Positions 1 to 64,000 of a DNA stretch of 64,000 nucleotides are shown one piece after another. Within the stretch, counting starts at the first letter, position 1, and each line of letters opens with the position of its first letter. The notes beneath the pieces were generated by a model. That model was given only the letters and a program-made list of their open reading frames with translations. It did no database searches and had not been told where the DNA came from. Source of the DNA: Hexactinellida sp. DTS-2022 (taxonomy: Eukaryota > Porifera > Hexactinellida); assembly GCA_028753945.1 (NCBI GenBank), contig JAPNXP010000017.1:1116001-1180000 (forward strand), read 5' to 3'. The position numbers were made by a program, and so were the translations under genes.

Positions 1-611
1 AAGTACTACAAAACTAACCTTTTAGGCACTAAATTCCTACCCTTGTGACCTTAGGACAGTTGGGAGCGTTCGCGTTCAATTCTAGTCCTATATAATACCC
101 TGCTATAAAGTGTGATAATTATTAATAAACACAAGTAAAGCTACTCCAGTGTTAATTAATTATCCACCTACTTCAAATACTTGTCTGAGACTTATTTTTA
201 AATAGTTCCATTGTAATATATGTAGCTATATTTAAGTTTTTTCACACTTTTATTTTAGACATATTTTTTGTTTCTCCCGTTTGGATTTGCTAGGGTGTAC
301 TGTAACTGAAGTTTTATTAATACCACCGACACTTGTAATTGTACTTTCTGTTTCATTAGCAAAAGTAAATTTATTTACACTTAATTCGGCAAATATTTCA
401 ATCTCAATTAGGACCATCCCATTCCGCGAAATTTATTTATTGAGAGAACGAAACAATGCTTTAACCTGCGTTAAATTGGTGAGACGAATCCCCTAGGTCG
501 TCTCCATTGAATGGGTATCTCTTTTAGCGAAATATTATATTATTTGATGGATAGTTAGTTTAATATTAATTTGTGTTATTAGCTATCCTAAATTAATTCC
601 ATCGATAAGAG
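1..611. other. Intergenic DNA, no gene recognised
   Basis: AT-rich sequence upstream of the ribosomal protein gene. The one open stretch (281-496) starts at TTG, resembles no family I know and has no coding signature. The RPL9 promoter and 5' UTR presumably lie within the last few hundred bases, but I see no diagnostic element. Confidence 0.5.
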
Positions 612-1181
612 ATGAAGACAATTCACGTGAAGCAGTGCGTGAAGATTCCCGCTGGCATCACAGTCAAGCTAAAAGGCCGCGTAATTGTTGTGATTGGGAA
701 AAGAGGGAGTCTGCGCAGAGATTTCAGTCACCTTTCTCTCGAGATGAGAAAGGAAGGGAAAAAGGTAATAAAAGTAGAAGTTTGGTTCGCAGACAGGAAG
801 CAGCAGGCACTCGTGAATACTGTCTGTAGCCACATACAGAATCTGTTCAAGGGCGTCACGTACGGGTTCCGTTATAAAATGCGCGGGGTTTTCGCACATT
901 TCCCGATAAACATTTTGATCTCAGACAACAGCACTGAGGTTGAAATTAGGAATTTTATTGGAGAGAAAGCTGTGCGACATGTACGAATGGTGAAAGGCGT
1001 TTCTTGCATTCCCTCTGCCATAAAGGACGAGATCTTTGTGGAGGGGAATGACCTCGACGATGTTTCTCGGTGCGCAGCTCTTATCCACCAATCTGTGTTA
1101 GTTCACGGGAAAGATATTAGAAAGTTCCTGGACGGCATCTACGTGTCAGAGAAGACTACTATCGATTCTATGGAAGATTAG
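612..1181 (+). CDS. RPL9: 60S ribosomal protein L9 (uL6)
   Basis: Structural protein of the large ribosomal subunit; acts in the cytoplasm. The reading frame from ATG 612 gives 189 residues, the normal size for the family (about 190). Family-typical blocks are visible: GSLRRDF at residues 32-38, GFRYKMR at 85-91, FAHFPIN at 94-100, IRNFIGEK at 112-119, and the C-terminal KDIRKFLDGIYVSEK at 167-181. The frame is intact and has no intron in the coding region, unusual for an animal RPL9. The protein is fairly divergent between the blocks, so a slow-decaying retrocopy is possible, but the absence of any break and the conserved C-terminus argue for a working gene. First of five consecutive plus-strand intronless genes. 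Confidence 0.93.
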   Translation: MKTIHVKQCVKIPAGITVKLKGRVIVVIGKRGSLRRDFSHLSLEMRKEGKKVIKVEVWFADRKQQALVNTVCSHIQNLFKGVTYGFRYKMRGVFAHFPINILISDNSTEVEIRNFIGEKAVRHVRMVKGVSCIPSAIKDEIFVEGNDLDDVSRCAALIHQSVLVHGKDIRKFLDGIYVSEKTTIDSMED

Positions 1182-2870
1182 TCTATGCTAGGAATTGGGT
1201 AGTTTGCTTTAGGTTATTAGTATGTACACTGTTAGTAGAGATATGCATTCACATATTATTGTGTGCCAATTCCCTTAATACTTTGTTTTTGTTAATTCTA
1301 AGCACATCTACACATCGCATCAACAGCCCAGCATTAGTAAAGCAAATCCCACCAAACTATACTTAGCCATTCACCATAACCATTACTAGACCATGGATAT
1401 CAAAAGTTTTAGGGGATTGTCTATTGTATAACACAATCTCATAAAAACTATGATAGCTCCCTTGGGTTATTGTCTATAATTTGTCCAAATTAATTGTCCA
1501 TGGTCCAATACTTATAAAATATACACATCTGGGGCCATATTAAGAATTCAGGAATATTTTAGTTTTCATTACGAATTCTTAACTTGACTATACTTAACGG
1601 ATTTAATAAAATATCCTGAGAATTTAACAAACGCTAGAAACTGTTATATCGACTTGATCGAATATGTTCTCTCAGGACTTAGGTGGTTAACATTTTTTGT
1701 TGTCATAAATGCATATTTATTATAACTTCATAGAAAATAAGGATTTTAAAATTAATTGATTTTTAAGTATTCATATTCTATTGAACACAAAGATGCATAA
1801 TTCATTATGCGAACCTCGTGTATAAATATTGGAATTATATATTGTAACTAATTGTAACTAATGCCCGACAAAAAGCATAAGCCTCAGGATTACAATGCTA
1901 TTGTTTGCTATTTCTACCTCCTCAACTGCTGCCTGTGTAGTGCACTGGATTCCTAACTGGCATATTTCCAAGCATTTTCTTATCCACGTGCTCTCCTGCT
2001 CTCCTTGCTGGAGTTAAACAAACAGAAACCTTCAATTAGCATTCAGCCTGTTACGGTTCCTGGCGTTAAGCTTGATTATAATATTAGCAGTTTATCTTAT
2101 TATACACAAATTACACAATGCAATGCACCCACAGCTCGCACTCCTTCCCAGGCTTAATGCAATGGCTTCTCACCCCAGGCTAACCACATTCAATATCAAG
2201 TGAGTTTGGTGGCCACACCTGTAACAGTATACACACAAAATATGCACGCAGCCATTCCTTCCATAACTCAGTGTTTTTTCTAAGAAAAGGCTAAAGCTTA
2301 CTACAATTACAACCTTCGCAACGAGAGAAGTAGGTTTGGGAAACCGATTTCCGTTTCTCTGTTGCTTTATTTCCAATCTCGAATTTGTTACCCGTGTTAC
2401 ATCTTGCAGGCCTGTTTGCATTTGTTTCATATTAGCAGTTCCCATCGCTTGTCAATACCAATCAAAGCGGCTCTGTAGCAAGCTTGAGCGCCTAATGAGT
2501 ACTCAGAAACTGTTATAACAAACTTGGATATAATGAATAGATTGTTGAGTGCAACCAAACACTTCTTATTCAAAATACACAAACAAAGGCCCCGTATTCT
2601 GGCTGGTATTCTTCTAACCTCGTTGTCATTGTTATTGGTTTGATATCAATTGCTTTCACGGTCTGGGTATAGGGAGTAGTATTGCTTTCTATTTCTAAAC
2701 TGTTGTTGTATATAAACAGTTCATTTATTCCCTCAATACACAGGGCCTAACTGCTCAGTATATGCTGATACATAATTAGCTCATTAATTTGTATAAATTG
2801 CTATATTTGCTTTCCACTTATTATTATTATTAAATAATACTGTGCCGACTATACTATAGTATAGTGGCCC

Positions 2871-2910
<40 letters not shown>

Positions 2911-2947
2911 GTTAGCCTCGCTCAATAACGTAACTATAGCTAGCAGC
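1182..2947. other. Intergenic DNA with a trinucleotide repeat
   Basis: No gene recognised. AT-rich single-copy-looking DNA. Short open stretches on both strands (about 2170-2518) have no family resemblance. It ends in a (TTA)n tract just before the MYCBP homologue. Confidence 0.5.
2873..2910. repeat. (TTA)n microsatellite
   Basis: Uninterrupted run of about 12 TTA units, 38 bases upstream of the MYCBP start codon. A shorter interrupted run lies at 2820-2835, so this spot is slippage-prone and close to the promoter. Confidence 0.9.
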
Positions 2948-3265
2948 ATGAGTGGCCAGCTTAGCCAGAACAAGGCGGAGAACCGACGGGAGGACTTCAG
3001 GAAGTACTTGGAGAAGTCCGGCGTTGTGGACGCTATGACGAAGCTGCTGGTGGGTCTGTACGAGGAGCCCTCGAAGCCGGAGGACGCGCTGGACTATGTG
3101 CGCAAGCAGTTCCAGGGGGGCCCAATCGAGGAGGTGGACATCGCCGCGCTCCGCAACGAGAGAGACGACCTTGCGATAAAGCTGAGGGAGGCAGAGGAGC
3201 GGATCCGGGAGCTGGAGCAGAAGCTGGAGACTCTCAGCTCGCAGCAGCCCCCGCAGGCCACATAG
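2948..3265 (+). CDS. MYCBP: c-Myc-binding protein homologue (MYCBP/AMY-1)
   Basis: Small adaptor that in vertebrates binds the N-terminus of c-Myc and also A-kinase anchoring proteins. 105 residues from ATG 2948; the human protein has 103. The family core is clear at residues 15-56: EDFRKYLEKSGVVDAMTKLL, then LVGLYEEPSKPEDALDYV. Residues 64-97 form a heptad-like charged coiled coil (NERDDLAIKLREAEERIREL) as in the family. No introns in the coding region; vertebrate MYCBP is multi-exon. The coding sequence is strikingly GC-rich (many CTG, GAG, AAG codons) against AT-rich flanks. High confidence in family, moderate that the Myc-related function is retained. Confidence 0.9.
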   Translation: MSGQLSQNKAENRREDFRKYLEKSGVVDAMTKLLVGLYEEPSKPEDALDYVRKQFQGGPIEEVDIAALRNERDDLAIKLREAEERIRELEQKLETLSSQQPPQAT

Positions 3266-3644
3266 CAAGTCTGCACACTCGCCACGCTACGTACTGTATG
3301 AAGATAGGCGTATATGTGTACTGTTCTTGACATGCGTTATATTATATGGACTTAAAACTTCGTTGGATATACAATAATGGGGTTCATTTGTATTAAATAG
3401 CCAACATACTTGCATTAACCGATCAAAGCATATAAATCAAGTAATTGTCTATGGCCTGCAAATATACGGATGTGTCACAGTTGCTACCAAATTTAAACTA
3501 GTAAACAGAATAAGAATTTGTAAAAAGTCCACTCTTGAATCTTATTACAGCCTGTTTATATGTCATTCCTGCGACAAAATTTAATCCAGTTACTATTGTG
3601 TCTGAGGGATAACTACTTATATAGTATTTGACTAATCGCATTAT

Positions 3645-4062
3645 AAAACTTCGTTTGTACGAACACCAGGGACCGTCAAAATACGTTCGCCTTATCCGGA
3701 ATTCGTATTAACCTAGGGTTTCATTCAGGAGCTTGCTCCAGTCGCCTAAATTTGCAAAAACTTTTTTGAAGCTCGAAAATTGGAATATGCTAGACCAGCG
3801 ATTCCGAACCTTTTCATCCGTGGACCCCCTCCCTCCCATTGACCGTAGTACATCTTGTGCACCCTAGGGTGGGAACCACTGCCATATACGTAATACAAAA
3901 TTAGTAATTCTAATTTAGGCGCGTGAGCTCAAACTAAATCTAGCTGAGCAGAAAATAATGCCTGGTATTAGCCAATATCATTTGTATTGAAAAGGAATTG
4001 AAGGGGACTGAAATAGTGTTCGTATTAACCGTGTTCGTACTAACGAGGTACTACTGTACATA
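3645..4062. mobile_element. pogo/Tigger-like MITE with an eroded hAT remnant inside
   Basis: Imperfect terminal inverted repeats: TACGAACACCAGGGAC at the left, and GTTCGTACTAACGAGG followed by ACTGTA at the right. The same terminal sequences flank elements at 16231-16403, about 18160-18330 and about 53396-53570. Inside, 3796-3881 carries the CAG-GATTCC-AACC and GGGAACCACTG ends of a small hAT-type element also seen at 25820-25961; here its 8-bp flanks no longer match. Confidence 0.6.
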
Positions 4063-4088
4063 GGTTAATTGCTGCTCTAATAGTGAGA

Positions 4089-5247
4089 ATGTCGACTTCT
4101 TCCAACAGCTCTGATGGCTCCTCCGTGGTTGTATTAGATCTAGGTAGCTCGAGTATAAAGGCAGGTTTTGCCGGAGACGACGCGCCTAGATATCTTGAAC
4201 CTAGTTTGATAGGGAGACACAGTGCTAGCACTGAGCCAGTAATGATAGGCGTTGATCCGACTAGGAATTATTTCGGAGACGAAGCGTTGTGCTGTAGTTC
4301 TTTCCTGAATCTGAGATCTGTGGTGGAGCGGGGAGTGGTCAGGGACTGGGATGGATTCGATAAACTGATGAGTCATGTTTTCAATAATTTGCTGAGAGTA
4401 TCTCCGAAGGAGTGCGACGTGTTGGTAACAGAATCTGTTTTGAATCCTAAATCGAATCGTGAGAAGCTCTCCCAGCTGTTCTTCGAAAGCTTAGGTGTAA
4501 GACAATTCTGTGTGGAGACAGACTCTCTGCTGTGCCTGTACGCTACAGGAGGAAGGAACACGGGTCTCGTCGTGAGCTCAGGGGACGGGGTCACGTCTGT
4601 GCTGCCTGTCTACGAGGGGTACCCCATTCCGGGGGCCGTGCGGAGACTGGACCTGGGAGGGAGTGACGTCACTGACTACCTGGCCAGACTGCTCACGGAG
4701 AGAGGCTGTTACTTCCGGACCTCGGCGGAGAGGCAGGTGGTGCGGGAGATCAAGGAGCGCCTGGCACGCGTGTCTTACGACTTCAACCAAGACATGGCCG
4801 ACAGCTGGGCAGTGTGGCGACCCGAGACGGAGAAGGAGTACACGCTCCCTGACTGCAGCAAGATAACAGTGGGCCGTCAGCTGTTCGAGTGCGCCGAGTG
4901 TCTGTTCCAGCCTCGGACACACCTGGGGAGAGACCACGAGGGCATCCAGCACCTGATCTACAGCTCACTGAGGGACTGCCCAACCGACACCAGGAGGGAC
5001 CTGTCTAGTAACATACTGCTGACTGGTGGCAACACACTTGTCTGGGATGCACGAGAGGATACAGAAGGAGATATCTAGCCTGTCTCCTCCCAAGTCTCGC
5101 GTTAAAGTGATAAGCCCTCCCGAGAGGAAGTACCAGGTCTGGATAGGCGGCTCTGTCCTAGCCTCTCTCTCCAGCTTCTCTAACTGGGTTACTAGATCTG
5201 AGTACGACTCGTGGGGTCCTAGCTTGGTTAAAGCAACTGTATTCTAA
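4089..5247 (+). pseudogene. Actin-like protein, single-exon, one frameshift near the C-terminus
   Basis: Member of the actin fold family. From ATG 4089: phosphate-loop region LDLGSSSIKAGFAGDDAPR, GDEA, nucleotide-binding SSGDGVTSVLPVYEGYPIP, LDLGGSDVTDYL and LTERGCYF, then LLTGGNT, all in actin order. The first frame ends at 5078. The expected continuation (GMHERIQKEISSL, PPERKYQVWIGGSVLASLSSF, ending in VKATVF) lies in another frame, 5026-5247. The break is near 5040 and fits loss of 2 bases or gain of 1. Both frames are otherwise clean, so this is a recent mutation, a sequencing error or very young decay. It is much more diverged than cytoplasmic actins (for instance GVDPTRNYFGDEALCC), so an actin-related or germline-type actin-like protein is more likely than conventional actin. 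No introns. Confidence 0.85.
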
Positions 5248-6025
5248 TCTCTCTGGACATCTGATGTTCCTGACTGATAGTTAATTAATTCTGTAATTAA
5301 AACGAGCCGATTTGTTATTTGTATATGTTGAATCATTTGAATACCTAAAATACGTAATTCCAGTGTCTTGATTGCAGGAAATGAAAGGATCATGAACGAA
5401 CTTTTCGATTTGAACTGAACGAACGGTTGCCTGAACGGCAGTTGAACGAACTGAATATGAATGTAAATAGGTCACCACTCATATCTGCTTCATCTGAACT
5501 GAAAGAACTGAACGAACGCTGGCACTGGTCTTGAATTTAGGAGGTGAACTGGACGTGCGTCAATTTGAGATGAACTGAATTGGGTTTATTCAGTCCGTTC
5601 GTGAACCTTTCATTCCCTGCTTGATTGTCAAGTGTGATACGTAAAAAGATTATTCGAGAATAGTTGAGTTATATTCACAGAGGTTGAAACCGTTTCAGTC
5701 GAATACTGTTCTGAGTGAATAGTCCAACTCAATACTTTACAACAAAATATATTCAGCATAGATCCAACCTTACAATTTAGAAATATGTTCGATAATTACT
5801 TTCAAAAGTTGAAATTATTGTATCTTGAGTTAGTACGTAATTTCAATAATTATAACACAAGACTTACTATTCTTGTAGAATGATCTATTTTCGTTTCTTC
5901 AGCAGATCTATCTGTAGGCATTAATTATAGAACTGTTTCGATGGCGTCATTGATAACTATGCATATGGTTCTAGAGCCGATCAGTATTTATTGACAGGAT
6001 AGTGCATTCCAATTGATAACTTAGA
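5248..6025. other. Intergenic DNA with degenerate GAACGAACTGAA repeats
   Basis: No gene recognised. Between about 5395 and 5610 short imperfect copies of GAACTGAACGAACG and its variants recur, including near the inverted form GTTCGTGAACC. The remainder is AT-rich DNA leading to the IST1 start. Confidence 0.5.
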
Positions 6026-7156
6026 ATGTTAGGCGGCGGTTTCAAATCAAGCAAGCTGCAGGTCAACCTGAAGCTGTCCATGCAGCGCTTCAAGCTGCTG
6101 GAGAAGAAGAAGACGGAGCAGGCCATGAAGGCGCGCAGGGAGATCGCGGATCTCATCAAGAACGGACGAATCGAGCGGGCTCGCATCAAGGTGGAGCACA
6201 TCGTCCGAGAGGACTACCTGGTGGAGGCGATGGAGATCCTGGAGCTGTACTGCGACTTGCTGCTGGCGCGCATGGGTCTGCTGGAGACGATGGCCTACTG
6301 CGAGGAGGGACTCTCCGAGGCCGTCAACACGCTCATCTGGTCCGCGCCGCGCCTGCAGGCCGACGTGCAGGAGCTGGAGCAGGTCTCCAAGCAGCTGTCC
6401 CTCAAGTTCGGGAAGACATTCGGCGAGCAGGCGCGGGCCAACCGGACCGGCGCTGTCAACGAGAAGGTCATCCACCGTCTGGGCGTGCAGGCGCCCTCCG
6501 TCAGCCTCGTGGAGCAGTACATGGCCGTTATAGCTAAGAACTACAACGTGCATTACGAGCCAGACACCTCCATCATGATAGAAGGGAACATCCCAGAGCC
6601 CATAACCGAGAAGACATTCCAGCTAGACGCACGCGCCCCCTCCCCTCCTTCCGGCCCTGGCTATCCCCCATCGGGCCCGAGTTTCCCCCCCTCTGGCCCT
6701 GGCTATCCTCCTTCTGGAGCTAGCTATCCTCCCTCAGGCCCTGGATATCCCCCATCGGGCGCTGGCTATCCTCCTGGCCCTGGCTACCCCCCCTCAGGCC
6801 CTGGCTACCCCCCCTCTGGCGGCGGGTACCCTCCCCCCTCTGCCCCCGCCTACCCGCCCTCCGGAGCGGCGGCTCCCTATCCACCGCAGGGCAAGCCCGG
6901 AATGCCGGCGCCTCAGTACTCGCCGGAGGAGGACCTCGCCTACCCGCCCAGCTCCAGCCCCCCCTCCTACCCAGACGTCGAGAAGGTCCCCCTGGACCTC
7001 GGGCACCCTCCCCAGTCGGAGCCGGAGCCCGCGACGCAGGAGTTCCAGCTGCCGTCTGTCCCCTCCGCCGGACAGACGGCCCCGGAGGACGATGACGACG
7101 ACCTCGACCTGGACGACCTGTCGAGACGGTTTGAAGAGCTCAAGAAGAAAAAGTAG
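6026..7156 (+). CDS. IST1: IST1 homologue, ESCRT-III-associated regulator of VPS4
   Basis: IST1 binds CHMP1 and the AAA ATPase VPS4 and modulates ESCRT-III remodelling in endosomal sorting, abscission and membrane closure. 376 residues from ATG 6026. Residues 1 to about 190 are the ESCRT-III-like helical domain (LGGGFKSSKLQVNLKLSMQR start, RIERARIKVEHIVREDYLVEAME). Residues about 205-300 are a proline-rich linker of tandem GYPPSGP-type repeats. The acidic stretch EDDDDDLDLDDL is followed by the MIT-interacting motif LSRRFEELKKKK at the very C-terminus, as in human IST1. Intronless and very GC-rich in an AT-rich setting. The repeat array should be length-variable. Function by homology; start chosen because MLGGGFKSSKL matches the family N-terminus. 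Confidence 0.95.
   Translation: MLGGGFKSSKLQVNLKLSMQRFKLLEKKKTEQAMKARREIADLIKNGRIERARIKVEHIVREDYLVEAMEILELYCDLLLARMGLLETMAYCEEGLSEAVNTLIWSAPRLQADVQELEQVSKQLSLKFGKTFGEQARANRTGAVNEKVIHRLGVQAPSVSLVEQYMAVIAKNYNVHYEPDTSIMIEGNIPEPITEKTFQLDARAPSPPSGPGYPPSGPSFPPSGPGYPPSGASYPPSGPGYPPSGAGYPPGPGYPPSGPGYPPSGGGYPPPSAPAYPPSGAAAPYPPQGKPGMPAPQYSPEEDLAYPPSSSPPSYPDVEKVPLDLGHPPQSEPEPATQEFQLPSVPSAGQTAPEDDDDDLDLDDLSRRFEELKKKK
6640..6870 (+). repeat. Coding tandem repeat (GYPPSGP-like) in IST1
   Basis: About ten imperfect 21-24-base units encoding GPGYPPSG and variants (SFPPSG, ASYPPSG, GAGYPPGP, GGGYPP). Unit lengths stay in multiples of three, so changes in copy number keep the frame. It lies in the linker between the ESCRT-III fold and the C-terminal MIT-binding motif. 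Confidence 0.85.
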
Positions 7157-7793
7157 TCACAGCTATTCATTCCTGTCTTGTATTTATACTCCTTAGGTTC
7201 CTGTACGACTGTATGAGACACTCACTGTACTTAGACTAGCTCCTTCCCACCACCCCTACTTACATTATTTGATTCTTAACTTAACATTTGTTGGAATATA
7301 TTTTGAACATGTGCTAAATAAGTGTTTTGCTAACAAATAATTTCCTTTTTAGAATGAAACAGGATCGATGAATTATTCAGGTAAAGAGACGCTCCTTTCG
7401 GCATATGGTATTATATTGGGAAATATGTATTTGGGAGCGCGGTAACTTTGAATCTAAATTTGCATCTCCTATAATACCTACGCATAATACGTATACAGTA
7501 TACTACTATGACATTAATTGTGATTTAGGCATCTGAAAATTGGAACGGGTCAGATTAGGAGCTTGTTCCCAATTGCACGTATAAGACACTGGACAGGTTG
7601 TCACGTATCAACTGTACATTTGATGCCAGTGGTACTTTATTCTACGAATAAGTGTGGAGATATAATTTGATACCTTTTTATTAGATAATCCATCAAATCA
7701 AATTATGTTCTATTGCTATACCTATTGCTTCACCATGATTGTAACACACTATTGCCATTGAGTTAGCTCGAGTATCAATCTATATTCTGTAGA
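7157..7793. other. Intergenic DNA, nothing recognised
   Basis: AT-rich spacer between IST1 and the SH3BGRL-family gene. I see no open reading frame with family resemblance and no clear element ends. Confidence 0.5.
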
Positions 7794-8087
7794 ATGGCAG
7801 ACCGCAGTCCCTCCCTGACCCTGTACGTCTCCTCGGTCTCCAGCAGTCTCGAGATGAAGAAGCGGCAGCAACGCGTGCACTCCGTGCTTTCCTCTCTCGG
7901 GATCGATTACGTCACTGTGGACATCTCCGCCTCCGCGGCGAGCCGAGCCCGGATGCGGGAGCTGGTCGGCAGCCAGCTGGCGCTGCCCCCGCAGCTGTGC
8001 AGCGGAGACGAGTACTGCGGGGACTTCGAGGCGTTCGAGGAGGCCGTGGAGAGTAAGGAGCTCAGCAGCTTCCTCAAACTCGAATAA
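7794..8087 (+). CDS. SH3BGRL-family protein (thioredoxin fold)
   Basis: Small glutaredoxin-like adaptor family. 97 residues from ATG 7794, close to SH3BGRL3 (93) and SH3BGRL (114). Family blocks: LTLYVSSVSSSLEMKKRQQRV at residues 8-28, IDYVTVDIS at about 39-47, LPPQLCSGDEYCGDFEAFEEAVES at about 64-87 and the terminal LSSFLKLE. The active-site CxxC of true glutaredoxins is absent, as expected for this family. Intronless and GC-rich, like the neighbouring MYCBP and IST1. I cannot assign which paralogue it is, so no symbol is given. Confidence 0.88.
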   Translation: MADRSPSLTLYVSSVSSSLEMKKRQQRVHSVLSSLGIDYVTVDISASAASRARMRELVGSQLALPPQLCSGDEYCGDFEAFEEAVESKELSSFLKLE

Positions 8088-8410
8088 TATTCCTTCTATC
8101 AACTATTGCACTTATTATATTTCTCTAAATCGTAGATAGCGGTGAGGGGTGTCTGAGAGAAGAAGCTCGTATTTAGGTTCCGCAGCACAGTTGACAACAG
8201 CTTCAGAATGTTAGGGGATATCTTATAGATATATTCATCTATTTATACTAGTGTAGAGCGTAGATTATATTCGTGATGTTATGTAACCTGCGAATCTGGG
8301 AGATTATAGGAGCCCTGATTCTACAGACTACACGCATGCCACAGTAATTCCAGTAATATCAATATGTTACCATTTGTCTGTTGTAATATTAAGTGAATGA
8401 GAGGGCCACA

Positions 8411-8652
8411 CAGGGCCGATTTAACATGGCCGAAACTTGGTCGACATTATTCGGGGCCGAAATTTCAATTGTTTTAACAAACTAAATAGTGCCATCTTGT
8501 ACAGTGCAGGGGTATCTGTTAATATTTATAGTTAGGTTCGAATGAAAAATATAATAGATATATTAAAATATAAAATTTTACTCTTTTCAATCTCAAAGAG
8601 CGACTTCTAAGTGGCCCTAAGGCTACTTAGCCTAATGGTTAATCCGGCCCTG
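8411..8652. mobile_element. hAT-like MITE, eroded
   Basis: Terminal inverted repeats CAGGGCCGATTTAA and TTAATCCGGCCCTG enclose 242 bases with no coding capacity. The adjacent 8 bases (GGGCCACA and CCGACGCA) do not match cleanly, so this copy is old or misbounded by a base or two. Confidence 0.65.
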
Positions 8653-9179
8653 CCGACGCATAGTCCCGTTAGTACAAACAGAGTGGTATGAAGTTCCATT
8701 GATAGAAACACTATTTTGGTGTCCTTCAGGGCTTTTGAATATTAGTGACACCTGTCAGGGTTTCATGCAGATTGTATGCGGGAGATTGTGTGGTGGTGGA
8801 TGCCGTCCCTAAGGAAATTCCGGATTCTGTAAATTTATGTATGTAAGATTATTGTTGCAACTCAGTGTAACTATGAGTTCTTCATTCAAAATTCTTGACG
8901 GGGTCGCAGACGAACACATTTCTACTACGTGTACTAACGAATAGAGCAATAGGGCATTTGAATTATGTCTCAATTCGAATTTAGTGTCAAGGTCTGTATA
9001 TAAAATGTGGAATAAAACCATTAACTCGATTCGATTGGTCTATGTTTCTCTGCTTTTGTCCTACAACCGTATTTTCCATAAATACACGAGTTAGATGATC
9101 ACATGGAGTACATTATACTGCTTGAAAACCGTATCAACCAAATACTGATACAATCAAATATATTTTGGTCAACCAAATA

Positions 9180-9503
9180 TACCTTATTATAGGAAATTAA
9201 CGCGAATTGGAGCTCAACATTTTCAAATACATGAAATTAACGCGAATAAATTTTAGAAAAAATTTCAGGATTATTAACTCCTGATTAAATACTATTTATT
9301 GTGCCTAAATAGGCTTCCAGTCTACTTGATAGACATGGTATATCCTTTCAACCTAGTTGCACATCTGAAAATATGTAGCTCGGAAGTTTGTCCATCCATT
9401 GTATAATTTTGCTAAATAGCAGGAAATTAACGCTCCATGAAATTATCGCGAAGGAAATTAACGCGATTTGGAGAAATTCGCGTTAATTTCCTATAATAAG
9501 GTA
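9180..9503. mobile_element. MITE with TA-flanked inverted repeats
   Basis: Ends TACCTTATTATAGGAAATTA and its complement TAATTTCCTATAATAAGGTA, followed inward by CGCGAATT / AATTCGCG. Each end terminates in TA, consistent with a Tc1/mariner-type element. Several AGGAAATTAACGCG-like motifs recur internally. Flanking DNA (about 9120-9180 and 9510-9590) shares CAAATATA and AATACTGATA motifs, suggesting it sits inside another repeat. Confidence 0.7.
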
Positions 9504-9599
9504 CTCTGTTGACCAAATATATTCGTCTCCCAAATAAATACCAAATACTGATATTCGGGAACCAACCGAATATTGAACTATTTTGAACTATTCGGTTGC

Positions 9600-10327
9600 T
9601 ACCTTCACGAGTAATTAGTTAGATAGTTATGTAAAGTTAATTGTTTGAACTCTATAGGGGACTGAATCCTGCTCCTATCTGGCTCGAGACGCTACTTAGG
9701 TATGCTAGTTAGCTTTAGGGGAGGGCCAACCGGATTATGTAATACTATTAATTCTAATTATTACCGATGTTACCTCAACCAAATAATAACTATATAACTG
9801 ATAAATTTGGTGAATTTATCCCACACAGCATGTATATTATTATTTGTTTATGTGTTTATTTATTTATTTATATATATACAATTGTTTACGAAAGGTTTGT
9901 GTTCGCAACCTGGCTATACCTTTGCTTACTGTTTTCGCAAATGAAAGCCCGACGCTTAGTTACAAATGTGAAGTTTCCTTCCTCAATCAAGAATATTAAC
10001 TATTACATTACTTATCTGAATCAATCGTGTGAACCCTATGACGTTATTTACTCGCCTTCGTATTTACAATTTTACATGCGTATTACGTATATACTACATC
10101 TATACTACACTTATTTCATTGCCAAATATTGATTGATAGTATTTCTAGTAAATTGTTGTCGGAATAGCGGAACTAAATTAAGGTATTGTGTCCTAAAAGT
10201 TATCGAATTGACTTGTTAGCTAATTGAGTGCATGCAGAATGGTTCCATCATGTTCTATGCTCCGTTATTGCTACTGACCTGTGTTCCAATAGCTTGTAGT
10301 AATTTCTCATTTTATACTGCAGACCTA
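9600..10327. other. Intergenic DNA upstream of RBM39
   Basis: Very AT-rich. An open stretch at 9767-10132 begins with TTG-like context, has no family resemblance and is biased toward Y, I and F as expected of random AT-rich DNA, so I do not call it. The RBM39 promoter and 5' UTR should lie in the 3' part. Confidence 0.5.
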
Positions 10328-13300
10328 ATGGCAGACGAACTGGATGTGGACGCTATGCTGGAGGCTCCAATCACTAAGCATGTAAGCGTGCTAGCACCTT
10401 GCACTCGTATTTCAAATACGCATTGATTAGTATTGAATTTACTTATCTATCTGCCAACACCTTTTTAATATAAAACCCGACTTCGAATATGTAAATGGTG
10501 AAAATATTTAAAAAAATAGCTTTGCCAGTGTCTGTGAATTATATTAGAAAAGTTGTTGGCCAATATATAATTAATTCTAAATAATTATATTTGTAGAATG
10601 AGAGAGAGTCTCGAGAAGACCGATCTAGAAAGAAGTGAGTTGTGTGTGTCGTATTATGCACTATATAATGCTATGCTATATATGTATTGTAGCTATGTAT
10701 GCTATGTAATGCTGTATTGTATTGTGTGTATATGTATACTGTATGCTATGTAATGCTGTATTGTATTGTGTGTATATGTATACTGTATGCTATGTAATGC
10801 TGTATTGTATTGTGTGTATATGTATACTGTATGCTATGTATGCTGTATGCTATAGTTAGTATAGTATATGATATGTATTGTACTCATAGGCGTCAAGTTT
10901 TGGAATATATAATCAAAGATGGGGGGGGGGCCCACTTGGGGGGGTCTGGGGGGGGCCACTGGGAGGTTTGCTAAATGTTTCCAGATTTGTTTCTTCAGAA
11001 ACAAAATCTGGATATATTGAGTAAACAAACGTGATTCTCACCCTCTATCATGCCTTGGTCGCAGTGTTCGGAAAAAACCGCCCTTTTCTAGAAAAGACCG
11101 GGGCAGGTGGAAAAAACCGCCCTTTTCTGGACTTTTCTGCCTTTTTCTATTGACTGGCCTACGCGTAATTAATATACGTATTTCGGTGTATTTAGTGGTT
11201 AATCCACTAACCTTTGTATAACATTAGGGATCCACTCTCAAAAGTCCTAAATTTAACAATCGTTGGCACTAGAAGTGTAGAATCTCTTTATAATATCTGT
11301 CTCTTGCATATAGAAGCTGACCATAAATGGGCCTATAGTGTTGCCATATATGGTCATAAGTGGTTTTTTCCAAATTTACTGCCCTTTTCCGGGGTGGAAA
11401 AAACCGGTTTTTCCGGTTTTTTCCAGGGGGTTTTTTCCGGGGTGGTCTTTTCTGGCAAACACTGCTTGGTCGATCAAAAGGACCACTTTCGTACAAAAAT
11501 TAAATCCACCGAAAGGTCCGGGAGGTCGCTACCAGTGAACCCCCAAGCCCCCAATCAGCAATATGGGGGGGGCCGGCCCCCCCCAGCCCCCCCCCAATAA
11601 AAATCATGGGGGGGAGCGGCCCCCCCCCAAAACCCCAAACTTGGCGCCTATGATTGTACTGTATGTTGTATGCTGTATGCTATACGTATATTGTATACTG
11701 TATTGTACTGTATATTGTATACTATATTGTATACTATATTGTACTGTATGCTGTACGCTATATGCTATGTATTGTATACTGTACTGTATGTTATATGCTA
11801 TGTATTGTATACTGTACTGTATGCTGTATGCTATGTATTGTATGCTGTATAGACACAAGCACTACAGGTCCCGGTCTCCCCGCCACCACGGGGACAGCAG
11901 GGAGAGACACATAGAGCACAGGGAGAGGGGCAGAGACAGGGATAGGAGGTGAGTACTGGTGCCTGCTAAGGGCTAACTCTCATACAAGGATAGTTAACGA
12001 GCGCTTCGGTCTCAGTCGCTTTGTGACGGAGATCTCAACCGCTACGCGGTCTCGCTTTTTTCAATAGCAATAAATATTTACATTAAAAATATGGAAAATG
12101 AATTCGTAATCAGCATGCTTGTCTACCTTATCTAACATTTGGAAGTTAGTCTTTAGGTTCATTTTGAATTTTAATAGATTTGATTACCTATTTTTTGAAA
12201 CAACAAACAACAATAATACATATCCATATTAGATATTTATAAATACCAAATTCGAAACCAGCATATTTGTTTACCTATTATAACATTTGGAAGTTAGTCT
12301 CTATCTCAAATCTAAATGCGGTTCTTTTCCCCCATCTCTCAATACAATCCGGACGAACAAACAAACAAATTAATTAATTGTCCTGTAGCCATATGCGTCG
12401 TAAATACGAGGGGCGGTACTTCGGCCCGTCCGGACACTGAAATATAGGGCCTTGCATCCGCGTCGTAAAAATGAAGGTTTGCTCTTAGGGCTGCCCGGCC
12501 AATGAAATCCAAGGCAGTAGTTCGATCTACCTCTATGTAAGTGTGTTATCATTCATACCTGCCGTAAAGGGATTGCAACTATTTTTGCTGTTATTTAGTA
12601 CATTTGTACAGGGAATTTTAGTTTGGACAAAATTAGTGATTTTGAGTACAATAATACCAAAAAATGTCTACAGCAGCATTTTGTTTGTGTAAATTAACAG
12701 TTCTTATTCAAGCGTTCAAGCGTTCATGCGTAGAGGGATTCCCTTTACACTCTAGTATATAATTAAATGTTTTCTCCTTTCTTAAGTGATTAATTTGATT
12801 ATGTCAACCTTAACCTATATAAATAGCATTTTTGTATATACTTCTTGCAATGCTTTCTGCATTGACAACATGAATGCAATATCTTAGTGTAATAAGCATA
12901 TAGGGATTCCCCAGACCATTAGAAGACGGACATCTTTTACCTAGCTTATTTGTACTGCCTAATAAGTCTCAGGATTTATATGAGAATGTGGGAAGCATTC
13001 AAACAACTCTGTCCACATGGTTGCCCTACTTCAGCTAATTGACCGAAAAGGCTGCTGCAAATGCATTTTAAAACTTCTGGCTACATACTCATATATTAGG
13101 ATGTTTCTTCCACTTGACACAAATACTATACGTATTCAGAAAAATCAAACCAGAAGGATTACAGAATTATTATCAGCAAAACGAGAACTTTCGATACAAA
13201 TCAAACAATTGTCTGCACCACCTTGTGATGTCCTAAATCGTTTTGCTATAGTGGTTTCTAGGTAAACTTTCGTTGACACGATGATTTAAAAAAAAATACT

Positions 13301-16300
13301 TAGATCTTCAACATCTGTGCCAGGTTGCATTATTTATTTTCTACTATTCCAAAGCTTTCTTGGTACCGATATTAAGTTGCACTGGAGTTTATTTAACTTT
13401 AAACTCTAACATCTCTTCATTTCCTTTTTGCATTCGTATTCGAAATCTGCACAAGACTAGATTATCCTATACCGTAATCGACTTATGATTGGCATTGTCC
13501 CATAGGTATGCGGTATCTAAATACAAATTTCTGAGAGATTATCGGCTTCAATTGACTTACCTGCTTTTCGTAGCCCACTCAACTGAAAGCTGAACATACA
13601 ATGGATAGTCTCTTCCGAATATGATCGAGAACACAACTTGTTCCAAGTAATCATGCCAGTTTTCCTGTTTTGTATCCAACATATTCATTATGTATCGTTT
13701 AATAGTTTTGTTATAAGCTCATCGAGTCCATTCGCTTGAGGATGATACTGGCGTTTGCTACGTTTGCTGTTGTATGTTTGCTGTAATTCCTTCATAACAT
13801 TATTGATTAATTATCTTCCATAAATTTATCTGAAAGAATTTCAATAGGAGCACATTGTCTGTTTATTTTGAGAACAGGCCCTTTGCATTCTCTTCTGCGA
13901 CTTCCATTTTAACGGACGAGCTTCAATGTACTTAGTGAACTAGTCTGTAACTGCAAGGTTGTACTTGTATCCAGAAGAAGGGAACTTAGGTTTGCAGGAT
14001 CCATTCCTAGTTTAAACCAAGGTTCTGCCACAGTTTTAATCGGCGTAGAGGATCATTAGGAGACTTAAGGAACAATTTATGATAAATTCGTTCCAGCCGG
14101 AACCAATTTTGAGCAGGAACAAATATGCCAAAACATAGCGAAGCATAGTTTGGACAATGGAGTAACTACTAATATGCTACATTCAGAAGATTTATGGAAA
14201 ATAATTTTAAACATCCGTTTTGACAATGCCACCTAAAGCTTATTTAATTTGATACGATAGTTAATATACTATATAAGTGATCAGTTAATTACCTACGCAT
14301 TCCTTCTCCCCACAGCCCTGCTAGAAGGCCGCTCAGAGACGGGAGCGACAGCAGGGGGAGGCCCGGGCCCGGGAGAGAGCTCGACAGGTCTCCGAGTCCG
14401 AGGGAGAGATTCCGCGCGAGGCCAAGGGAACCTTCCCGGTCTCCCGTGCGACGCTCCTTCGAGAAGGAGCGAGCCATGCGAGAGCTCAGGCGGATGGTCA
14501 CACCCAAGTGAGGAGATCATAACTCATAGCCCATTTAATGTACTACAGTAGACTCTAGTTAATGCTAACCCAGGGGGCCGCGAATAGTCGTATTAATGGG
14601 AATTTAGCTTTAATCGGAGACTATTCGGAGTCACTTGCATCCATTGTATGGGCAAATGCATAGGTATCCACCTTGTTTGTTCAAAAATCTATCGCCGAGC
14701 AATCAAATTCAAATTCATTTTTTTGCCATAGGCATTCCCACAACTCTATGATATATCTTGGCTACCTTACTTTGGGTAGGGGAATTAAAATTTTGTACTC
14801 CTTAGCCGATATTTCACCTATCCGTCTTTGTATTACTACTATTAACGAGTGTCTACTGTGTTTAGCGATCAATAATATAAACTGTACGAGGAGTTTCAAA
14901 ATGTTTGTTGATCTGTGAGTAGAAGTGAAGAGGTATATAAACAAATAATTACCTTCGTGACGTCACAGCATCTCTATGTAGGTCGGGAAGGTCGATTCTC
15001 CCCGAGCCGGGGCCTGACGCGGCCGAGAGAGACAGCCGGACTGTAATGGTGATGCAGGTAGGAGCTCACACGAGCGAGAGGGACATAGAGCACTTCTTCC
15101 TCAAAGTAGGACAGGTCAGTGCAGCCATGTCTCATGGTATTTGTGTAGATTCAAGTAACTTGAGCGATTTGATTAAGTCAATGCTCTTCTTCTTTCAAAG
15201 TAACTTGTCTCTATTTTATCAAAAAAATAGGATATAATATACTTATATAACTTCACTTCAGTTAACATACTAACAAAGGGCAATAAATATTTAGGTTTGT
15301 TTTCCTAGATTCGTATTTATAGGTAGAAGATGTTCGTATGATCTCAGATAGGAACTCGAGACGCTCGAAAGGAATAGCGTACGTAGAGTTTACAAACGAG
15401 ATCTCAGTGGGTCTGGCTATTGCCATGACCGGACAGAAATTGACCGGACAACCTGTCATCATTCAGGCTACACAAGCTGAGAAGAATAGGTTAAACCGAT
15501 TTACAGCACTCTAATAATCCATAATTCTAAAACGTAGTTGTTTATACTACATATTAAATAATGGAATTACAGTCGACTCCGCTTAATAGAGTCACCTCGG
15601 GACCAGGTTAGTTTGACTCGATTAAGCGGAGAAATCTATTAACCGAAAATATTTTAAGCCAAAATGTAATTCCGTCCTATAAAATCTGTGAAATTTTGAC
15701 CCGATTAAGCGGAGAAATCTATTAATCGGTGGCACTATTAAGCGGAGTCGACTGTACTTATATATCGGCCAATACCTTTTCTAATGTAAATTCCAGGTTC
15801 TCCCAGGGTTTTATATTGAAAAGGTGTTGGCAGATATATAATTAATCCTGGCGCCATTAAATATTATAGATTTTTCTACTACCTACTTCATAGCTATAAC
15901 CAATCTACTTAGAGATGTTAATTCGTATTATTTACATAGGATAGCAGAGTTGAACGAGAAGCTAAAGAAGGCCAGCCTCGGTCCCACAAAGGTCTACATC
16001 TCAGATCTACATAGTAATATCGATGAGACTATGATAAAAGCAGTGCTCGAGTCATTTGGCCAGGTGAGACTGTGAGAGCACCTGCATTGTTAATACAGCA
16101 ACTCATGCATTTGACCCGTTTATACAGATATCCCGAACGTATCAATTTATTTGCTGTTCGTTCCGCGCTACTGGCGATTTCACATCTTGCAATAAGACTT
16201 AAAGCCTCACTTATAGTAATGTAATTTATACAGTATAATCTCGTTAGTATGAACACCAGGGAACAGTCAAAATGCTTCTGCCTTATCCGGAATTCGTATT

Positions 16301-18465
16301 AAAGTGTCATTTGTATTCAAAAGGCTTTGCAGGGGACTGAAATAGTGTTCGTATTATACCGAGTTTTCGTATTATCCGTGTTCACAATAACGAGGTTCTA
16401 CTGTAGTAGTTACGTAGATGGAATAATACTTTAAAGAAATTTCTGATTACGAATCCTTCGTCTTCGTATTCAGAATTCCATTCAATTACCAATGTTGTTG
16501 ATTGATAGCTCAAATTGTTATTCTAGGTCGAGACTGTTGATATTGTGTGTGATCCTACTGGGAAGTCTAGAGGAACTGCAATAGCTGAGGTAACATTCGC
16601 ATTAACTTAGGATTATGTTTATGTATAAAGTTATACTATATGCCCTGCATAATACGTATTACGTGGGGATGCTTCATGTATTCAAACTGGAATTTTCTTA
16701 TTAATTTATGGTATATCCAATATATTTATTTATGTGGTAAATAATGTACCGAAGTATTATCAGAGCTAACATGTTAGTAGTACGTATTATGTAGTTATAA
16801 TAATATATTTCCCCTGTCATGCACAGGGGGATTATATTTAGTCCCAAAGCGAGCATTTAATGTTATTTATCTTCCTCTAAGAGCAAGTTTGCCTATTAAC
16901 AAACAAATTTCGTGCAAATACGCGAATGCCACTGTATATATATGGGTATTATAGGTCATACGCGAGGGGTATTTCATGTATTATACAACTTTGATGATAA
17001 GTAATTCAATACATTTACAAACCTACTATACTTAAGTGGATCCAGTTAAGTTATAGTTAATGTTTGTTAGTTCAAAGAGCCTGAAGCTGCCCGACAGGCT
17101 TCCGAGCACCTGAATGGATTTGTGTTGGCTGGTAAGTCTATAACAGTAACACACGTGACTGACAACCTGCATCTCGAGTCGCTTGTGAACACAGCCGGCG
17201 GCATGGGGATAATGGACCTAGAGGACATCGACAGAACTGGGATTGGCATGACGTCTCTGTCGAGAGCTAACCTCATGGCTAAGCTATCTCTGACTCACAA
17301 TGCCGGTAATTAGCCTATTATTTATTCTTGTACGTATCTACTGGTGATACATCGTAGGAGACGTATAACACGGACACTGAAATAAGGTTAAGGAGTATAA
17401 GGTTTAATCCCCCAGCCTAAACAAATGCATGGAAGTGATTCTGGTTGACATGAATTTACAGATAAAACGAACAAACTACTGTATTATTGAATTTATTAAA
17501 ATACTCTTTATTTACCATTCCTACTTACTAGCTAAAAAGCACACTTGAATTGAAATTTAACCCAAGAAAACAATAAGCGCCGGGCACTTACTCAGGGAAA
17601 TACGGTGGATTATTATTATTATTTATTAATAGGATTAATAGTCCCTGGACTGGGAACCTCTACCAGCGCTCTCACTGCTCCCTCCAACTACATATCTTCT
17701 TGCTTCGTTCTGGAGAATATGTTCATTCCGTGAGTAATTTCTTATCTATCAATTAATATCCCAACAGTTGTTTTATAAATTACAGTAAACTCCCCTTCTA
17801 ACCAAGTATTATCCGCTTATATGTTATGACAAAGGAATTAAATTTAAGTATTACTTAATTGCAATAGGAACAAGGAAACAGATAACAATTGGGACGCTGA
17901 GATACGAGACGACGTGCTTAGGGAGTGTATGAACTTCGGACATACATACCATATACACGTGGACAAGAACTCACAGGTTAGTATTAATCAGTAGAGGCGA
18001 GAACATATTAATATAGACACAGTACATAGTATGTTGTATTCTGTAGGGAAATATTTATGTGAAAGCTCAAACTCCTTCTATTGCCGCTCAGATTGTAAAT
18101 GCTCTCACTGGCAAGTTCTTCTCAGGTATTACTTATAGTATACTATTTATTATTAATTCCAGTAGACTCGTTGATTCGAACACGGATAAGGCGAAATATC
18201 AGTTAAGGAGTACAAAATTTAATTCCCCTAGGCCATAGCATATATAAATGCATGCAAAAGTCTTTAGAGAATTCATCCGAATTTCGAAGTTGGTCCCTTG
18301 GTTGTTCGTATTAACAACTCTACTGTAACTGCATTGCTGTTTAACTTTGTTTTTTTGTTTCTAGGCAGACTTGTGAAGTCTCATTACATTCCAGAGCTGA
18401 ACTACCATTCTCTCTTCCCCACCTCTCTCAATGTGAATATACCCCTGAAGCTAGCCAGTATATAG
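10328..18465 (+). CDS. RBM39: RBM39/CAPER RNA-binding splicing factor, 13 coding exons
   Basis: SR-like splicing factor and transcription coactivator of the U2AF65-related family; nuclear. Exons read from the sequence, all bounded by AG and GT with compatible phases: 10328-10381, 10597-10634, 11853-11948, 14316-14507, 14982-15114, 15323-15489, 15940-16063, 16527-16589, 17071-17305, 17633-17729, 17868-17976, 18047-18125, 18365-18465. They total 1488 bases, 495 residues. The N-terminus MADELDVDAMLEAP matches the family start. An RS/R-rich region follows (exons 2-4), then RRM1 (RDSRTVMVMQ; SKGIAYVEF), RRM2 (KVYISDL; RNP1 is the atypical SRGTAIAEF), the linker LTHNAGL, and the C-terminal UHM-type RRM3 (SCFVLENMF, IHVDKNSQGNIYVKAQT, ending HSLFPTS). 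An in-frame ATG at 10232 would add 32 hydrophobic residues; I reject it because the family starts at 10328. Introns run from 70 to 2367 bases and many hold MITEs. Confidence 0.93.
10443..10573. mobile_element. Small MITE in RBM39 intron 1
   Basis: Imperfect inverted ends TATCTGCCAACACCTTTTTA and AAAAGTTGTTGGCCAATATA. The same ends, better preserved, flank 15760-15845 in intron 6 of the same gene. It ends 24 bases before exon 2. Confidence 0.6.
10685..10860. repeat. Tandem 44-bp TGTA-rich repeat in RBM39 intron 2
   Basis: Three to four near-identical units of about 44 bases containing TGTATGCTATGTAATGCTG, followed on the other side of the hAT insertion (11660-11850) by further TGTACTGTATGCTATG-type variants. 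The intron is thus a single low-complexity tract split by a transposon, running right up to the exon 3 acceptor. Confidence 0.8.
10885..11652. mobile_element. Non-autonomous hAT element in RBM39 intron 2
   Basis: Ends CATAGGCGTCAAGTTTTGG and CCAAACTTGGCGCCTATG, with an exact 8-bp target duplication ATTGTACT at 10877-10884 and 11653-11660. Contains G- and C-rich runs near both ends and an internal palindromic set of AAAAAACCGCCCTTTTC motifs (about 11070-11460). No transposase. Confidence 0.88.
11998..12378 (-). mobile_element. Helitron-like fragment in RBM39 intron 3
   Basis: Minus-strand copy. Its 3' end reads GAAGCGCTCG followed by T, preceded by a decayed terminal hairpin (GTCACAAAGCGAC on the minus strand). 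The inner part carries AGGTTCATTTTGAATTTTAATA and the (TTTG)n-rich 5' segment shared with 29976-30370, 38880-39730 and 52685-52890. Boundaries at the 5' side are approximate. Confidence 0.6.
12380..12545. repeat. Dispersed repeat in RBM39 intron 3
   Basis: Segment with TCGTAAATACGAGG, CTTCGGCCCG and GGACACTGAAATATAGGGCC is shared in order with 59375-59470 (TCGTAAATACGAGG, CTTCGGCCCC, GGACAATGAAATATAGGGCC). Family unknown. The remainder of intron 3 (12546-14315) has no gene I recognise. Confidence 0.6.
14545..14859. mobile_element. pogo/Tigger-like MITE in RBM39 intron 4
   Basis: Ends ACAGTAGACTCTAGTTAAT and ATTAACGAGTGTCTACTGT face each other over 315 bases, typical of the CAGT-ending pogo/Tigger group. 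No coding capacity. Confidence 0.65.
15570..15754. mobile_element. pogo/Tigger-like MITE in RBM39 intron 6
   Basis: Perfect ends CAGTCGACTCCGCTTAAT and ATTAAGCGGAGTCGACTG, flanked by TA on both sides. 185 bases; TTAAGCGGAG motifs recur internally. Immediately followed by the MITE at 15760-15845. Confidence 0.85.
15760..15845. mobile_element. Small MITE in RBM39 intron 6
   Basis: Ends TATATCGGCCAATACCTTTT and AAAAGGTGTTGGCAGATATA enclose a short AT-rich centre. Same family as 10443-10573. Confidence 0.65.
16231..16403. mobile_element. pogo/Tigger-like MITE in RBM39 intron 7
   Basis: Ends CAGTATAATCTCGTTAGTAT and the complementary CACAATAACGAGGTTCTACTG, flanked by TA. Internally shares GAACACCAGGGA and CCTTATCCGGAATTCGTATT with the element at 3645-4062. 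Confidence 0.8.
18160..18330. mobile_element. pogo/Tigger-like MITE in RBM39 intron 12
   Basis: Ends CAGTAGACTCGTTGATTCGA and TTCGTATTAACAACTCTACTG with CACGGATAAGG inside, the same family as in introns 4 and 7. It fills most of the 239-base intron. Confidence 0.65.
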
Positions 18466-20076
18466 CGTCCTGTTGTTGTTCTGTTCTCTGTACTTAGCTG
18501 TGTTTGTTAATTGTTTTTTTGTCATGTGTACACCTGAATACTAGTATAAGTGTACTTCGTTCAGAATTTTGTTCTTTCCAAATAATAATAATTTGTTAGA
18601 CATTAATTAATTAATTGATACAATACGACGTCCATTGGTTTTAATGCTATTTGGTTAGGTTGAATAATTAGTTAATACTTCATATACGGTGTACTTATAA
18701 ATAACCGTTTCCAATTGCATATATTATTGGAAACGGGCTTTTAGTATGGGAAAAAATCTGAACTCTACAAAGCTCAGCTCTATAAGGATTCTCAAAGACT
18801 TATAAACTCAATCGGGAAGAAGTTAACAGGAATTGCCTTGCCCATACCTTGCCTAATCATGTTTGCTGATTGCGAACTTTGAATTTATACATTTCTAAGA
18901 TTAATGGTCTTAGTTCTTTGAATATATTGGCAGGACTACAGTTTTCAACTATTTACTTGTATAAATAAATAAAATAAGTGAACAACATCTAGAGAATTTG
19001 TCCAGAACAGACATTGGGTCACTTTGAAAAGTAATTAAACACATACAAATACAAATAAAAATGTATTTGAGCCATGTCTTATACACCTCTGAAATATATG
19101 TAACAATCATTCGATCTTAGCTTCATGTCTCGTGCTGAAACAATCTCAACTTAATTTCCTGCAATTTCAATACAGTGGAACCTCTATAAGTGGGGGAGCT
19201 GGGACGGGGAAAATTTCAATTGCCCCCCATTCCCCGGTTATAAAATTCAATTGGAAAAACATTATATATGCTATATTATACAAAATATTCATATAACACA
19301 CACATTAATGCACGTTCTAGTTCTTATTTGTATATTATGACAATTTAGTTAACTGCTGATCTACACTAGGTGATTTCTTCTAAAAACATCAGAGTAGATC
19401 AATCGAAAATATTTTTTCTGTAGAACTTTTGAGTCGATTTATTGGAAATATTGTATTATTTTATAAGAATCATGTTAGGATTTCCCCACTTATGGAGGTT
19501 CCCCATTTATAGAGACCCCACTTATAGAGGTTGCACTGTACTAGCAACTTTTTATCCCACGACAGTAGTTGTGTTCTACGCTTTTATTGTTACTAGCGCG
19601 CTTCGCTTGCTAGGTCGCTTCGTGGCAGAACATACCAACCGCGAAGCGGTTGGTGTGTGGTTTATACACTTCTAACATGCATTATAAAGCGTAATAAAAT
19701 AGGCCTAAATAGTGAAATTTTAATGATTACATCATCATGTGATAATGAGTTAGCATAGTGGCGATCTGGTGTGACCAACGTGTCCGCATCATTAATGTAC
19801 ATGTTCTATTAAATTTTCAGATTTTTATCTCTTAGAGGGCGAGAATTATGCGCGATTAAGTGAATTTTCAGGGTTCTCGAAATGTGACAATGACGTCATA
19901 ACTTGTCGAGGTGTGAGAAATTTTGAGTGGAAACCTCAACTAGTTGGCGGGTGCCAAAAGTTACCCCTATATGCCAAAAATCCCATTTGGAAACCGTCCA
20001 CTTTCTTCAATCAACTCGTAACATACAAACAAATATATACACACACCCACATACCCAGGCTTGTGTTTTAATAGTA
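18466..20076. other. Gene-free region downstream of RBM39
   Basis: RBM39 3' UTR at the start, then repeats. No protein-coding segment recognised. About 19690-19945 is related to 44600-44840 and 29520-29600 (shared AAATTTTAATGATTAC, ATAATGAGTTAGCAT). About 19585-19676 carries GC-rich palindromes, including ACCGCGAAGCGGT. Confidence 0.5.
19173..19538. mobile_element. pogo/Tigger-like MITE
   Basis: Ends CAGTGGAACCTCTATAAGTG and CACTTATAGAGGTTGCACTG (one mismatch), flanked by TA. Multiple internal CCACTTATAGAGG / CCCCATTTATAG copies toward the right end. Confidence 0.8.
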
Positions 20077-20377
20077 CGAGCCCTTCGGTCTCGGACGCTT
20101 CGCGACGCATCACTCTCTCACAAAAGTCCTTCGCGACTTTTGTTCGTTCGTGTTAGGCACTACGCGATATAATTAACGGCCGCTTCGCGGCCTTTCTCTC
20201 CCCAAAAGCAATAATATTAATAATGAGTTCACCTGTGGCCGTGCCTAAAATTCATTTTTGGTTTTGATTAGTTACTGTAATTTGTTTTGGGAAATTATGT
20301 TTGTAAGTTATTCTCATTGCTCATTAGTTAATAATTATTAGTTAATTAATAGCTCAATCTATATATTAAAAGAGGAA

Positions 20378-20406
20378 TTGTTGTGTGTGTGTGTGTGTGT
20401 GTGTGT
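20378..20406. repeat. (TG)n microsatellite at Helitron-like 5' end
   Basis: Dinucleotide tract about 25 bases inside the 5' end of copy A. Homologous tracts of different length occur at 37835-37882 and, on the other strand, 42328-42360. Confidence 0.85.
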
Positions 20407-21102
20407 GGGGATGTTTGTCCGTAATTGATTGGAAAGACTACGAGTCCCAGAAAGCTGAAAATTTGTATACAGGGGTAATTTTGTACTGCGACAACGATCT
20501 ATTGGTTTTTGAATCAAAATAACGGGATTATGACGTCACAGTTGCGAAAAACAGATATTTTGTACTAGCTTCCCAATTTTGCTCCGATTTGTAGAAAATT
20601 CAAATCATTAGACGTACACTAAATTTCTACACCTGATAGCAGTTCACGAATTCCCATCTTTTCTTCTGATTGTGACACAGTTAATTAATTAGTCCCTGCA
20701 CTAATCAACCATAAATAGTGTATCGTACCAACACAGGTATAGCAAAGTGCAAAATCGATTTTCGATTGTGTTCTATTGCAAACAATTCAAAGTAAGAGTA
20801 ATTAACGAAAGTTATTAGTTAAAATGTATCATATTATTCTTAGCACTATGTGGGTGATCTGATTTGTTTGGTTAACAAGAATGCACTCGAGTAGTTAACT
20901 TCTCTGATGCATTGTTTATTTATTACACCTATATTGGCTTCCTTTTAATAAGACAATTAATGGAATTACGTAATTTCTAACCTATACTGAAATTAAGAAA
21001 TTAATTAAATCAAGGATTTAGGATCTGTCTAATTATGAGATTGATTATGTTTATTATTACGTACTATCAATTAAATCAAATATTTTACAACCCTGGATTT
21101 AA

Positions 21103-21184
21103 CCTCTGCATAATAATGGTTTAATGGTGAGAATAAGACCGCGAAGCGGTCTTATTCTCATCTTTAAACCATTATTATGCAGAG
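21103..21184. repeat. 80-base hairpin tipped by GCGAAGC
   Basis: The two halves (CTCTGCATAATAATGG... and its complement) pair over about 38 bases with two mismatches around a GAA triloop at 21143-21145. Equivalent hairpins lie at 21798-21878 and 41613-41693, always about 420-550 bases inside the 3' end of this Helitron-like family once insertions are removed. Confidence 0.85.
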
Positions 21185-21797
21185 ATTAAATCCAGGCTAA
21201 GTAAATTACTTTGCAATACAATATACTGAAATAAATAATTGGGTATAATTTATCAGCCACGGGTTTCAATTTATTTGAGCTAACAAGCTAACCTTTTAAT
21301 GGAGCTGAAATGAGCTACCTTAATTAAGAATTATTGAGCCAATATCATATATTATTAACTAATAATTAATAACTAATAAGTAATGAGAATAACATACATA
21401 ACACATCATTTCCTAAACAAGTTACATTAACGAATCACAACCCAGAATTAATTTAAGCGCGCCTTAAGTAGTGTGTGTAATATACTAGCCACAGGTTAAC
21501 TTATTTATTATTAATATTACTGTCTTTTAGAGGAGGGAAAGGCCGCGAAGCGGCCGTTAATTGCATCGCGTAGTGCCTAACACGAACGAACAAAGGTCGC
21601 GAAGCGACCTTTGTGAGAGAGTGATCCGTCGCGAAGCGACCGAGACCGAAGGGCTCGTAATTCTTAAAGGTAGCTGGTTCAGCTATATTAAAACGTTAGC
21701 TTGTTAGCTCAAATAAATTGAGACCTGTGTTGGTAAATTATACGCAATTAATTAATTTCAGTAATTTGCAAAGTAATTTACCAACTCTGGATTTAAT

Positions 21798-21878
21798 CTC
21801 TGCATAATAATGGTTTAAAGATGAGAATAAGACCGCTTCGCGGTCTTATTCTCACCATTAAACCATTATTATGCAGAG
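21798..21878. repeat. 80-base hairpin tipped by GCTTCGC
   Basis: Minus-strand counterpart of the 21103-21184 hairpin, belonging to the outer composite copy. The core GACCGCTTCGCGGTC sits at 21831-21845. Confidence 0.85.
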
Positions 21879-22151
21879 GTACATTCAGGGTTGCAAAATA
21901 TTTGATTTAATAGTAATAAACATTTATACATCCCTCCATAAACTATTTATTTTACAGGAGCTGGTTTAGTGAATTATTTAATCTAATTGATAGGAATAAT
22001 TAACATAGTAAATCTCATCGTTAAGCAGACCAAAATCTTAGATAAAGTTAGATTACTTAACTTAATTCATTTCTAGTAGAAATCCTAGGTTCTATTGATA
22101 ATCTTATAATAGAAGCCAATATAGGTGTAATAAATAAACAATGCATTAGAG

Positions 22152-22620
22152 CAGTGTTTCTCAAAACATTTCAGCGCCCGGGGGGCGCTGAAATGTTGTT
22201 GGGAGGCGGCGATCCAGCAAGGGGGCGCTAAGGGGTTACAGAACACGAAACAGAAATACGATCTCACGTCAAAACAGCGATAACATATTCCTAATATTAA
22301 GTAACTAACAAAAACTATATAAAACTGCAAGGAACAGAGCCTTAACAGTGATAATTACTATTGTATTGATTAACGAAAGCCAGTCCTCTCTATAATTTCA
22401 ATATAAATACGCACAAATCTAAACCGAATAGAATTGATAAACTCGATCGAATAAATGAATAGTAAAGAAATGTAGACTATAGTGCTGATTCATTAAATCA
22501 AATACGGATTTGTTAAACGAATACAAAATGTAATATTGAGACTTAGTGGAGGGGGGGGGCGGTATCGAGGGTAAATTGTTGACAGGGGGCGCTGTACTAA
22601 AAAAAGTTTGAGAAACACTG
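22152..22620. mobile_element. Non-autonomous hAT element
   Basis: Ends CAGTGTTTCTCAAA and TTTGAGAAACACTG with an exact 8-bp duplication CATTAGAG at 22144-22151 and 22621-22628. The related copy at 41960-41990 has the same site without the insert, giving an independent empty site. 469 bases, no transposase. Confidence 0.92.
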
Positions 22621-22694
22621 CATTAGAGACTCTAAGCGCATACTTGTTGACCAAACAAATCAGATTGATAGTAATATACTTATGTGATTGACGT

Positions 22695-23726
22695 CAGGGG
22701 CGTCGATTTGAAAAAAAGATAGGGGGGGCGAACATCATGTTGTCTCGTATTAGGTTGAAAAGCGTAGTTTCGCCCTGAGCTGGAATCGGTCATTACGTTA
22801 GGGTTGGCAGATTACCAAATTCCCGAACCAGGACAAAATTTATACTTTACAAAATATTCAAGTTACTTTAACTAAGAAGTGGCGTATCCCTCTGAAACTG
22901 GGGGGGCAAGCCTAAATTTTTCGGGCACGATTATCTTTCGCGAGATAATAAGTCGTATTTTAAATGAAATTTGTTTGCCAATAGACAAACTTGCTATTAG
23001 TGGAACATAACTAACATTAAATGTTTGCTTTTTGATAGAAAAGACCTGCTAATGGAAATAATTGAAACACATAACCTATAGTGGGTGGGACAATTTGTAT
23101 TTTTGCATTGGTTGAAGCAATGAAAGTTTCTTCACAGATTATTTAGTTGTACAGGCCCGGCGGAAGCAAAATTAAGGTGGTATGGAAAAATTATAGAGGA
23201 AAAACTGGTACGGCTATTTCCACGCCTGCGAATAGGTAGCTATAACAATTCTGAATGACTAATTCATTGAATAATTCCCGTGAATTATGAATAATTCATT
23301 AATAATTCAATAATTAATGAATTATTCATCTTAGGAAAAAAGTGGTACGGCAATTGCCGTACCTGTCGTACCAGCTGCGCCGGACCTGTTGTAGCATGCA
23401 AATTAACAATAAAACCGAGCGAGCGTTGCGAGCGGGAAAATTTTTAGACGTCCAAGCCCTATAGAACTTATAACAATTAACATCATTGAAACAAATCATA
23501 AGTTTAATAGTTGTATTTTTGGGTCTTGTCTTAACATATCACGCATTATTAATAAATAATTTCACGACACCAATAAATTATTAATTTTAGTGGAAATAAA
23601 AATGTAAGGTGCGCCAAATAATGGGGGGGGGGCGAAATGATACTCTCGCCCCCCCTGTATTGACATTGGGGGGGCATTCGCCCCCCTTGCCCCCCCCCCC
23701 CCCCCCCCCCAGGATCGACGCCCTTG
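22695..23726. mobile_element. Non-autonomous hAT element, 1032 bp
   Basis: Ends CAGGGGCGTCGAT and ATCGACGCCCTTG, exact 8-bp duplication ATTGACGT at 22687-22694 and 23727-23734. Contains a long C run (about 23688-23710). Ends resemble those of 10885-11652, 25170-25778 and 39743-39899, so these may be one diversified family. Confidence 0.88.
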
Positions 23727-23777
23727 ATTGACGTAAGCTAAATACATCACGAATAGATAAACTGATGGAAGCCAAAC

Positions 23778-24030
23778 CAGAGTTGGAATCGGGTTCGGGT
23801 TTCTCGGGTCGGGTCGGGTTCGGGTTAAGATTTGGATTTAGAATCGGGTTCGGGTTCGGGTTCGGGTTCGAAGTTGATCAGTTAATATCTACACTTATAT
23901 ACACTTCGGGTTCGGGTCGGGTTCGGGTTAAGATTCGGATTTAGAATCGGGTTCGGGTCGGGTTCGGGTTGAAGCTCGTCGGGTTCGGGTCGGGTCGGGT
24001 TCTGAAAAGTGGACCCGATTCCAACTCTGA
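23778..24030. mobile_element. GGGTC/GGGTTC-rich MITE, copy 1
   Basis: Ends CAGAGTTGGAATCGGGT and ACCCGATTCCAACTCTG. The body is dominated by tandem CGGGT and TTCGGG units. Flanks carry GCCAAAC on both sides, offset by a few bases on the right. Related to 35028-35275 and 51868-52116. Confidence 0.75.
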
Positions 24031-25169
24031 CTGCCAAACTGGATTAATCAAGTATGCAATTTAGGAAATATTGTAGGTGAAGATTAAATCGATCAAACCT
24101 CAATATGTGCAATGATGCAGCAATTGGAGGTTACATTTTTGTTATTGCCTGGCTCAGATTAAATGCGAAAATTATAAAAATTTCTAGGGACATGCAATAC
24201 ATTCTGTTTTATAATGTGACAAAATTATTTGTCGATTGAACCAAAAGTGTAAGAGCTGAATCCAAATTAGTTCCTACGTGACGTCACATTCCCATAAATC
24301 GGTATACGTGTGTCTCATTGTATGTTGTGTTATCATCTAAAATTGTGGGCGAATCGAATAAAAACAGAATGAGTTATCCCCAAATATGTGCGTTTATGAC
24401 GTCATAATCCCGTTATTTCGCTTAGAAAACCAATAGATCGTTGTCAGCGTGTAAAATTACCCCTGCATGCCAATTTTCAGCTTTTTAGGACTCGAAGTCT
24501 TTCCTATTAATTCTGGACAAACACACACTTGCACTTTGCTATACCTGTGTTAGTACGATACACTATTTATGGTTGATTAGTGTAGGGACTTATTAATTAA
24601 CTGTGTCACAATCAGAAGAAAAATGGGAATTCGTGAACTGCTATCAGGTGTAGAAATTTAGTGCACGTCTAATGATTTGAATTTTCTACAGATCGGAGCA
24701 AAATTAGGAAGCTAGTACAACAAATCTGTTTTTCGCAACTGTGACGTCATAATCCCGTTATTTTGTTTCAAAAACCAATAGATCGTTGTCGCAGTACAAA
24801 ATTACCCCTGTATACAAATTTTCAGCTTTCTGGGACTTGTAGTCTTTCCAATTAATTCTGGACAAACATCCAAACACACAACAATTCCGCTTTTAATATA
24901 CAGATAGATTGGGGACATGGTGTCAAATATATTCAATTGGTATATTTATTTGAAGAGTATTTAATAACTTTTCAAAGCTGGTTGAGATTGTGTTTGAGAG
25001 GCAAATAATTAAATAATGTCTTTGAAAGTATGTATTACAAGTTTTATGGTGATTATTGAAATGGTCCTTACTCCTTAATTGTGTGGGTACCCCGGATGGC
25101 CGGATCCAAAAGGGTGTGTACTGGGACATTGCTAAACCCCTATTTCTAAGTTAGGAATTGGATTCCACC

Positions 25170-25778
25170 CATGGGCTTAGCCATGGGGGGGCCTGGCCCC
25201 AAAAATTTTCACTTGGCTCCCCCAAACTTTCTAAAATAACATTGAATAAGGATAGATTGAGGGTACTAATTACTAAAGCACTAAATAAGCTAAATTCGTC
25301 AGAGATTATCAGTTAGAAGTTAGCTTTCAACGGGTATTATAGGTAAACAAGTATGCTGAACACGAATTTCGCGTTTAGAAATTTATAATATGAATATTTA
25401 TTGTTGTTGTTTACACAAAATAGGTAAACAAATTAATGAAATTCAAAATCACCCTACAAGTTAGCTTTCAACGGGTATTATAGGTTAACAAGTATGCTGA
25501 ACCCGAATTTCGCGTTTATAAATTTAAAACAGGAAAAATAAGTTAAAACTATGGAAATCTTATAAAGGGGTGTATATAACGTCCCTTTCTACCATTTTCC
25601 ATGGCAGAAGGGTGAGGAGTAAGGCCGCACAGCGGCCGTTAACTTGAGGTGCGTAGCACCGATCTGTCGCAAAGCGACCGAGACCGGAGGGCTCGTGAGT
25701 TAATAAATCAATTATAAATTTGAAATTTTATCTAAATAATGGCCCCCCTCCCAAATATTTTTGGTGGCTACGCCCATG
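25170..25778. mobile_element. hAT element with a Helitron-like 3' fragment inside
   Basis: Ends CATGGGCTTAGCCATG and GGTGGCTACGCCCATG with an exact 8-bp duplication ATTCCACC at 25162-25169 and 25779-25786. Inside, about 25315-25695 is a plus-strand Helitron-like segment ending in GGGCTCG followed by T, with terminal hairpin GTCGCAAAGCGAC. It also has a tandem duplication containing TTAGCTTTCAACGGGTATTA. Confidence 0.85.
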
Positions 25779-25819
25779 ATTCCACCGAGGCACTACTTTG
25801 TGCTATTATAACTCTAAAC

Positions 25820-25961
25820 CAGAGATTCCCAACCTTTTTCAACCGTGGACCCCCTATAGACATTCTGTGGACCCCCTCCCATTGACCGTAATATATCCTG
25901 TGGATCCCCTACAGCCATCCGTGGACCCCTAAGTCCATGGACCCCAGGTTGGGAACCACTG
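25820..25961. mobile_element. Short hAT MITE
   Basis: Ends CAGAGATTCCCAACC and GGTTGGGAACCACTG, exact 8-bp duplication CTCTAAAC at 25812-25819 and 25962-25969. Internal GTGGACCCCCT repeats. An eroded relative sits at 3796-3881. Confidence 0.9.
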
Positions 25962-26243
25962 CTCTAAACTCTAAACTCCCCAATCATTCACACGAAACCA
26001 GAAGTTTCATAATTTACAGATTTCTCTCGCAGAGAGTGGTCCTGACTCCTCAGTTCTATCGAGCTTTGACAATTTCCAATACAACATTATGATCGATTTT
26101 AATGTTTTCTTAGCGAAAATAAATGTAGTATATAATAAATGGAAAAGTTCCAAAAAATATTAAATATAAAAATATGAGTAAATACTAAATACCCTATAAG
26201 TAAAGAAAGGAAAGTAATGTCAGTTACTGGGCTCTGTACTCCA

Positions 26244-28769
26244 TCAAACACAGAACCCTACTTCGGTTATCCAAGGAAGTTCATATTCATTCAACAGATC
26301 AGTTGACATGGTTTTCTTTGAGTCACCCAAAGGGCATGCAACTATACTCACCATATCTGAAAAGTCAACTGCTGACGTAGAACCCAAACGGTCGTAATTA
26401 GATTTTTTAAGTAGTTTGTTAGGATCAGTTAAAGACTCAATCATCAATGTACCCAGGCCAATATTAAAATCCAATTTAAATGCAGCACTAGCAACAACAT
26501 CTTCAGAGATATCTCCTGAAGAATGATCACTCAGAGTAGTACCCAGATACAGAGTCTGTGGATCCGAAAGATCGTAACAGCCTCCGTCACAGTACAGTAG
26601 ATTACCAATAACTCTCTGGCCAAGATAGGTGGAGTAACCTTCGGAAAATGCAAAATTGGGAGAAATCGGAGATCCATCATGGTCCCCACTTCCTGTTATC
26701 ACTGCGCCATTTCGCTCCAATAACAAATGACCAAATTCATGTAAGAGCACAGAATCATCGAACTCATCTGGATCCATAGGATTGCCTCCCACCGATATTA
26801 TCCCTTCATAAAAGAAAGAAGTGACATAATCCGTATCTTTCGCATATTTCCCAAATTCCCAATCTGCTTTACGCGGATAGTCTGTAACCTTGCCACCGTA
26901 CGCGAGATAGAGAGGGAGCATACGAGTTAAAGTGACCATTATGTGAAAGGCTCCTGAACCATCTTCCTCCCGTATCATCGAGTTTCTTGTTGCATTAGCT
27001 TCCGTGAGAGGGTTTATCGCCTCACTAACTCGATACACGTGTACATTTCCTACGTGGTCTGTCACTTCTATCTTGTTGTTTGAAGATAGGAACTCAACAT
27101 ACACATTGGCATCTCCCTCTTCAGTTCTGTAAGCAACAGAATATACTCCACTTCTAGAATCGTTAGCATCACGTACTACCTGAGAAGTGCCTAGAACGAT
27201 GCCTTGACTGTCTACTACCCTAACTATACTCCCCAGTGGATTCATCCTGGTCATAGGAGTCCGATAGCTCACTGTACCCACAACTAAGTACCGATCACAT
27301 TCGATAACGAACACCAAAATTTCTCTTCCAGATCCCTGTCCTCCTGAGCCTTCTTCTGATGGTGCAAATGTACCAGTCAGCGTTTGAGAAATGTTACAAC
27401 CATCCACCAAAACTTGGAAGTTAATCTGTTCAGTTACACCACACGCAGCAAAGAGATCAACCCTGACAACGTATTGTCCTGAAACTGCATTCTCGTAGTA
27501 GATATTCTCAGTTTTGTTATGATCAATGGTGCAGTTGGGATTTGAATCCAGATCTAGTGTTCCCTGTTGTCCAGATGAGGTCCTATTTCCATAGTATATT
27601 TCTTCATTGTTAGGATCGACTACATGCAGATCCAGGTCCACTTCTTTGTCCCAAGTTAATCTGACTAGAAGAGTCCCGATCTTTAACGAAGCGGTTGTCG
27701 TTTGAATCATTTGAATTGGTCCCAACTCCCCTGCATTATCCCTAAGGCGAATTAACATAGTTATCCGACTTCCACTCATTATCGCTCCACTGGGTAGAGT
27801 GAGCATGAAAGCCAATGTTTGGGTTCCTGAGTTTTGACTCTGAAGAGATGTGACTGGAATAATGAAGTGCTGACCATAGCCTTCAAACCCAACTAACACG
27901 TCACTCACGGCAGTGGTTTGACTAACCACAATCGGAATTTCTACACTTTGGCCTGTTGTGATGGATACCTCGAAACCCGGAGGAAGTGTGAATACCAATG
28001 CGTTGTCAATCGTGGCGGTTAATGGGAAACTTCGCATATCAATTATTCCTTCATCGATCGTGAATGGATTAGTTACTCCAGACTGGAAGTATATTTCTAT
28101 TCCTGGCACTATAAGAGTACGTCCCTCACTGCTGTACACTACCAAAGAGATTGAATGGAACCGTTCCTCCGATACGAAATTTGTAGGAATGGATAATGTG
28201 TCGGTTAAATAATCTCCCTTTTGTATGTCGGAAGTGGAGATGACAGGATACCCGAACAAAGAGGAATAGTCTGCTTCCATATAGGATGCAGTTCCAGAAA
28301 TTTCTACAGTAATCACAAATTGTAAGCCAGGGAAGATTTCTCGAGGATACTCTAAGCCTGCTACCGATATCCTCGGATCATCAACAAGAACGGTAATTTC
28401 CCCATATCCTCTCCTGTTGTCTTGGGAAAAGGCCACTATGGATATAGTATGGTTACCATCATCTAGGCCGAATGTCGAAATTGCTAAGTTTCTGGGAAAA
28501 GTTTTGTAAGTAACTTTCTCTACTCCATCCAAATAAACGTGTACATTTCCTTTTACTACTATGCCACTGGGTAATGCAAGTTGTAGATTAATGTAACCAT
28601 TAGAAAATATCTGTTCCGAAGAAATGGTACTGTTGATGTTAATTGCAAACTCTGGTTGAGGCTTATAAACTGTCAACAACAACACAATGATAACTAGTGC
28701 AACCACTAAAACTACCAATAGCAACACAATGCAAAGTAATCCAATCAAACATTTCTTTTTGGTGTCCAT
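26244..28769 (-). CDS. Membrane-anchored HEFGH zinc metalloprotease with DUF2135-like domain, copy 1
   Basis: Predicted type II membrane ectoenzyme; 841 residues, intronless. Residues 1-7 (MDTKKKC) would be cytosolic and 8-35 form a strongly hydrophobic anchor. Residues about 40-365 look like serial Ig-like beta domains. About 366-480 matches the DUF2135/YfaP-like pattern common in bacteria (LTWDKEVDLDLHVVDP, NPNCTIDHNKTENIYYENAVSGQYVVRVD). About 505-590 is another beta domain. The catalytic region has HEFGH at 677-681 and FSEGYS with Glu710 as the likely third zinc ligand (HExxH-28-E, gluzincin style). Substrate unknown. The paired copy at 47542-50067 differs at eight residues. A pyrimidine-rich CTTAG upstream of ATG could mark a 5' UTR intron. 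The architecture suggests acquisition from bacteria, which is inference. Confidence 0.85.
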   Translation of the reverse strand: MDTKKKCLIGLLCIVLLLVVLVVALVIIVLLLTVYKPQPEFAININSTISSEQIFSNGYINLQLALPSGIVVKGNVHVYLDGVEKVTYKTFPRNLAISTFGLDDGNHTISIVAFSQDNRRGYGEITVLVDDPRISVAGLEYPREIFPGLQFVITVEISGTASYMEADYSSLFGYPVISTSDIQKGDYLTDTLSIPTNFVSEERFHSISLVVYSSEGRTLIVPGIEIYFQSGVTNPFTIDEGIIDMRSFPLTATIDNALVFTLPPGFEVSITTGQSVEIPIVVSQTTAVSDVLVGFEGYGQHFIIPVTSLQSQNSGTQTLAFMLTLPSGAIMSGSRITMLIRLRDNAGELGPIQMIQTTTASLKIGTLLVRLTWDKEVDLDLHVVDPNNEEIYYGNRTSSGQQGTLDLDSNPNCTIDHNKTENIYYENAVSGQYVVRVDLFAACGVTEQINFQVLVDGCNISQTLTGTFAPSEEGSGGQGSGREILVFVIECDRYLVVGTVSYRTPMTRMNPLGSIVRVVDSQGIVLGTSQVVRDANDSRSGVYSVAYRTEEGDANVYVEFLSSNNKIEVTDHVGNVHVYRVSEAINPLTEANATRNSMIREEDGSGAFHIMVTLTRMLPLYLAYGGKVTDYPRKADWEFGKYAKDTDYVTSFFYEGIISVGGNPMDPDEFDDSVLLHEFGHLLLERNGAVITGSGDHDGSPISPNFAFSEGYSTYLGQRVIGNLLYCDGGCYDLSDPQTLYLGTTLSDHSSGDISEDVVASAAFKLDFNIGLGTLMIESLTDPNKLLKKSNYDRLGSTSAVDFSDMVSIVACPLGDSKKTMSTDLLNEYELPWITEVGFCV

Positions 28770-28831
28770 AATTAGCTATCTTTCTATCCTTTTCAGCTAT
28801 TATTCTAAGAAAAAAAAAACTCATATTATTA

Positions 28832-29024
28832 GGGGCCGTTTAAATGCTACGTAACGAGGGCAAAGGGTATAAACTATATGTAGTGTCACTAGTGTGTAGT
28901 TTTAGAATTACAGAAAAATTCAGTTAGGTTAGAATGATGTTACGTAACGTCGAAGGGCGTAAGTTATTTGTGACATACGCGTCTAAATTATGGGAATTTT
29001 GCGTACGTACGTTTGAACGGCCCC
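28832..29024. mobile_element. PIF/Harbinger-type MITE, internally deleted
   Basis: Ends GGGGCCGTTTAAATGCTACG and CGTACGTTTGAACGGCCCC flanked by TTA on both sides (28829-28831, 29025-29027), fitting Harbinger-type 3-bp duplications. It begins 62 bases upstream of the metalloprotease ATG. The right-arm copy at 46390-47479 is longer and carries a nested element. Confidence 0.8.
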
Positions 29025-29599
29025 TTATGTTTAATACGACCCCTAGTGAGGCTATATTGGCATGTGCGATAAATTATGGATGAAAAGCTAAAATTTCATG
29101 GGGAATCCACGCACATGTCTGAATTACATCAAAATTTTAAAATATTGTAATAGGGTGTTTGTGTCATACTGTTTTCACACAGAGCCAACACTTCTTTAAT
29201 AGAGCCCAGTTAATTAATCAGCCTCTTAACTGGGTAAAAAATTCCAGGAACAGAATCAATGCCAATAAAAGCTATTCAAGCTAATACAAGAGATTTTTGG
29301 TTATTGGCTTGACGGGGTCAACTTTTGCTTATTTTGTTCTAATTTCGCCAAGGCTGGATTCGGTTAACCGGTTAATCGCTGCTAATATGATAATATCGCC
29401 TATTTGGACAATTTTCTCGAATTTTAAAATTTTTAATATGGCTTTAAGAGATAAAATATGGTTACTTGTCAAAATTCAACTTTTAAGTGTTAATTAAGCC
29501 AATGGTTTACTAAAATAGTAAAATTAACAATGTGAAAATTTAATGATTACGTCATCATTCGATAATGAGTAAGCATATATCTAATTTGGTAGTTTATAC

Positions 29600-29815
29600 T
29601 TTCGTTGATATAAATTTTGCTGTGTCATCCAAATTGGGCACATTACATGCCCATATAGGAATCATTTTGAAAACGGAGCGTGTTAGGGTCCCAAAATGTA
29701 TTATGAACGGATAGGAAGTCGGATATTGCGAGCATTTTGAGACGTTTTTATTTTTATTCTAGCTGCTCGGGTGTCTGAGAAAAAAAATGGACAAGAAAAC
29801 GTACCCTCGAATAAG

Positions 29816-29850
<35 letters not shown>

Positions 29851-29975
29851 TAGTGCAGGGTAATAAAAGTACAGACAGTTATGTGTTCTGCCTAATAAAA
29901 GGCCTAAAGCACGTCAAGAATCAGTTCAATCTAGTCTCAGGTGGAGGCGTGGTCACGTCCCCCTAGCATCCCCAA
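29600..29975. other. Spacer with (TAA)n microsatellite
   Basis: No gene recognised. (ATA)n tract of about 12 units at 29814-29850. Otherwise AT-rich sequence not shared with the other duplication arm. Confidence 0.5.
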
Positions 29976-30710
29976 TGGATCCGCCCCTATTTAGGTTCAT
30001 TTTGAATTTTAATAGATTTGTTTACCTCTTTTTGTAAACAACAACAACAACTACAAAAGTAACAGAAATTTGTGGACTTTAAATTCGAAATCAGCATACT
30101 TGTTTACCTATAATTTTACCCGTTGCCTGTTGGAAGCTAGTCTCGAGGTTCATTTTGAATTTTCAATAATTTCTTGACCTATTTTTGGAAACAACAACAA
30201 TAAAATATTTACAGTATATTAGAAAATTATATATACGAGATTCGTGTTCAGCCTACTTGATTACCTTTTACAACCCTTGGAAGTTATTCTTTATCTCAAT
30301 TCTAAATGCGGTTTCTATCCCCCTATGATAGCACTAATACAAACAAACAAACAAACTAATTAATAACAATCAAATTGTAACAATATACATAACTAACATA
30401 TACTTAATTAGTTTGAACTCACTATTCTAATGACTGGATTGTGTAAACTTTAGATGCTTGCTTAATTAAGTTGATAATTAAATTATTATCAAAATACTTA
30501 TATGGAGCTGAGTTACTGGTAACTGAAGTGGTTTTAATTTATGTCTAAATTGCATTTCTGAGCTTATGGGTCTTTTAGAATTCAAACACTTCCTTATATG
30601 GCAGTTCAGTTACCAGTAACTGAGCTCCATATAAGTAATCTGATTAAATTATAGGTGGAAGAAAATTTATAGATCAGTCAACAATTGCAAAAACATTGCA
30701 GTACACAGTT
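29976..30710. repeat. Inner inverted repeat, left arm
   Basis: Inverted relative to about 38834-39760. Contains two AGGTTCATTTTGAATTTT modules, AAACAACAACAA stretches and a (CAAA)n stretch of the Helitron-like family also in RBM39 intron 3. The left arm is interrupted by a MITE at 30487-30642 and then by the MULE at 30711; the right arm by 39118-39533. Confidence 0.75.
30487..30642. mobile_element. Small MULE-like MITE
   Basis: Inverted ends with ACTTATATGGAGCTGAGTTA and its complement region, plus GTTACTGGTAAC palindromes. A 10-bp duplication ATTAAATTAT flanks it (30477-30486, 30643-30652). The corresponding site in the other arm (about 38877-38890) lacks it, which supports a real insertion. 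Confidence 0.75.
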
Positions 30711-31060
30711 ATGGATGTGAAGTTAGCAGCAAGTCCAGCAGCAAAAAGTGAGCACGATGCATCTGCTTATAACTCCACTCTACCATTAACTGGCGGGATA
30801 AAATTTATACCACAGCTCTATCCCCCATGTAGGTTTATGATATTTCAATTTTTAGTCTCTAACACTAAAAACCACTTGACAGTGACAGTGCAAAAATGAC
30901 CCATTTTCACTAGATAATTATCCCACATCCAATTTGAGTGAGCACGATTCACCTGGTTATTACTCCACTCTACCATTAACTGGCGGGCTAAAATTTACTT
31001 CACAGCTCTATATCTTGTGTATGTTTATGCTATTTCAAAGTATCCATTTTCACCCCATAA
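30711..31060 (+). repeat. MULE 5' terminal and subterminal repeats
   Basis: First unit 30711-30890 is the TIR. A second, shorter unit starts near 30935 (GTGAGCACGATTCACCTGG, CTACCATTAACTGGCGGGCT). Such arrays are usually transposase-binding regions, which is inference here. Confidence 0.8.
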
Positions 31061-31687
31061 TGACCTATCATATAAATCTGCTTCCTTTAAAAATATTTCC
31101 ATATGTTAGTTCTAAACAATTCATGCAGAATACCTTTGTCGTATTAGGCTAGCTAAAACAAATCAATTGTTTATCATTAGTATTTTTACAGAAAATACGG
31201 ACGGCGGACGCGATTTTATTTTTATGTATATCCCATTAATATGCAAATAACATTATCCTATGCCAAACAATAAATATTAATTTTTAATTTAATTAGAAAA
31301 TCACCTGACAATAATACCCTAAAATACATGACTTATAAAATATTGATACATTAGGATTACTTTACCCAAGTTTATAGCTAATATCTGTACGATTATGTTC
31401 ATGAGATAATAATATAACATACCCGGACTGGGATGAAATTTGGGACGGATGGGGAGATAAATAAGTTATTTATTGTATATGGCCTTAATAGGTGATTTTA
31501 ACACTGACGTAGTCTGATGACTTGATGTGATGTTGATATCTAATATGGCTTCCTATTACTATATCAAAATTGATTTATACTGCAATTGCTATAATTATGG
31601 AATGCATGTTTTATATTCAATTTAAAAGTCTGTTATTTTTATATCTATTTTACTAAATCCGAATATTGTTTCTATTTCTTTGCAATT

Positions 31688-33939
31688 ATGTTTGCTCCTT
31701 GCAAACGGCTTACTAAAATTTATAGCTTTCACACTCGAAATCTCCCAAAATCAATAATTTGCGAAGTTAACCTTCTTTCTAAGTATATCATTTCCTATCT
31801 TTCTGGGATGAGAACTTTGCTTGTCTTATCTCTTTTGCTGATAATTGCTGGTGATATCGAGGTTAATCCAGGGCCTACAGATGGTAAGTGTATGTTTATA
31901 GATTATACGTTCGATGTTTACATTATTACTTTTAGAGATTGAAGAACACAAACATAATCAAGGAATACAAATATCTACTAGTATTGTAGCTGCAATATCT
32001 AAGCTAAAACCACAAGGCTCTAGCATTTTGAATAATCTTGAGACAACAAGAAATTGGCGTGATCCTTTTTCTTTTTGGGGAAAGTTGTCGAAATCTGTGT
32101 ATGGCCGAAATCGCTTACAATTCAGAGCAAAGCTTATGAATATCTGGCGTAATAACAGTTACGACATTCACTTACCGAATCAAATTGAAGTGGATTTCAG
32201 TTGGACAATGTTGCACAGTGTATGCAATAGTTTTAATAAACATAACCTAGAAGATTATCTCAAATCTTGTTGGAAATTCATTAATTCACAGAATTCCAAA
32301 GATTTACCTAGAACAATTATTCACATTTGTACAGCACATATTATGAATCGTTTGAGCTATAAACTTAGTCGTAACTTCAGAATTGAAAAACGAAGAAAGA
32401 TAATTTTAATCTTTATTATGGCACGCATGGTTAGTTCGACAAGTTTGGACGAAATTAATCAGCTCTGTATTTCACTGTGTATGACATGTTTGTCTAAGAA
32501 ATATCATCCCGAAATTCAAAAATATTTTCAGAAGCAGGATAACGCGATCAGCTTAAGCTGTGGAGAAGATTTAAATCTCGATCATGTATATTTGTTAGAG
32601 CTAGATGAAGAACTTCCGAATAATTTAGGTGATGGTAATACTTACAAAACAAGATCTCCTTTTGGTATCTTTTTCCAAAATGAACTCAAAAACTGTAAAA
32701 GATTTGTTGATGAATTGGAAACCAAAAACAAATCAGATAAATTGGAAGAAAATGTGTATTTTCTACCAGAATTACCCTTATTCTTAATTACATATTACAT
32801 GCCGATATGCCCTCCTGGTCAGGAATAATATTGGGTCCAAGTTTGCACCCTAATAAATCAAGAATCACATTTACAAATGCTATTGCTGAGAATTGGATGA
32901 GATTTCTTAAAATTACAATTCTACAGAATGAATCAAAAATAAGACCAGGTGATTTCATCCGTAAATTACGTGAAGGTATTGTTGGAAGAATCAAAGCATT
33001 TAATTTTGCATTCGAGCCATTGAGCTCCAAAATTTTCAAGAGAGTAAAGAAGCAAGTTGAGAATGATGATCAAATTGAGGAGGTTTGGAATAAGAAAAGT
33101 ACAGGAAGCAAAGCTATTTTAATCCTGGAAAAGTTATTCAATAATTCGGATGCTCTGATACCAAAGTCAGCAAGGATAACTAGAATTACAAAACAATGTA
33201 AAAGCACTTGCTCTGAAGATTTTTCTTTTATCACCATAAAACGGTTAACAGAGGACACTTCACTGAATGCTGGCAAAGAATTGAGTAAACTAGGGCAAAT
33301 TGAGAATTCTGTATCTATAGTAGGTATTGCAATAATTTATCTTGGATTATATGCGCCAGTTACTCCAAGTTGGCAGAAATCAAAATGCAAAGAACTCAAT
33401 CTGACGTATGCTACGGGTATTTTGTATGAAAACGAAGCGAGAGATAAATCCCTTGAAATTAGGCAGCTCATTCCGTCTCGAGAAAAAAGAATATCTCCAG
33501 ATGGTAATTGCTTATTTAGATCGCTTTCATATTTAATTGCAGGAACAGATCACCATCATAAAGAAATAAGAGAGTTACTCATACAACAAATGAAAGGAAA
33601 ATATAATGAAGTGTGCTCAAACTATTGTAGCGCTCGAAATGATTTAGTAACTGAGCTCGGTGTAACTCAGTACAAGAGTACCTTAAGATAACTAAGATGG
33701 ACAGATCTGGATCTTGGGGGACAGATATGGAGATATTTTTAGCAGCACTGATCCTTAAAACTGATGTATTTGTATACAAGGACGATGACCAATGCTGGAT
33801 GAAGTTTTCCGGTTATGGATTCACTGGTAAGAATTCTAGACCTGAACTAACTGAAGACAGGGTATATTTTCGATTATATTTGGACCATTTTCAGCCTGTA
33901 ACAAAAGTAAAGGATAGGAACAACATTCAAACCAAATGA
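31688..33939 (+). pseudogene. MULE transposase/OTU gene with N-terminal 2A-like motif, frameshifted
   Basis: Exon 1 from ATG 31688 (or 31808) to 31883 encodes a hydrophobic stretch (RTLLVLSLLLIIAG) directly followed by the 2A signature DIEVNPGP. A 52-base GT-AG intron (31884-31935) joins in frame to 31936-32828. There the transposase motifs FWGKLSKSVYGRNR, DFSWTMLHSV and IHICTAHIMN (the CxxH of MULE transposases) appear. The segment expected between the N-terminal part and DFSW, which normally carries the first catalytic Asp, seems missing. A frameshift near 32810 leads to 32807-33691 (WSGIILG, AIAENWMRFLK, RPGDFIRKLREG), then the OTU cysteine protease with SPDGNCLFRSLS. A second shift near 33690 precedes the rest of the OTU domain (GSWGTDMEIFLAALIL, DHFQPV with the probable catalytic His). 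Defective as transposase. The OTU catalytic residues themselves are intact but split across frames. Confidence 0.82.
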
Positions 33940-34059
33940 TTAGTAGATTTCTTAGTTTTACATTGCATATATTTTTAGAATGTATTAGAATAGTTGCGTA
34001 GCTCGATATCTTAAATTAACAAAAATATTAATATAATATGATTAGTCATTAGGGGATGA

Positions 34060-34783
34060 AAATGGATACAATGCTTTTGAAATAGCATAAACCTACATCG
34101 GAGATAGAGCTGGTATAAATTTTAGCCCGCCAGGCAACAGCAGAGTGGAGTTATAACCAGGTGAATCGTGCTCACTCAAATTGGATGTGGGATAATTATC
34201 CAGTGAGAATGGATCATTTTTGCACTGTCACTGTCAAGTGGTTTTGGGTGTTAGAGACTAAAAATTGAAATATCACAAACCTACATCGAGGATAGAGCTG
34301 TGGTATAAATTTCAGCCCGCCAGGCAACAGCAGAGTGGAGTTACAAGCAGGTGCATCGTGCTCACTCAATTTGGATGTGGGATAATTATCTAGTGAAAAT
34401 GGGTCATTTTTGCACTGTCACTGTCAAATGGTTTTGGGTGTTAAGAGACTAAAAATTGAAATATCACAAACCTACATCGAGGATAGAGCTGTGGTATAAA
34501 TTTCAGCCCGCCAGGCAACAGCAGAGTGGAGTTACAAGCAGGTGCATCGTGCTCACTCAAATTGGATGTGGGATAATTATCTAGTGAAAATGGGTCATTT
34601 TTGAACTGTCACTGTCAAGTGGTCTTAGGTCTTAGAGACTAAAAATTGAAATATCATAAACCTACATGGGGGATAGAGCTGTGGTATAAATTTTATCCCG
34701 CCAGTTAATGGTAGAGTGGAGTTATAACCAGATGCATCGTGCTCACTTTTTGCTGCTGGACTTGCTGCTAACTTCACATCCAT
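34060..34783 (+). repeat. MULE 3' subterminal tandem repeat and TIR
   Basis: Four units of about 178-200 bases in tandem (starts near 34085, 34268, 34463, 34655), each with AAACCTACATCG, GATAGAGCTG, GCCCGCCAGGCAACAGCAGA and GTGCTCACTC. The last runs into the terminal repeat ending at 34783. Confidence 0.85.
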
Positions 34784-35027
34784 TACACAGTTATCCTTTT
34801 CTGCTCCTTACCAAACTAATGGGCTTGATGAATCTACTAATACTAAGTCAATTCAACAGTAAGTTAGGATAAATCTACAGAATTAATCAGTCTGTTATAT
34901 TTACTATAATAATATCTGAACCATTATAAATGAATCGGTTACCACATACTCGGATACGACGTACCAATTTATATTCCCAACTAGGTACAGTGGATGCCGG
35001 TTTTAAGCACATCGGCGGGAACTGCAC

Positions 35028-35275
35028 CAGAGACGGAATCGGTCGGGTCGGGTCGGCACCAGTCGACCGGTCGGAACCTTGACCGGCCGGTCGAGATCTC
35101 TATATGATCTATTCGATATCATAATATCATAATTTGTTTTCTATTATTAATAAATTATTGTTAGCTATGATTGACCGGTCGACCGGCCGGTCGCGGTCGG
35201 GTCGGGTCAAATTTCCAACTGCACCGGTCGGGTCGGGTCGGGTCGGGTCATTAAAATCCCGACCGGTTCCATCTC
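35028..35275. mobile_element. GGTCGGGTCGG-rich MITE, copy 2
   Basis: Ends CAGAGACGGAATCGGTCGGG and GACCGGTTCCATCTCTG. 8-bp flanks AACTGCAC (35020-35027) and AACTGTAC (35276-35283) match at seven positions, fitting a hAT-sized duplication. Dense GGTCG/GACCG palindromes. Confidence 0.8.
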
Positions 35276-35617
35276 TGAACTGTACTTAAACATGAATATT
35301 TGTAATTAATTTATTTTGTTAGTTTAGGTAAATTCACCCATTGTGCTCATAGGTCAAAGAACAAAGAATCCTGTTTGATTACAAGGACAATATTCAACAA
35401 AACCAAATGTAGATTTTCTGTAATAAGTATCGATGCAATTTATAATATTATCATATTAATTAAAGATAAATTAACCATTGGGATATTTTACAAGGTTGCG
35501 CAACTATGAATCCTTTAATCAGTAATCTAAAATTATCAAGCTTATAAATTTCTTACCGTATTACACAAGAGCTGTATAACTTTCTAGATTTTCGCGTCAA
35601 ATTTGGTTACTCTGGCA

Positions 35618-36036
35618 CAAGGGTGGGGTTGGTTAACCGATCTGAGCTACGGTTACAATTCTATTTCTCGCCACGGTTAACCGGTTAACCGCCCATCCTA
35701 CTCAATACAATAAATCCTTTATAAAAATTTGATTATACTACAGAATAAGACTCAGCTGTATAAAGTATAACTGCATAAGTATATTAACTGATACATTTCG
35801 TGCTTTAGGTAAATTTAAATCAATGTTGTCTAAGAAAATTTATTAAGTGGTGATGAGAAATGGATTTAGGACAAACATATTCTGATAAAATTCAAAAATT
35901 TTAAATACTTTATACATTAATTTCCCAATAACTCTGCTGATATTCAACAGACCGGCTAACTGGTGAATATAATCTCTAACCGTCAACCGATGTCAGCAAC
36001 GGTAACCGGTTAGCCGGTTAACCGAATCCAGCCTTG
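35618..36036. mobile_element. hAT MITE with GGTTAACCGGTTAACC motifs
   Basis: Ends CAAGGGTGGGGTTGGTTAAC and GTTAACCGAATCCAGCCTTG. 8-bp flanks CTCTGGCA (35610-35617) and CTCTGGCT (36037-36044) differ at one base. Remnants of the same family are at about 29343-29385 and 45638-46062. Confidence 0.78.
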
Positions 36037-36039
36037 CTC

Positions 36040-36719
36040 TGGCTGGCAGAATTTGAGTTATTAAGTGGGTCAAAAATGGATTCGGTTTATCAATTCAAAT
36101 TTTCACTATTCTGATAATTGTGTCAAAATATTTTACGTGAATGTATTTATATCACGCACGTAGTGGATATATATATTGCATGCACTTTTTAATATTCTAG
36201 CAATACACTCTTACAATATATATATAAGTTATCCCCTCAGTTAGACAGTTACCCTCATATATTAAAATATTTTGGTAATTAATTCTCCGCTTAACTGAGT
36301 TTAATTCATACTTCAGCCAAAGTGACCCAATTAATCGGAGTCGAATATACGTCATAAATTAATAATACTGTTATTATTTCTTATAACAGTATTGTTCACC
36401 TCGGTTGTATAGTACTTGATGTATCTAGAGCAAATATAAATACCAAGTTACTAAGCAATCTGTGCACACCAAGGTTTCTAACTACAACGATCATCCCTGT
36501 TTTCTAGTAAGTTATTGCTACATTATTCTATTAATTCACAATTAAATTAGGAAGTTATATATGTACACTGGAGTTGCATTATTAGCAACTCGGGTTTCGT
36601 TGCAAAAATAGTTGCTAATAGGCGAAGACGCTAATAGGGGAATTTTCTTTAAAAAGAGTAAAACATGATTTAGTCGTTATTCGTCATTATCATTCTCTTA
36701 ATTAATATACAGTCAACTC
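36040..36719. other. Gene-free AT-rich spacer
   Basis: No gene or clear element boundary recognised, apart from CCGCTTAACTGAG / CCAATTAATCGGAG fragments near 36290-36345 that look like remains of a pogo-type MITE. Confidence 0.45.
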
Positions 36720-37081
36720 CCGTTATAACGAAGTGCTCGGCACCGTGGTTTCATTTCGTTATAAGCGGAGTTCGTTATAAGCAGAGTTAGATCAAAAAGA
36801 GTTCATTACAAGTTTAATTTCGTTGTAACCGGAGTTTTATATAAACAGATTTCGATATAATCGGAGTTCGTTATAAGCAGAAATCGTTATAACCGGAGTA
36901 AAATCAATAGTTTAAACTTTAGAGGCTACATGGGATTTAAATTACTTCGTTATAAGCGGAATTTCGTTGTAACCGAAGTTTATATAATGTAATAAGATAG
37001 AAGGATTTCCGGACCATTGAACGATTTCGTTATAAGCAGGTACTTTGTTACACCCGACTTGGTTATAACGGGAGTTGACTG
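36720..37081. mobile_element. pogo/Tigger-like MITE
   Basis: Ends CAGTCAACTCCCGTTATAAC and GTTATAACGGGAGTTGACTG, perfect for 20 bases, flanked by TA. Internally about ten copies of CGTTATAAGCGGAG variants in alternating orientation. Confidence 0.88.
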
Positions 37082-37683
37082 TAGTGAGAAATAGAACTGA
37101 TAATGAAAATACATATTATCCTCCTCACGGTATTTCTTGATCAGCTACTGGTTTTTATAAGAGCATACAGTTTTCCTGGAAATAGTGCAGTGAAAGGGGG
37201 CAATGGACCGAGAAAGGTATATAACAGAGACCCCACTTTGGAAAGTAAACACTTGTAAATGAGAATATAAATAATATAAAATACTTTAAAGTATTGAAAT
37301 CATGAGAGCATATAAGTCCTACTTGGAAAAATGACCAAGTAAGATGAACAACCTAAATATGTCGACACAAAACGTACGTGTAAGCGCTAGTATATAGTTA
37401 ACCATTATTATTATTTTGTACGAGTAATGTAAATGCTGTTCTTCAATTAGTAACTGAGTTGCTTCAAAGTGAACTTTTTGTTCTTCTATTAGTAACTATG
37501 TTGAGTTGCTTATACGGGAACAGATCTCCACTTCACGCCATAAAATAGGCTACTAATAAACAAATAATATTGCTAATTTGCTATTAATTAAGCGAGTTGC
37601 TAATAGGGGAACTTGACTTTATAGAATTCCCATGCTTTTGATCGGGACCTATAAATTGGTTGATAATAGAGCAATGTTGTTCA

Positions 37684-37760
37684 CGAGCCCTTCTGTCTCG
37701 GTTCGTTCGTGTTAGATACTACGCAACGCAATTTACGGTCATTCTGCCAACTGAATACTT
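37684..37760 (-). mobile_element. Helitron-like 3' end fragment (minus strand)
   Basis: Plus strand CGAGCCCTTCTGTCTCGG preceded by A, then CGTTCGTGTTAGATACTACG: the 3' terminal block of the family on the minus strand, missing the penultimate hairpin pair. Confidence 0.65.
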
Positions 37761-37829
37761 AGCGCAAAAGTTAATTGGTTGTAAATTGTAAATAGGTTAC
37801 TAATAGAGGCGAGAGGCGAGAAGAGCACA

Positions 37830-37845
37830 ATTGTTGTGTGTTTGT

Positions 37846-37885
<40 letters not shown>

Positions 37886-38524
37886 AGAATTAATTGGAGA
37901 CTACGAGTCCCAGAAAGCTGAAAATTTGCATCCTAGGGTAATTTTGTACTGCGACAACGATCTATTGATTTTTGAAACAAAATAACGGGGTTATGACGTC
38001 ATAAAGGCACTTATTTGGGAATAGCTCTTTCAGTTTTTATCCGATTCGCCCACAATTTTAGATGGCAAGACAACATGAAATGAGACACACGTATACCGAT
38101 TTATGGGTTTTATGACGTCACGTGGGAATTATTAATAATTATTATTATTATTGCTTTAAATTCATTGCACATATTCACATATATAATCACTGCACATATT
38201 GAGGTTGGTGATTACCTGCTGGCTCCACCTGCATGATTTCAGTTAGTTAGATCTATTAGTGATTTATTAATAGCATACACATATATGCATAAGTTTAGAT
38301 ATTAATATTAAGATATGCATAAGTGTTCATATAAATTCCTATTTGAACTAGATAAATCTTTTCTCTATTCTGTTTCCTACCTCACGCACTCACGGTGGGT
38401 AAGGCCGCGAAGCGGCCGTTATTTGTATTACATAGTGTCTACCACGAACGAACAAAGGTCGCGAAGCGGCCTTTGTGAGAGAGTGATCCGTCGCGAAGCG
38501 ACCGAGACCGAACCGAAGGGCTCG
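37830..38524 (+). mobile_element. Helitron-like element, copy D (5' end degraded)
   Basis: Plus-strand copy with (TG)n near the 5' side, then GACTACGAGTCCCAGAAAGC, and an intact 3' block with hairpins GGCCGCGAAGCGGCC (38404) and GTCGCGAAGCGAC (38491), ending GGGCTCG followed by T. The TCTATATATTAAAAG start is not preserved. Confidence 0.72.
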
Positions 38525-38791
38525 TAATATTAAAAGTCGATTGTTGTGTGCTTATGCTGATTTCGAATTTCGCATTTACGAATTTCTAATATGAATATTT
38601 GTGGTTGTTGTTTACATAAATAGGTAAACAAATTAATGAAAATTCATAATCAACCTAGGAATTAGCTTTCAACGGTAAACAAATTCAAACTATGGAAAAT
38701 GGTAGAAAGGGTAAGGAGTAAGGCATAGCGGCCGTTAACTTGAGGTGCGTAGCGCCGATCCGTCGCAAAGCGACCGAGACCGAAGTGCTCG
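38525..38791 (+). mobile_element. Helitron-like 3' end fragment (plus strand)
   Basis: Shares TAGCTTTCAACGG, GGCCGTTAACTTGAGGTGCG and GATCCGTCGCAAAGCGACC with 25315-25695, and ends GTGCTCG followed by T. A GCAAAGC variant replaces the GCGAAGC hairpin core. Confidence 0.65.
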
Positions 38792-38833
38792 TTACTATTA
38801 TTCTCGCTTTGAACCCAATCTATAATATTGCTT

Positions 38834-39760
38834 GTTAGATCATGACTGTAAAAATTCGCAAAATTATATTCTTCCACCTATAATTTCATTATCAACTTAA
38901 GCAAGCATCTAAAGTTCAAACTAATTAAGTATATGTTAGCTATGTATATTGTTACAATTCGATTGTTATTAATAGTTTGTTTGTTTGTTTGTTTGTACTG
39001 TATTAAAGTGATAAGGGGATAGAAACCGCATTTATAATTGAGATAAAGATTAACTTCCAAGGGTCGTAAAAGGTAATCAAGTATGCTGAACACGAATCTC
39101 GTATATATAATTTATAATATTACCAATCCAATCCAATCCAATCGACAATGCAATCCAATCGAGCCAAATTTGGACAATCGGCAATCCAAATTTGGACAAT
39201 CGATTATTCGGATGACAATCCAATCGCAATCGACAATCCAAAATGTCATCGATATTTTTGGATTGTTTCTCCGATTTTTTTCGATCGTTTACTCCTCAGT
39301 ATTATATCAAAAAGAGTTATGTTTCATCATATGTTCAAACTTAAAACATATAACATTGGGTTTAATTGATGAGCAATTGAGCATTTTAAATTTTGGCATT
39401 ATTTAGATATTGAAAAAACAAACAATCGAAAATTCATCGATTGCAATCCAATCGATAAAAATCGAAGCAATCCAATCGATGAAAATGCAGCAATCGAAAA
39501 TCTTCTCGATTGGATTGGATTGGCAACCCTGGTTGTTTCCAAAAATAGGTCAAGAAATTATTGAAAATTCAAAATGAACCTCGAGACAAGCTTCCAAAGG
39601 GCAACGGGTAAAATTATAGGTAAACAAGTATGCTGATTTCGAATTTAAAGTCCACAAATTTCTGTTACTTTTGTTGTTGTTTACAAAAAGAGGTAAACAA
39701 ATCTATTAAAATTCAAAATGAACCTAAAGACTAACTTCCGAATAGGGGCGTATCCATTGG
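38834..39760. repeat. Inner inverted repeat, right arm
   Basis: Reverse complement of 29976-30710, interrupted by a CAATC-rich insertion at about 39118-39533 and abutting a hAT element at 39743. Confidence 0.75.
39118..39533. mobile_element. CCAATCCAATCC-rich insertion, probable hAT-like MITE
   Basis: Left end ACCAATCCAATCCAATCC, right end GGATTGGATTGGCAACCCTG. The right terminus GGCAACCCTG equals that of the hAT at 44873-45533. The left end seems to lack the terminal CAGGGTTG. Body is rich in AATCGA and CAATCG motifs. The inverted partner arm is uninterrupted at this point. Confidence 0.65.
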
Positions 39761-39899
39761 CGATTCTAGGGGGACCATGCTCCCCCCTTGAGATTTTTCA
39801 GTGGATTGAAAGTTCAGATATTGCAGTAAGATTTTTTCAAATACACCCCCACGTTATAAGTTTGGCCCCCACTTAGTAAAATTCCTGTATCCGCCCCTG
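39743..39899. mobile_element. Short hAT MITE
   Basis: Ends TAGGGGCGTATCC and GTATCCGCCCCTG. 8-bp flanks CTTCCGAA (39735-39742) and CTTCCAAA (39900-39907) differ at one base. About 45 bases of the same element persist at 29950-29990 in the opposite arm. Confidence 0.75.
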
Positions 39900-40348
39900 C
39901 TTCCAAATGTTAGAAAAGGTAAACAAGTAAGCTGATCACGAATTCAAATTTTTTTTTCAAATTTTTAAAATAAATAATTATTGTTTATTTAAAATAAGCG
40001 AGACCGTAGGGCTGGTTATAATTATTAAAATACATGGCTGTATATAAAAGTAGGGCTGAAACGAATATACCGAATATTCGAAAATTCGTTCGAAATGATT
40101 TTAACGAATATTAGATTGAATCAGATATTCGTTGTCTACTTTTGTCAGCAACATTACTTTTGTTTAGCTTGGAAAGATCGTAAATAGAAATTCCTACATA
40201 AACTAGCTGATTATTAGTTAAATCATGCCAATAGAAGCTAATACAAAGTATTTTCGGTTAATTGGGTCAAAATTATGAAATTTTAGTCAAAATTTGGGTT
40301 GATTGACTCAATATTTGCTTTTAAAAAACCTCGATTAAGCGGAGTTGA

Positions 40349-41142
40349 CTGCACAGTATATCTAAAATTGTTTGTTTGTTCCGAATTGATTGAAGAAATT
40401 GGAGGGTTTCCAATTCCAAATCTGATTTTGGGCATACAGGGGTAACTTTTAGTTCCTCCATGGCCTACTATATAATACGGCTAGATAAGTCAAGTATTTG
40501 CCATTTTATTTCCAGGCCAGTGTTTACTTTCTAATTGCTCGTAAAATAAATCACCTATTGTCATGGAATAAACTAAACTTAGGTTTTCAAATACGCTGGA
40601 AACATCTAAAATACTTTTGAGAATGATTTCTCATCGGATTTAACCACAATGACGTAATCAAATATACATACCCATATATGGTAATTAATACCACGGACTA
40701 CTAGATACCCGGACGCGACAAAGCCAAACCACAGTCAAAAATGCGTAGGCTGAACATTGTATGACTGAAAATATGGTCAATTCTGTATTTTTAGTCACTA
40801 AGGTATCTAACACAATCTTTGGGCGCTGAATTCAAAAATGACAATTTCAAGGTTCAAAACTCACTCCCCGCCCTAATTTTGGCAAAAAGGCGTGGTCACA
40901 CCCAAATATGGTCAATTCCATATTTTTGTTCTATTACTTCATCATAACACTAAATTCGCAATATCCTCTTAACTAGGAATGATATTGTTGAAAATATGAT
41001 TAATAAATTGTTCAGGTAAATATATATGACTACGTTACGGTCGTGACCTTCGGTATACAAGGCCTGACTTGCTAGGCGAAAATTTGTGTACCATGGATTA
41101 CTTAAAGTGCATTGAAAAATGGAGAATTGATCTTTATTCCAA
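40349..41142. repeat. Foldback, left arm part 1
   Basis: Starts TCTAAAATTGTTTGTTTG after A, a second Helitron-like 5' end that also appears inverted at 43497. From 40458 (CCATGGCCTACTATATAATA) to 41142 it is nearly identical, inverted, to 43895-44587. The arm is cut at 41142/41143 by Helitron-like copy B and resumes at 42384. Confidence 0.75.
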
Positions 41143-42325
41143 CGAGCCCTTCGGTCTCGGTCGCTTCGCGACGGATCTCTCTCACAAAAGTCGCTTCGCG
41201 ACTTTTGTTCGTTCGTGTTATTCACTACGCGATACAATTAACGGCCGCTTCGCGGCCTTTCCCTTCCCAAAAAGCTATATAGTATTAAAAAAATTTACTA
41301 TTCAGTTTCACCTGTGGCTAGTGAATTACACACTATTACTTAATAACGCGTGCCTAAAATTCATTTTGGGTTGTGATTCCTGTAATTTGTTTGGGGAATT
41401 ATGTTGAGTAAGTTATTCTCATTGCTCAATAGTTATTAATTATTAGTTAATTAATAGCTCAATAATTCTTAAGGATAGCTCGTTCAGCAATATATATTAA
41501 AAGGTTCAGCTTGTTAGCTCAAATAAATTGAGACCTGTGGTTGGTAAATTATTCGCAATTAATTATTTCAGTAAGTTGTATTGCAAAGTAATTTACTAAC
41601 TCTGGGTGTAATCTCTCCATAATAATGGTTTAAAGATGAGAATAAGACCGCTTCGCGGTCTTATTCTCACCATTAAACCATTATTATGGAGAGGTAAATC
41701 CAGGGTTGCAAAATATTTGATTTATAAATCGTAATAAAGTTCTACATCTCAATAAACAATTCTTTTTGCAGGAGCTGGGTTAGTGAATTATTTAATTTAA
41801 TTGATAGTAATAATTAACATAATAAATCTCATCGTTATAGGCAGAACCAAAAATCCTAGATTACTTAACTTAATTAATTTCTGTAGAAATCCTAGGTTAG
41901 AAATTACGTAATCCCATTGATAGTCTTATTATAGGAAGCCAATATAGGTGTAATAAATATACAATGCATTAGAGAAATTAACTACTCTAAGCGCATTCTT
42001 GTTAACCAAACAAATCAGATCACCCACATAGTGTTAAAAATAATAGGACACATTTTAACTAATAACTTTCGCTATGTAAGTTCGTAAAAATTGATAATTT
42101 TCACAAAGGTGTTCCATTATGTGTTGTCGATTTTCATATAAAATTTATACTAACGGAGTCAAATTTGCAAAAGTTATTAAGGAAAAGGTTACCGTGTCAT
42201 GTCATGCTCACAATATTTCGCTTAGAAAACCAACAGACCCATGTCGCTATGACAAACTACTCCTATATACCAAATCTCAGCTTTCTAGGTAGTATGGTCT
42301 TTTCAATTAATTACGGACAAACATC

Positions 42326-42360
<35 letters not shown>

Positions 42361-42383
42361 CAATTCCGCTTTTAATATATAGA
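41143..42383 (-). mobile_element. Helitron-like non-autonomous element, copy B (1241 bp)
   Basis: On the minus strand it starts TCTATATATTAAAAGCGG after A and ends GGGCTCG before T. The opposite foldback arm at 43885-43905 holds the uninterrupted site (TAATTATTGG), proving insertion between A and T without duplication. Hairpins GTCGCTTCGCGAC (41160 region) and GGCCGCTTCGCGGCC (about 41243) lie near the 3' end, and the 80-base hairpin is at 41613-41693. An (AC)n tract is at 42328-42360. No coding capacity. Confidence 0.87.
41613..41693. repeat. 80-base hairpin tipped by GCTTCGC
   Basis: CTCTCCATAATAATGG... pairs with ...CCATTATTATGGAGAG. Relative to 21103-21184, the outermost stem pairs differ in a compensated manner (GCAT/ATGC there, CCAT/ATGG here), so base pairing is kept although the sequence changed. 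Confidence 0.85.
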
Positions 42384-42780
42384 TAATTAGCAATGATAGA
42401 GCTGAAAAGTGTATTATAGCTATATAGGAATATGGTATCCAGGTATACATAGCACCCTCCAGAATTGTGATATGTCATCATCTGATGACATTATGGTTAT
42501 TTTGGTTGCGAATTATCTTGTTTTTCTAGCATAATTTTAACATAGTTAAACGCGTTATAAATGTTCAAAATTGGAACATGGTTATACCCAGAAGTAGTTG
42601 AATAAAATATATCGAAATTATAAATGGAATGTTGACACATTCCTCGGTTGCCATGAAAAATGTATATTTCCTAAATGTGCCATAACTCAAAAACTATGAA
42701 TGTTATGTAAACTAGACTGGTACTGATCTATCTGGAATAGGTAACTTCCTATTCATCGATAATACATTTTCTATGCCTAA
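42384..42780. repeat. Foldback, left arm part 2
   Basis: Continuation of the left arm after copy B; inverted match to 43520-43894 (for example GATATGTCATCATCTGATGA and GGTAACTTCCTATTCATCGA). The centre of the foldback, 42780-43126, carries a smaller hairpin: CAATAATCTTTGAGATA and TATCTCAAAGATTATTGA at about 42786-42858. Confidence 0.78.
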
Positions 42781-43126
42781 TTCAATAATCTTTGAGATAG
42801 TGAGTCATTACCTAATAATGAATTAAGTGTTAATTATCTCATTATCTCAAAGATTATTGAAGTTTGAGATTCAGTGAACATAAGTCACAAGAACGGTCAT
42901 TAAACTGACAGGGCAACATGTACGTCGTCAAACAGCACTTTTAAGACTTAGATTAAAATCTAACTATACATTTCAAAAAAATACAAAACATATGGTTTAT
43001 AACAATAGCATAATTATTTACTAACATTGACGTTGAAAAGAATTTGAGTGAAAGGAATGACATAATTTGTTACTGTAGTTAGTTTTTTTACAAGAAAAAT
43101 GCATTAGGATAAAAACGGCAAAGTTA

Positions 43127-43497
43127 GATTCTCAAATTATCTAAAAAATTAACATTAACACATCATTACCATATATGGGTATGTATATTTGATTACGTCA
43201 TTGTGGTTAAATCCGATGAGAAATCATTCTCAAAAGTATTTTAGATGTTTCCAGCGTATTTGAAAACCTAAGTTTAGTTTATTCCATGACAATAGGTGAT
43301 TTATTTTACGAGCAATTAGAAAGTAAACACTGGCCTGGAAATAAAATGGCAAATACTTGACTTATCTAGCCGTATTATATAGTAGGCCATGGAGGAACTA
43401 AAAGTTACCCCTGTATGCCCAAAATCAGATTTGGAATTGGAAACCCTCCAATTTCTTCAATCAATTCGGAACAAACAAACAATTTTAGATATACTGT
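43127..43497 (-). repeat. Third copy of the CCATGGCC/TCTAAAATTG module
   Basis: Reverse complement of about 40349-40690, inserted between foldback centre and right arm. On the minus strand it starts TCTAAAATTGTTTGTTTG after A and contains GGCATACAGGGGTAAC and CCATGGCCTACTATATAATA. Confidence 0.75.
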
Positions 43498-43519
43498 GCA
43501 GTCAACTCCGCTTAATCGA

Positions 43520-44590
43520 CTTATCGATGAATAGGAAGTTACCTATTCCAGATAGATCAGTACCAGTCTAGTTTACATAACATTCATAGTTTTTGAGTTA
43601 TGGCACATTTAGGAAATATACATTTTTCATGGCAACCGAGGAATGTGTCAACATTCCATTTATAATTTCGATATATTTTATTCAACTACTTCTGGGTATA
43701 ACCATGTTCCAATTTTGAACATTTATAACGCGTTTAACTATGTTAAAATTATGCTAGAAAAACAAGATAATTCGCAACCAAAATAACCATAATGTCATCA
43801 GATGATGACATATCACAATTCTGGAGGGTGCTATGTATACCTGGATACCATATTCCTATATAGCTATAATACACTTTTCAGCTCTATCATTGCTAATTAT
43901 TGGAATAAAGATCAATTCTCCATTTTTCAATGCACTTTAAGTAATCCATGGTACACAAATTTTCGCCTAGCAAGTCAGGCCTTGTATACCGAAGGTCACG
44001 ACCGTAACGTAGTCATATATATTTACCTGAACAATTTATTAATCATATTTTCAACAATATCATTCCTAGTTAAGAGGATATTGCGAATTTAGTGTTATGA
44101 TGAAGTAATAGAACAAAAATATGGAATTGACCATATTTGGGTGTGACCACGCCTTTTTGCCAAAATTAGGGCGGGGAGTGAGTTTTTGAACCTTGAAATT
44201 GTCATTTTTGAATTCAGCGCCCAAAGATTGTGTTAGATACCTTAGTGACTAAAAATACAGAATTGACCATATTTTCAGTCATACAATGTTCAGCCTACGC
44301 ATTTTTGACTGTGGTTTGGCTTTGTCGCGTCCGGGTATCTAGTAGTCCGTGGTATTAATTACCATATATGGGTATGTATATTTGATTACGTCATTGTGGT
44401 TAAATCCGATGAGAAATCATTCTCAAAAGTATTTTAGATGTTTCCAGCGTATTTGAAAACCTAAGTTTAGTTTATTCCATGACAATAGGTGATTTATTTT
44501 ACGAGCAATTAGAAAGTAAACACTGGCCTGGAAATAAAATGGCAAACACTTGACTTATCTAGCCGTATAATATAGTAGGCCATGGTTCCT
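43520..44590. repeat. Foldback, right arm
   Basis: Uninterrupted inverted counterpart of 40458-41142 plus 42384-42775, with very few differences by eye. The open stretches inside are repeat-derived and not called as genes. Confidence 0.8.
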
Positions 44591-44872
44591 CCAACAAGTT
44601 GAAATTTCAACTCGAAATTTCTCACTTCTCGCCAAGTTATGACATCATTGATCATTCTCACATTTTGAGAAGCTTGAAATTCCACCTAATCACACATAAT
44701 TCACACCCTCTATGAAATAAAATCTGAAAATTTAATAGAAATTTTTTAATGCGAACATGTAATGTTGGCCACATCAAATTAGATACATGCTTACTCATTA
44801 TCGAATGATGACGTAATCATTAAATTTTCACATTGTTAAATTTACTATTTTATTAAACCATTGGCTTAACAC

Positions 44873-45533
44873 CAGGGTTGCCGTGGGTATGGGAATGGGA
44901 AAATTTTTTAGCCTATGGGAATTCCCACATGTGGGAATCCTGTGGGAATCCTATGGGAATTCCCATAGGATTATCAATAGAATTTCCACACGTTCATATA
45001 GATCAGGGGTGGCCAACCTGTGGCCCGCAGAGCCTCAATATTATAATGAGTAATATGTACAGTGGAACCTCATAATTACAGCCATATTGCTAACAACATC
45101 CTATTCTTGTAGGATTTCAAAAAAATTTTAATATTAAATAATACTAATGACAAATAATAATAATCTAGATCCAAAAGTATAAATTTACTTTGAAAAGTGA
45201 GGCCCGCCGAGTTCTTCAAATAGCTAAATGTGGCCCGCAGGGTGCAAAAGGTTGGCCACCCCTGATATAGATCATCATATTACAATAAAGCATAGTGTTC
45301 ATTATGGTTGTAGACAAACCATAATGATTCATGAACACTATATAGGCGAATTCCCATACGTAGGAATCCTATGTAAAATTGTAAATGCTATGGGATTTCC
45401 CACATGTGGGAATCCTGTGGGAATCCTATGGGAATCCTGTGGGAATTCCCACAGAAATCCTGTGGGAATGGGATGGGATGGGATGGGATGGGATGGGAAT
45501 GGGAATGAAAATTCCCTTCCCACGGCAACCCTG
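44873..45533. mobile_element. hAT element with TGGGAATCC-type internal repeats
   Basis: Ends CAGGGTTGCCGTGGG and CCCACGGCAACCCTG, exact 8-bp duplication CTTAACAC at 44865-44872 and 45534-45541. Body rich in TGTGGGAATCC and GGGATGGGATG units. Absent from the left arm, so it inserted after the duplication. Confidence 0.92.
45004..45264. mobile_element. hAT MITE nested in another hAT
   Basis: Ends CAGGGGTGGCCAACCT and AGGTTGGCCACCCCTG (one base off), exact 8-bp duplication ATATAGAT at 44996-45003 and 45265-45272. Contains two TGTGGCCCGCAG motifs. Confidence 0.92.
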
Positions 45534-45654
45534 CTTAACACTTAAAAGTTGAATTTTGACAAGTAACCATATTTAATCCCTTTAAAGCCATATTTTAATT
45601 TTTTAAATTCAAGAAATTTGTCCAAATAGGCGAAATCAAGGGTGGGGTCTGTAA

Positions 45655-45998
45655 CAGTGGCGGCGCGAGGGGGGCGCGGAGGGGCGGCCGCCCCCCCGTG
45701 CTTTTGATCCGCCCCCTTTATGGGGGGGCGGGAACTCGCTTGTCTGATATAGGAGTACTTAATGTTAATGCGGAAATGCTATACGCCCTGGACAGGGAGT
45801 CAATAATTAGCTGTTTTGCTGGGATGCCCCACCGTATACTATTATAGGACAAATTATTTAACTAAGTTTGTCATTAAAAATATCGATTTTGGTTTGAATG
45901 TGAATTTTTGGAATGTTTACAACTATTGGGTTTGCCTCTCCAGTGTATTAGCCGCCCACCTTTCGCCCCCCAAGGGGGCTGTGCTGGCGCCGCCCCTG
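45655..45998. mobile_element. hAT MITE nested in a GGTTAACC-type hAT remnant
   Basis: Ends CAGTGGCGGCGCG and GGCGCCGCCCCTG, exact 8-bp duplication GTCTGTAA at 45647-45654 and 45999-46006. The host remnant runs from CAAGGGTGGGG (about 45638) to CGCCTTG (about 46062). Confidence 0.9.
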
Positions 45999-46389
45999 GT
46001 CTGTAACCGTTAACCGATGTTAGCAGCGGTTAACCGGTTAAGCCAATCGCCTTGGCGAAATTTGAACAAATAAGCAAAAGTTGACCCCGTCAAGCGGAGT
46101 TGGCCCAATTAACCAAAAATCTCTTGTATTAGCTTGAATAGCTTCTATTGGCATTGATTCTGTTCCTGGAAAATTTGACCCAGTTAAGAGGCTGATTAAT
46201 TAACTGGGCTCTATTAAAGCAGAGTTGGCTCTGTGTGAAAAACAGTATGATACAAACACCCTAATTAAATATTTTAAAATTTTGATGTAATTCGGACATG
46301 TGCGTGGATTCCCCATGAAATTTTAGCTTTTCATACGTAAATTATCGCACATGCCAATATAGCCTCACTAGGGGTTGTACTAAACATAA

Positions 46390-47479
46390 GGGGCCGTTCA
46401 AACGTACGTACGCAAAATTCCCATAATTTAGACGCGTATGTCACAAATAACTTACGCCCTTCGACGTTACGTAACGTCATTCTAACCTAACTGAATTTTT
46501 CTGTAATTCTAAAACAACACTACGTATAGTAGGGCCAAAATCTAAGATTCCGTGACAACCTCGGCAAGTTTAATTTATGCCTGATTCTGATACTTTAGGG
46601 TATATCTCGCGATTTAAGCTCCCATGCCAGTGGACAAATTCAAAGGACTTTGACTATACAAATTATTCAAAATCCAGTCCATTGACTTCAAAATTGTGAT
46701 AATAGTGGGCGAAAAAAACGATTATGGGTAAATTTTTCTTGATTCGTCACCCCCAGTGAGATCCCCAAGAGTCAAAGTGCTAAATTTAGGTCTATTACCG
46801 AGATTTACATGGAGACATACTACATAGCGAGTTAAAAGGTTATTGCATGTATATAGGAAAAGATATGCTGTAAATTCCTTAAAAAATTTGTTAAAGAATA
46901 GACCTCCCATGGTGACAAATGACGTAGGAATCTTCAAAAGGTTATTACATTAAAGTATAGTCCCGATTGAGTTGAAATTTTCAGTGCCGCTAGTACTTAT
47001 TGTATACTGTTCGAAAACACTAATCCCAATTTATGAAATGTTCAGAGAGGGGCCTTAATTTTTCAAAATGATTGCCGGATGCCTTTTGAATTTCTCCTTT
47101 TAAAAAAGTTTTCCCAAGTTTTCGAGACCGGCATGGGAGCTTAATTCGCGAGATATACCCTAAAGTATCAGAATTACGTATAAAACTTAACTTGCCAGAG
47201 GTTGGTCACGGAATCTTAGATTTTGACCCTACTAATATGAAATTACATTAACAAAAGTTATTGTAATATAATTCTAAGCGATTGAAACAACAGTCGACTA
47301 ATTTGAGCTAAAATCACCCTTGATTTACCGACAATACAGTGAGAAGTATAAATTCATGGCTCAAGTTAGCAAATGAGTACAAACGTGATACTTACGTAAC
47401 GCAGGGACAAACCCCTTCCCGCATATGCCACATTTTGCACAACCCCTTTACCCTCGTTACGTAACGTTTAAACGGCCCC
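46390..47479. mobile_element. PIF/Harbinger-type MITE, longer copy
   Basis: Ends GGGGCCGTTCAAACGTACG and CGTTTAAACGGCCCC, flanked by TAA on both sides (46387-46389, 47480-47482). Same element as 28832-29024 but without the internal deletion. It ends 63 bases upstream of the metalloprotease ATG. Confidence 0.82.
46527..47234. mobile_element. MITE nested in the Harbinger-type MITE
   Basis: Long inverted ends AGTAGGGCCAAAATCTAAG and CTTAGATTTTGACCCTACT, continuing with ATTCCGTGAC / GTCACGGAAT, and TA at both borders (Tc1/mariner-like). Further inward, ATACTTTAGGGTATATCTCG pairs with GCGAGATATACCCTAAAGTA. Present only in the right arm. Confidence 0.78.
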
Positions 47480-47541
47480 TAATAATATGAGTTTCTTTTT
47501 TCTTAGAATAATTGCTGAAAAGAATAGAAAGATAGCTAATT

Positions 47542-50067
47542 ATGGACACCAAAAAGAAATGTTTGATTGGGTTACTTTGCATTGTGTTGCTATTGGTAGT
47601 TTTAGTGGTTGCACTAGTTATCATTGTGTTGTTGTTGACAGTTTATAAGCCTCAACCAGAGTTTGCAATTAACATCAACAGTACCATATCTTCAGAACAG
47701 ATATTTTCTAATGGTTACATTAATCTACAACTTGCATTACCCGGTGGCATAGTAGTAAAAGGAAATGTACACGTTTATTTGGATGGAGTAGAGAAAGTTA
47801 CTTACAAAACTTTTCCCAGAAACTTAGCAATTTCGACATTCGGCCTAGATGATGGTAACCATACTGTATCCATAGTGGCCATTTCCCAAGACAACAGGAG
47901 AGGATATGGGGAAATTACCGTTCTTGTTGAAGATCCGAGGATATCGGTAGCAGGCTTAGAGTATCCTCGAGAAATCTTCCCTGGCTTACAATTTGTGATT
48001 ACCGTAGAAATTTCTGGAACTGCATCCTATATGGAAGCAAACTATTCCTCTTTGTTCGGGTATCCTGTCATCTCCACTTCCGACATACAAAAGGGAGATT
48101 ATTTAACCGACACATTATCCATTCCTACAAATTTCGTATCGGAGGAACGGTTCCATTCAATCTCTTTGGTAGTGTACAGCAGTGAGGGACGTACTCTTAT
48201 AGTGCCAGGAATAGAAATATACTTCCAGTCTGGAGTAACTAATCCATTCACGATCGATGAAGGAATAATTGATATGCGAAGTTTCCCATTAACCGCCACG
48301 ACTGACAACGCATTGGTATTCACACTTCCTCCGGGTTTCGAGGTATCCATCACAACAGGCCAAAGTGTAGAAATTCCGATTGTGGTTAGTCAAAACACTG
48401 CCGTGAGTGACGTGTTAGTCGGGTTTGAAGGCTATGGTCAGCACTTCATTATTCCAGTCACATCTCTTCAGAGTCAAAACTCAGGAACCCAAACATTGGC
48501 TTTCATGCTCACTCTACCCAGTGGAGCGATAATGAGTGGAAGTCGTATAACTATGTTAATTCGCCTTAGGGATAATGCAGGGGAGTTGGGACCAATTCAA
48601 ATGATTCAAACGACAACCGCTTCGTTAAAGATCGGGACTCTTCTAGTCAGATTAACTTGGGACAAAGAAGTGGACCTGGATCTGCATGTAGTCGATCCTA
48701 ACAATGAAGAAATATACTATGGAAATAGGACCTCATCTGGACAACAGGGAACGCTAGATCTGGATTCAAATCCCAACTGCACCATTGATCATAACAAAAC
48801 TGAGAATATCTACTACGAGAATGCAGTTTCAGGACAATACGTTGTCAGGGTTGATCTCTTTGCTGCGTGTGGTGTAACTGAACAGATTAACTTCCAAGTT
48901 TTGGTGGATGGTTGTAACATTTCTCAAACGCTGACTGGTACATTTGCACCATCAGAAGAAGGCTCAGGAGGACAGGGATCTGGAAGAGAAATTTTGGTGT
49001 TCGTTATCGAATGTGATCGGTACTTAGTTGTGGGTACAGTGAGCTATCGGACTCCTATGACCAGGATGAATCCACTGGGCAGTATAGTTAGGGTAGTAGA
49101 CAGTCAAGGCATCGTTCTAGGCACTTCTCAGGTAGTACGTGATGCTAACGATTCTAGAAGTGGAGTATATTCTGTTGCTTACAGAACTGAAGAGGGAGAT
49201 GCCAATGTGTATGTTGAGTTCCTATCTTCAAACAACAAGATAGAAGTGACAGACCACGTAGGAAATGTACACGTGTATCGAGTTAGTGAGGCGATAAACC
49301 CTCTCACGGAAGCTAATGCAACAAGAAACTCGATGATACGGGAGGAAAATGGTTCAGGAGCTTTTCACATAATGGTCACTTTAACTCGTATGCTCCCTCT
49401 CTACCTCGCGTACGGTGGCAAGGTTACAGACTATCCGCGTAAAGCAGATTGGGAATTTGGGAAATATGCGAAAGATACGGATTATGTCACTTCTTTCTTT
49501 TATGAAGGGATAATATCGGTGGGAGGCAATCCTATGGATCCAGATGAGTTCGATGATTCTGTGCTCTTACATGAATTTGGTCATTTGTTATTGGAGCGAA
49601 ATGGCGCAGTGATAACAGGAAGTGGGGACCATGATGGATCTCCGATTTCTCCCAATTTTGCATTTTCCGAAGGTTACTCCACCTATCTTGGCCAGAGAGT
49701 TATTGGTAATCTACTGTACTGTGACGGAGGCTGTTACGATCTTTCGGATCCACAGACTCTGTATCTGGGTACTACTCTGAGTGATCATTCTTCAGGAGAT
49801 ATCTCTGAAGATGTTGTTGCTAGTGCTGCATTTAAATTGGATTTTAATATTGGCCTGGGTACATTGATGATTGAGTCTCTGACTGATCCTAACAAACTAC
49901 TTAAAAAATCTAATTACGACCGTTTGGGTTCTACGTCAGCAGTTGACTTTTCAGATATGGTGAGTATAGTTGCATGTCCTTTGGGTGACTCAAAGAAAAC
50001 CATGTCAACTGATCTGTTGAATGAATATGAACTTCCTTGGATAACCGAAGTAGGGTTCTGTGTTTGA
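47542..50067 (+). CDS. Membrane-anchored HEFGH zinc metalloprotease with DUF2135-like domain, copy 2
   Basis: Inverted duplicate of 26244-28769, also 841 residues, intact and intronless. Same layout: MDTKKKC cytosolic tail, hydrophobic anchor 8-35, Ig-like beta region, DUF2135-like segment at about 366-480, HEFGH at 677-681 and Glu710. Eight residues differ from copy 1: SGIVV/GGIVV, HTIS/HTVS, VAFS/VAIS, LVDD/LVED, EADYS/EANYS, TATID/TATTD, SQTTA/SQNTA, EEDGS/EENGS (copy 1/copy 2). Two of these create NxS sequons in copy 2 (Asn167, Asn603). All catalytic residues are unchanged. Transcription points away from copy 1, so the two 5' ends face each other about 18.8 kb apart. Function unknown beyond probable extracellular proteolysis. 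Confidence 0.85.
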   Translation: MDTKKKCLIGLLCIVLLLVVLVVALVIIVLLLTVYKPQPEFAININSTISSEQIFSNGYINLQLALPGGIVVKGNVHVYLDGVEKVTYKTFPRNLAISTFGLDDGNHTVSIVAISQDNRRGYGEITVLVEDPRISVAGLEYPREIFPGLQFVITVEISGTASYMEANYSSLFGYPVISTSDIQKGDYLTDTLSIPTNFVSEERFHSISLVVYSSEGRTLIVPGIEIYFQSGVTNPFTIDEGIIDMRSFPLTATTDNALVFTLPPGFEVSITTGQSVEIPIVVSQNTAVSDVLVGFEGYGQHFIIPVTSLQSQNSGTQTLAFMLTLPSGAIMSGSRITMLIRLRDNAGELGPIQMIQTTTASLKIGTLLVRLTWDKEVDLDLHVVDPNNEEIYYGNRTSSGQQGTLDLDSNPNCTIDHNKTENIYYENAVSGQYVVRVDLFAACGVTEQINFQVLVDGCNISQTLTGTFAPSEEGSGGQGSGREILVFVIECDRYLVVGTVSYRTPMTRMNPLGSIVRVVDSQGIVLGTSQVVRDANDSRSGVYSVAYRTEEGDANVYVEFLSSNNKIEVTDHVGNVHVYRVSEAINPLTEANATRNSMIREENGSGAFHIMVTLTRMLPLYLAYGGKVTDYPRKADWEFGKYAKDTDYVTSFFYEGIISVGGNPMDPDEFDDSVLLHEFGHLLLERNGAVITGSGDHDGSPISPNFAFSEGYSTYLGQRVIGNLLYCDGGCYDLSDPQTLYLGTTLSDHSSGDISEDVVASAAFKLDFNIGLGTLMIESLTDPNKLLKKSNYDRLGSTSAVDFSDMVSIVACPLGDSKKTMSTDLLNEYELPWITEVGFCV

Positions 50068-50599
50068 TAGGTAATACAGCTCACAGCTAACATGTGTGGT
50101 ATTTATCCGTTATTAGATGTATATATACTAGTTAAGCTATTTGTTATATTTCCTATTTGTTATTATAGTTTTATCTTTCCATTTATTAAACATTTAGTGT
50201 GTGAATATTAGTATATTTTGTTCCTTGGCTTTAAAATGTTGTTGAGACTATTTCTATTGATAATTTAAATTGAGCTCTAAATGTTTAAGGGTGGTGTCTA
50301 CTATTGGAGGTAATAATACACGGTTCCCATACTTAGTTAGCAAGTAAATACGTTTTATTAATAACTTAAATGGATAATGAGAAATCCACATTTGTTGTTC
50401 GCTGTTAACCGTAATTTCCAATCCCTTAAACATATACTAGATCTTGGTTGTATCCTGATAGAGTAGCATTGCTAGCCCATTGGGCTTGATTAAAATGATA
50501 GGGGAATAGTAGAAAATAGAAAAATGTTACAATAGGTGACAAGTTCAGCTGACCATGAATTTCGCATTTACAAATTCTTACTACTTTGTCAATATACCC
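50068..50599. other. 3' flank of metalloprotease copy 2
   Basis: No gene recognised; AT-rich, presumably includes the 3' UTR. Only faint resemblance to the 3' flank of copy 1 (ATACAG and TAAC motifs near the stop). Confidence 0.5.
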
Positions 50600-51305
50600 A
50601 TTGCAAGCTATAGTCCAGCGGCATAGACAAAGTTTCAACAGATTGTTCATTTTTTTGATAAAGCACCAAAATTTGTACACATGTACTTTGATGTGGTAGT
50701 GTGAACATTTTTGGATATTGAGGCAATTGAAAGAGTGTCTATATCGGCCATGACAACTCGTCAAAGTTAATACGTCCGATAGTGTTCGCCGGACTTGTTT
50801 CCCATAAAAACTTGTTCAAACTATATTTATGGTAAATCACGGTGAATCTCGAATAATTTTATCAAATCACGTTTTACAGGGTCGGTATGTGTATAATTAT
50901 ACTCAGGTAGTTGAGTGGAGTCGAAAGAGGGGTCACTCGATCGGGTAAGGACACAATTGGAAAATGGAATTTTTGACACATTCCTGGTACATTCCAGCGT
51001 TGCTATGGAAAAAAATTCTTCCAAATATGGTCATGTGATATATCAAATTATCGGAAATTTTACTTGGAAACCGAATTCAACAATAAAAAGACGATATAAC
51101 TTAATTTGAACAAGTTTTTATGGGAAACAAGTCCGGCGAACACTCGGACGTGTTAACTTTGACGAGCTGTCATGGCCGATATAGACACTCTTTCAATTGC
51201 CTCAATATCCAAAAATGTTCGCACTACATCAAAGTACATATGTATAAATTTTGGTGCTTTTATCAAAAAATGAACAATTGTATGGTTGTGCCGCTGCACT
51301 ACTAG
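50600..51305. mobile_element. Foldback MITE
   Basis: About 215-base inverted arms: left with AGTCCAGCGGCATAGAC, AAATGAAC..., TTGAGGCAATTGAAAGAGTG, CCGGACTTGTTTCCCATAAA; right the complement (TTTATGGGAAACAAGTCCGG, CACTCTTTCAATTGCCTCAA, TTGTGCCGCTGCACT). The centre (50825-51090) is unique. Confidence 0.8.
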
Positions 51306-51369
51306 CTTCTAGGTTCATTTTGAATTTTCGTTAATTTGTTTACCTAATTTTATGTTAACAACATGATGT

Positions 51370-52675
51370 GAAGTTGGCTTAGTATTCGACCAGGGTCACT
51401 TCAGTCAGAAATTTTACTCCTTTAGTTATCAGATTTGAATATATTTAATACGTGTAAGAGAGGAGATACGGAGGTTTACTGTAATATGATTTATTTAAAA
51501 TAAAATAAAATTCAGTTGGTTATTTTCATCATACAATGCAGGTATCTCAAAATTTGTTTATAATTCTGAAAATTTGTAATCATACTTTGGGAGATGGAGG
51601 TTATTGAGATTTAATTTGTATTTAAAATTTCATAAAAATTTTGGAGTTATATATGTACATTCAAACTTTATTTTGGGAAAAGAGTGGAAATATAATTTTG
51701 AAAAGTCCTTTTGAGTAGGGTTAGTTCAAAGTGTCCATTCCTAGGGTCAGACTGAATGGTGGAAAACATCCGAGAATGGTGGGAAACTACTTGACTGAAT
51801 GGTGGAAAATGGTGGAATTTCTGAATTTCCTCGAAATGACTGAATAGTGGAAAGTGGTGGTTTCCACCAGAGACGGAACCGGTCGGGTCTGACCGGCACC
51901 GGTCGACCGGTCGGGTCGGGTACCGGTCGGAACCTTGACCGGCCGGTCGAGATCTCTATATGATCTATTCGATATCATAATATCATAATTTGTTTTCTAT
52001 TATTTTAAATTATTGCTAGCTATGATTGACCGGTCGACCGGCCGGTCGGGTCGGGTCAAATTTCTAACTGCACCGGTCGGGTCGGGTCATGAAAATCCCG
52101 ACCGGTTCCATCTCTGGTTTCCACCATTCAGTCGTCTTCCATCTTTCAGTCGATTTTTAGAAAATTCCGCCACCATCCACCATTCAGTCATTTCGAGGAA
52201 TTTTCAGAAATTCCACCATTTTCCACCATTCAGTCAAGTAGTTTTCCACCATTCTCGGATGTTTTCCACCATTCAGTCTGACCCTAGGAAGGACACTTTG
52301 AACTAAACCTACTCAAAGGACTTTTCAAAATTATATTTCCAATCTTTTCCCCAAACTTCAAGTTTGAATGTTTATAACTCCAAAATTTTTGGGAAATTTT
52401 AAATAAAAATTAAATAACATAAACCTCCATCTCTCCAAAGTATGATTACAAATTTTGAGATAGTCATTTTTGATGAAATACCAACCCTGCATTGTATGAT
52501 AAAAATAACCAACTGAAATTTTTTTTTAAACAATAAATCATATTACAGTAAACCTCCGTATCTCCTCTCTCGAATGATACACGTATTCAATTTATCCAAA
52601 TCTGATAACTAAAGTGAGTCAAATATCTGACTGAAGTGACCCTGGTCGAATACTAAGCCAACTTGACACTCGTTA
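51370..52675. mobile_element. Long foldback element
   Basis: Arms of about 490 bases: GTTGGCTTAGTATTCGACCA at the left, TGGTCGAATACTAAGCCAAC at the right, then CAGGGTCACTTCAGTCAGA and its counterpart, ATACGGAGGTTTACTGTAAT, GGGTCAGACTGAATGGTGGA and so on. The central part is built of GACTGAATGGTGGAAA repeats shared with 62013-62633. A GGTCGGG MITE (51868-52116) is inserted near the centre. Confidence 0.85.
51868..52116. mobile_element. GGTCGGGTCGG-rich MITE, copy 3
   Basis: Ends CAGAGACGGAACCGGTCGGG and GACCGGTTCCATCTCTG, exact 8-bp duplication GTTTCCAC at 51860-51867 and 52117-52124. Very similar to 35028-35275, including the AT-rich centre TATGATCTATTCGATATCAT. Confidence 0.9.
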
Positions 52676-52684
52676 TTAAACAAC

Positions 52685-52890
52685 AACAAAAATTAATAAT
52701 CATACGTATTATAAATTTGTATCTACGAAATTCGTATTCAGCATTCAGTTGTTTTTGTTACCTATTATACCATTCGGCAATTTAGTCTATCTTAAATAGA
52801 ATTGCGTGTCTATTCCTCTACCACTTTAGTACAACCCGGACAAACAAACAAACAAACAAACACATAAAACACTCGAGTTTTAATAATAAA
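52685..52890 (-). mobile_element. Helitron-like 5' fragment
   Basis: Contains ACGAAATTCGTATTCAGCAT, TACCTATTATACCATT and a (CAAA)n tract at 52838-52860, as in RBM39 intron 3 and 30250-30370. Minus-strand start would be TCTTTATTATTAAAACTCG, similar in form to the other 5' ends. The 3' end is missing. Confidence 0.5.
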
Positions 52891-54831
52891 GACATTTATT
52901 TGATAAACTAAATAAAATCACATATGGTAGCCTAGATACAATGAGGTTAAGTGAGGAGCTATTGTGAAAGAGTAGCCCATTTGAGCTCTGACAAATAGCA
53001 AATTGAGAGATGTGCTTAAGAAGAATCTGTACATACGAGAAGAGATATGGAAGAGTCACTAAGTGAGGTGTGTAGGGATATTAAAGTGTAGGAGATGTCT
53101 TTGGAACTAAAGACAAATACACTTTCACTACAAAACGCCGCTCAAGGTGACCATGATGATTATGGGTGGATAGATGGAGGATACTACTATCTCAACACCA
53201 ATAGTGAAGGCCTTGACCTAGAAATACTTCAACAAAAGTTTATAATATATCACTGATAATCACTATTTACTGGAACAACAGAACTAGAACATACCTCTAT
53301 ACATACGCGCATAAAGTCTTCTCTGCGAATTGCTAAAGCCATTCATTTATAATGCTTTTGGTGTAAAGTAAAAAGATAAAATTACATTCAATTTCAGTAG
53401 ACTAGTTAATACGAACACCAGGTAGTCAGGGACCGTCGAAATTTCTTATTATTATTCGAAATTCGAAATACCTTGGAATCAATTGCATGCATGTATAAAA
53501 GCCAAGGGAATTAAACGTTGTATTCCTTAACCGATATTTCGCCTTATACATGTTCGCATTAACAAGTGTTTAATGTATTTGTAAGGATTACTAATTAATA
53601 AGTATATTATATTGAGTAATGTATACATATTTATAATAAATTATCTATTATTTCTAACGGATAAATATCAGCTTGGAGACCTTCCAGGAAACAAATTTAT
53701 AGTAATCAAAGAATGTCTTCTATGAAGACAACTGTCTCATCAAGGCATCAAAATCTCATCACATAGTGGAAATGTGTTAATTATGCATTAGGTAATTAAT
53801 TAAGTTATTGTCAGTCAAATTAGTGGGATTTGTAAAAGTACTATGATGTTTCATAACTAAAGTTGTCATCTAGTATACTTCTAGAATGGAAAGTATGAGC
53901 TGTAAATAGTTGCGAAATATAAATAATATACTACGTGTATGAGCAAATTTGCAATTAATAAATGAAATCTAACTGTTCCCTATTAATATATTAACATAGT
54001 GATGCCACATGGCCTACGTATATAATTGCTGGTTTATACATATTTATACACATTGTATACGGTATTCTGAAAATGTATACTAAGTATATTAGCAAATTAT
54101 CTTCATTTTCTCGTAGTTCTTTAGACTCGAATTGTATATTTTGTATATTTGTTGTGTCATCATTAAATGGCGCCTAAACAGCTTAACCACAATTCTGAGA
54201 TTCTCAAAAGTGGTTCCATTGGACTCGCAATGGTTGATTATCCAATATACAACCCAAATAATAACAATAGGAGGCATAGTTTATCCTAGAATGAAATTTA
54301 TAAACTGGCCTTCTATTTTTTTGGCCATCTCGGTGACATACACGGCCGTATATTAAGTAGGCCATGGATGCCAATATGTTGAATTATGAATTTATGATAA
54401 TCACAACCAAACTTCCCACTATTAAGGTAAGATTGCAACTATGATTGCACTTTTTGGGTGAATAAACTTGAAATTGAAGTAAACAAGTTAATTTGAACTA
54501 CAGTCCCTTCTCTCTAATTGTCCACTTATTTACTTGTCCAAATCAACTATTTATATATCTGTGATATTCCATATTCTCTAATAGTCCACTTTGGGCGAAT
54601 TGCCCACTGGTGGACTATTAGAGAGAACAGATGTAAGTAGTTTAAATAACATGTTGCAGTCGCTATCCCTGGATATCTCACACATGGCACATTATAAGAA
54701 TTCAGGAGAGATTTAATAACTTGGATAAAACATAAACATAAAATGAACAACCTGTCACACTTCAAAGAAAAGAAATAAATTCAAAGAATATAGTATATAA
54801 AATCAAATGAATTATATAATAAAAAATGTTC
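52891..54831. other. Gene-free region with small repeats
   Basis: No gene recognised. About 53396-53570 is a pogo-like MITE remnant (CAGTAGACTAGTTAATACGA, CGAACACCAGG, CATTAACAAGTG). About 54170-54375 is related to the 44560-44590 CCATGG module (TAGGCCATGG). About 54502-54640 has CCCTTCTCTCTAATTGTCCA facing GGACTATTAGAGAGAA, a MITE-like pair. Confidence 0.5.
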
Positions 54832-57800
54832 TCAAAACGCATTCACATGCTCAAAGCAGAGTCTAACAACATTAATATTAGATCTGAACTGGTCCAGCCT
54901 TACAGCAGTTTCTTCCAAATTATCAATTGGAAGATTAGAATACAAGTTCATCAGTTCAGTGAAATGTAAGTTCTCACCAAAGAGAGGAGTTAAGCAATCA
55001 TAAACAGGTAGCAAGTTGGTGGAGATCAACAGATGGTGCTCCGCTAACTTGGGATCAGATATAATCTTGGTGAGTAGCAATTCTAAATCAGTTCTGCCAT
55101 TCTTCAAATTTAGTTTATTGAGAACAAATTTTACTTCATTGCATTTGGCTACTGTAGCCATTAGTTTCATTCTGTCTATAGTCATTGAGGAGGTTAACTG
55201 AGAGATATCTCTCATCAGCTGATTGGCAAGAGGAATGTTAACTTTTTTACAGTATTTAGTGTCTCGTAGATTGCACGAGTGTTTTTTCAGAGATTGGTAG
55301 TCGAAGCTACTCATACAAACTTGTAAGTTGAAGTTCTCACATAACTCCACAATTGATGGAATATAATAGGATATTGCTTGGAGTTCGAACAAACACAGAC
55401 TTGGAAATCCATCTCTCAGTATAAGAGAAAATTTTGGGAACTTAGATAGATTTTCTACAATATTATTCAGGTCTGTTGATCGAATGGAGGAATTTGTGAA
55501 TAAGGCACACGATTGCACATAAGTATAAGAGGAATCTCCAATGCACAAACTATGCATATGCTGGTATGTCTCATGTAGACACTGTACGAACTGTTTAATG
55601 TCTAAGTGATTACCCGAGGGAGCAGATAGCTTGCTCAATCTGTGAGATGTTATCTGCCTCAGTATAGAGAGAAATAGCAAGTTATTGTTTGTACTGAAGA
55701 AGGAAATGAATTCAAACACATCTCGAGACAACAAGCTGAGTTCTCCCTTAATGTAAGAACATTTAGTTGTCAGTTGATCCAGTGTAACTTGAAAATCGTT
55801 CCAGTCAGCCGATGAGCTGTCGAAGGAAGAGACAACAGATATAACGTATTCATCAATAAGACTGGGAAAATGAACAGAAAAGCTCTTCATAAAAGTCAAG
55901 AGAGAATTACCAGGAGTAGAGGTTTCTGTATTGAAGAATAAAAGTTTCTTAATTTCAGTCTGTTTCTCTTCGAATTCACTAATCTGAGAATTCAACACAT
56001 TAAAATCAATAGGTTCTAATTCACCATAAAGCTGCAATATATCGTTAAACAAGACAAATTTCTCTTTAAGAGCTATCAATTGAAATCTAAGTAGTTGTCT
56101 GGAATTCAACTGCTGGACAATTGAATGAACATATCCCTTCATATGAGTAGAAGAAGTTATGAACAAGTTGAGATTAGAATCAGTGCACTTATCAAATGGA
56201 CTGGTTTGAAAAAGTTTAAGAAAATTTTGTTGTAATTCTATTATCTCGCAGGAAATGGGAATATGAGAAAAAAAGAACCCTGCTTGATCAATACTCAAGC
56301 AGGGATATATTTCTGAATATATCTTCAATACATTCGTTATGATTGTAAATCTTACAATTGTCATAAGACTAGACGGTAGAGGCACTTTACACAACAAGTT
56401 TAAGAATTTCAGAATTTCATAGAGATTATTTGGGATTGTAAATAAATCATAAATCACAACATTTGTTTCTATCACTGCTTCAGGATTGTATTCCTTGCAG
56501 ATGGCTTTGATTTGAGTACAAAGTTTTTCAGTGATGTTAATCTTATCTGTAATAAGGGAATTTATTGTTGTAAAATTAGTAAGCTCTAAATCCCCCTTTA
56601 TTTGAGCTGCAAGAGGAGGGAACATCGTGATGTCTGTGTAAATCCGAGCGAAATCCAAAGATTTGTGAGATAAATTTTTGTTGATTTGCTCGATTTCAGC
56701 ATATGTGCTGTTTCCACTACATATCCTATCAAGTGATTTATAACAGTCAATAGTGCATTCAACAAACTGTTCCATAGAAATGGAATATATAACTCCGTCA
56801 TCTTGTTTACCTCGAAATACTTGCATTTTATCAGCAATACATTTTCTAATGCAGGCATCAAATAGTACATTTTCTCTAATCTTGAAGTGAGCTAGAAATT
56901 GGTGGACAGAATATAAAGATCCTTCAGAGATGGGATATGAGAACATTTTAAACCATTCAACAAGATTAGCACACCGTAATCTGAATTCTCTCATTTTAAT
57001 TGTGTGTCTCACTTCCAAAACAGGAATAAACAGATGTTTTTCATTTTTGTTTTTAGTTAAAACCTGCTCGTAACATAGATTAAACAATGCATCTATTTCT
57101 CCTCTAATTCCATCTGGCACTTCTGTTTGGTGGTCGTTCAAGAAGTTCAACAGGAAAGCAGACTTAATTTCCATTTCGTCGACCTCAAGTTCGAGGATCA
57201 GAGTTTTCTTAATCTCCTGAGCAATGGCATCGAATGTATTTATCTTCGTTTGTATCTCTTCTTCACTTAATATAGCCAATCCACTACTCTTAAACAGATC
57301 ATTTAAATTCTTAAGATTTTTCAGAATAGCGAAATATTCAATGAGACTGCATTCATCATTTAAAATGTCGTTATAATGTCCAGATATAATTGTATAACTA
57401 CTCTTACAAAACTGAATAAAACTCAATATATTCTTGTCTTCCCAGGCATAATCTTGAAATCCAGGAATGTTTCCACAGTATTTAGCGAATACAAACATTA
57501 ATGTAGTGATCATGTAGGGGAAATTTAGCCAAACAAGTTTCTCAAACTTTATTCCCTTTGTAATAGAAGCAAGAATTCTCCAAAGATAGTAATGCTCATG
57601 GGAAGTTTTGATTTGTTCAAATGTAGTATGATTCTTCTGATGAGAAAGTGTTTGTAATGAGACAATCAGTTCTTTACAGCTCCCCTCTTTATTAGGATGA
57701 TATAGCAGAGATTGTTCAGGTACAATAGCTCTACACAGAGAATCCATTATTATGACTTGCAACATAGAAGGAAGTCTCAGTTTTGGGATATAATTAAGAA

Positions 57801-60800
57801 TATCCACGAGTTTCTTATGTATAATTGATCTCAGCTCATACGCACATTTAGATTCAATAGATCGCATGAAGTTAGATATTAGTTTCTCTTCTTTATCAGT
57901 TGATTTGTACTCTAAACCGTAGGCAGGTAAATCAAACTCCAAACATTTACAAATAAATGAAAATCCTTTGTTACGCTGTAAATATTGGTTGAATATCTTC
58001 TCAAATGTTTGGAAAATTGACTTTGGAGGGTCCTTGATTTTGAAAATAATGGTCAGTAGGTCATGCCATATAGGGTCTTTGAGAGAAATACTTGGAGCAG
58101 GTTGGTATTCAGTGAAATAATTAAATATAGCTACCCTTGGATGGACACTCCCTGGAAATTTTCTAAGAATTTCATGAAATGTTTCAATGTCTAATTTATA
58201 AAAATGTTTTGTTATCAGAAGTACTACTTCCTTCTTGTGTTCTTTAATCCATGGTTTGACAAGAGCTTCTGGAGCAGTGGGTATTTTGATGATGTCATAG
58301 AAACATCTCAGAACAATAGCGAAATCCTTAGGATTGTGTATAACATTTAAATAGTAATTAATCATGCACAAGAGTAATATCCTAAAAATTTCAAACCAGT
58401 AATTCTTACAGACTTCAGACTGAGATGACTTTTCTTCACAATCTCGTGTCGCAGTACAAATCAGTGTAGCTAGTTTAGACAAAGTGAGACACATCATTTC
58501 TACACATGCCTTGGGATTATTGTCAATAAGGACATTTAAATAGCGTTTGTCAGACTTGGTATACAGAGAAATAAATTGTGAATAGTAGTTAAGGAAATCA
58601 GCTATTTCTAACGTGTTATATTGGAATTTCAAGATAAAATCAAGTACTATGCCAAAGTTTTGGAAAGTGTAAATCTTAGTACATGAAGACATCCAATTGA
58701 CAATGTGACTAAGCAAGAATCTCTGATCAAAAGAGAGGCCCAACTTGATACCAAACTGAATTCCAGATTCCCAGATAATATTAAGGTTGGATGGTTTATA
58801 GATGGATAACTGATCATAGTCTATATGGTTAATGAGATGCTCACTCCACTTGCTGTGCCCTGGTATCTTAAAGCTCTGTTTACACAGCATCAGGATATTG
58901 TACCATAAGAGCTTATTCTCCAAGTCTTGTTGCTTATAGATAGGCTTAATGTAATTGAACTTGATACCTGATTTCGAAGATTGAATGTATTGAAGAGAAA
59001 AAAGATCAATTAATTCATTCTTTGGATTACCTAACTTTCTAAATCTGAACACTTTATCTTGAACTAATTCTTCAAATCTCCTAATGGAGTAAGCAATAGA
59101 TTCGGGATTGAGTTTTAAAAATTTCGCTAATATATACTCAATAGCCTCAGAAGCTTGATTATCTTTAGAACTGTCATAGAGCTGCGATATTTCCAAAAAG
59201 ATGACCAGATAAATAGGCCAGTCTACCTGAATGTGAGATTCAAAGATCACTTTTGACTTCAAATATTTGACAATTTTGTTCAATGAACTCTAGAAAGATG
59301 ATAAACTTGTAACTTGACCTAAGTAGAGTTCCATATTCAATATTCGGGAATAAAACTTAATAACAGGATCATAGGCCTCGTAAATACGAGGGATGGTCCT
59401 TCGGCCCCGGACAATGAAATATAGGGCCGTGCCAGGATTTACCAGTTAATTGTGCGGCGAGCAGGGTTTATCAAGGATTTTTTGGGCCGAACTTTATTAT
59501 GGAGGAGGTAAACATTTACAGCACCCTAAAGATGTCAGCCATATGCATGAACAGTATAATTAAATGCTGCATTATTTGAAGGAGGTAAAATTTGTATGCA
59601 ACCGAAACAGGAATTTATCAGGATTTCGGGACGAGAAAATCTGGCCAGAGAACCTGCACTAAATTAAGTGCCAGCCAGGCACCTAATTGGAATCACACTG
59701 CATGCACTTTTGCACCTCAACCGATGCCTGGCTGGCAGCTAAAAGTGCCGGCTACGCACCTATATAAACCCTTGGTGGTAATTACTTCAGCTATATCACG
59801 TTTATTTCGCCATATTTTACACTTAAAATGGTATATTCATAAATTCCTTGTAGATTAATTTGCTAATGAATAAAAATAAATCATTAGTTACTCACTTTGA
59901 AAATGTCCTTCTTTTCATGAACATGTGCATCCATTCTTTGATAAATAAAGTCAATAACCAGAGTAATAGTCTGAGGGTGTTTGCATAATATCAAAGGAAG
60001 AAACTCATCCTCTTGCTCCTTATTAAAAAGAAGATTATCTAATATGTCATGAATAATTGATTCTCGTATTCTAGATTTCCCTTGACCAAGGTGCGCTTCA
60101 AAACCTATAGAAAAAAAGTTTAATCGATGGATAATTATAATATTTATTTTTCTAGGACACTTGACACCTGTTTACCAAATAATATTCAAAGAGCGGATCA
60201 CTCTCTTAGTAGACGTTCCCAAATAGTTAACCTGGGACCTGTATCCACTGATGTACTATTAGTGAGGAATTCCTACCTAATTATGAGCAGGCGCGGCGCC
60301 AGAGGGGGGCAGGATTTTAGGGTATTCTCAAGTTAAAATCTTTAGTGATAACTTCGCCAGGCGAATCCCTGGACTCATGCCAAGAATCCTGGAAATTTAG
60401 TCATTCCCCTGGACACATTTCTAGAGGCTCGAGGTCTAAAAATTTAGCACGCTCGCTCTATTTTCATCAAAACATAAATATTGTTAATTTGTTACCGTAT
60501 ATCTCAAATAGTAGCATGGCCCCACCCCCAAAGTAGCAAATAATTTAAAAAAAAATTATCTATGATAACTATTTTCTTCAAGAATAACAATATTTGTAAT
60601 ACAATGCTCATTTAGTGTCGGGTGTATAATCAAATATAATTCCAAATAAATCCCTGCATTTTCGATTAAGTCCCTATATCCCTGGATAGTTTGTAGTTCA
60701 TCGTAGCTCCATTGTTTTCGTATAAATTCTGACAGATGGAAAAGCTTCCCCCCTGAAAAAATGATTGCCCCCCCCCCCCCCCCCCACCCCAGTTCGAAAA

Positions 60801-62697
60801 ACCTGGCGCCCGCATGATTATGAGTAATTCCAAAACATTCAATGGTACCCCAACCATCTCCGATTTGCTTGCTTGAAACCTTTCCATTGAGAATACCTTA
60901 CTAGCCTTTGATAACCTTAAAGTTACAGTCAATCAATTGATTTTTGTTGAGCAATTTAATTTCGGGGAATTATCATGTATTTAAATAGCTTGTTTTAACA
61001 CATTAGTTAAATACGTTATGATTGTTCATTAGATAGAACTAGATCAGGTAGCAAGTCACCGAGAAATACGTACAAGTACAACTAATATTGGTGGATAATA
61101 TTCCATCAAATTATTGCTTCAAAATCAAATAATTGTTGCACCTCAGTTCTAGCGAATATGGCTATAATGCTACATTTGTATGTCTATATGGCGCATTGCT
61201 AATGGGAAAATGACCAAAATCAATTATGTAGGTCCCTAAACCATTTCGAAATTTAAAATACAATAAAATAATTTCAACAGTTCTGATATTACCTGTATTA
61301 AAGCTATACTCAGTTGACGCTGACCCCTTACGCGTAGGCTCTTGTAGTATTGGCGATGTTGTTTGTTCCTGACAAATAGAGCACTCCACCTCAAATGGGT
61401 TGAGTAGCAACAGCTCTTTCAGCTCAGCAACATCTGTGGCCTTATCCTGCAGGAATAGGATAGGAGGGTAGTGACCCGTCCTTAGATCATCGGGCGATAT
61501 CTGCAGTTCCTGTTCTGTCACTTCTCTACACACACACAACACGGCTACCACGAGACTGTCACTGGAGAGTGCAGCCAGAGAGTTCAACAGAGGAGCCTTA
61601 GTGCAGTCCAGCAGTACCATCTTCTCCGTGTCGCTGAGCTCCTCTGCATCATCCATGTCCATCAGGGTAACCCATTCAGGGGCGTTGAATTTATTCTCAA
61701 GAGAATGGAAGTTTACGCGAATAACTGACGAGCCAGAAGTCAGTTTCACCAGGAGAGCTGCAAATAAAGGAAAAGGAAATTAATACATATTATACGTACT
61801 AATATATATATGTTCTTTAATAGTTGATTATGTTTATGTGATATTACTGATTACAGCTGGAAAGAAGCAGGTGTTCATACTTTGGTAGGAATATCAATTC
61901 TGTTATAATTATAGAAAATATCACATTTCCTATAAAAGGAATGGAACTCTCACAATTACAAATTAATATCTTGGTTTCCAAATAAACTTAATAACTAATT
62001 GTGAACAAAGGTGGGGCCTGACTGAATGGTGGAAATGGTGGAAAATGGCTGAATGATGGGACCATCTTTATAATAATTTATATTAGTGATAGTATAACCT
62101 TATAAAGAATCACTTCTATCTTTTCTCAACACCAGAGACTTATATTCTGTGCGATAAACACCCATTTAAAAATTTTATACTACGCAGGTGCAAATCTCCA
62201 TCCCTCAGTAGTATTTATTGTCCTCAAATTTCATATTATATTTATTATATTATTTACTACTCTATATTATATTGCCACCATTCTAATCTATCTTAGTATA
62301 TAGGGATGCCCTATTGGCATGGAAGATGTGCGACGTCCGTACAATTCAGCAAAATATATTAGGCCAATATAATGAAAATAGGTACAGGTACAGAGGTATA
62401 TTTTGGGATTGAGATTGCACCTGCGTAGTATAAATTATTAAATAGGTGTTTATCGCACAGAATATAAGTCTCAATGGTGAGCAAAGTTAGAAGTGATTCT
62501 CCATATAAAGTTATACTGTCACTAATATAAATTATCATAAAGATGGTCCCATCATTCAGTCATTTCAACGAAAATTTAGAAAATCCACCATTCTCAGATG
62601 TTTTCCACCATCTTCCACCATTCAGTCAGACCCACAAAGGTTTATAATGGATATTATTCAAATGCTTACTCACCTTTACTGTAATAGTTAATTGGAT
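54832..62697 (-). CDS. Large predicted helical protein, 3' part of a multi-exon gene (family not identified)
   Basis: Four exons read on the minus strand with AG/GT borders and matching phases: 62697-62674 (24 bases, ATCCAATTAACTATTACAGT...), 61757-61293 (465), 60104-59896 (209), 59289-54832 (4458, ends in TGA). The ORF of the last exon has no ATG at its start; it continues from a pyrimidine-rich acceptor (TCATCTTTCTAG), so it is internal coding sequence. The joined part gives about 1717 residues; more 5' exons must lie beyond 62697. The long exon is Leu/Ile/Lys-rich and looks all-helical. Two stretches (about residues 836-905 and 1228-1295 of that exon) resemble each other: QFVECTIDCYKSLDRICSGN and QFVQCLHETYQHMHSLCIGD. 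This recalls the helical stalk of RNF213-type giant proteins, but I cannot confirm it. A possible GT donor just before the stop (GTGAATGCG) leaves open continuation past 54832. Confidence 0.65.
59375..59470. repeat. Dispersed repeat shared with RBM39 intron 3
   Basis: TCGTAAATACGAGG, CTTCGGCCCC and ATGAAATATAGGGCCGTGCC in the same order as at 12400-12460. Lies in the intron between the 209-base and the 4.5-kb exon. In the same intron, 59665-59760 has CCAGCCAGGCACC facing GATGCCTGGCTGGCAG, an imperfect palindrome of unknown origin. Confidence 0.6.
60288..60816. mobile_element. hAT element in an intron of the large minus-strand gene
   Basis: Ends CAGGCGCGGCGCCAG and CTGGCGCCCGCATG, exact 8-bp duplication ATTATGAG at 60280-60287 and 60817-60824. 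A C run of about 20 sits at 60766-60786. Non-coding. Confidence 0.88.
62013..62633. mobile_element. Foldback MITE in an intron of the large minus-strand gene
   Basis: Ends GGGGCCTGACTGAATGG and CCATTCAGTCAGACCC, 8-bp duplication ACAAAGGT at 62005-62012 and 62634-62641. Arms extend about 250 bases (GGGACCATCTTTATAATAAT and its complement, TTTATACTACGCAGGTGCAA and its complement). Same terminal motif as the centre of the 51370-52675 foldback. It ends 40 bases before the 24-base microexon. Confidence 0.87.
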
Positions 62698-63464
62698 CTG
62701 AAAATGAAGTAGTCATGTTTGAAATTATCCTTATTAGATAAAACCAAAGTGATCACTAAAACAATAATTATTTTAAATATTTATTAATCATGAAATAGCT
62801 AATAGGAAGCACTATAAAAGTGCCCTTATCAAATGGAAATATTATTACATATTAATTGATTGCACCTGAAAATACAAGCAAAAAGTTTAACTCTTAAATA
62901 CAGTCAAACCTCAAACATCCGGACCTCCAAGTTCCGGATACCTCTATCAACCGGGCAACATTTTTGTTTAAGTTCCAAATTAAGTCGCCATTTTTTTGGC
63001 AATTAGCCCCGAAATTTAATTTATCTTTGCAATTTGAATGTCAAACACGTTGTTTTGCAGAAATTGGTCCCCCCTACGAAATTGGCCCGGGGGGACCAAT
63101 TTCTGCAAATATTGATTCTGATGCAGATATTGGTCCCCCCTGCAGAATTTGGTCCCCCCTACTTAGTTTGTATAAAAGCATTCATTTACCACAAGTTATG
63201 ATGTCTCATGATTAATTAAAATTATTAATGCTACAATAATACTGTGATCTGATAGATCATGAATTAGTACTTTAGTAGTGCTTCTTAACGGAACTATTAG
63301 GAAACTATTGTGTATTTTGGAAGTTGCGTATTTTGTTTCATCACTCAGAATTACTACATACTATAAAAGCACAAACATCACAAAATTTACATACTATAAA
63401 CCAAAAATATTTCATCTTCATATCTAAAAATCTAAGTTAATTGTTCAACTAGTCAAAAGTTCGA
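62698..63464. other. Intron or intergenic DNA with ATTGGTCCCCCC motifs
   Basis: No exon recognised. A pogo-like end (CAGTCAAACCTCAAACATCC) is at about 62902. At 63058-63165 the motif AAATTGGTCCCCCC occurs in several direct copies and once inverted, forming a short hairpin. Confidence 0.5.
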
Positions 63465-64000
63465 ATGAATGCTCTCGATTACGAAACTATCGAAAACTAC
63501 CTGAAGTTGCAATCCTATCCTGTCGATTCAAACAAAAATTCCAAAAGACTATTACGTAAGAAGGCCTCTAGTTTTGGCATTAAATCTGAACAATTAGTTA
63601 AGCCCACAGGAGATTCCTTTCCCTTGTTATAAAAGCTGACAAGCTACCAGATATACTCAGAGAAATTCATGACAATAATGGTCACCAATGTTTCCGTTAT
63701 TCTTATGGTATTGCTAAGGAGAGGTATTATTGGCCAAAGATGTATACTGAGATACAAAACTACGTCATAACTGCATTCGATGCCAAAAGAATCAACCCTG
63801 CATAAAATCTCCATCGATGCCTCTGCAACCACTCCCCGTGATAACTAAGGTTTGGTTTAGAGTTGGCATGGATCTAACTGGCCCCTTAATCGAATCGCAA
63901 GGATACTTGTACATCCTTACTTTCATTGACCATTTCACAAAATGGATAGAAACTCGAGCTCTGAGAACAAAAGATGCTAAAGAAGTAGCAAAGGGTGTAT
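63465..64000 (+). pseudogene. Ty3/gypsy-type integrase fragment, frameshifted
   Basis: Retrotransposon remnant cut by the window edge. The first open part, 63465-63632, encodes MNALDYETIENYL...RLLRKKASSFG, an N-terminal segment of GIN-like integrases. A shift leads to the zinc-binding HHCC region (EIHDNNGHQCFRY, RYYWPKMYTEIQNYV). A second shift near 63770 leads to CIRCQKNQP and the start of the catalytic core with MDLTGPL (first catalytic Asp) and YLYILTFIDHFTKWIE, still open at 64000. At least two frameshifts make it non-functional as it stands. No long terminal repeat is visible inside the window. Confidence 0.82.

Follow-up and report, generated by a model that had tools for sequence, protein, structure and literature searches.

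Canonical Helitron1 elements terminate at the 3' side in CTRR, with a hairpin lying some 10-12 nt short of that terminus, and OTU domains are present across varied Helitron groups. The window analysed here, a 64,000-nt stretch from the glass sponge Hexactinellida sp. DTS-2022 (GCA_028753945.1, contig JAPNXP010000017.1), contains two elements, copies A and B, that can be set beside three described systems. As described in excerpts of PMC4778049, the Helitron1 system Helibat1/Helraiser shares with the sponge elements a 5' TC, A/T insertion (a slash marks the junction throughout), a 3' palindrome, a Rep-helicase and the occurrence of non-autonomous copies beside coding ones. Helraiser is there given a CTAG end and a single 19-bp palindrome, 11 nt short of it, whereas the sponge family has a CTCG end, a hairpin 17 nt away, a foldable last 17 nt and a C-terminal OTU domain in its coding partner. 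In the passages cited on HELPO2 of Pleurotus ostreatus (PMC4289320), AT insertion, a Rep-helicase, a subterminal hairpin and a tetramer one base off CTRR are likewise shared, although HELPO2 is fungal and ends in CTTG rather than CTCG. Passages on FoHeli of Fusarium oxysporum (PMC5148889) describe non-canonical termini, hairpins with GAA loops (in FoHeli at the 5' end) and composite elements arising from self-insertion, as here; FoHeli differs in being Helitron2-type, with an ATTTT or CTCCTGT end, asymmetric terminal inverted repeats and another target.

The word Helitron is absent from the main texts of two glass-sponge genome papers and has 0 occurrences among the matches listed from the sponge and Hexactinellida literature. 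In Helitron literature mentioning CTCG, the passages checked concern a primer and a CACTA end.

Copies A and B and their empty sites

Copies A and B have a common start, TCTATATATTAAAAG, and a common finish, GAAGGGCTCG (Table 1). The first-pass annotation, made from the letters of the window, had proposed that each copy is missing from a related site nearby, with an A/T junction, a 5' TC and no duplication, and reading of the ends and of the empty sites upheld this for both pairs. The joined 120-bp flanks of A aligned to positions 41349-41592 at 87.6% over 250 columns with the junction ungapped, and its 60-bp flanks, joined likewise, aligned gap-free to locus L075 (98.3% over 120 columns) and to locus L078 (97.5%). 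The joined flanks of B are identical to positions 43780-44019 at 240 of 240 bases and match locus L011 at 97.5% over 120 columns. At both junctions A lies on the left and T on the right with no duplicated bases, a 1-base T duplication being indistinguishable from none at such a junction, as is true of any A/T Helitron. It is confirmed that each copy was inserted precisely between A and T, with no duplication of the target. BLAST self-comparison, which could miss 12-bp repeats, found no terminal inverted repeat in either copy.

Because the related site of A lies within copy B, A sits inside another B-like element. On either side of A, at 20077-20357 and at 21658-22151, the sequence aligns with copy B, and the 5' end assigned to the probable outer Helitron has one mismatch and is preceded by A; the extent between the two ends is a prediction, and further insertions may lie inside. 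All eight 3' ends in the window were read as CTCG followed by T, including the six beyond A and B that had been listed as flanked by T.

Table 1. Positions of Helitron features in the window
Feature	Position	Strand	Basis
Copy A, complete non-autonomous Helitron, 1300 bp, A/TC...CTCG/T	20358..21657	+	both ends read; empty sites
Copy B, complete non-autonomous Helitron, 1241 bp, A/TC...CTCG/T	41143..42383	-	both ends read; empty sites
5' terminus of A, TCTATATATTAAAAGAGGAATTG	20358..20380	+	one of 134 genome copies; also on Rep-coding relic C12:958804
3' terminus of A, hairpins GTCGC-GAA-GCGAC then CGAG.CC-GAA-GG.CTCG to final base	21628..21657	+	34-base DNA fold; conserved 30-mer
Empty counterpart of the A target site, within copy B	41452..41472		joined flanks of A align, junction gap-free
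Empty counterpart of the B target site, other inverted-repeat arm	43885..43905		joined flanks of B identical to 43780-44019
Helitron 3' end, CTCG/T	11998	-	sequence read
Helitron 3' end, CTCG/T	25695	+	sequence read
Helitron 3' end, CTCG/T	37684	-	sequence read
Helitron 3' end, CTCG/T	38791	+	sequence read
Helitron 3' end directly abutting a Helitron 5' end without its first bases (TAATATTAAAAGTCGATTGTTGTG); head-to-tail nested junction	38524	+	
Probable outer Helitron hosting A; 3' end at 20077, 5' end TCTGTATATTAAAAGCGG at 24904	20077..24904	-	

Ends and target across the genome

The search for ends covered 112.4 Mb in 18 contigs. Exact 21-base 3' ends number 1880, with T next in 1857 and another base in 23, and the 23-base 5' end of the A and B type (AB-type) occurs 134 times, with A before it in all but five (129/134); the A/T insertion proposed from the window is seen across the genome. 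The pattern GAAGGGCTCGT has 2791 genome copies where its reversal has 18, and the 23-base 5' end has its 134 copies against 0, counts that are far above chance. Among 23 elements with both ends in hand, A lies on the left in 22 and T on the right in all 23; five of these were fetched by a pattern already containing T, and the remaining 18 have A in 17 and T in 18. An empty-site search for the 23 elements within the sequence at hand, with up to two matches shown per element, gave two clean results (A and B), nine without a match and 12 that were self, gapped or partial, including L011 with a 4-base gap at the junction.

The tetramer CTCG, not the CTRR of canonical Helitron1, is present at all eight window ends and in both full-length partners described below. 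It was also found in 59 of 62 approximate 3' ends, a sample enriched for CTCG by the way it was fetched, the others being CTAG (one), CTTG (one) and one misaligned. The data support a Helitron family that terminates in CTCG instead of CTRR. This departure had been recognised from the window; a one-base departure was already published for HELPO2 (CTTG, in the part of PMC4289320 cited).

In copy A, copy B and the partner, the terminal 100 bases fold better than all 200 of their shuffled versions; with the last 34 bases alone, 10 of 200 shuffled versions equal or surpass the real fold (z -1.8). A 3' hairpin had been placed about 16 bases from the end: the hairpin stands, its distance by folding is 17 nt, and the 17 nt beyond it are able to fold into a further hairpin that extends to the final base. 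Neither hairpin showed covariation among the 62 approximate ends, which are almost invariant and include no double change from one Watson-Crick pair to another, so that the terminal hairpin is drawn from sequence and folding alone.

Rep-helicase partners

The genome contains at least two full-length partners. One (C1:2899280-2909992) spans 10,713 bp, reads A/TC...CTCG/T and has a 1902-codon frame between stops, and the other (C1:13279060-13289890) spans 10,831 bp with the same ends and A/T flanks. TC is the 5' start of A, B and both partners. Pfam matches on the 1902-codon frame were Helitron_like_N (PF14214, 1.3e-63), PIF1 (PF05970, 9e-78), Pif1 2B (8.4e-18) and a C-terminal OTU (2e-5), and the protein carries HAH, YLYKYVYKG and Walker A motifs. 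From these matches the protein is predicted to be a fusion of Rep (HUH, tyrosines) with a PIF1-like helicase, the combination by which a Helitron is recognised. The genome search for a Rep-helicase gene sharing the ends, which the first-pass annotation had advised, thus yielded an element with ends of the same kind. Its statement that no Rep or helicase is present holds for the window, where tblastn with the 1902-aa frame as query and an E cutoff of 10 returned three short matches (one to 20 residues of the OTU part at 8.8e-4, which scored best, and two at E 2.1 and 9.4), and fails for the genome.

The 5' end of the intact partners is related to that of A and B but different, at 81-83% over 47-48 columns. 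An intact Rep element bearing exactly the AB-type 5' end was not found, and the link is a decayed copy, the relic C12:958804, which carries that end (aligning with copy A at 91.6% over 154 columns) together with a frame-broken Rep-type coding part in five segments of 42-76% identity. In the sequence at hand, the joined flanks of both full-length partners match nothing across the junction. A second group of Rep genes, at about 104 bits, is also present in the genome.

Family assignment and proposed mechanism

Copies A and B are, with a probability of about 0.95, non-autonomous members of a Helitron family, moved in trans by the Rep-helicase of larger elements. Their short, non-coding nature and many copies would also suit MITE-like elements of a DDE transposon. 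This origin is scarcely credible, given that the empty-site pairs show no target duplication, that BLAST self-comparison returned no terminal inverted repeat, and that the partner with ends of the same kind encodes an HUH-type Rep and helicase and not a DDE transposase. Target duplications and a DDE-encoding partner were what the first-pass annotation had named as refuting, and neither turned up in the empty-site pairs or the partner. A place in Helitron2/Helentron (DINE-like), outside Helitron1, could draw on the possibility of more than one hairpin at the 3' ends and on the OTU domain, itself found in varied groups, and is nevertheless very improbable: the target is A/T in nearly all 3' and 5' ends counted above, the ends begin with TC, and the partner's Pfam matches include no endonuclease domain, which is a Helentron feature. 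The targets given in passages of PMC5148889 are TT for Helentrons and T-rich sites for Helitron2.

Alongside the observed ends, A/T rule, empty sites, coding partner and conserved hairpin-capable 3' end, a course of transposition can be proposed by analogy with the family, in which these proteins would act on these ends. Rep, an HUH/tyrosine protein, would nick at A/TC, and the helicase would unwind the element until stopped by the 3' hairpins. The strand would then be cut after CTCG, and the element, probably circular, would enter an A/T site without duplication. Judging from the junctions, the subfamily of A and B would often enter TCTA/TAT in the 5' ends of resident Helitrons, in one orientation, giving head-to-tail stacks.

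Stacking at Helitron 5' ends

TCTA precedes 59 of the 134 AB-type 5' ends, against a background of 1.4%. Copies of this type are often located four bases inside the 5' ends of other Helitrons (TCTA/TAT) in one orientation, and exact search found no reverse-orientation insertion at Helitron 5' ends. A Helitron 5' end without its first bases follows 14 of 29 AB-type 3' ends, against 19 of 3964 random A/T sites. In a sample of 30 AB-type 5' ends, TCTA was on the left in 14, the 3' side being readable in nine of these; four of the nine (L065, L072, L082 and L090, the last two alike) have no recognised Helitron 5' end downstream. The nested copies L078 and L087 have a left flank other than TCTA, as if their target were a decayed Helitron end, and partner-type copies have TACA on the left in five of seven. 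The targets of the stacks comprise at least three 5'-end types. Downstream units of the stacks lack TCTA and extra TCTA stands before many upstream units; at L081, two TCTA precede two shortened units.

A tentative reading, to which we give a little short of even odds, is that the subfamily homes in one direction to a position four bases inside the 5' ends of several subfamilies (TCTA/TAT), stacking there and leaving one TCTA per insertion, perhaps through guidance of the integrating intermediate to 5' ends that Rep has opened or bound. It is rather doubtful that the TCTA/T bias is instead a plain sequence preference, with no preference for Helitron 5' ends. The four readable TCTA cases without such an end, and the different left flank of partner-type copies, would fit a plain preference, but the excess of shortened 5' ends over random sites, the lack of reverse insertions by exact search at a symmetric AT, and the nesting of L078 and L087 behind other flanks would not. 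The stacks might also arise from rolling-circle multimers or unequal exchange, not insertion into 5' ends. Composite units can be amplified after one event, so the counts are of copies, not events, and when 15 nested junctions were compared pairwise, 7 of the 105 pairs exceeded 88% similarity on each side. Multimers should show CTCG/TCTATAT; instead TCTA is missing from downstream units and in excess upstream, as in the doubled TCTA of L081, and the spread of targets over several 5'-end types argues against multimers and exchange alike. We regard such an origin as improbable.

Implications

A search requiring CTRR would miss this sponge family, of which the 112-Mb genome carries 1880 exact 3' ends. 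With long Rep-helicase frames and matching 3' ends in the thousands, the family is a candidate natural test system. Among the matches listed in the Helitron literature, in the portions seen, no report of insertion four bases inside a Helitron 5' end was met, and the one-way stacking at TCTA/TAT bears on how Helitrons choose their targets. If the homing reading is true, the TCTA left behind would be a count of insertions.

Termini and empty sites of the Helitron family

The elements make up a genuine Helitron family, which has a noncanonical CTCG end and whose coding partner resides in the genome. Copies A and B, two short non-autonomous insertions, had each been paired in the first-pass annotation with an unoccupied site in the window, and alignment of their joined flanks bore this out. 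The joined flanks of copy A aligned through the junction with 41349-41592 in the window and matched two loci outside it without gaps, at 98.3% and 97.5% (120 columns). An inverted repeat carries copy B in one of its arms and has an empty opposite arm; the joined flanks of B were identical at 240 of 240 bases to 43780-44019 in the window, and one outside locus matched at 97.5%.

All eight 3' ends examined in the window carried CTCG followed by T, as had been proposed, and the proposed insertion between A and T held genome-wide. In the assembly (18 contigs, 112,398,167 bases in total), GAAGGGCTCGT was present in 2791 copies against 18 for the reversed pattern. The 21-base 3' end CGACCGAGACCGAAGGGCTCG was followed by T in 1857 of 1880 copies (98.8%) and by another base in 23, and the 23-base 5' end shared by A and B was preceded by A in 129 of 134 copies (96.3%) and by another base in five. 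Both termini were available for 23 elements, and the left base was A in 22 and the right base T in all 23; five of these came from a pattern that itself contained the T, and the other 18 gave A in 17 and T in 18.

Canonical Helitrons have an A-T target, a 5' TC, a 3' CTRR and a hairpin placed 10-12 nt short of the terminus (PMC5148889), Helraiser ends in CTAG (PMC4778049) and HELPO2 in CTTG (PMC4289320). The sponge family departs from CTRR by ending in CTCG, and on sequence comparison is Helitron1-like by protein, 5' end and target.

Locations of the Helitrons and neighbouring features (C1 is a contig of the assembly; plain positions refer to the window, which is C9:1116001-1180000)
Feature	Location	Strand	Description
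Copy A	20358-21657	+	starts TCTATATATTAAAAG[AC]GGAATTG, ends GACCGAAGGGCTCG
Copy B	41143-42383	-	starts TCTATATATTAAAAG[AC]GGAATTG, ends GACCGAAGGGCTCG
Coding partner	C1:2899280-2909992	minus	10,713 bp; ACTACA then start TCTATATTATTAAATCTCGATTG; end GACCGAAGGGCTCG then TACT
Second full-length copy	C1:13279060-13289890		flanks A before TC and T after CTCG; end matches to partner
Tandem repeats inside partner's 5' end	C1:2908952-2909846 (L092:153-1047)		about six 142-bp units
2.6-kb repeat, first copy	26234-28867	-	841-aa open frame
2.6-kb repeat, second copy	47444-50079	+	841-aa open frame
Open frame	32807-33688		weak OTU match
Tandem array	34077-34747		190-bp unit, 3.5 copies
Inverted repeat	40458-44585		arms of ~1.07 kb

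A coding partner and its relatives

The search for a Rep-helicase gene sharing these ends identified a coding partner in the same genome, where Helitron_like_N had at least 151 matches (150 of 292 first-look candidates scored). The partner, a full-length Rep-helicase Helitron, has a frame between stops of 1902 codons with Helitron_like_N, PIF1, Pif1 2B and OTU domains and the motifs HAH, YLYKYVYKG and Walker A; the sequence read excludes 2901101-2902899, beyond this frame. A second full-length copy, compared over its outer parts only, matched the partner at 100% over 701 bases of the 3' end and 98% over 1193 bases of the 5' end, and its Rep match has an open frame of 1930 aa. Each of the two partner-end searches scored 40 candidates (of 1770 and 2733), so these full-length copies are a minimum.

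The last 34 bases of the partner are 97% identical to those of A and B, and the 5' ends are 81-83% alike across the first 47-48 columns. At C12:958804, an A/B 5' end preceded by the base A (154 columns, 91.6% to copy A) lies upstream of frame-broken coding sequence, five segments of which are 42-76% identical to the partner protein. Judged from these alignments, this relic ties the A/B ends to Rep coding more closely than the partner's 5' end does.

The 142-bp repeats of the partner also occur in other genome copies. A second Rep group (PF14214 matches of ~104 bits, e.g. C1:5540541, C13:1365764 and C18:1631818) has 20 open frames of 1652-1709 aa among the matches listed, and suggests a recent burst.

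Predicted folding of the 3' end

The last 100 bases, folded as single-stranded DNA, beat each of 200 shuffles (z -4.3 for A, -4.7 for B and -3.3 for the partner). The 3' end has a hairpin (5-bp stem, loop of three bases) and then the 17 bases CGAGACCGAAGGGCTCG, within which CGAG is able to pair with the terminal CTCG in the predicted fold. This pairing might account for the conservation of CTCG, as a suggestion only, because the 30-base 3' end is too conserved for compensatory changes to be seen in it and the last 34 bases by themselves are unexceptional (10 of 200 shuffles fold as well).

Genes and other repeats in the window

The window contains ordinary eukaryotic genes for ribosomal protein L6, Ist1 and an actin-family protein. 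Among named proteins, the best relative of its Ist1 comes from the glass sponge Oopsacas minuta (76% identity); four unnamed proteins rank higher (73-87%). By this one gene, the host is most probably a hexactinellid. The inverted repeat enclosing copy B, with arms 99.6-100% identical and parts recurring in locus L011, is a foldback-like element. The 2.6-kb repeat, in two inverted copies 98.9% identical, is possibly an undescribed mobile element; its frames gave no Pfam match (both copies scanned, one rescanned at E up to 5). The OTU match at 32807-33688 falls below the Pfam cut-off (E 0.0074), and over 20 residues this frame shares 60% identity with the OTU region of the Helitron protein. The 190-bp array is kin to 30708-31073.

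Stacking and proposed self-insertion

The family has a striking habit of stacking, in which a Helitron 5' end lacking its first four bases, TCTA, directly follows the 3' end of another Helitron. Several counts favour self-insertion. TCTA preceded 59 of the 134 A/B 5' ends in the genome, against 177 of 12,995 A-T sites of the window (1.4%). The shortened start, TAT(N)ATTAAA, whose open N admits a few other words, followed 323 of the 2791 3' ends. Among the ends available, a non-random sample, such a start, with as many as 7 edits allowed, followed 14 of 29 A/B-type, 2 of 22 partner-type and 0 of 8 other 3' ends, against 19 of 3964 random A-T sites in the same sequences. The target 5' ends fell into three types, A/B, partner and one other. 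A single nested junction sequence, a GAA-loop end onto a partner-type start, has 101 exact copies in the genome, and at locus L081 two TCTA precede two shortened units. Exact search found no reverse-orientation insertion at the 134 5' ends, a count not quite comparable with the 59 since it required exact target bases and the latter only TCTA. A further reservation is that the figures tally copies and not separate events; among 15 nested junctions, 7 of 105 pairs were >88% alike on both sides.

Also weighing against self-insertion, in a sample of 30 A/B-type 5' ends, TCTA stood on the left in 14, nine with a readable 3' side: five were nested (L061, L067, L081, L086, L089) and four were not (L065, L072, L082, L090). 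At two of the nested loci, L067 and L089, TCTA occurs twice and a single shortened unit is visible; the unit after it is past the end of the locus or close to it. The 3' side was readable in eight of the 16 without TCTA (a ninth, L074, has a doubtful end); by the same measure two were nested (L078, L087), two borderline (L068, L079) and four not nested.

Self-insertion has already been described for the FoHeli Helitrons (PMC5148889); no description of a fixed, oriented insertion site inside a Helitron 5' end was found in the portions of the literature searched. The partner-type 5' ends compared (L092, L095, L003, L011, L016, L018, L019) had TACA on the left in five of seven, as against the TCTA of the A/B type. 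The A/B and partner subfamilies may favour different targets.
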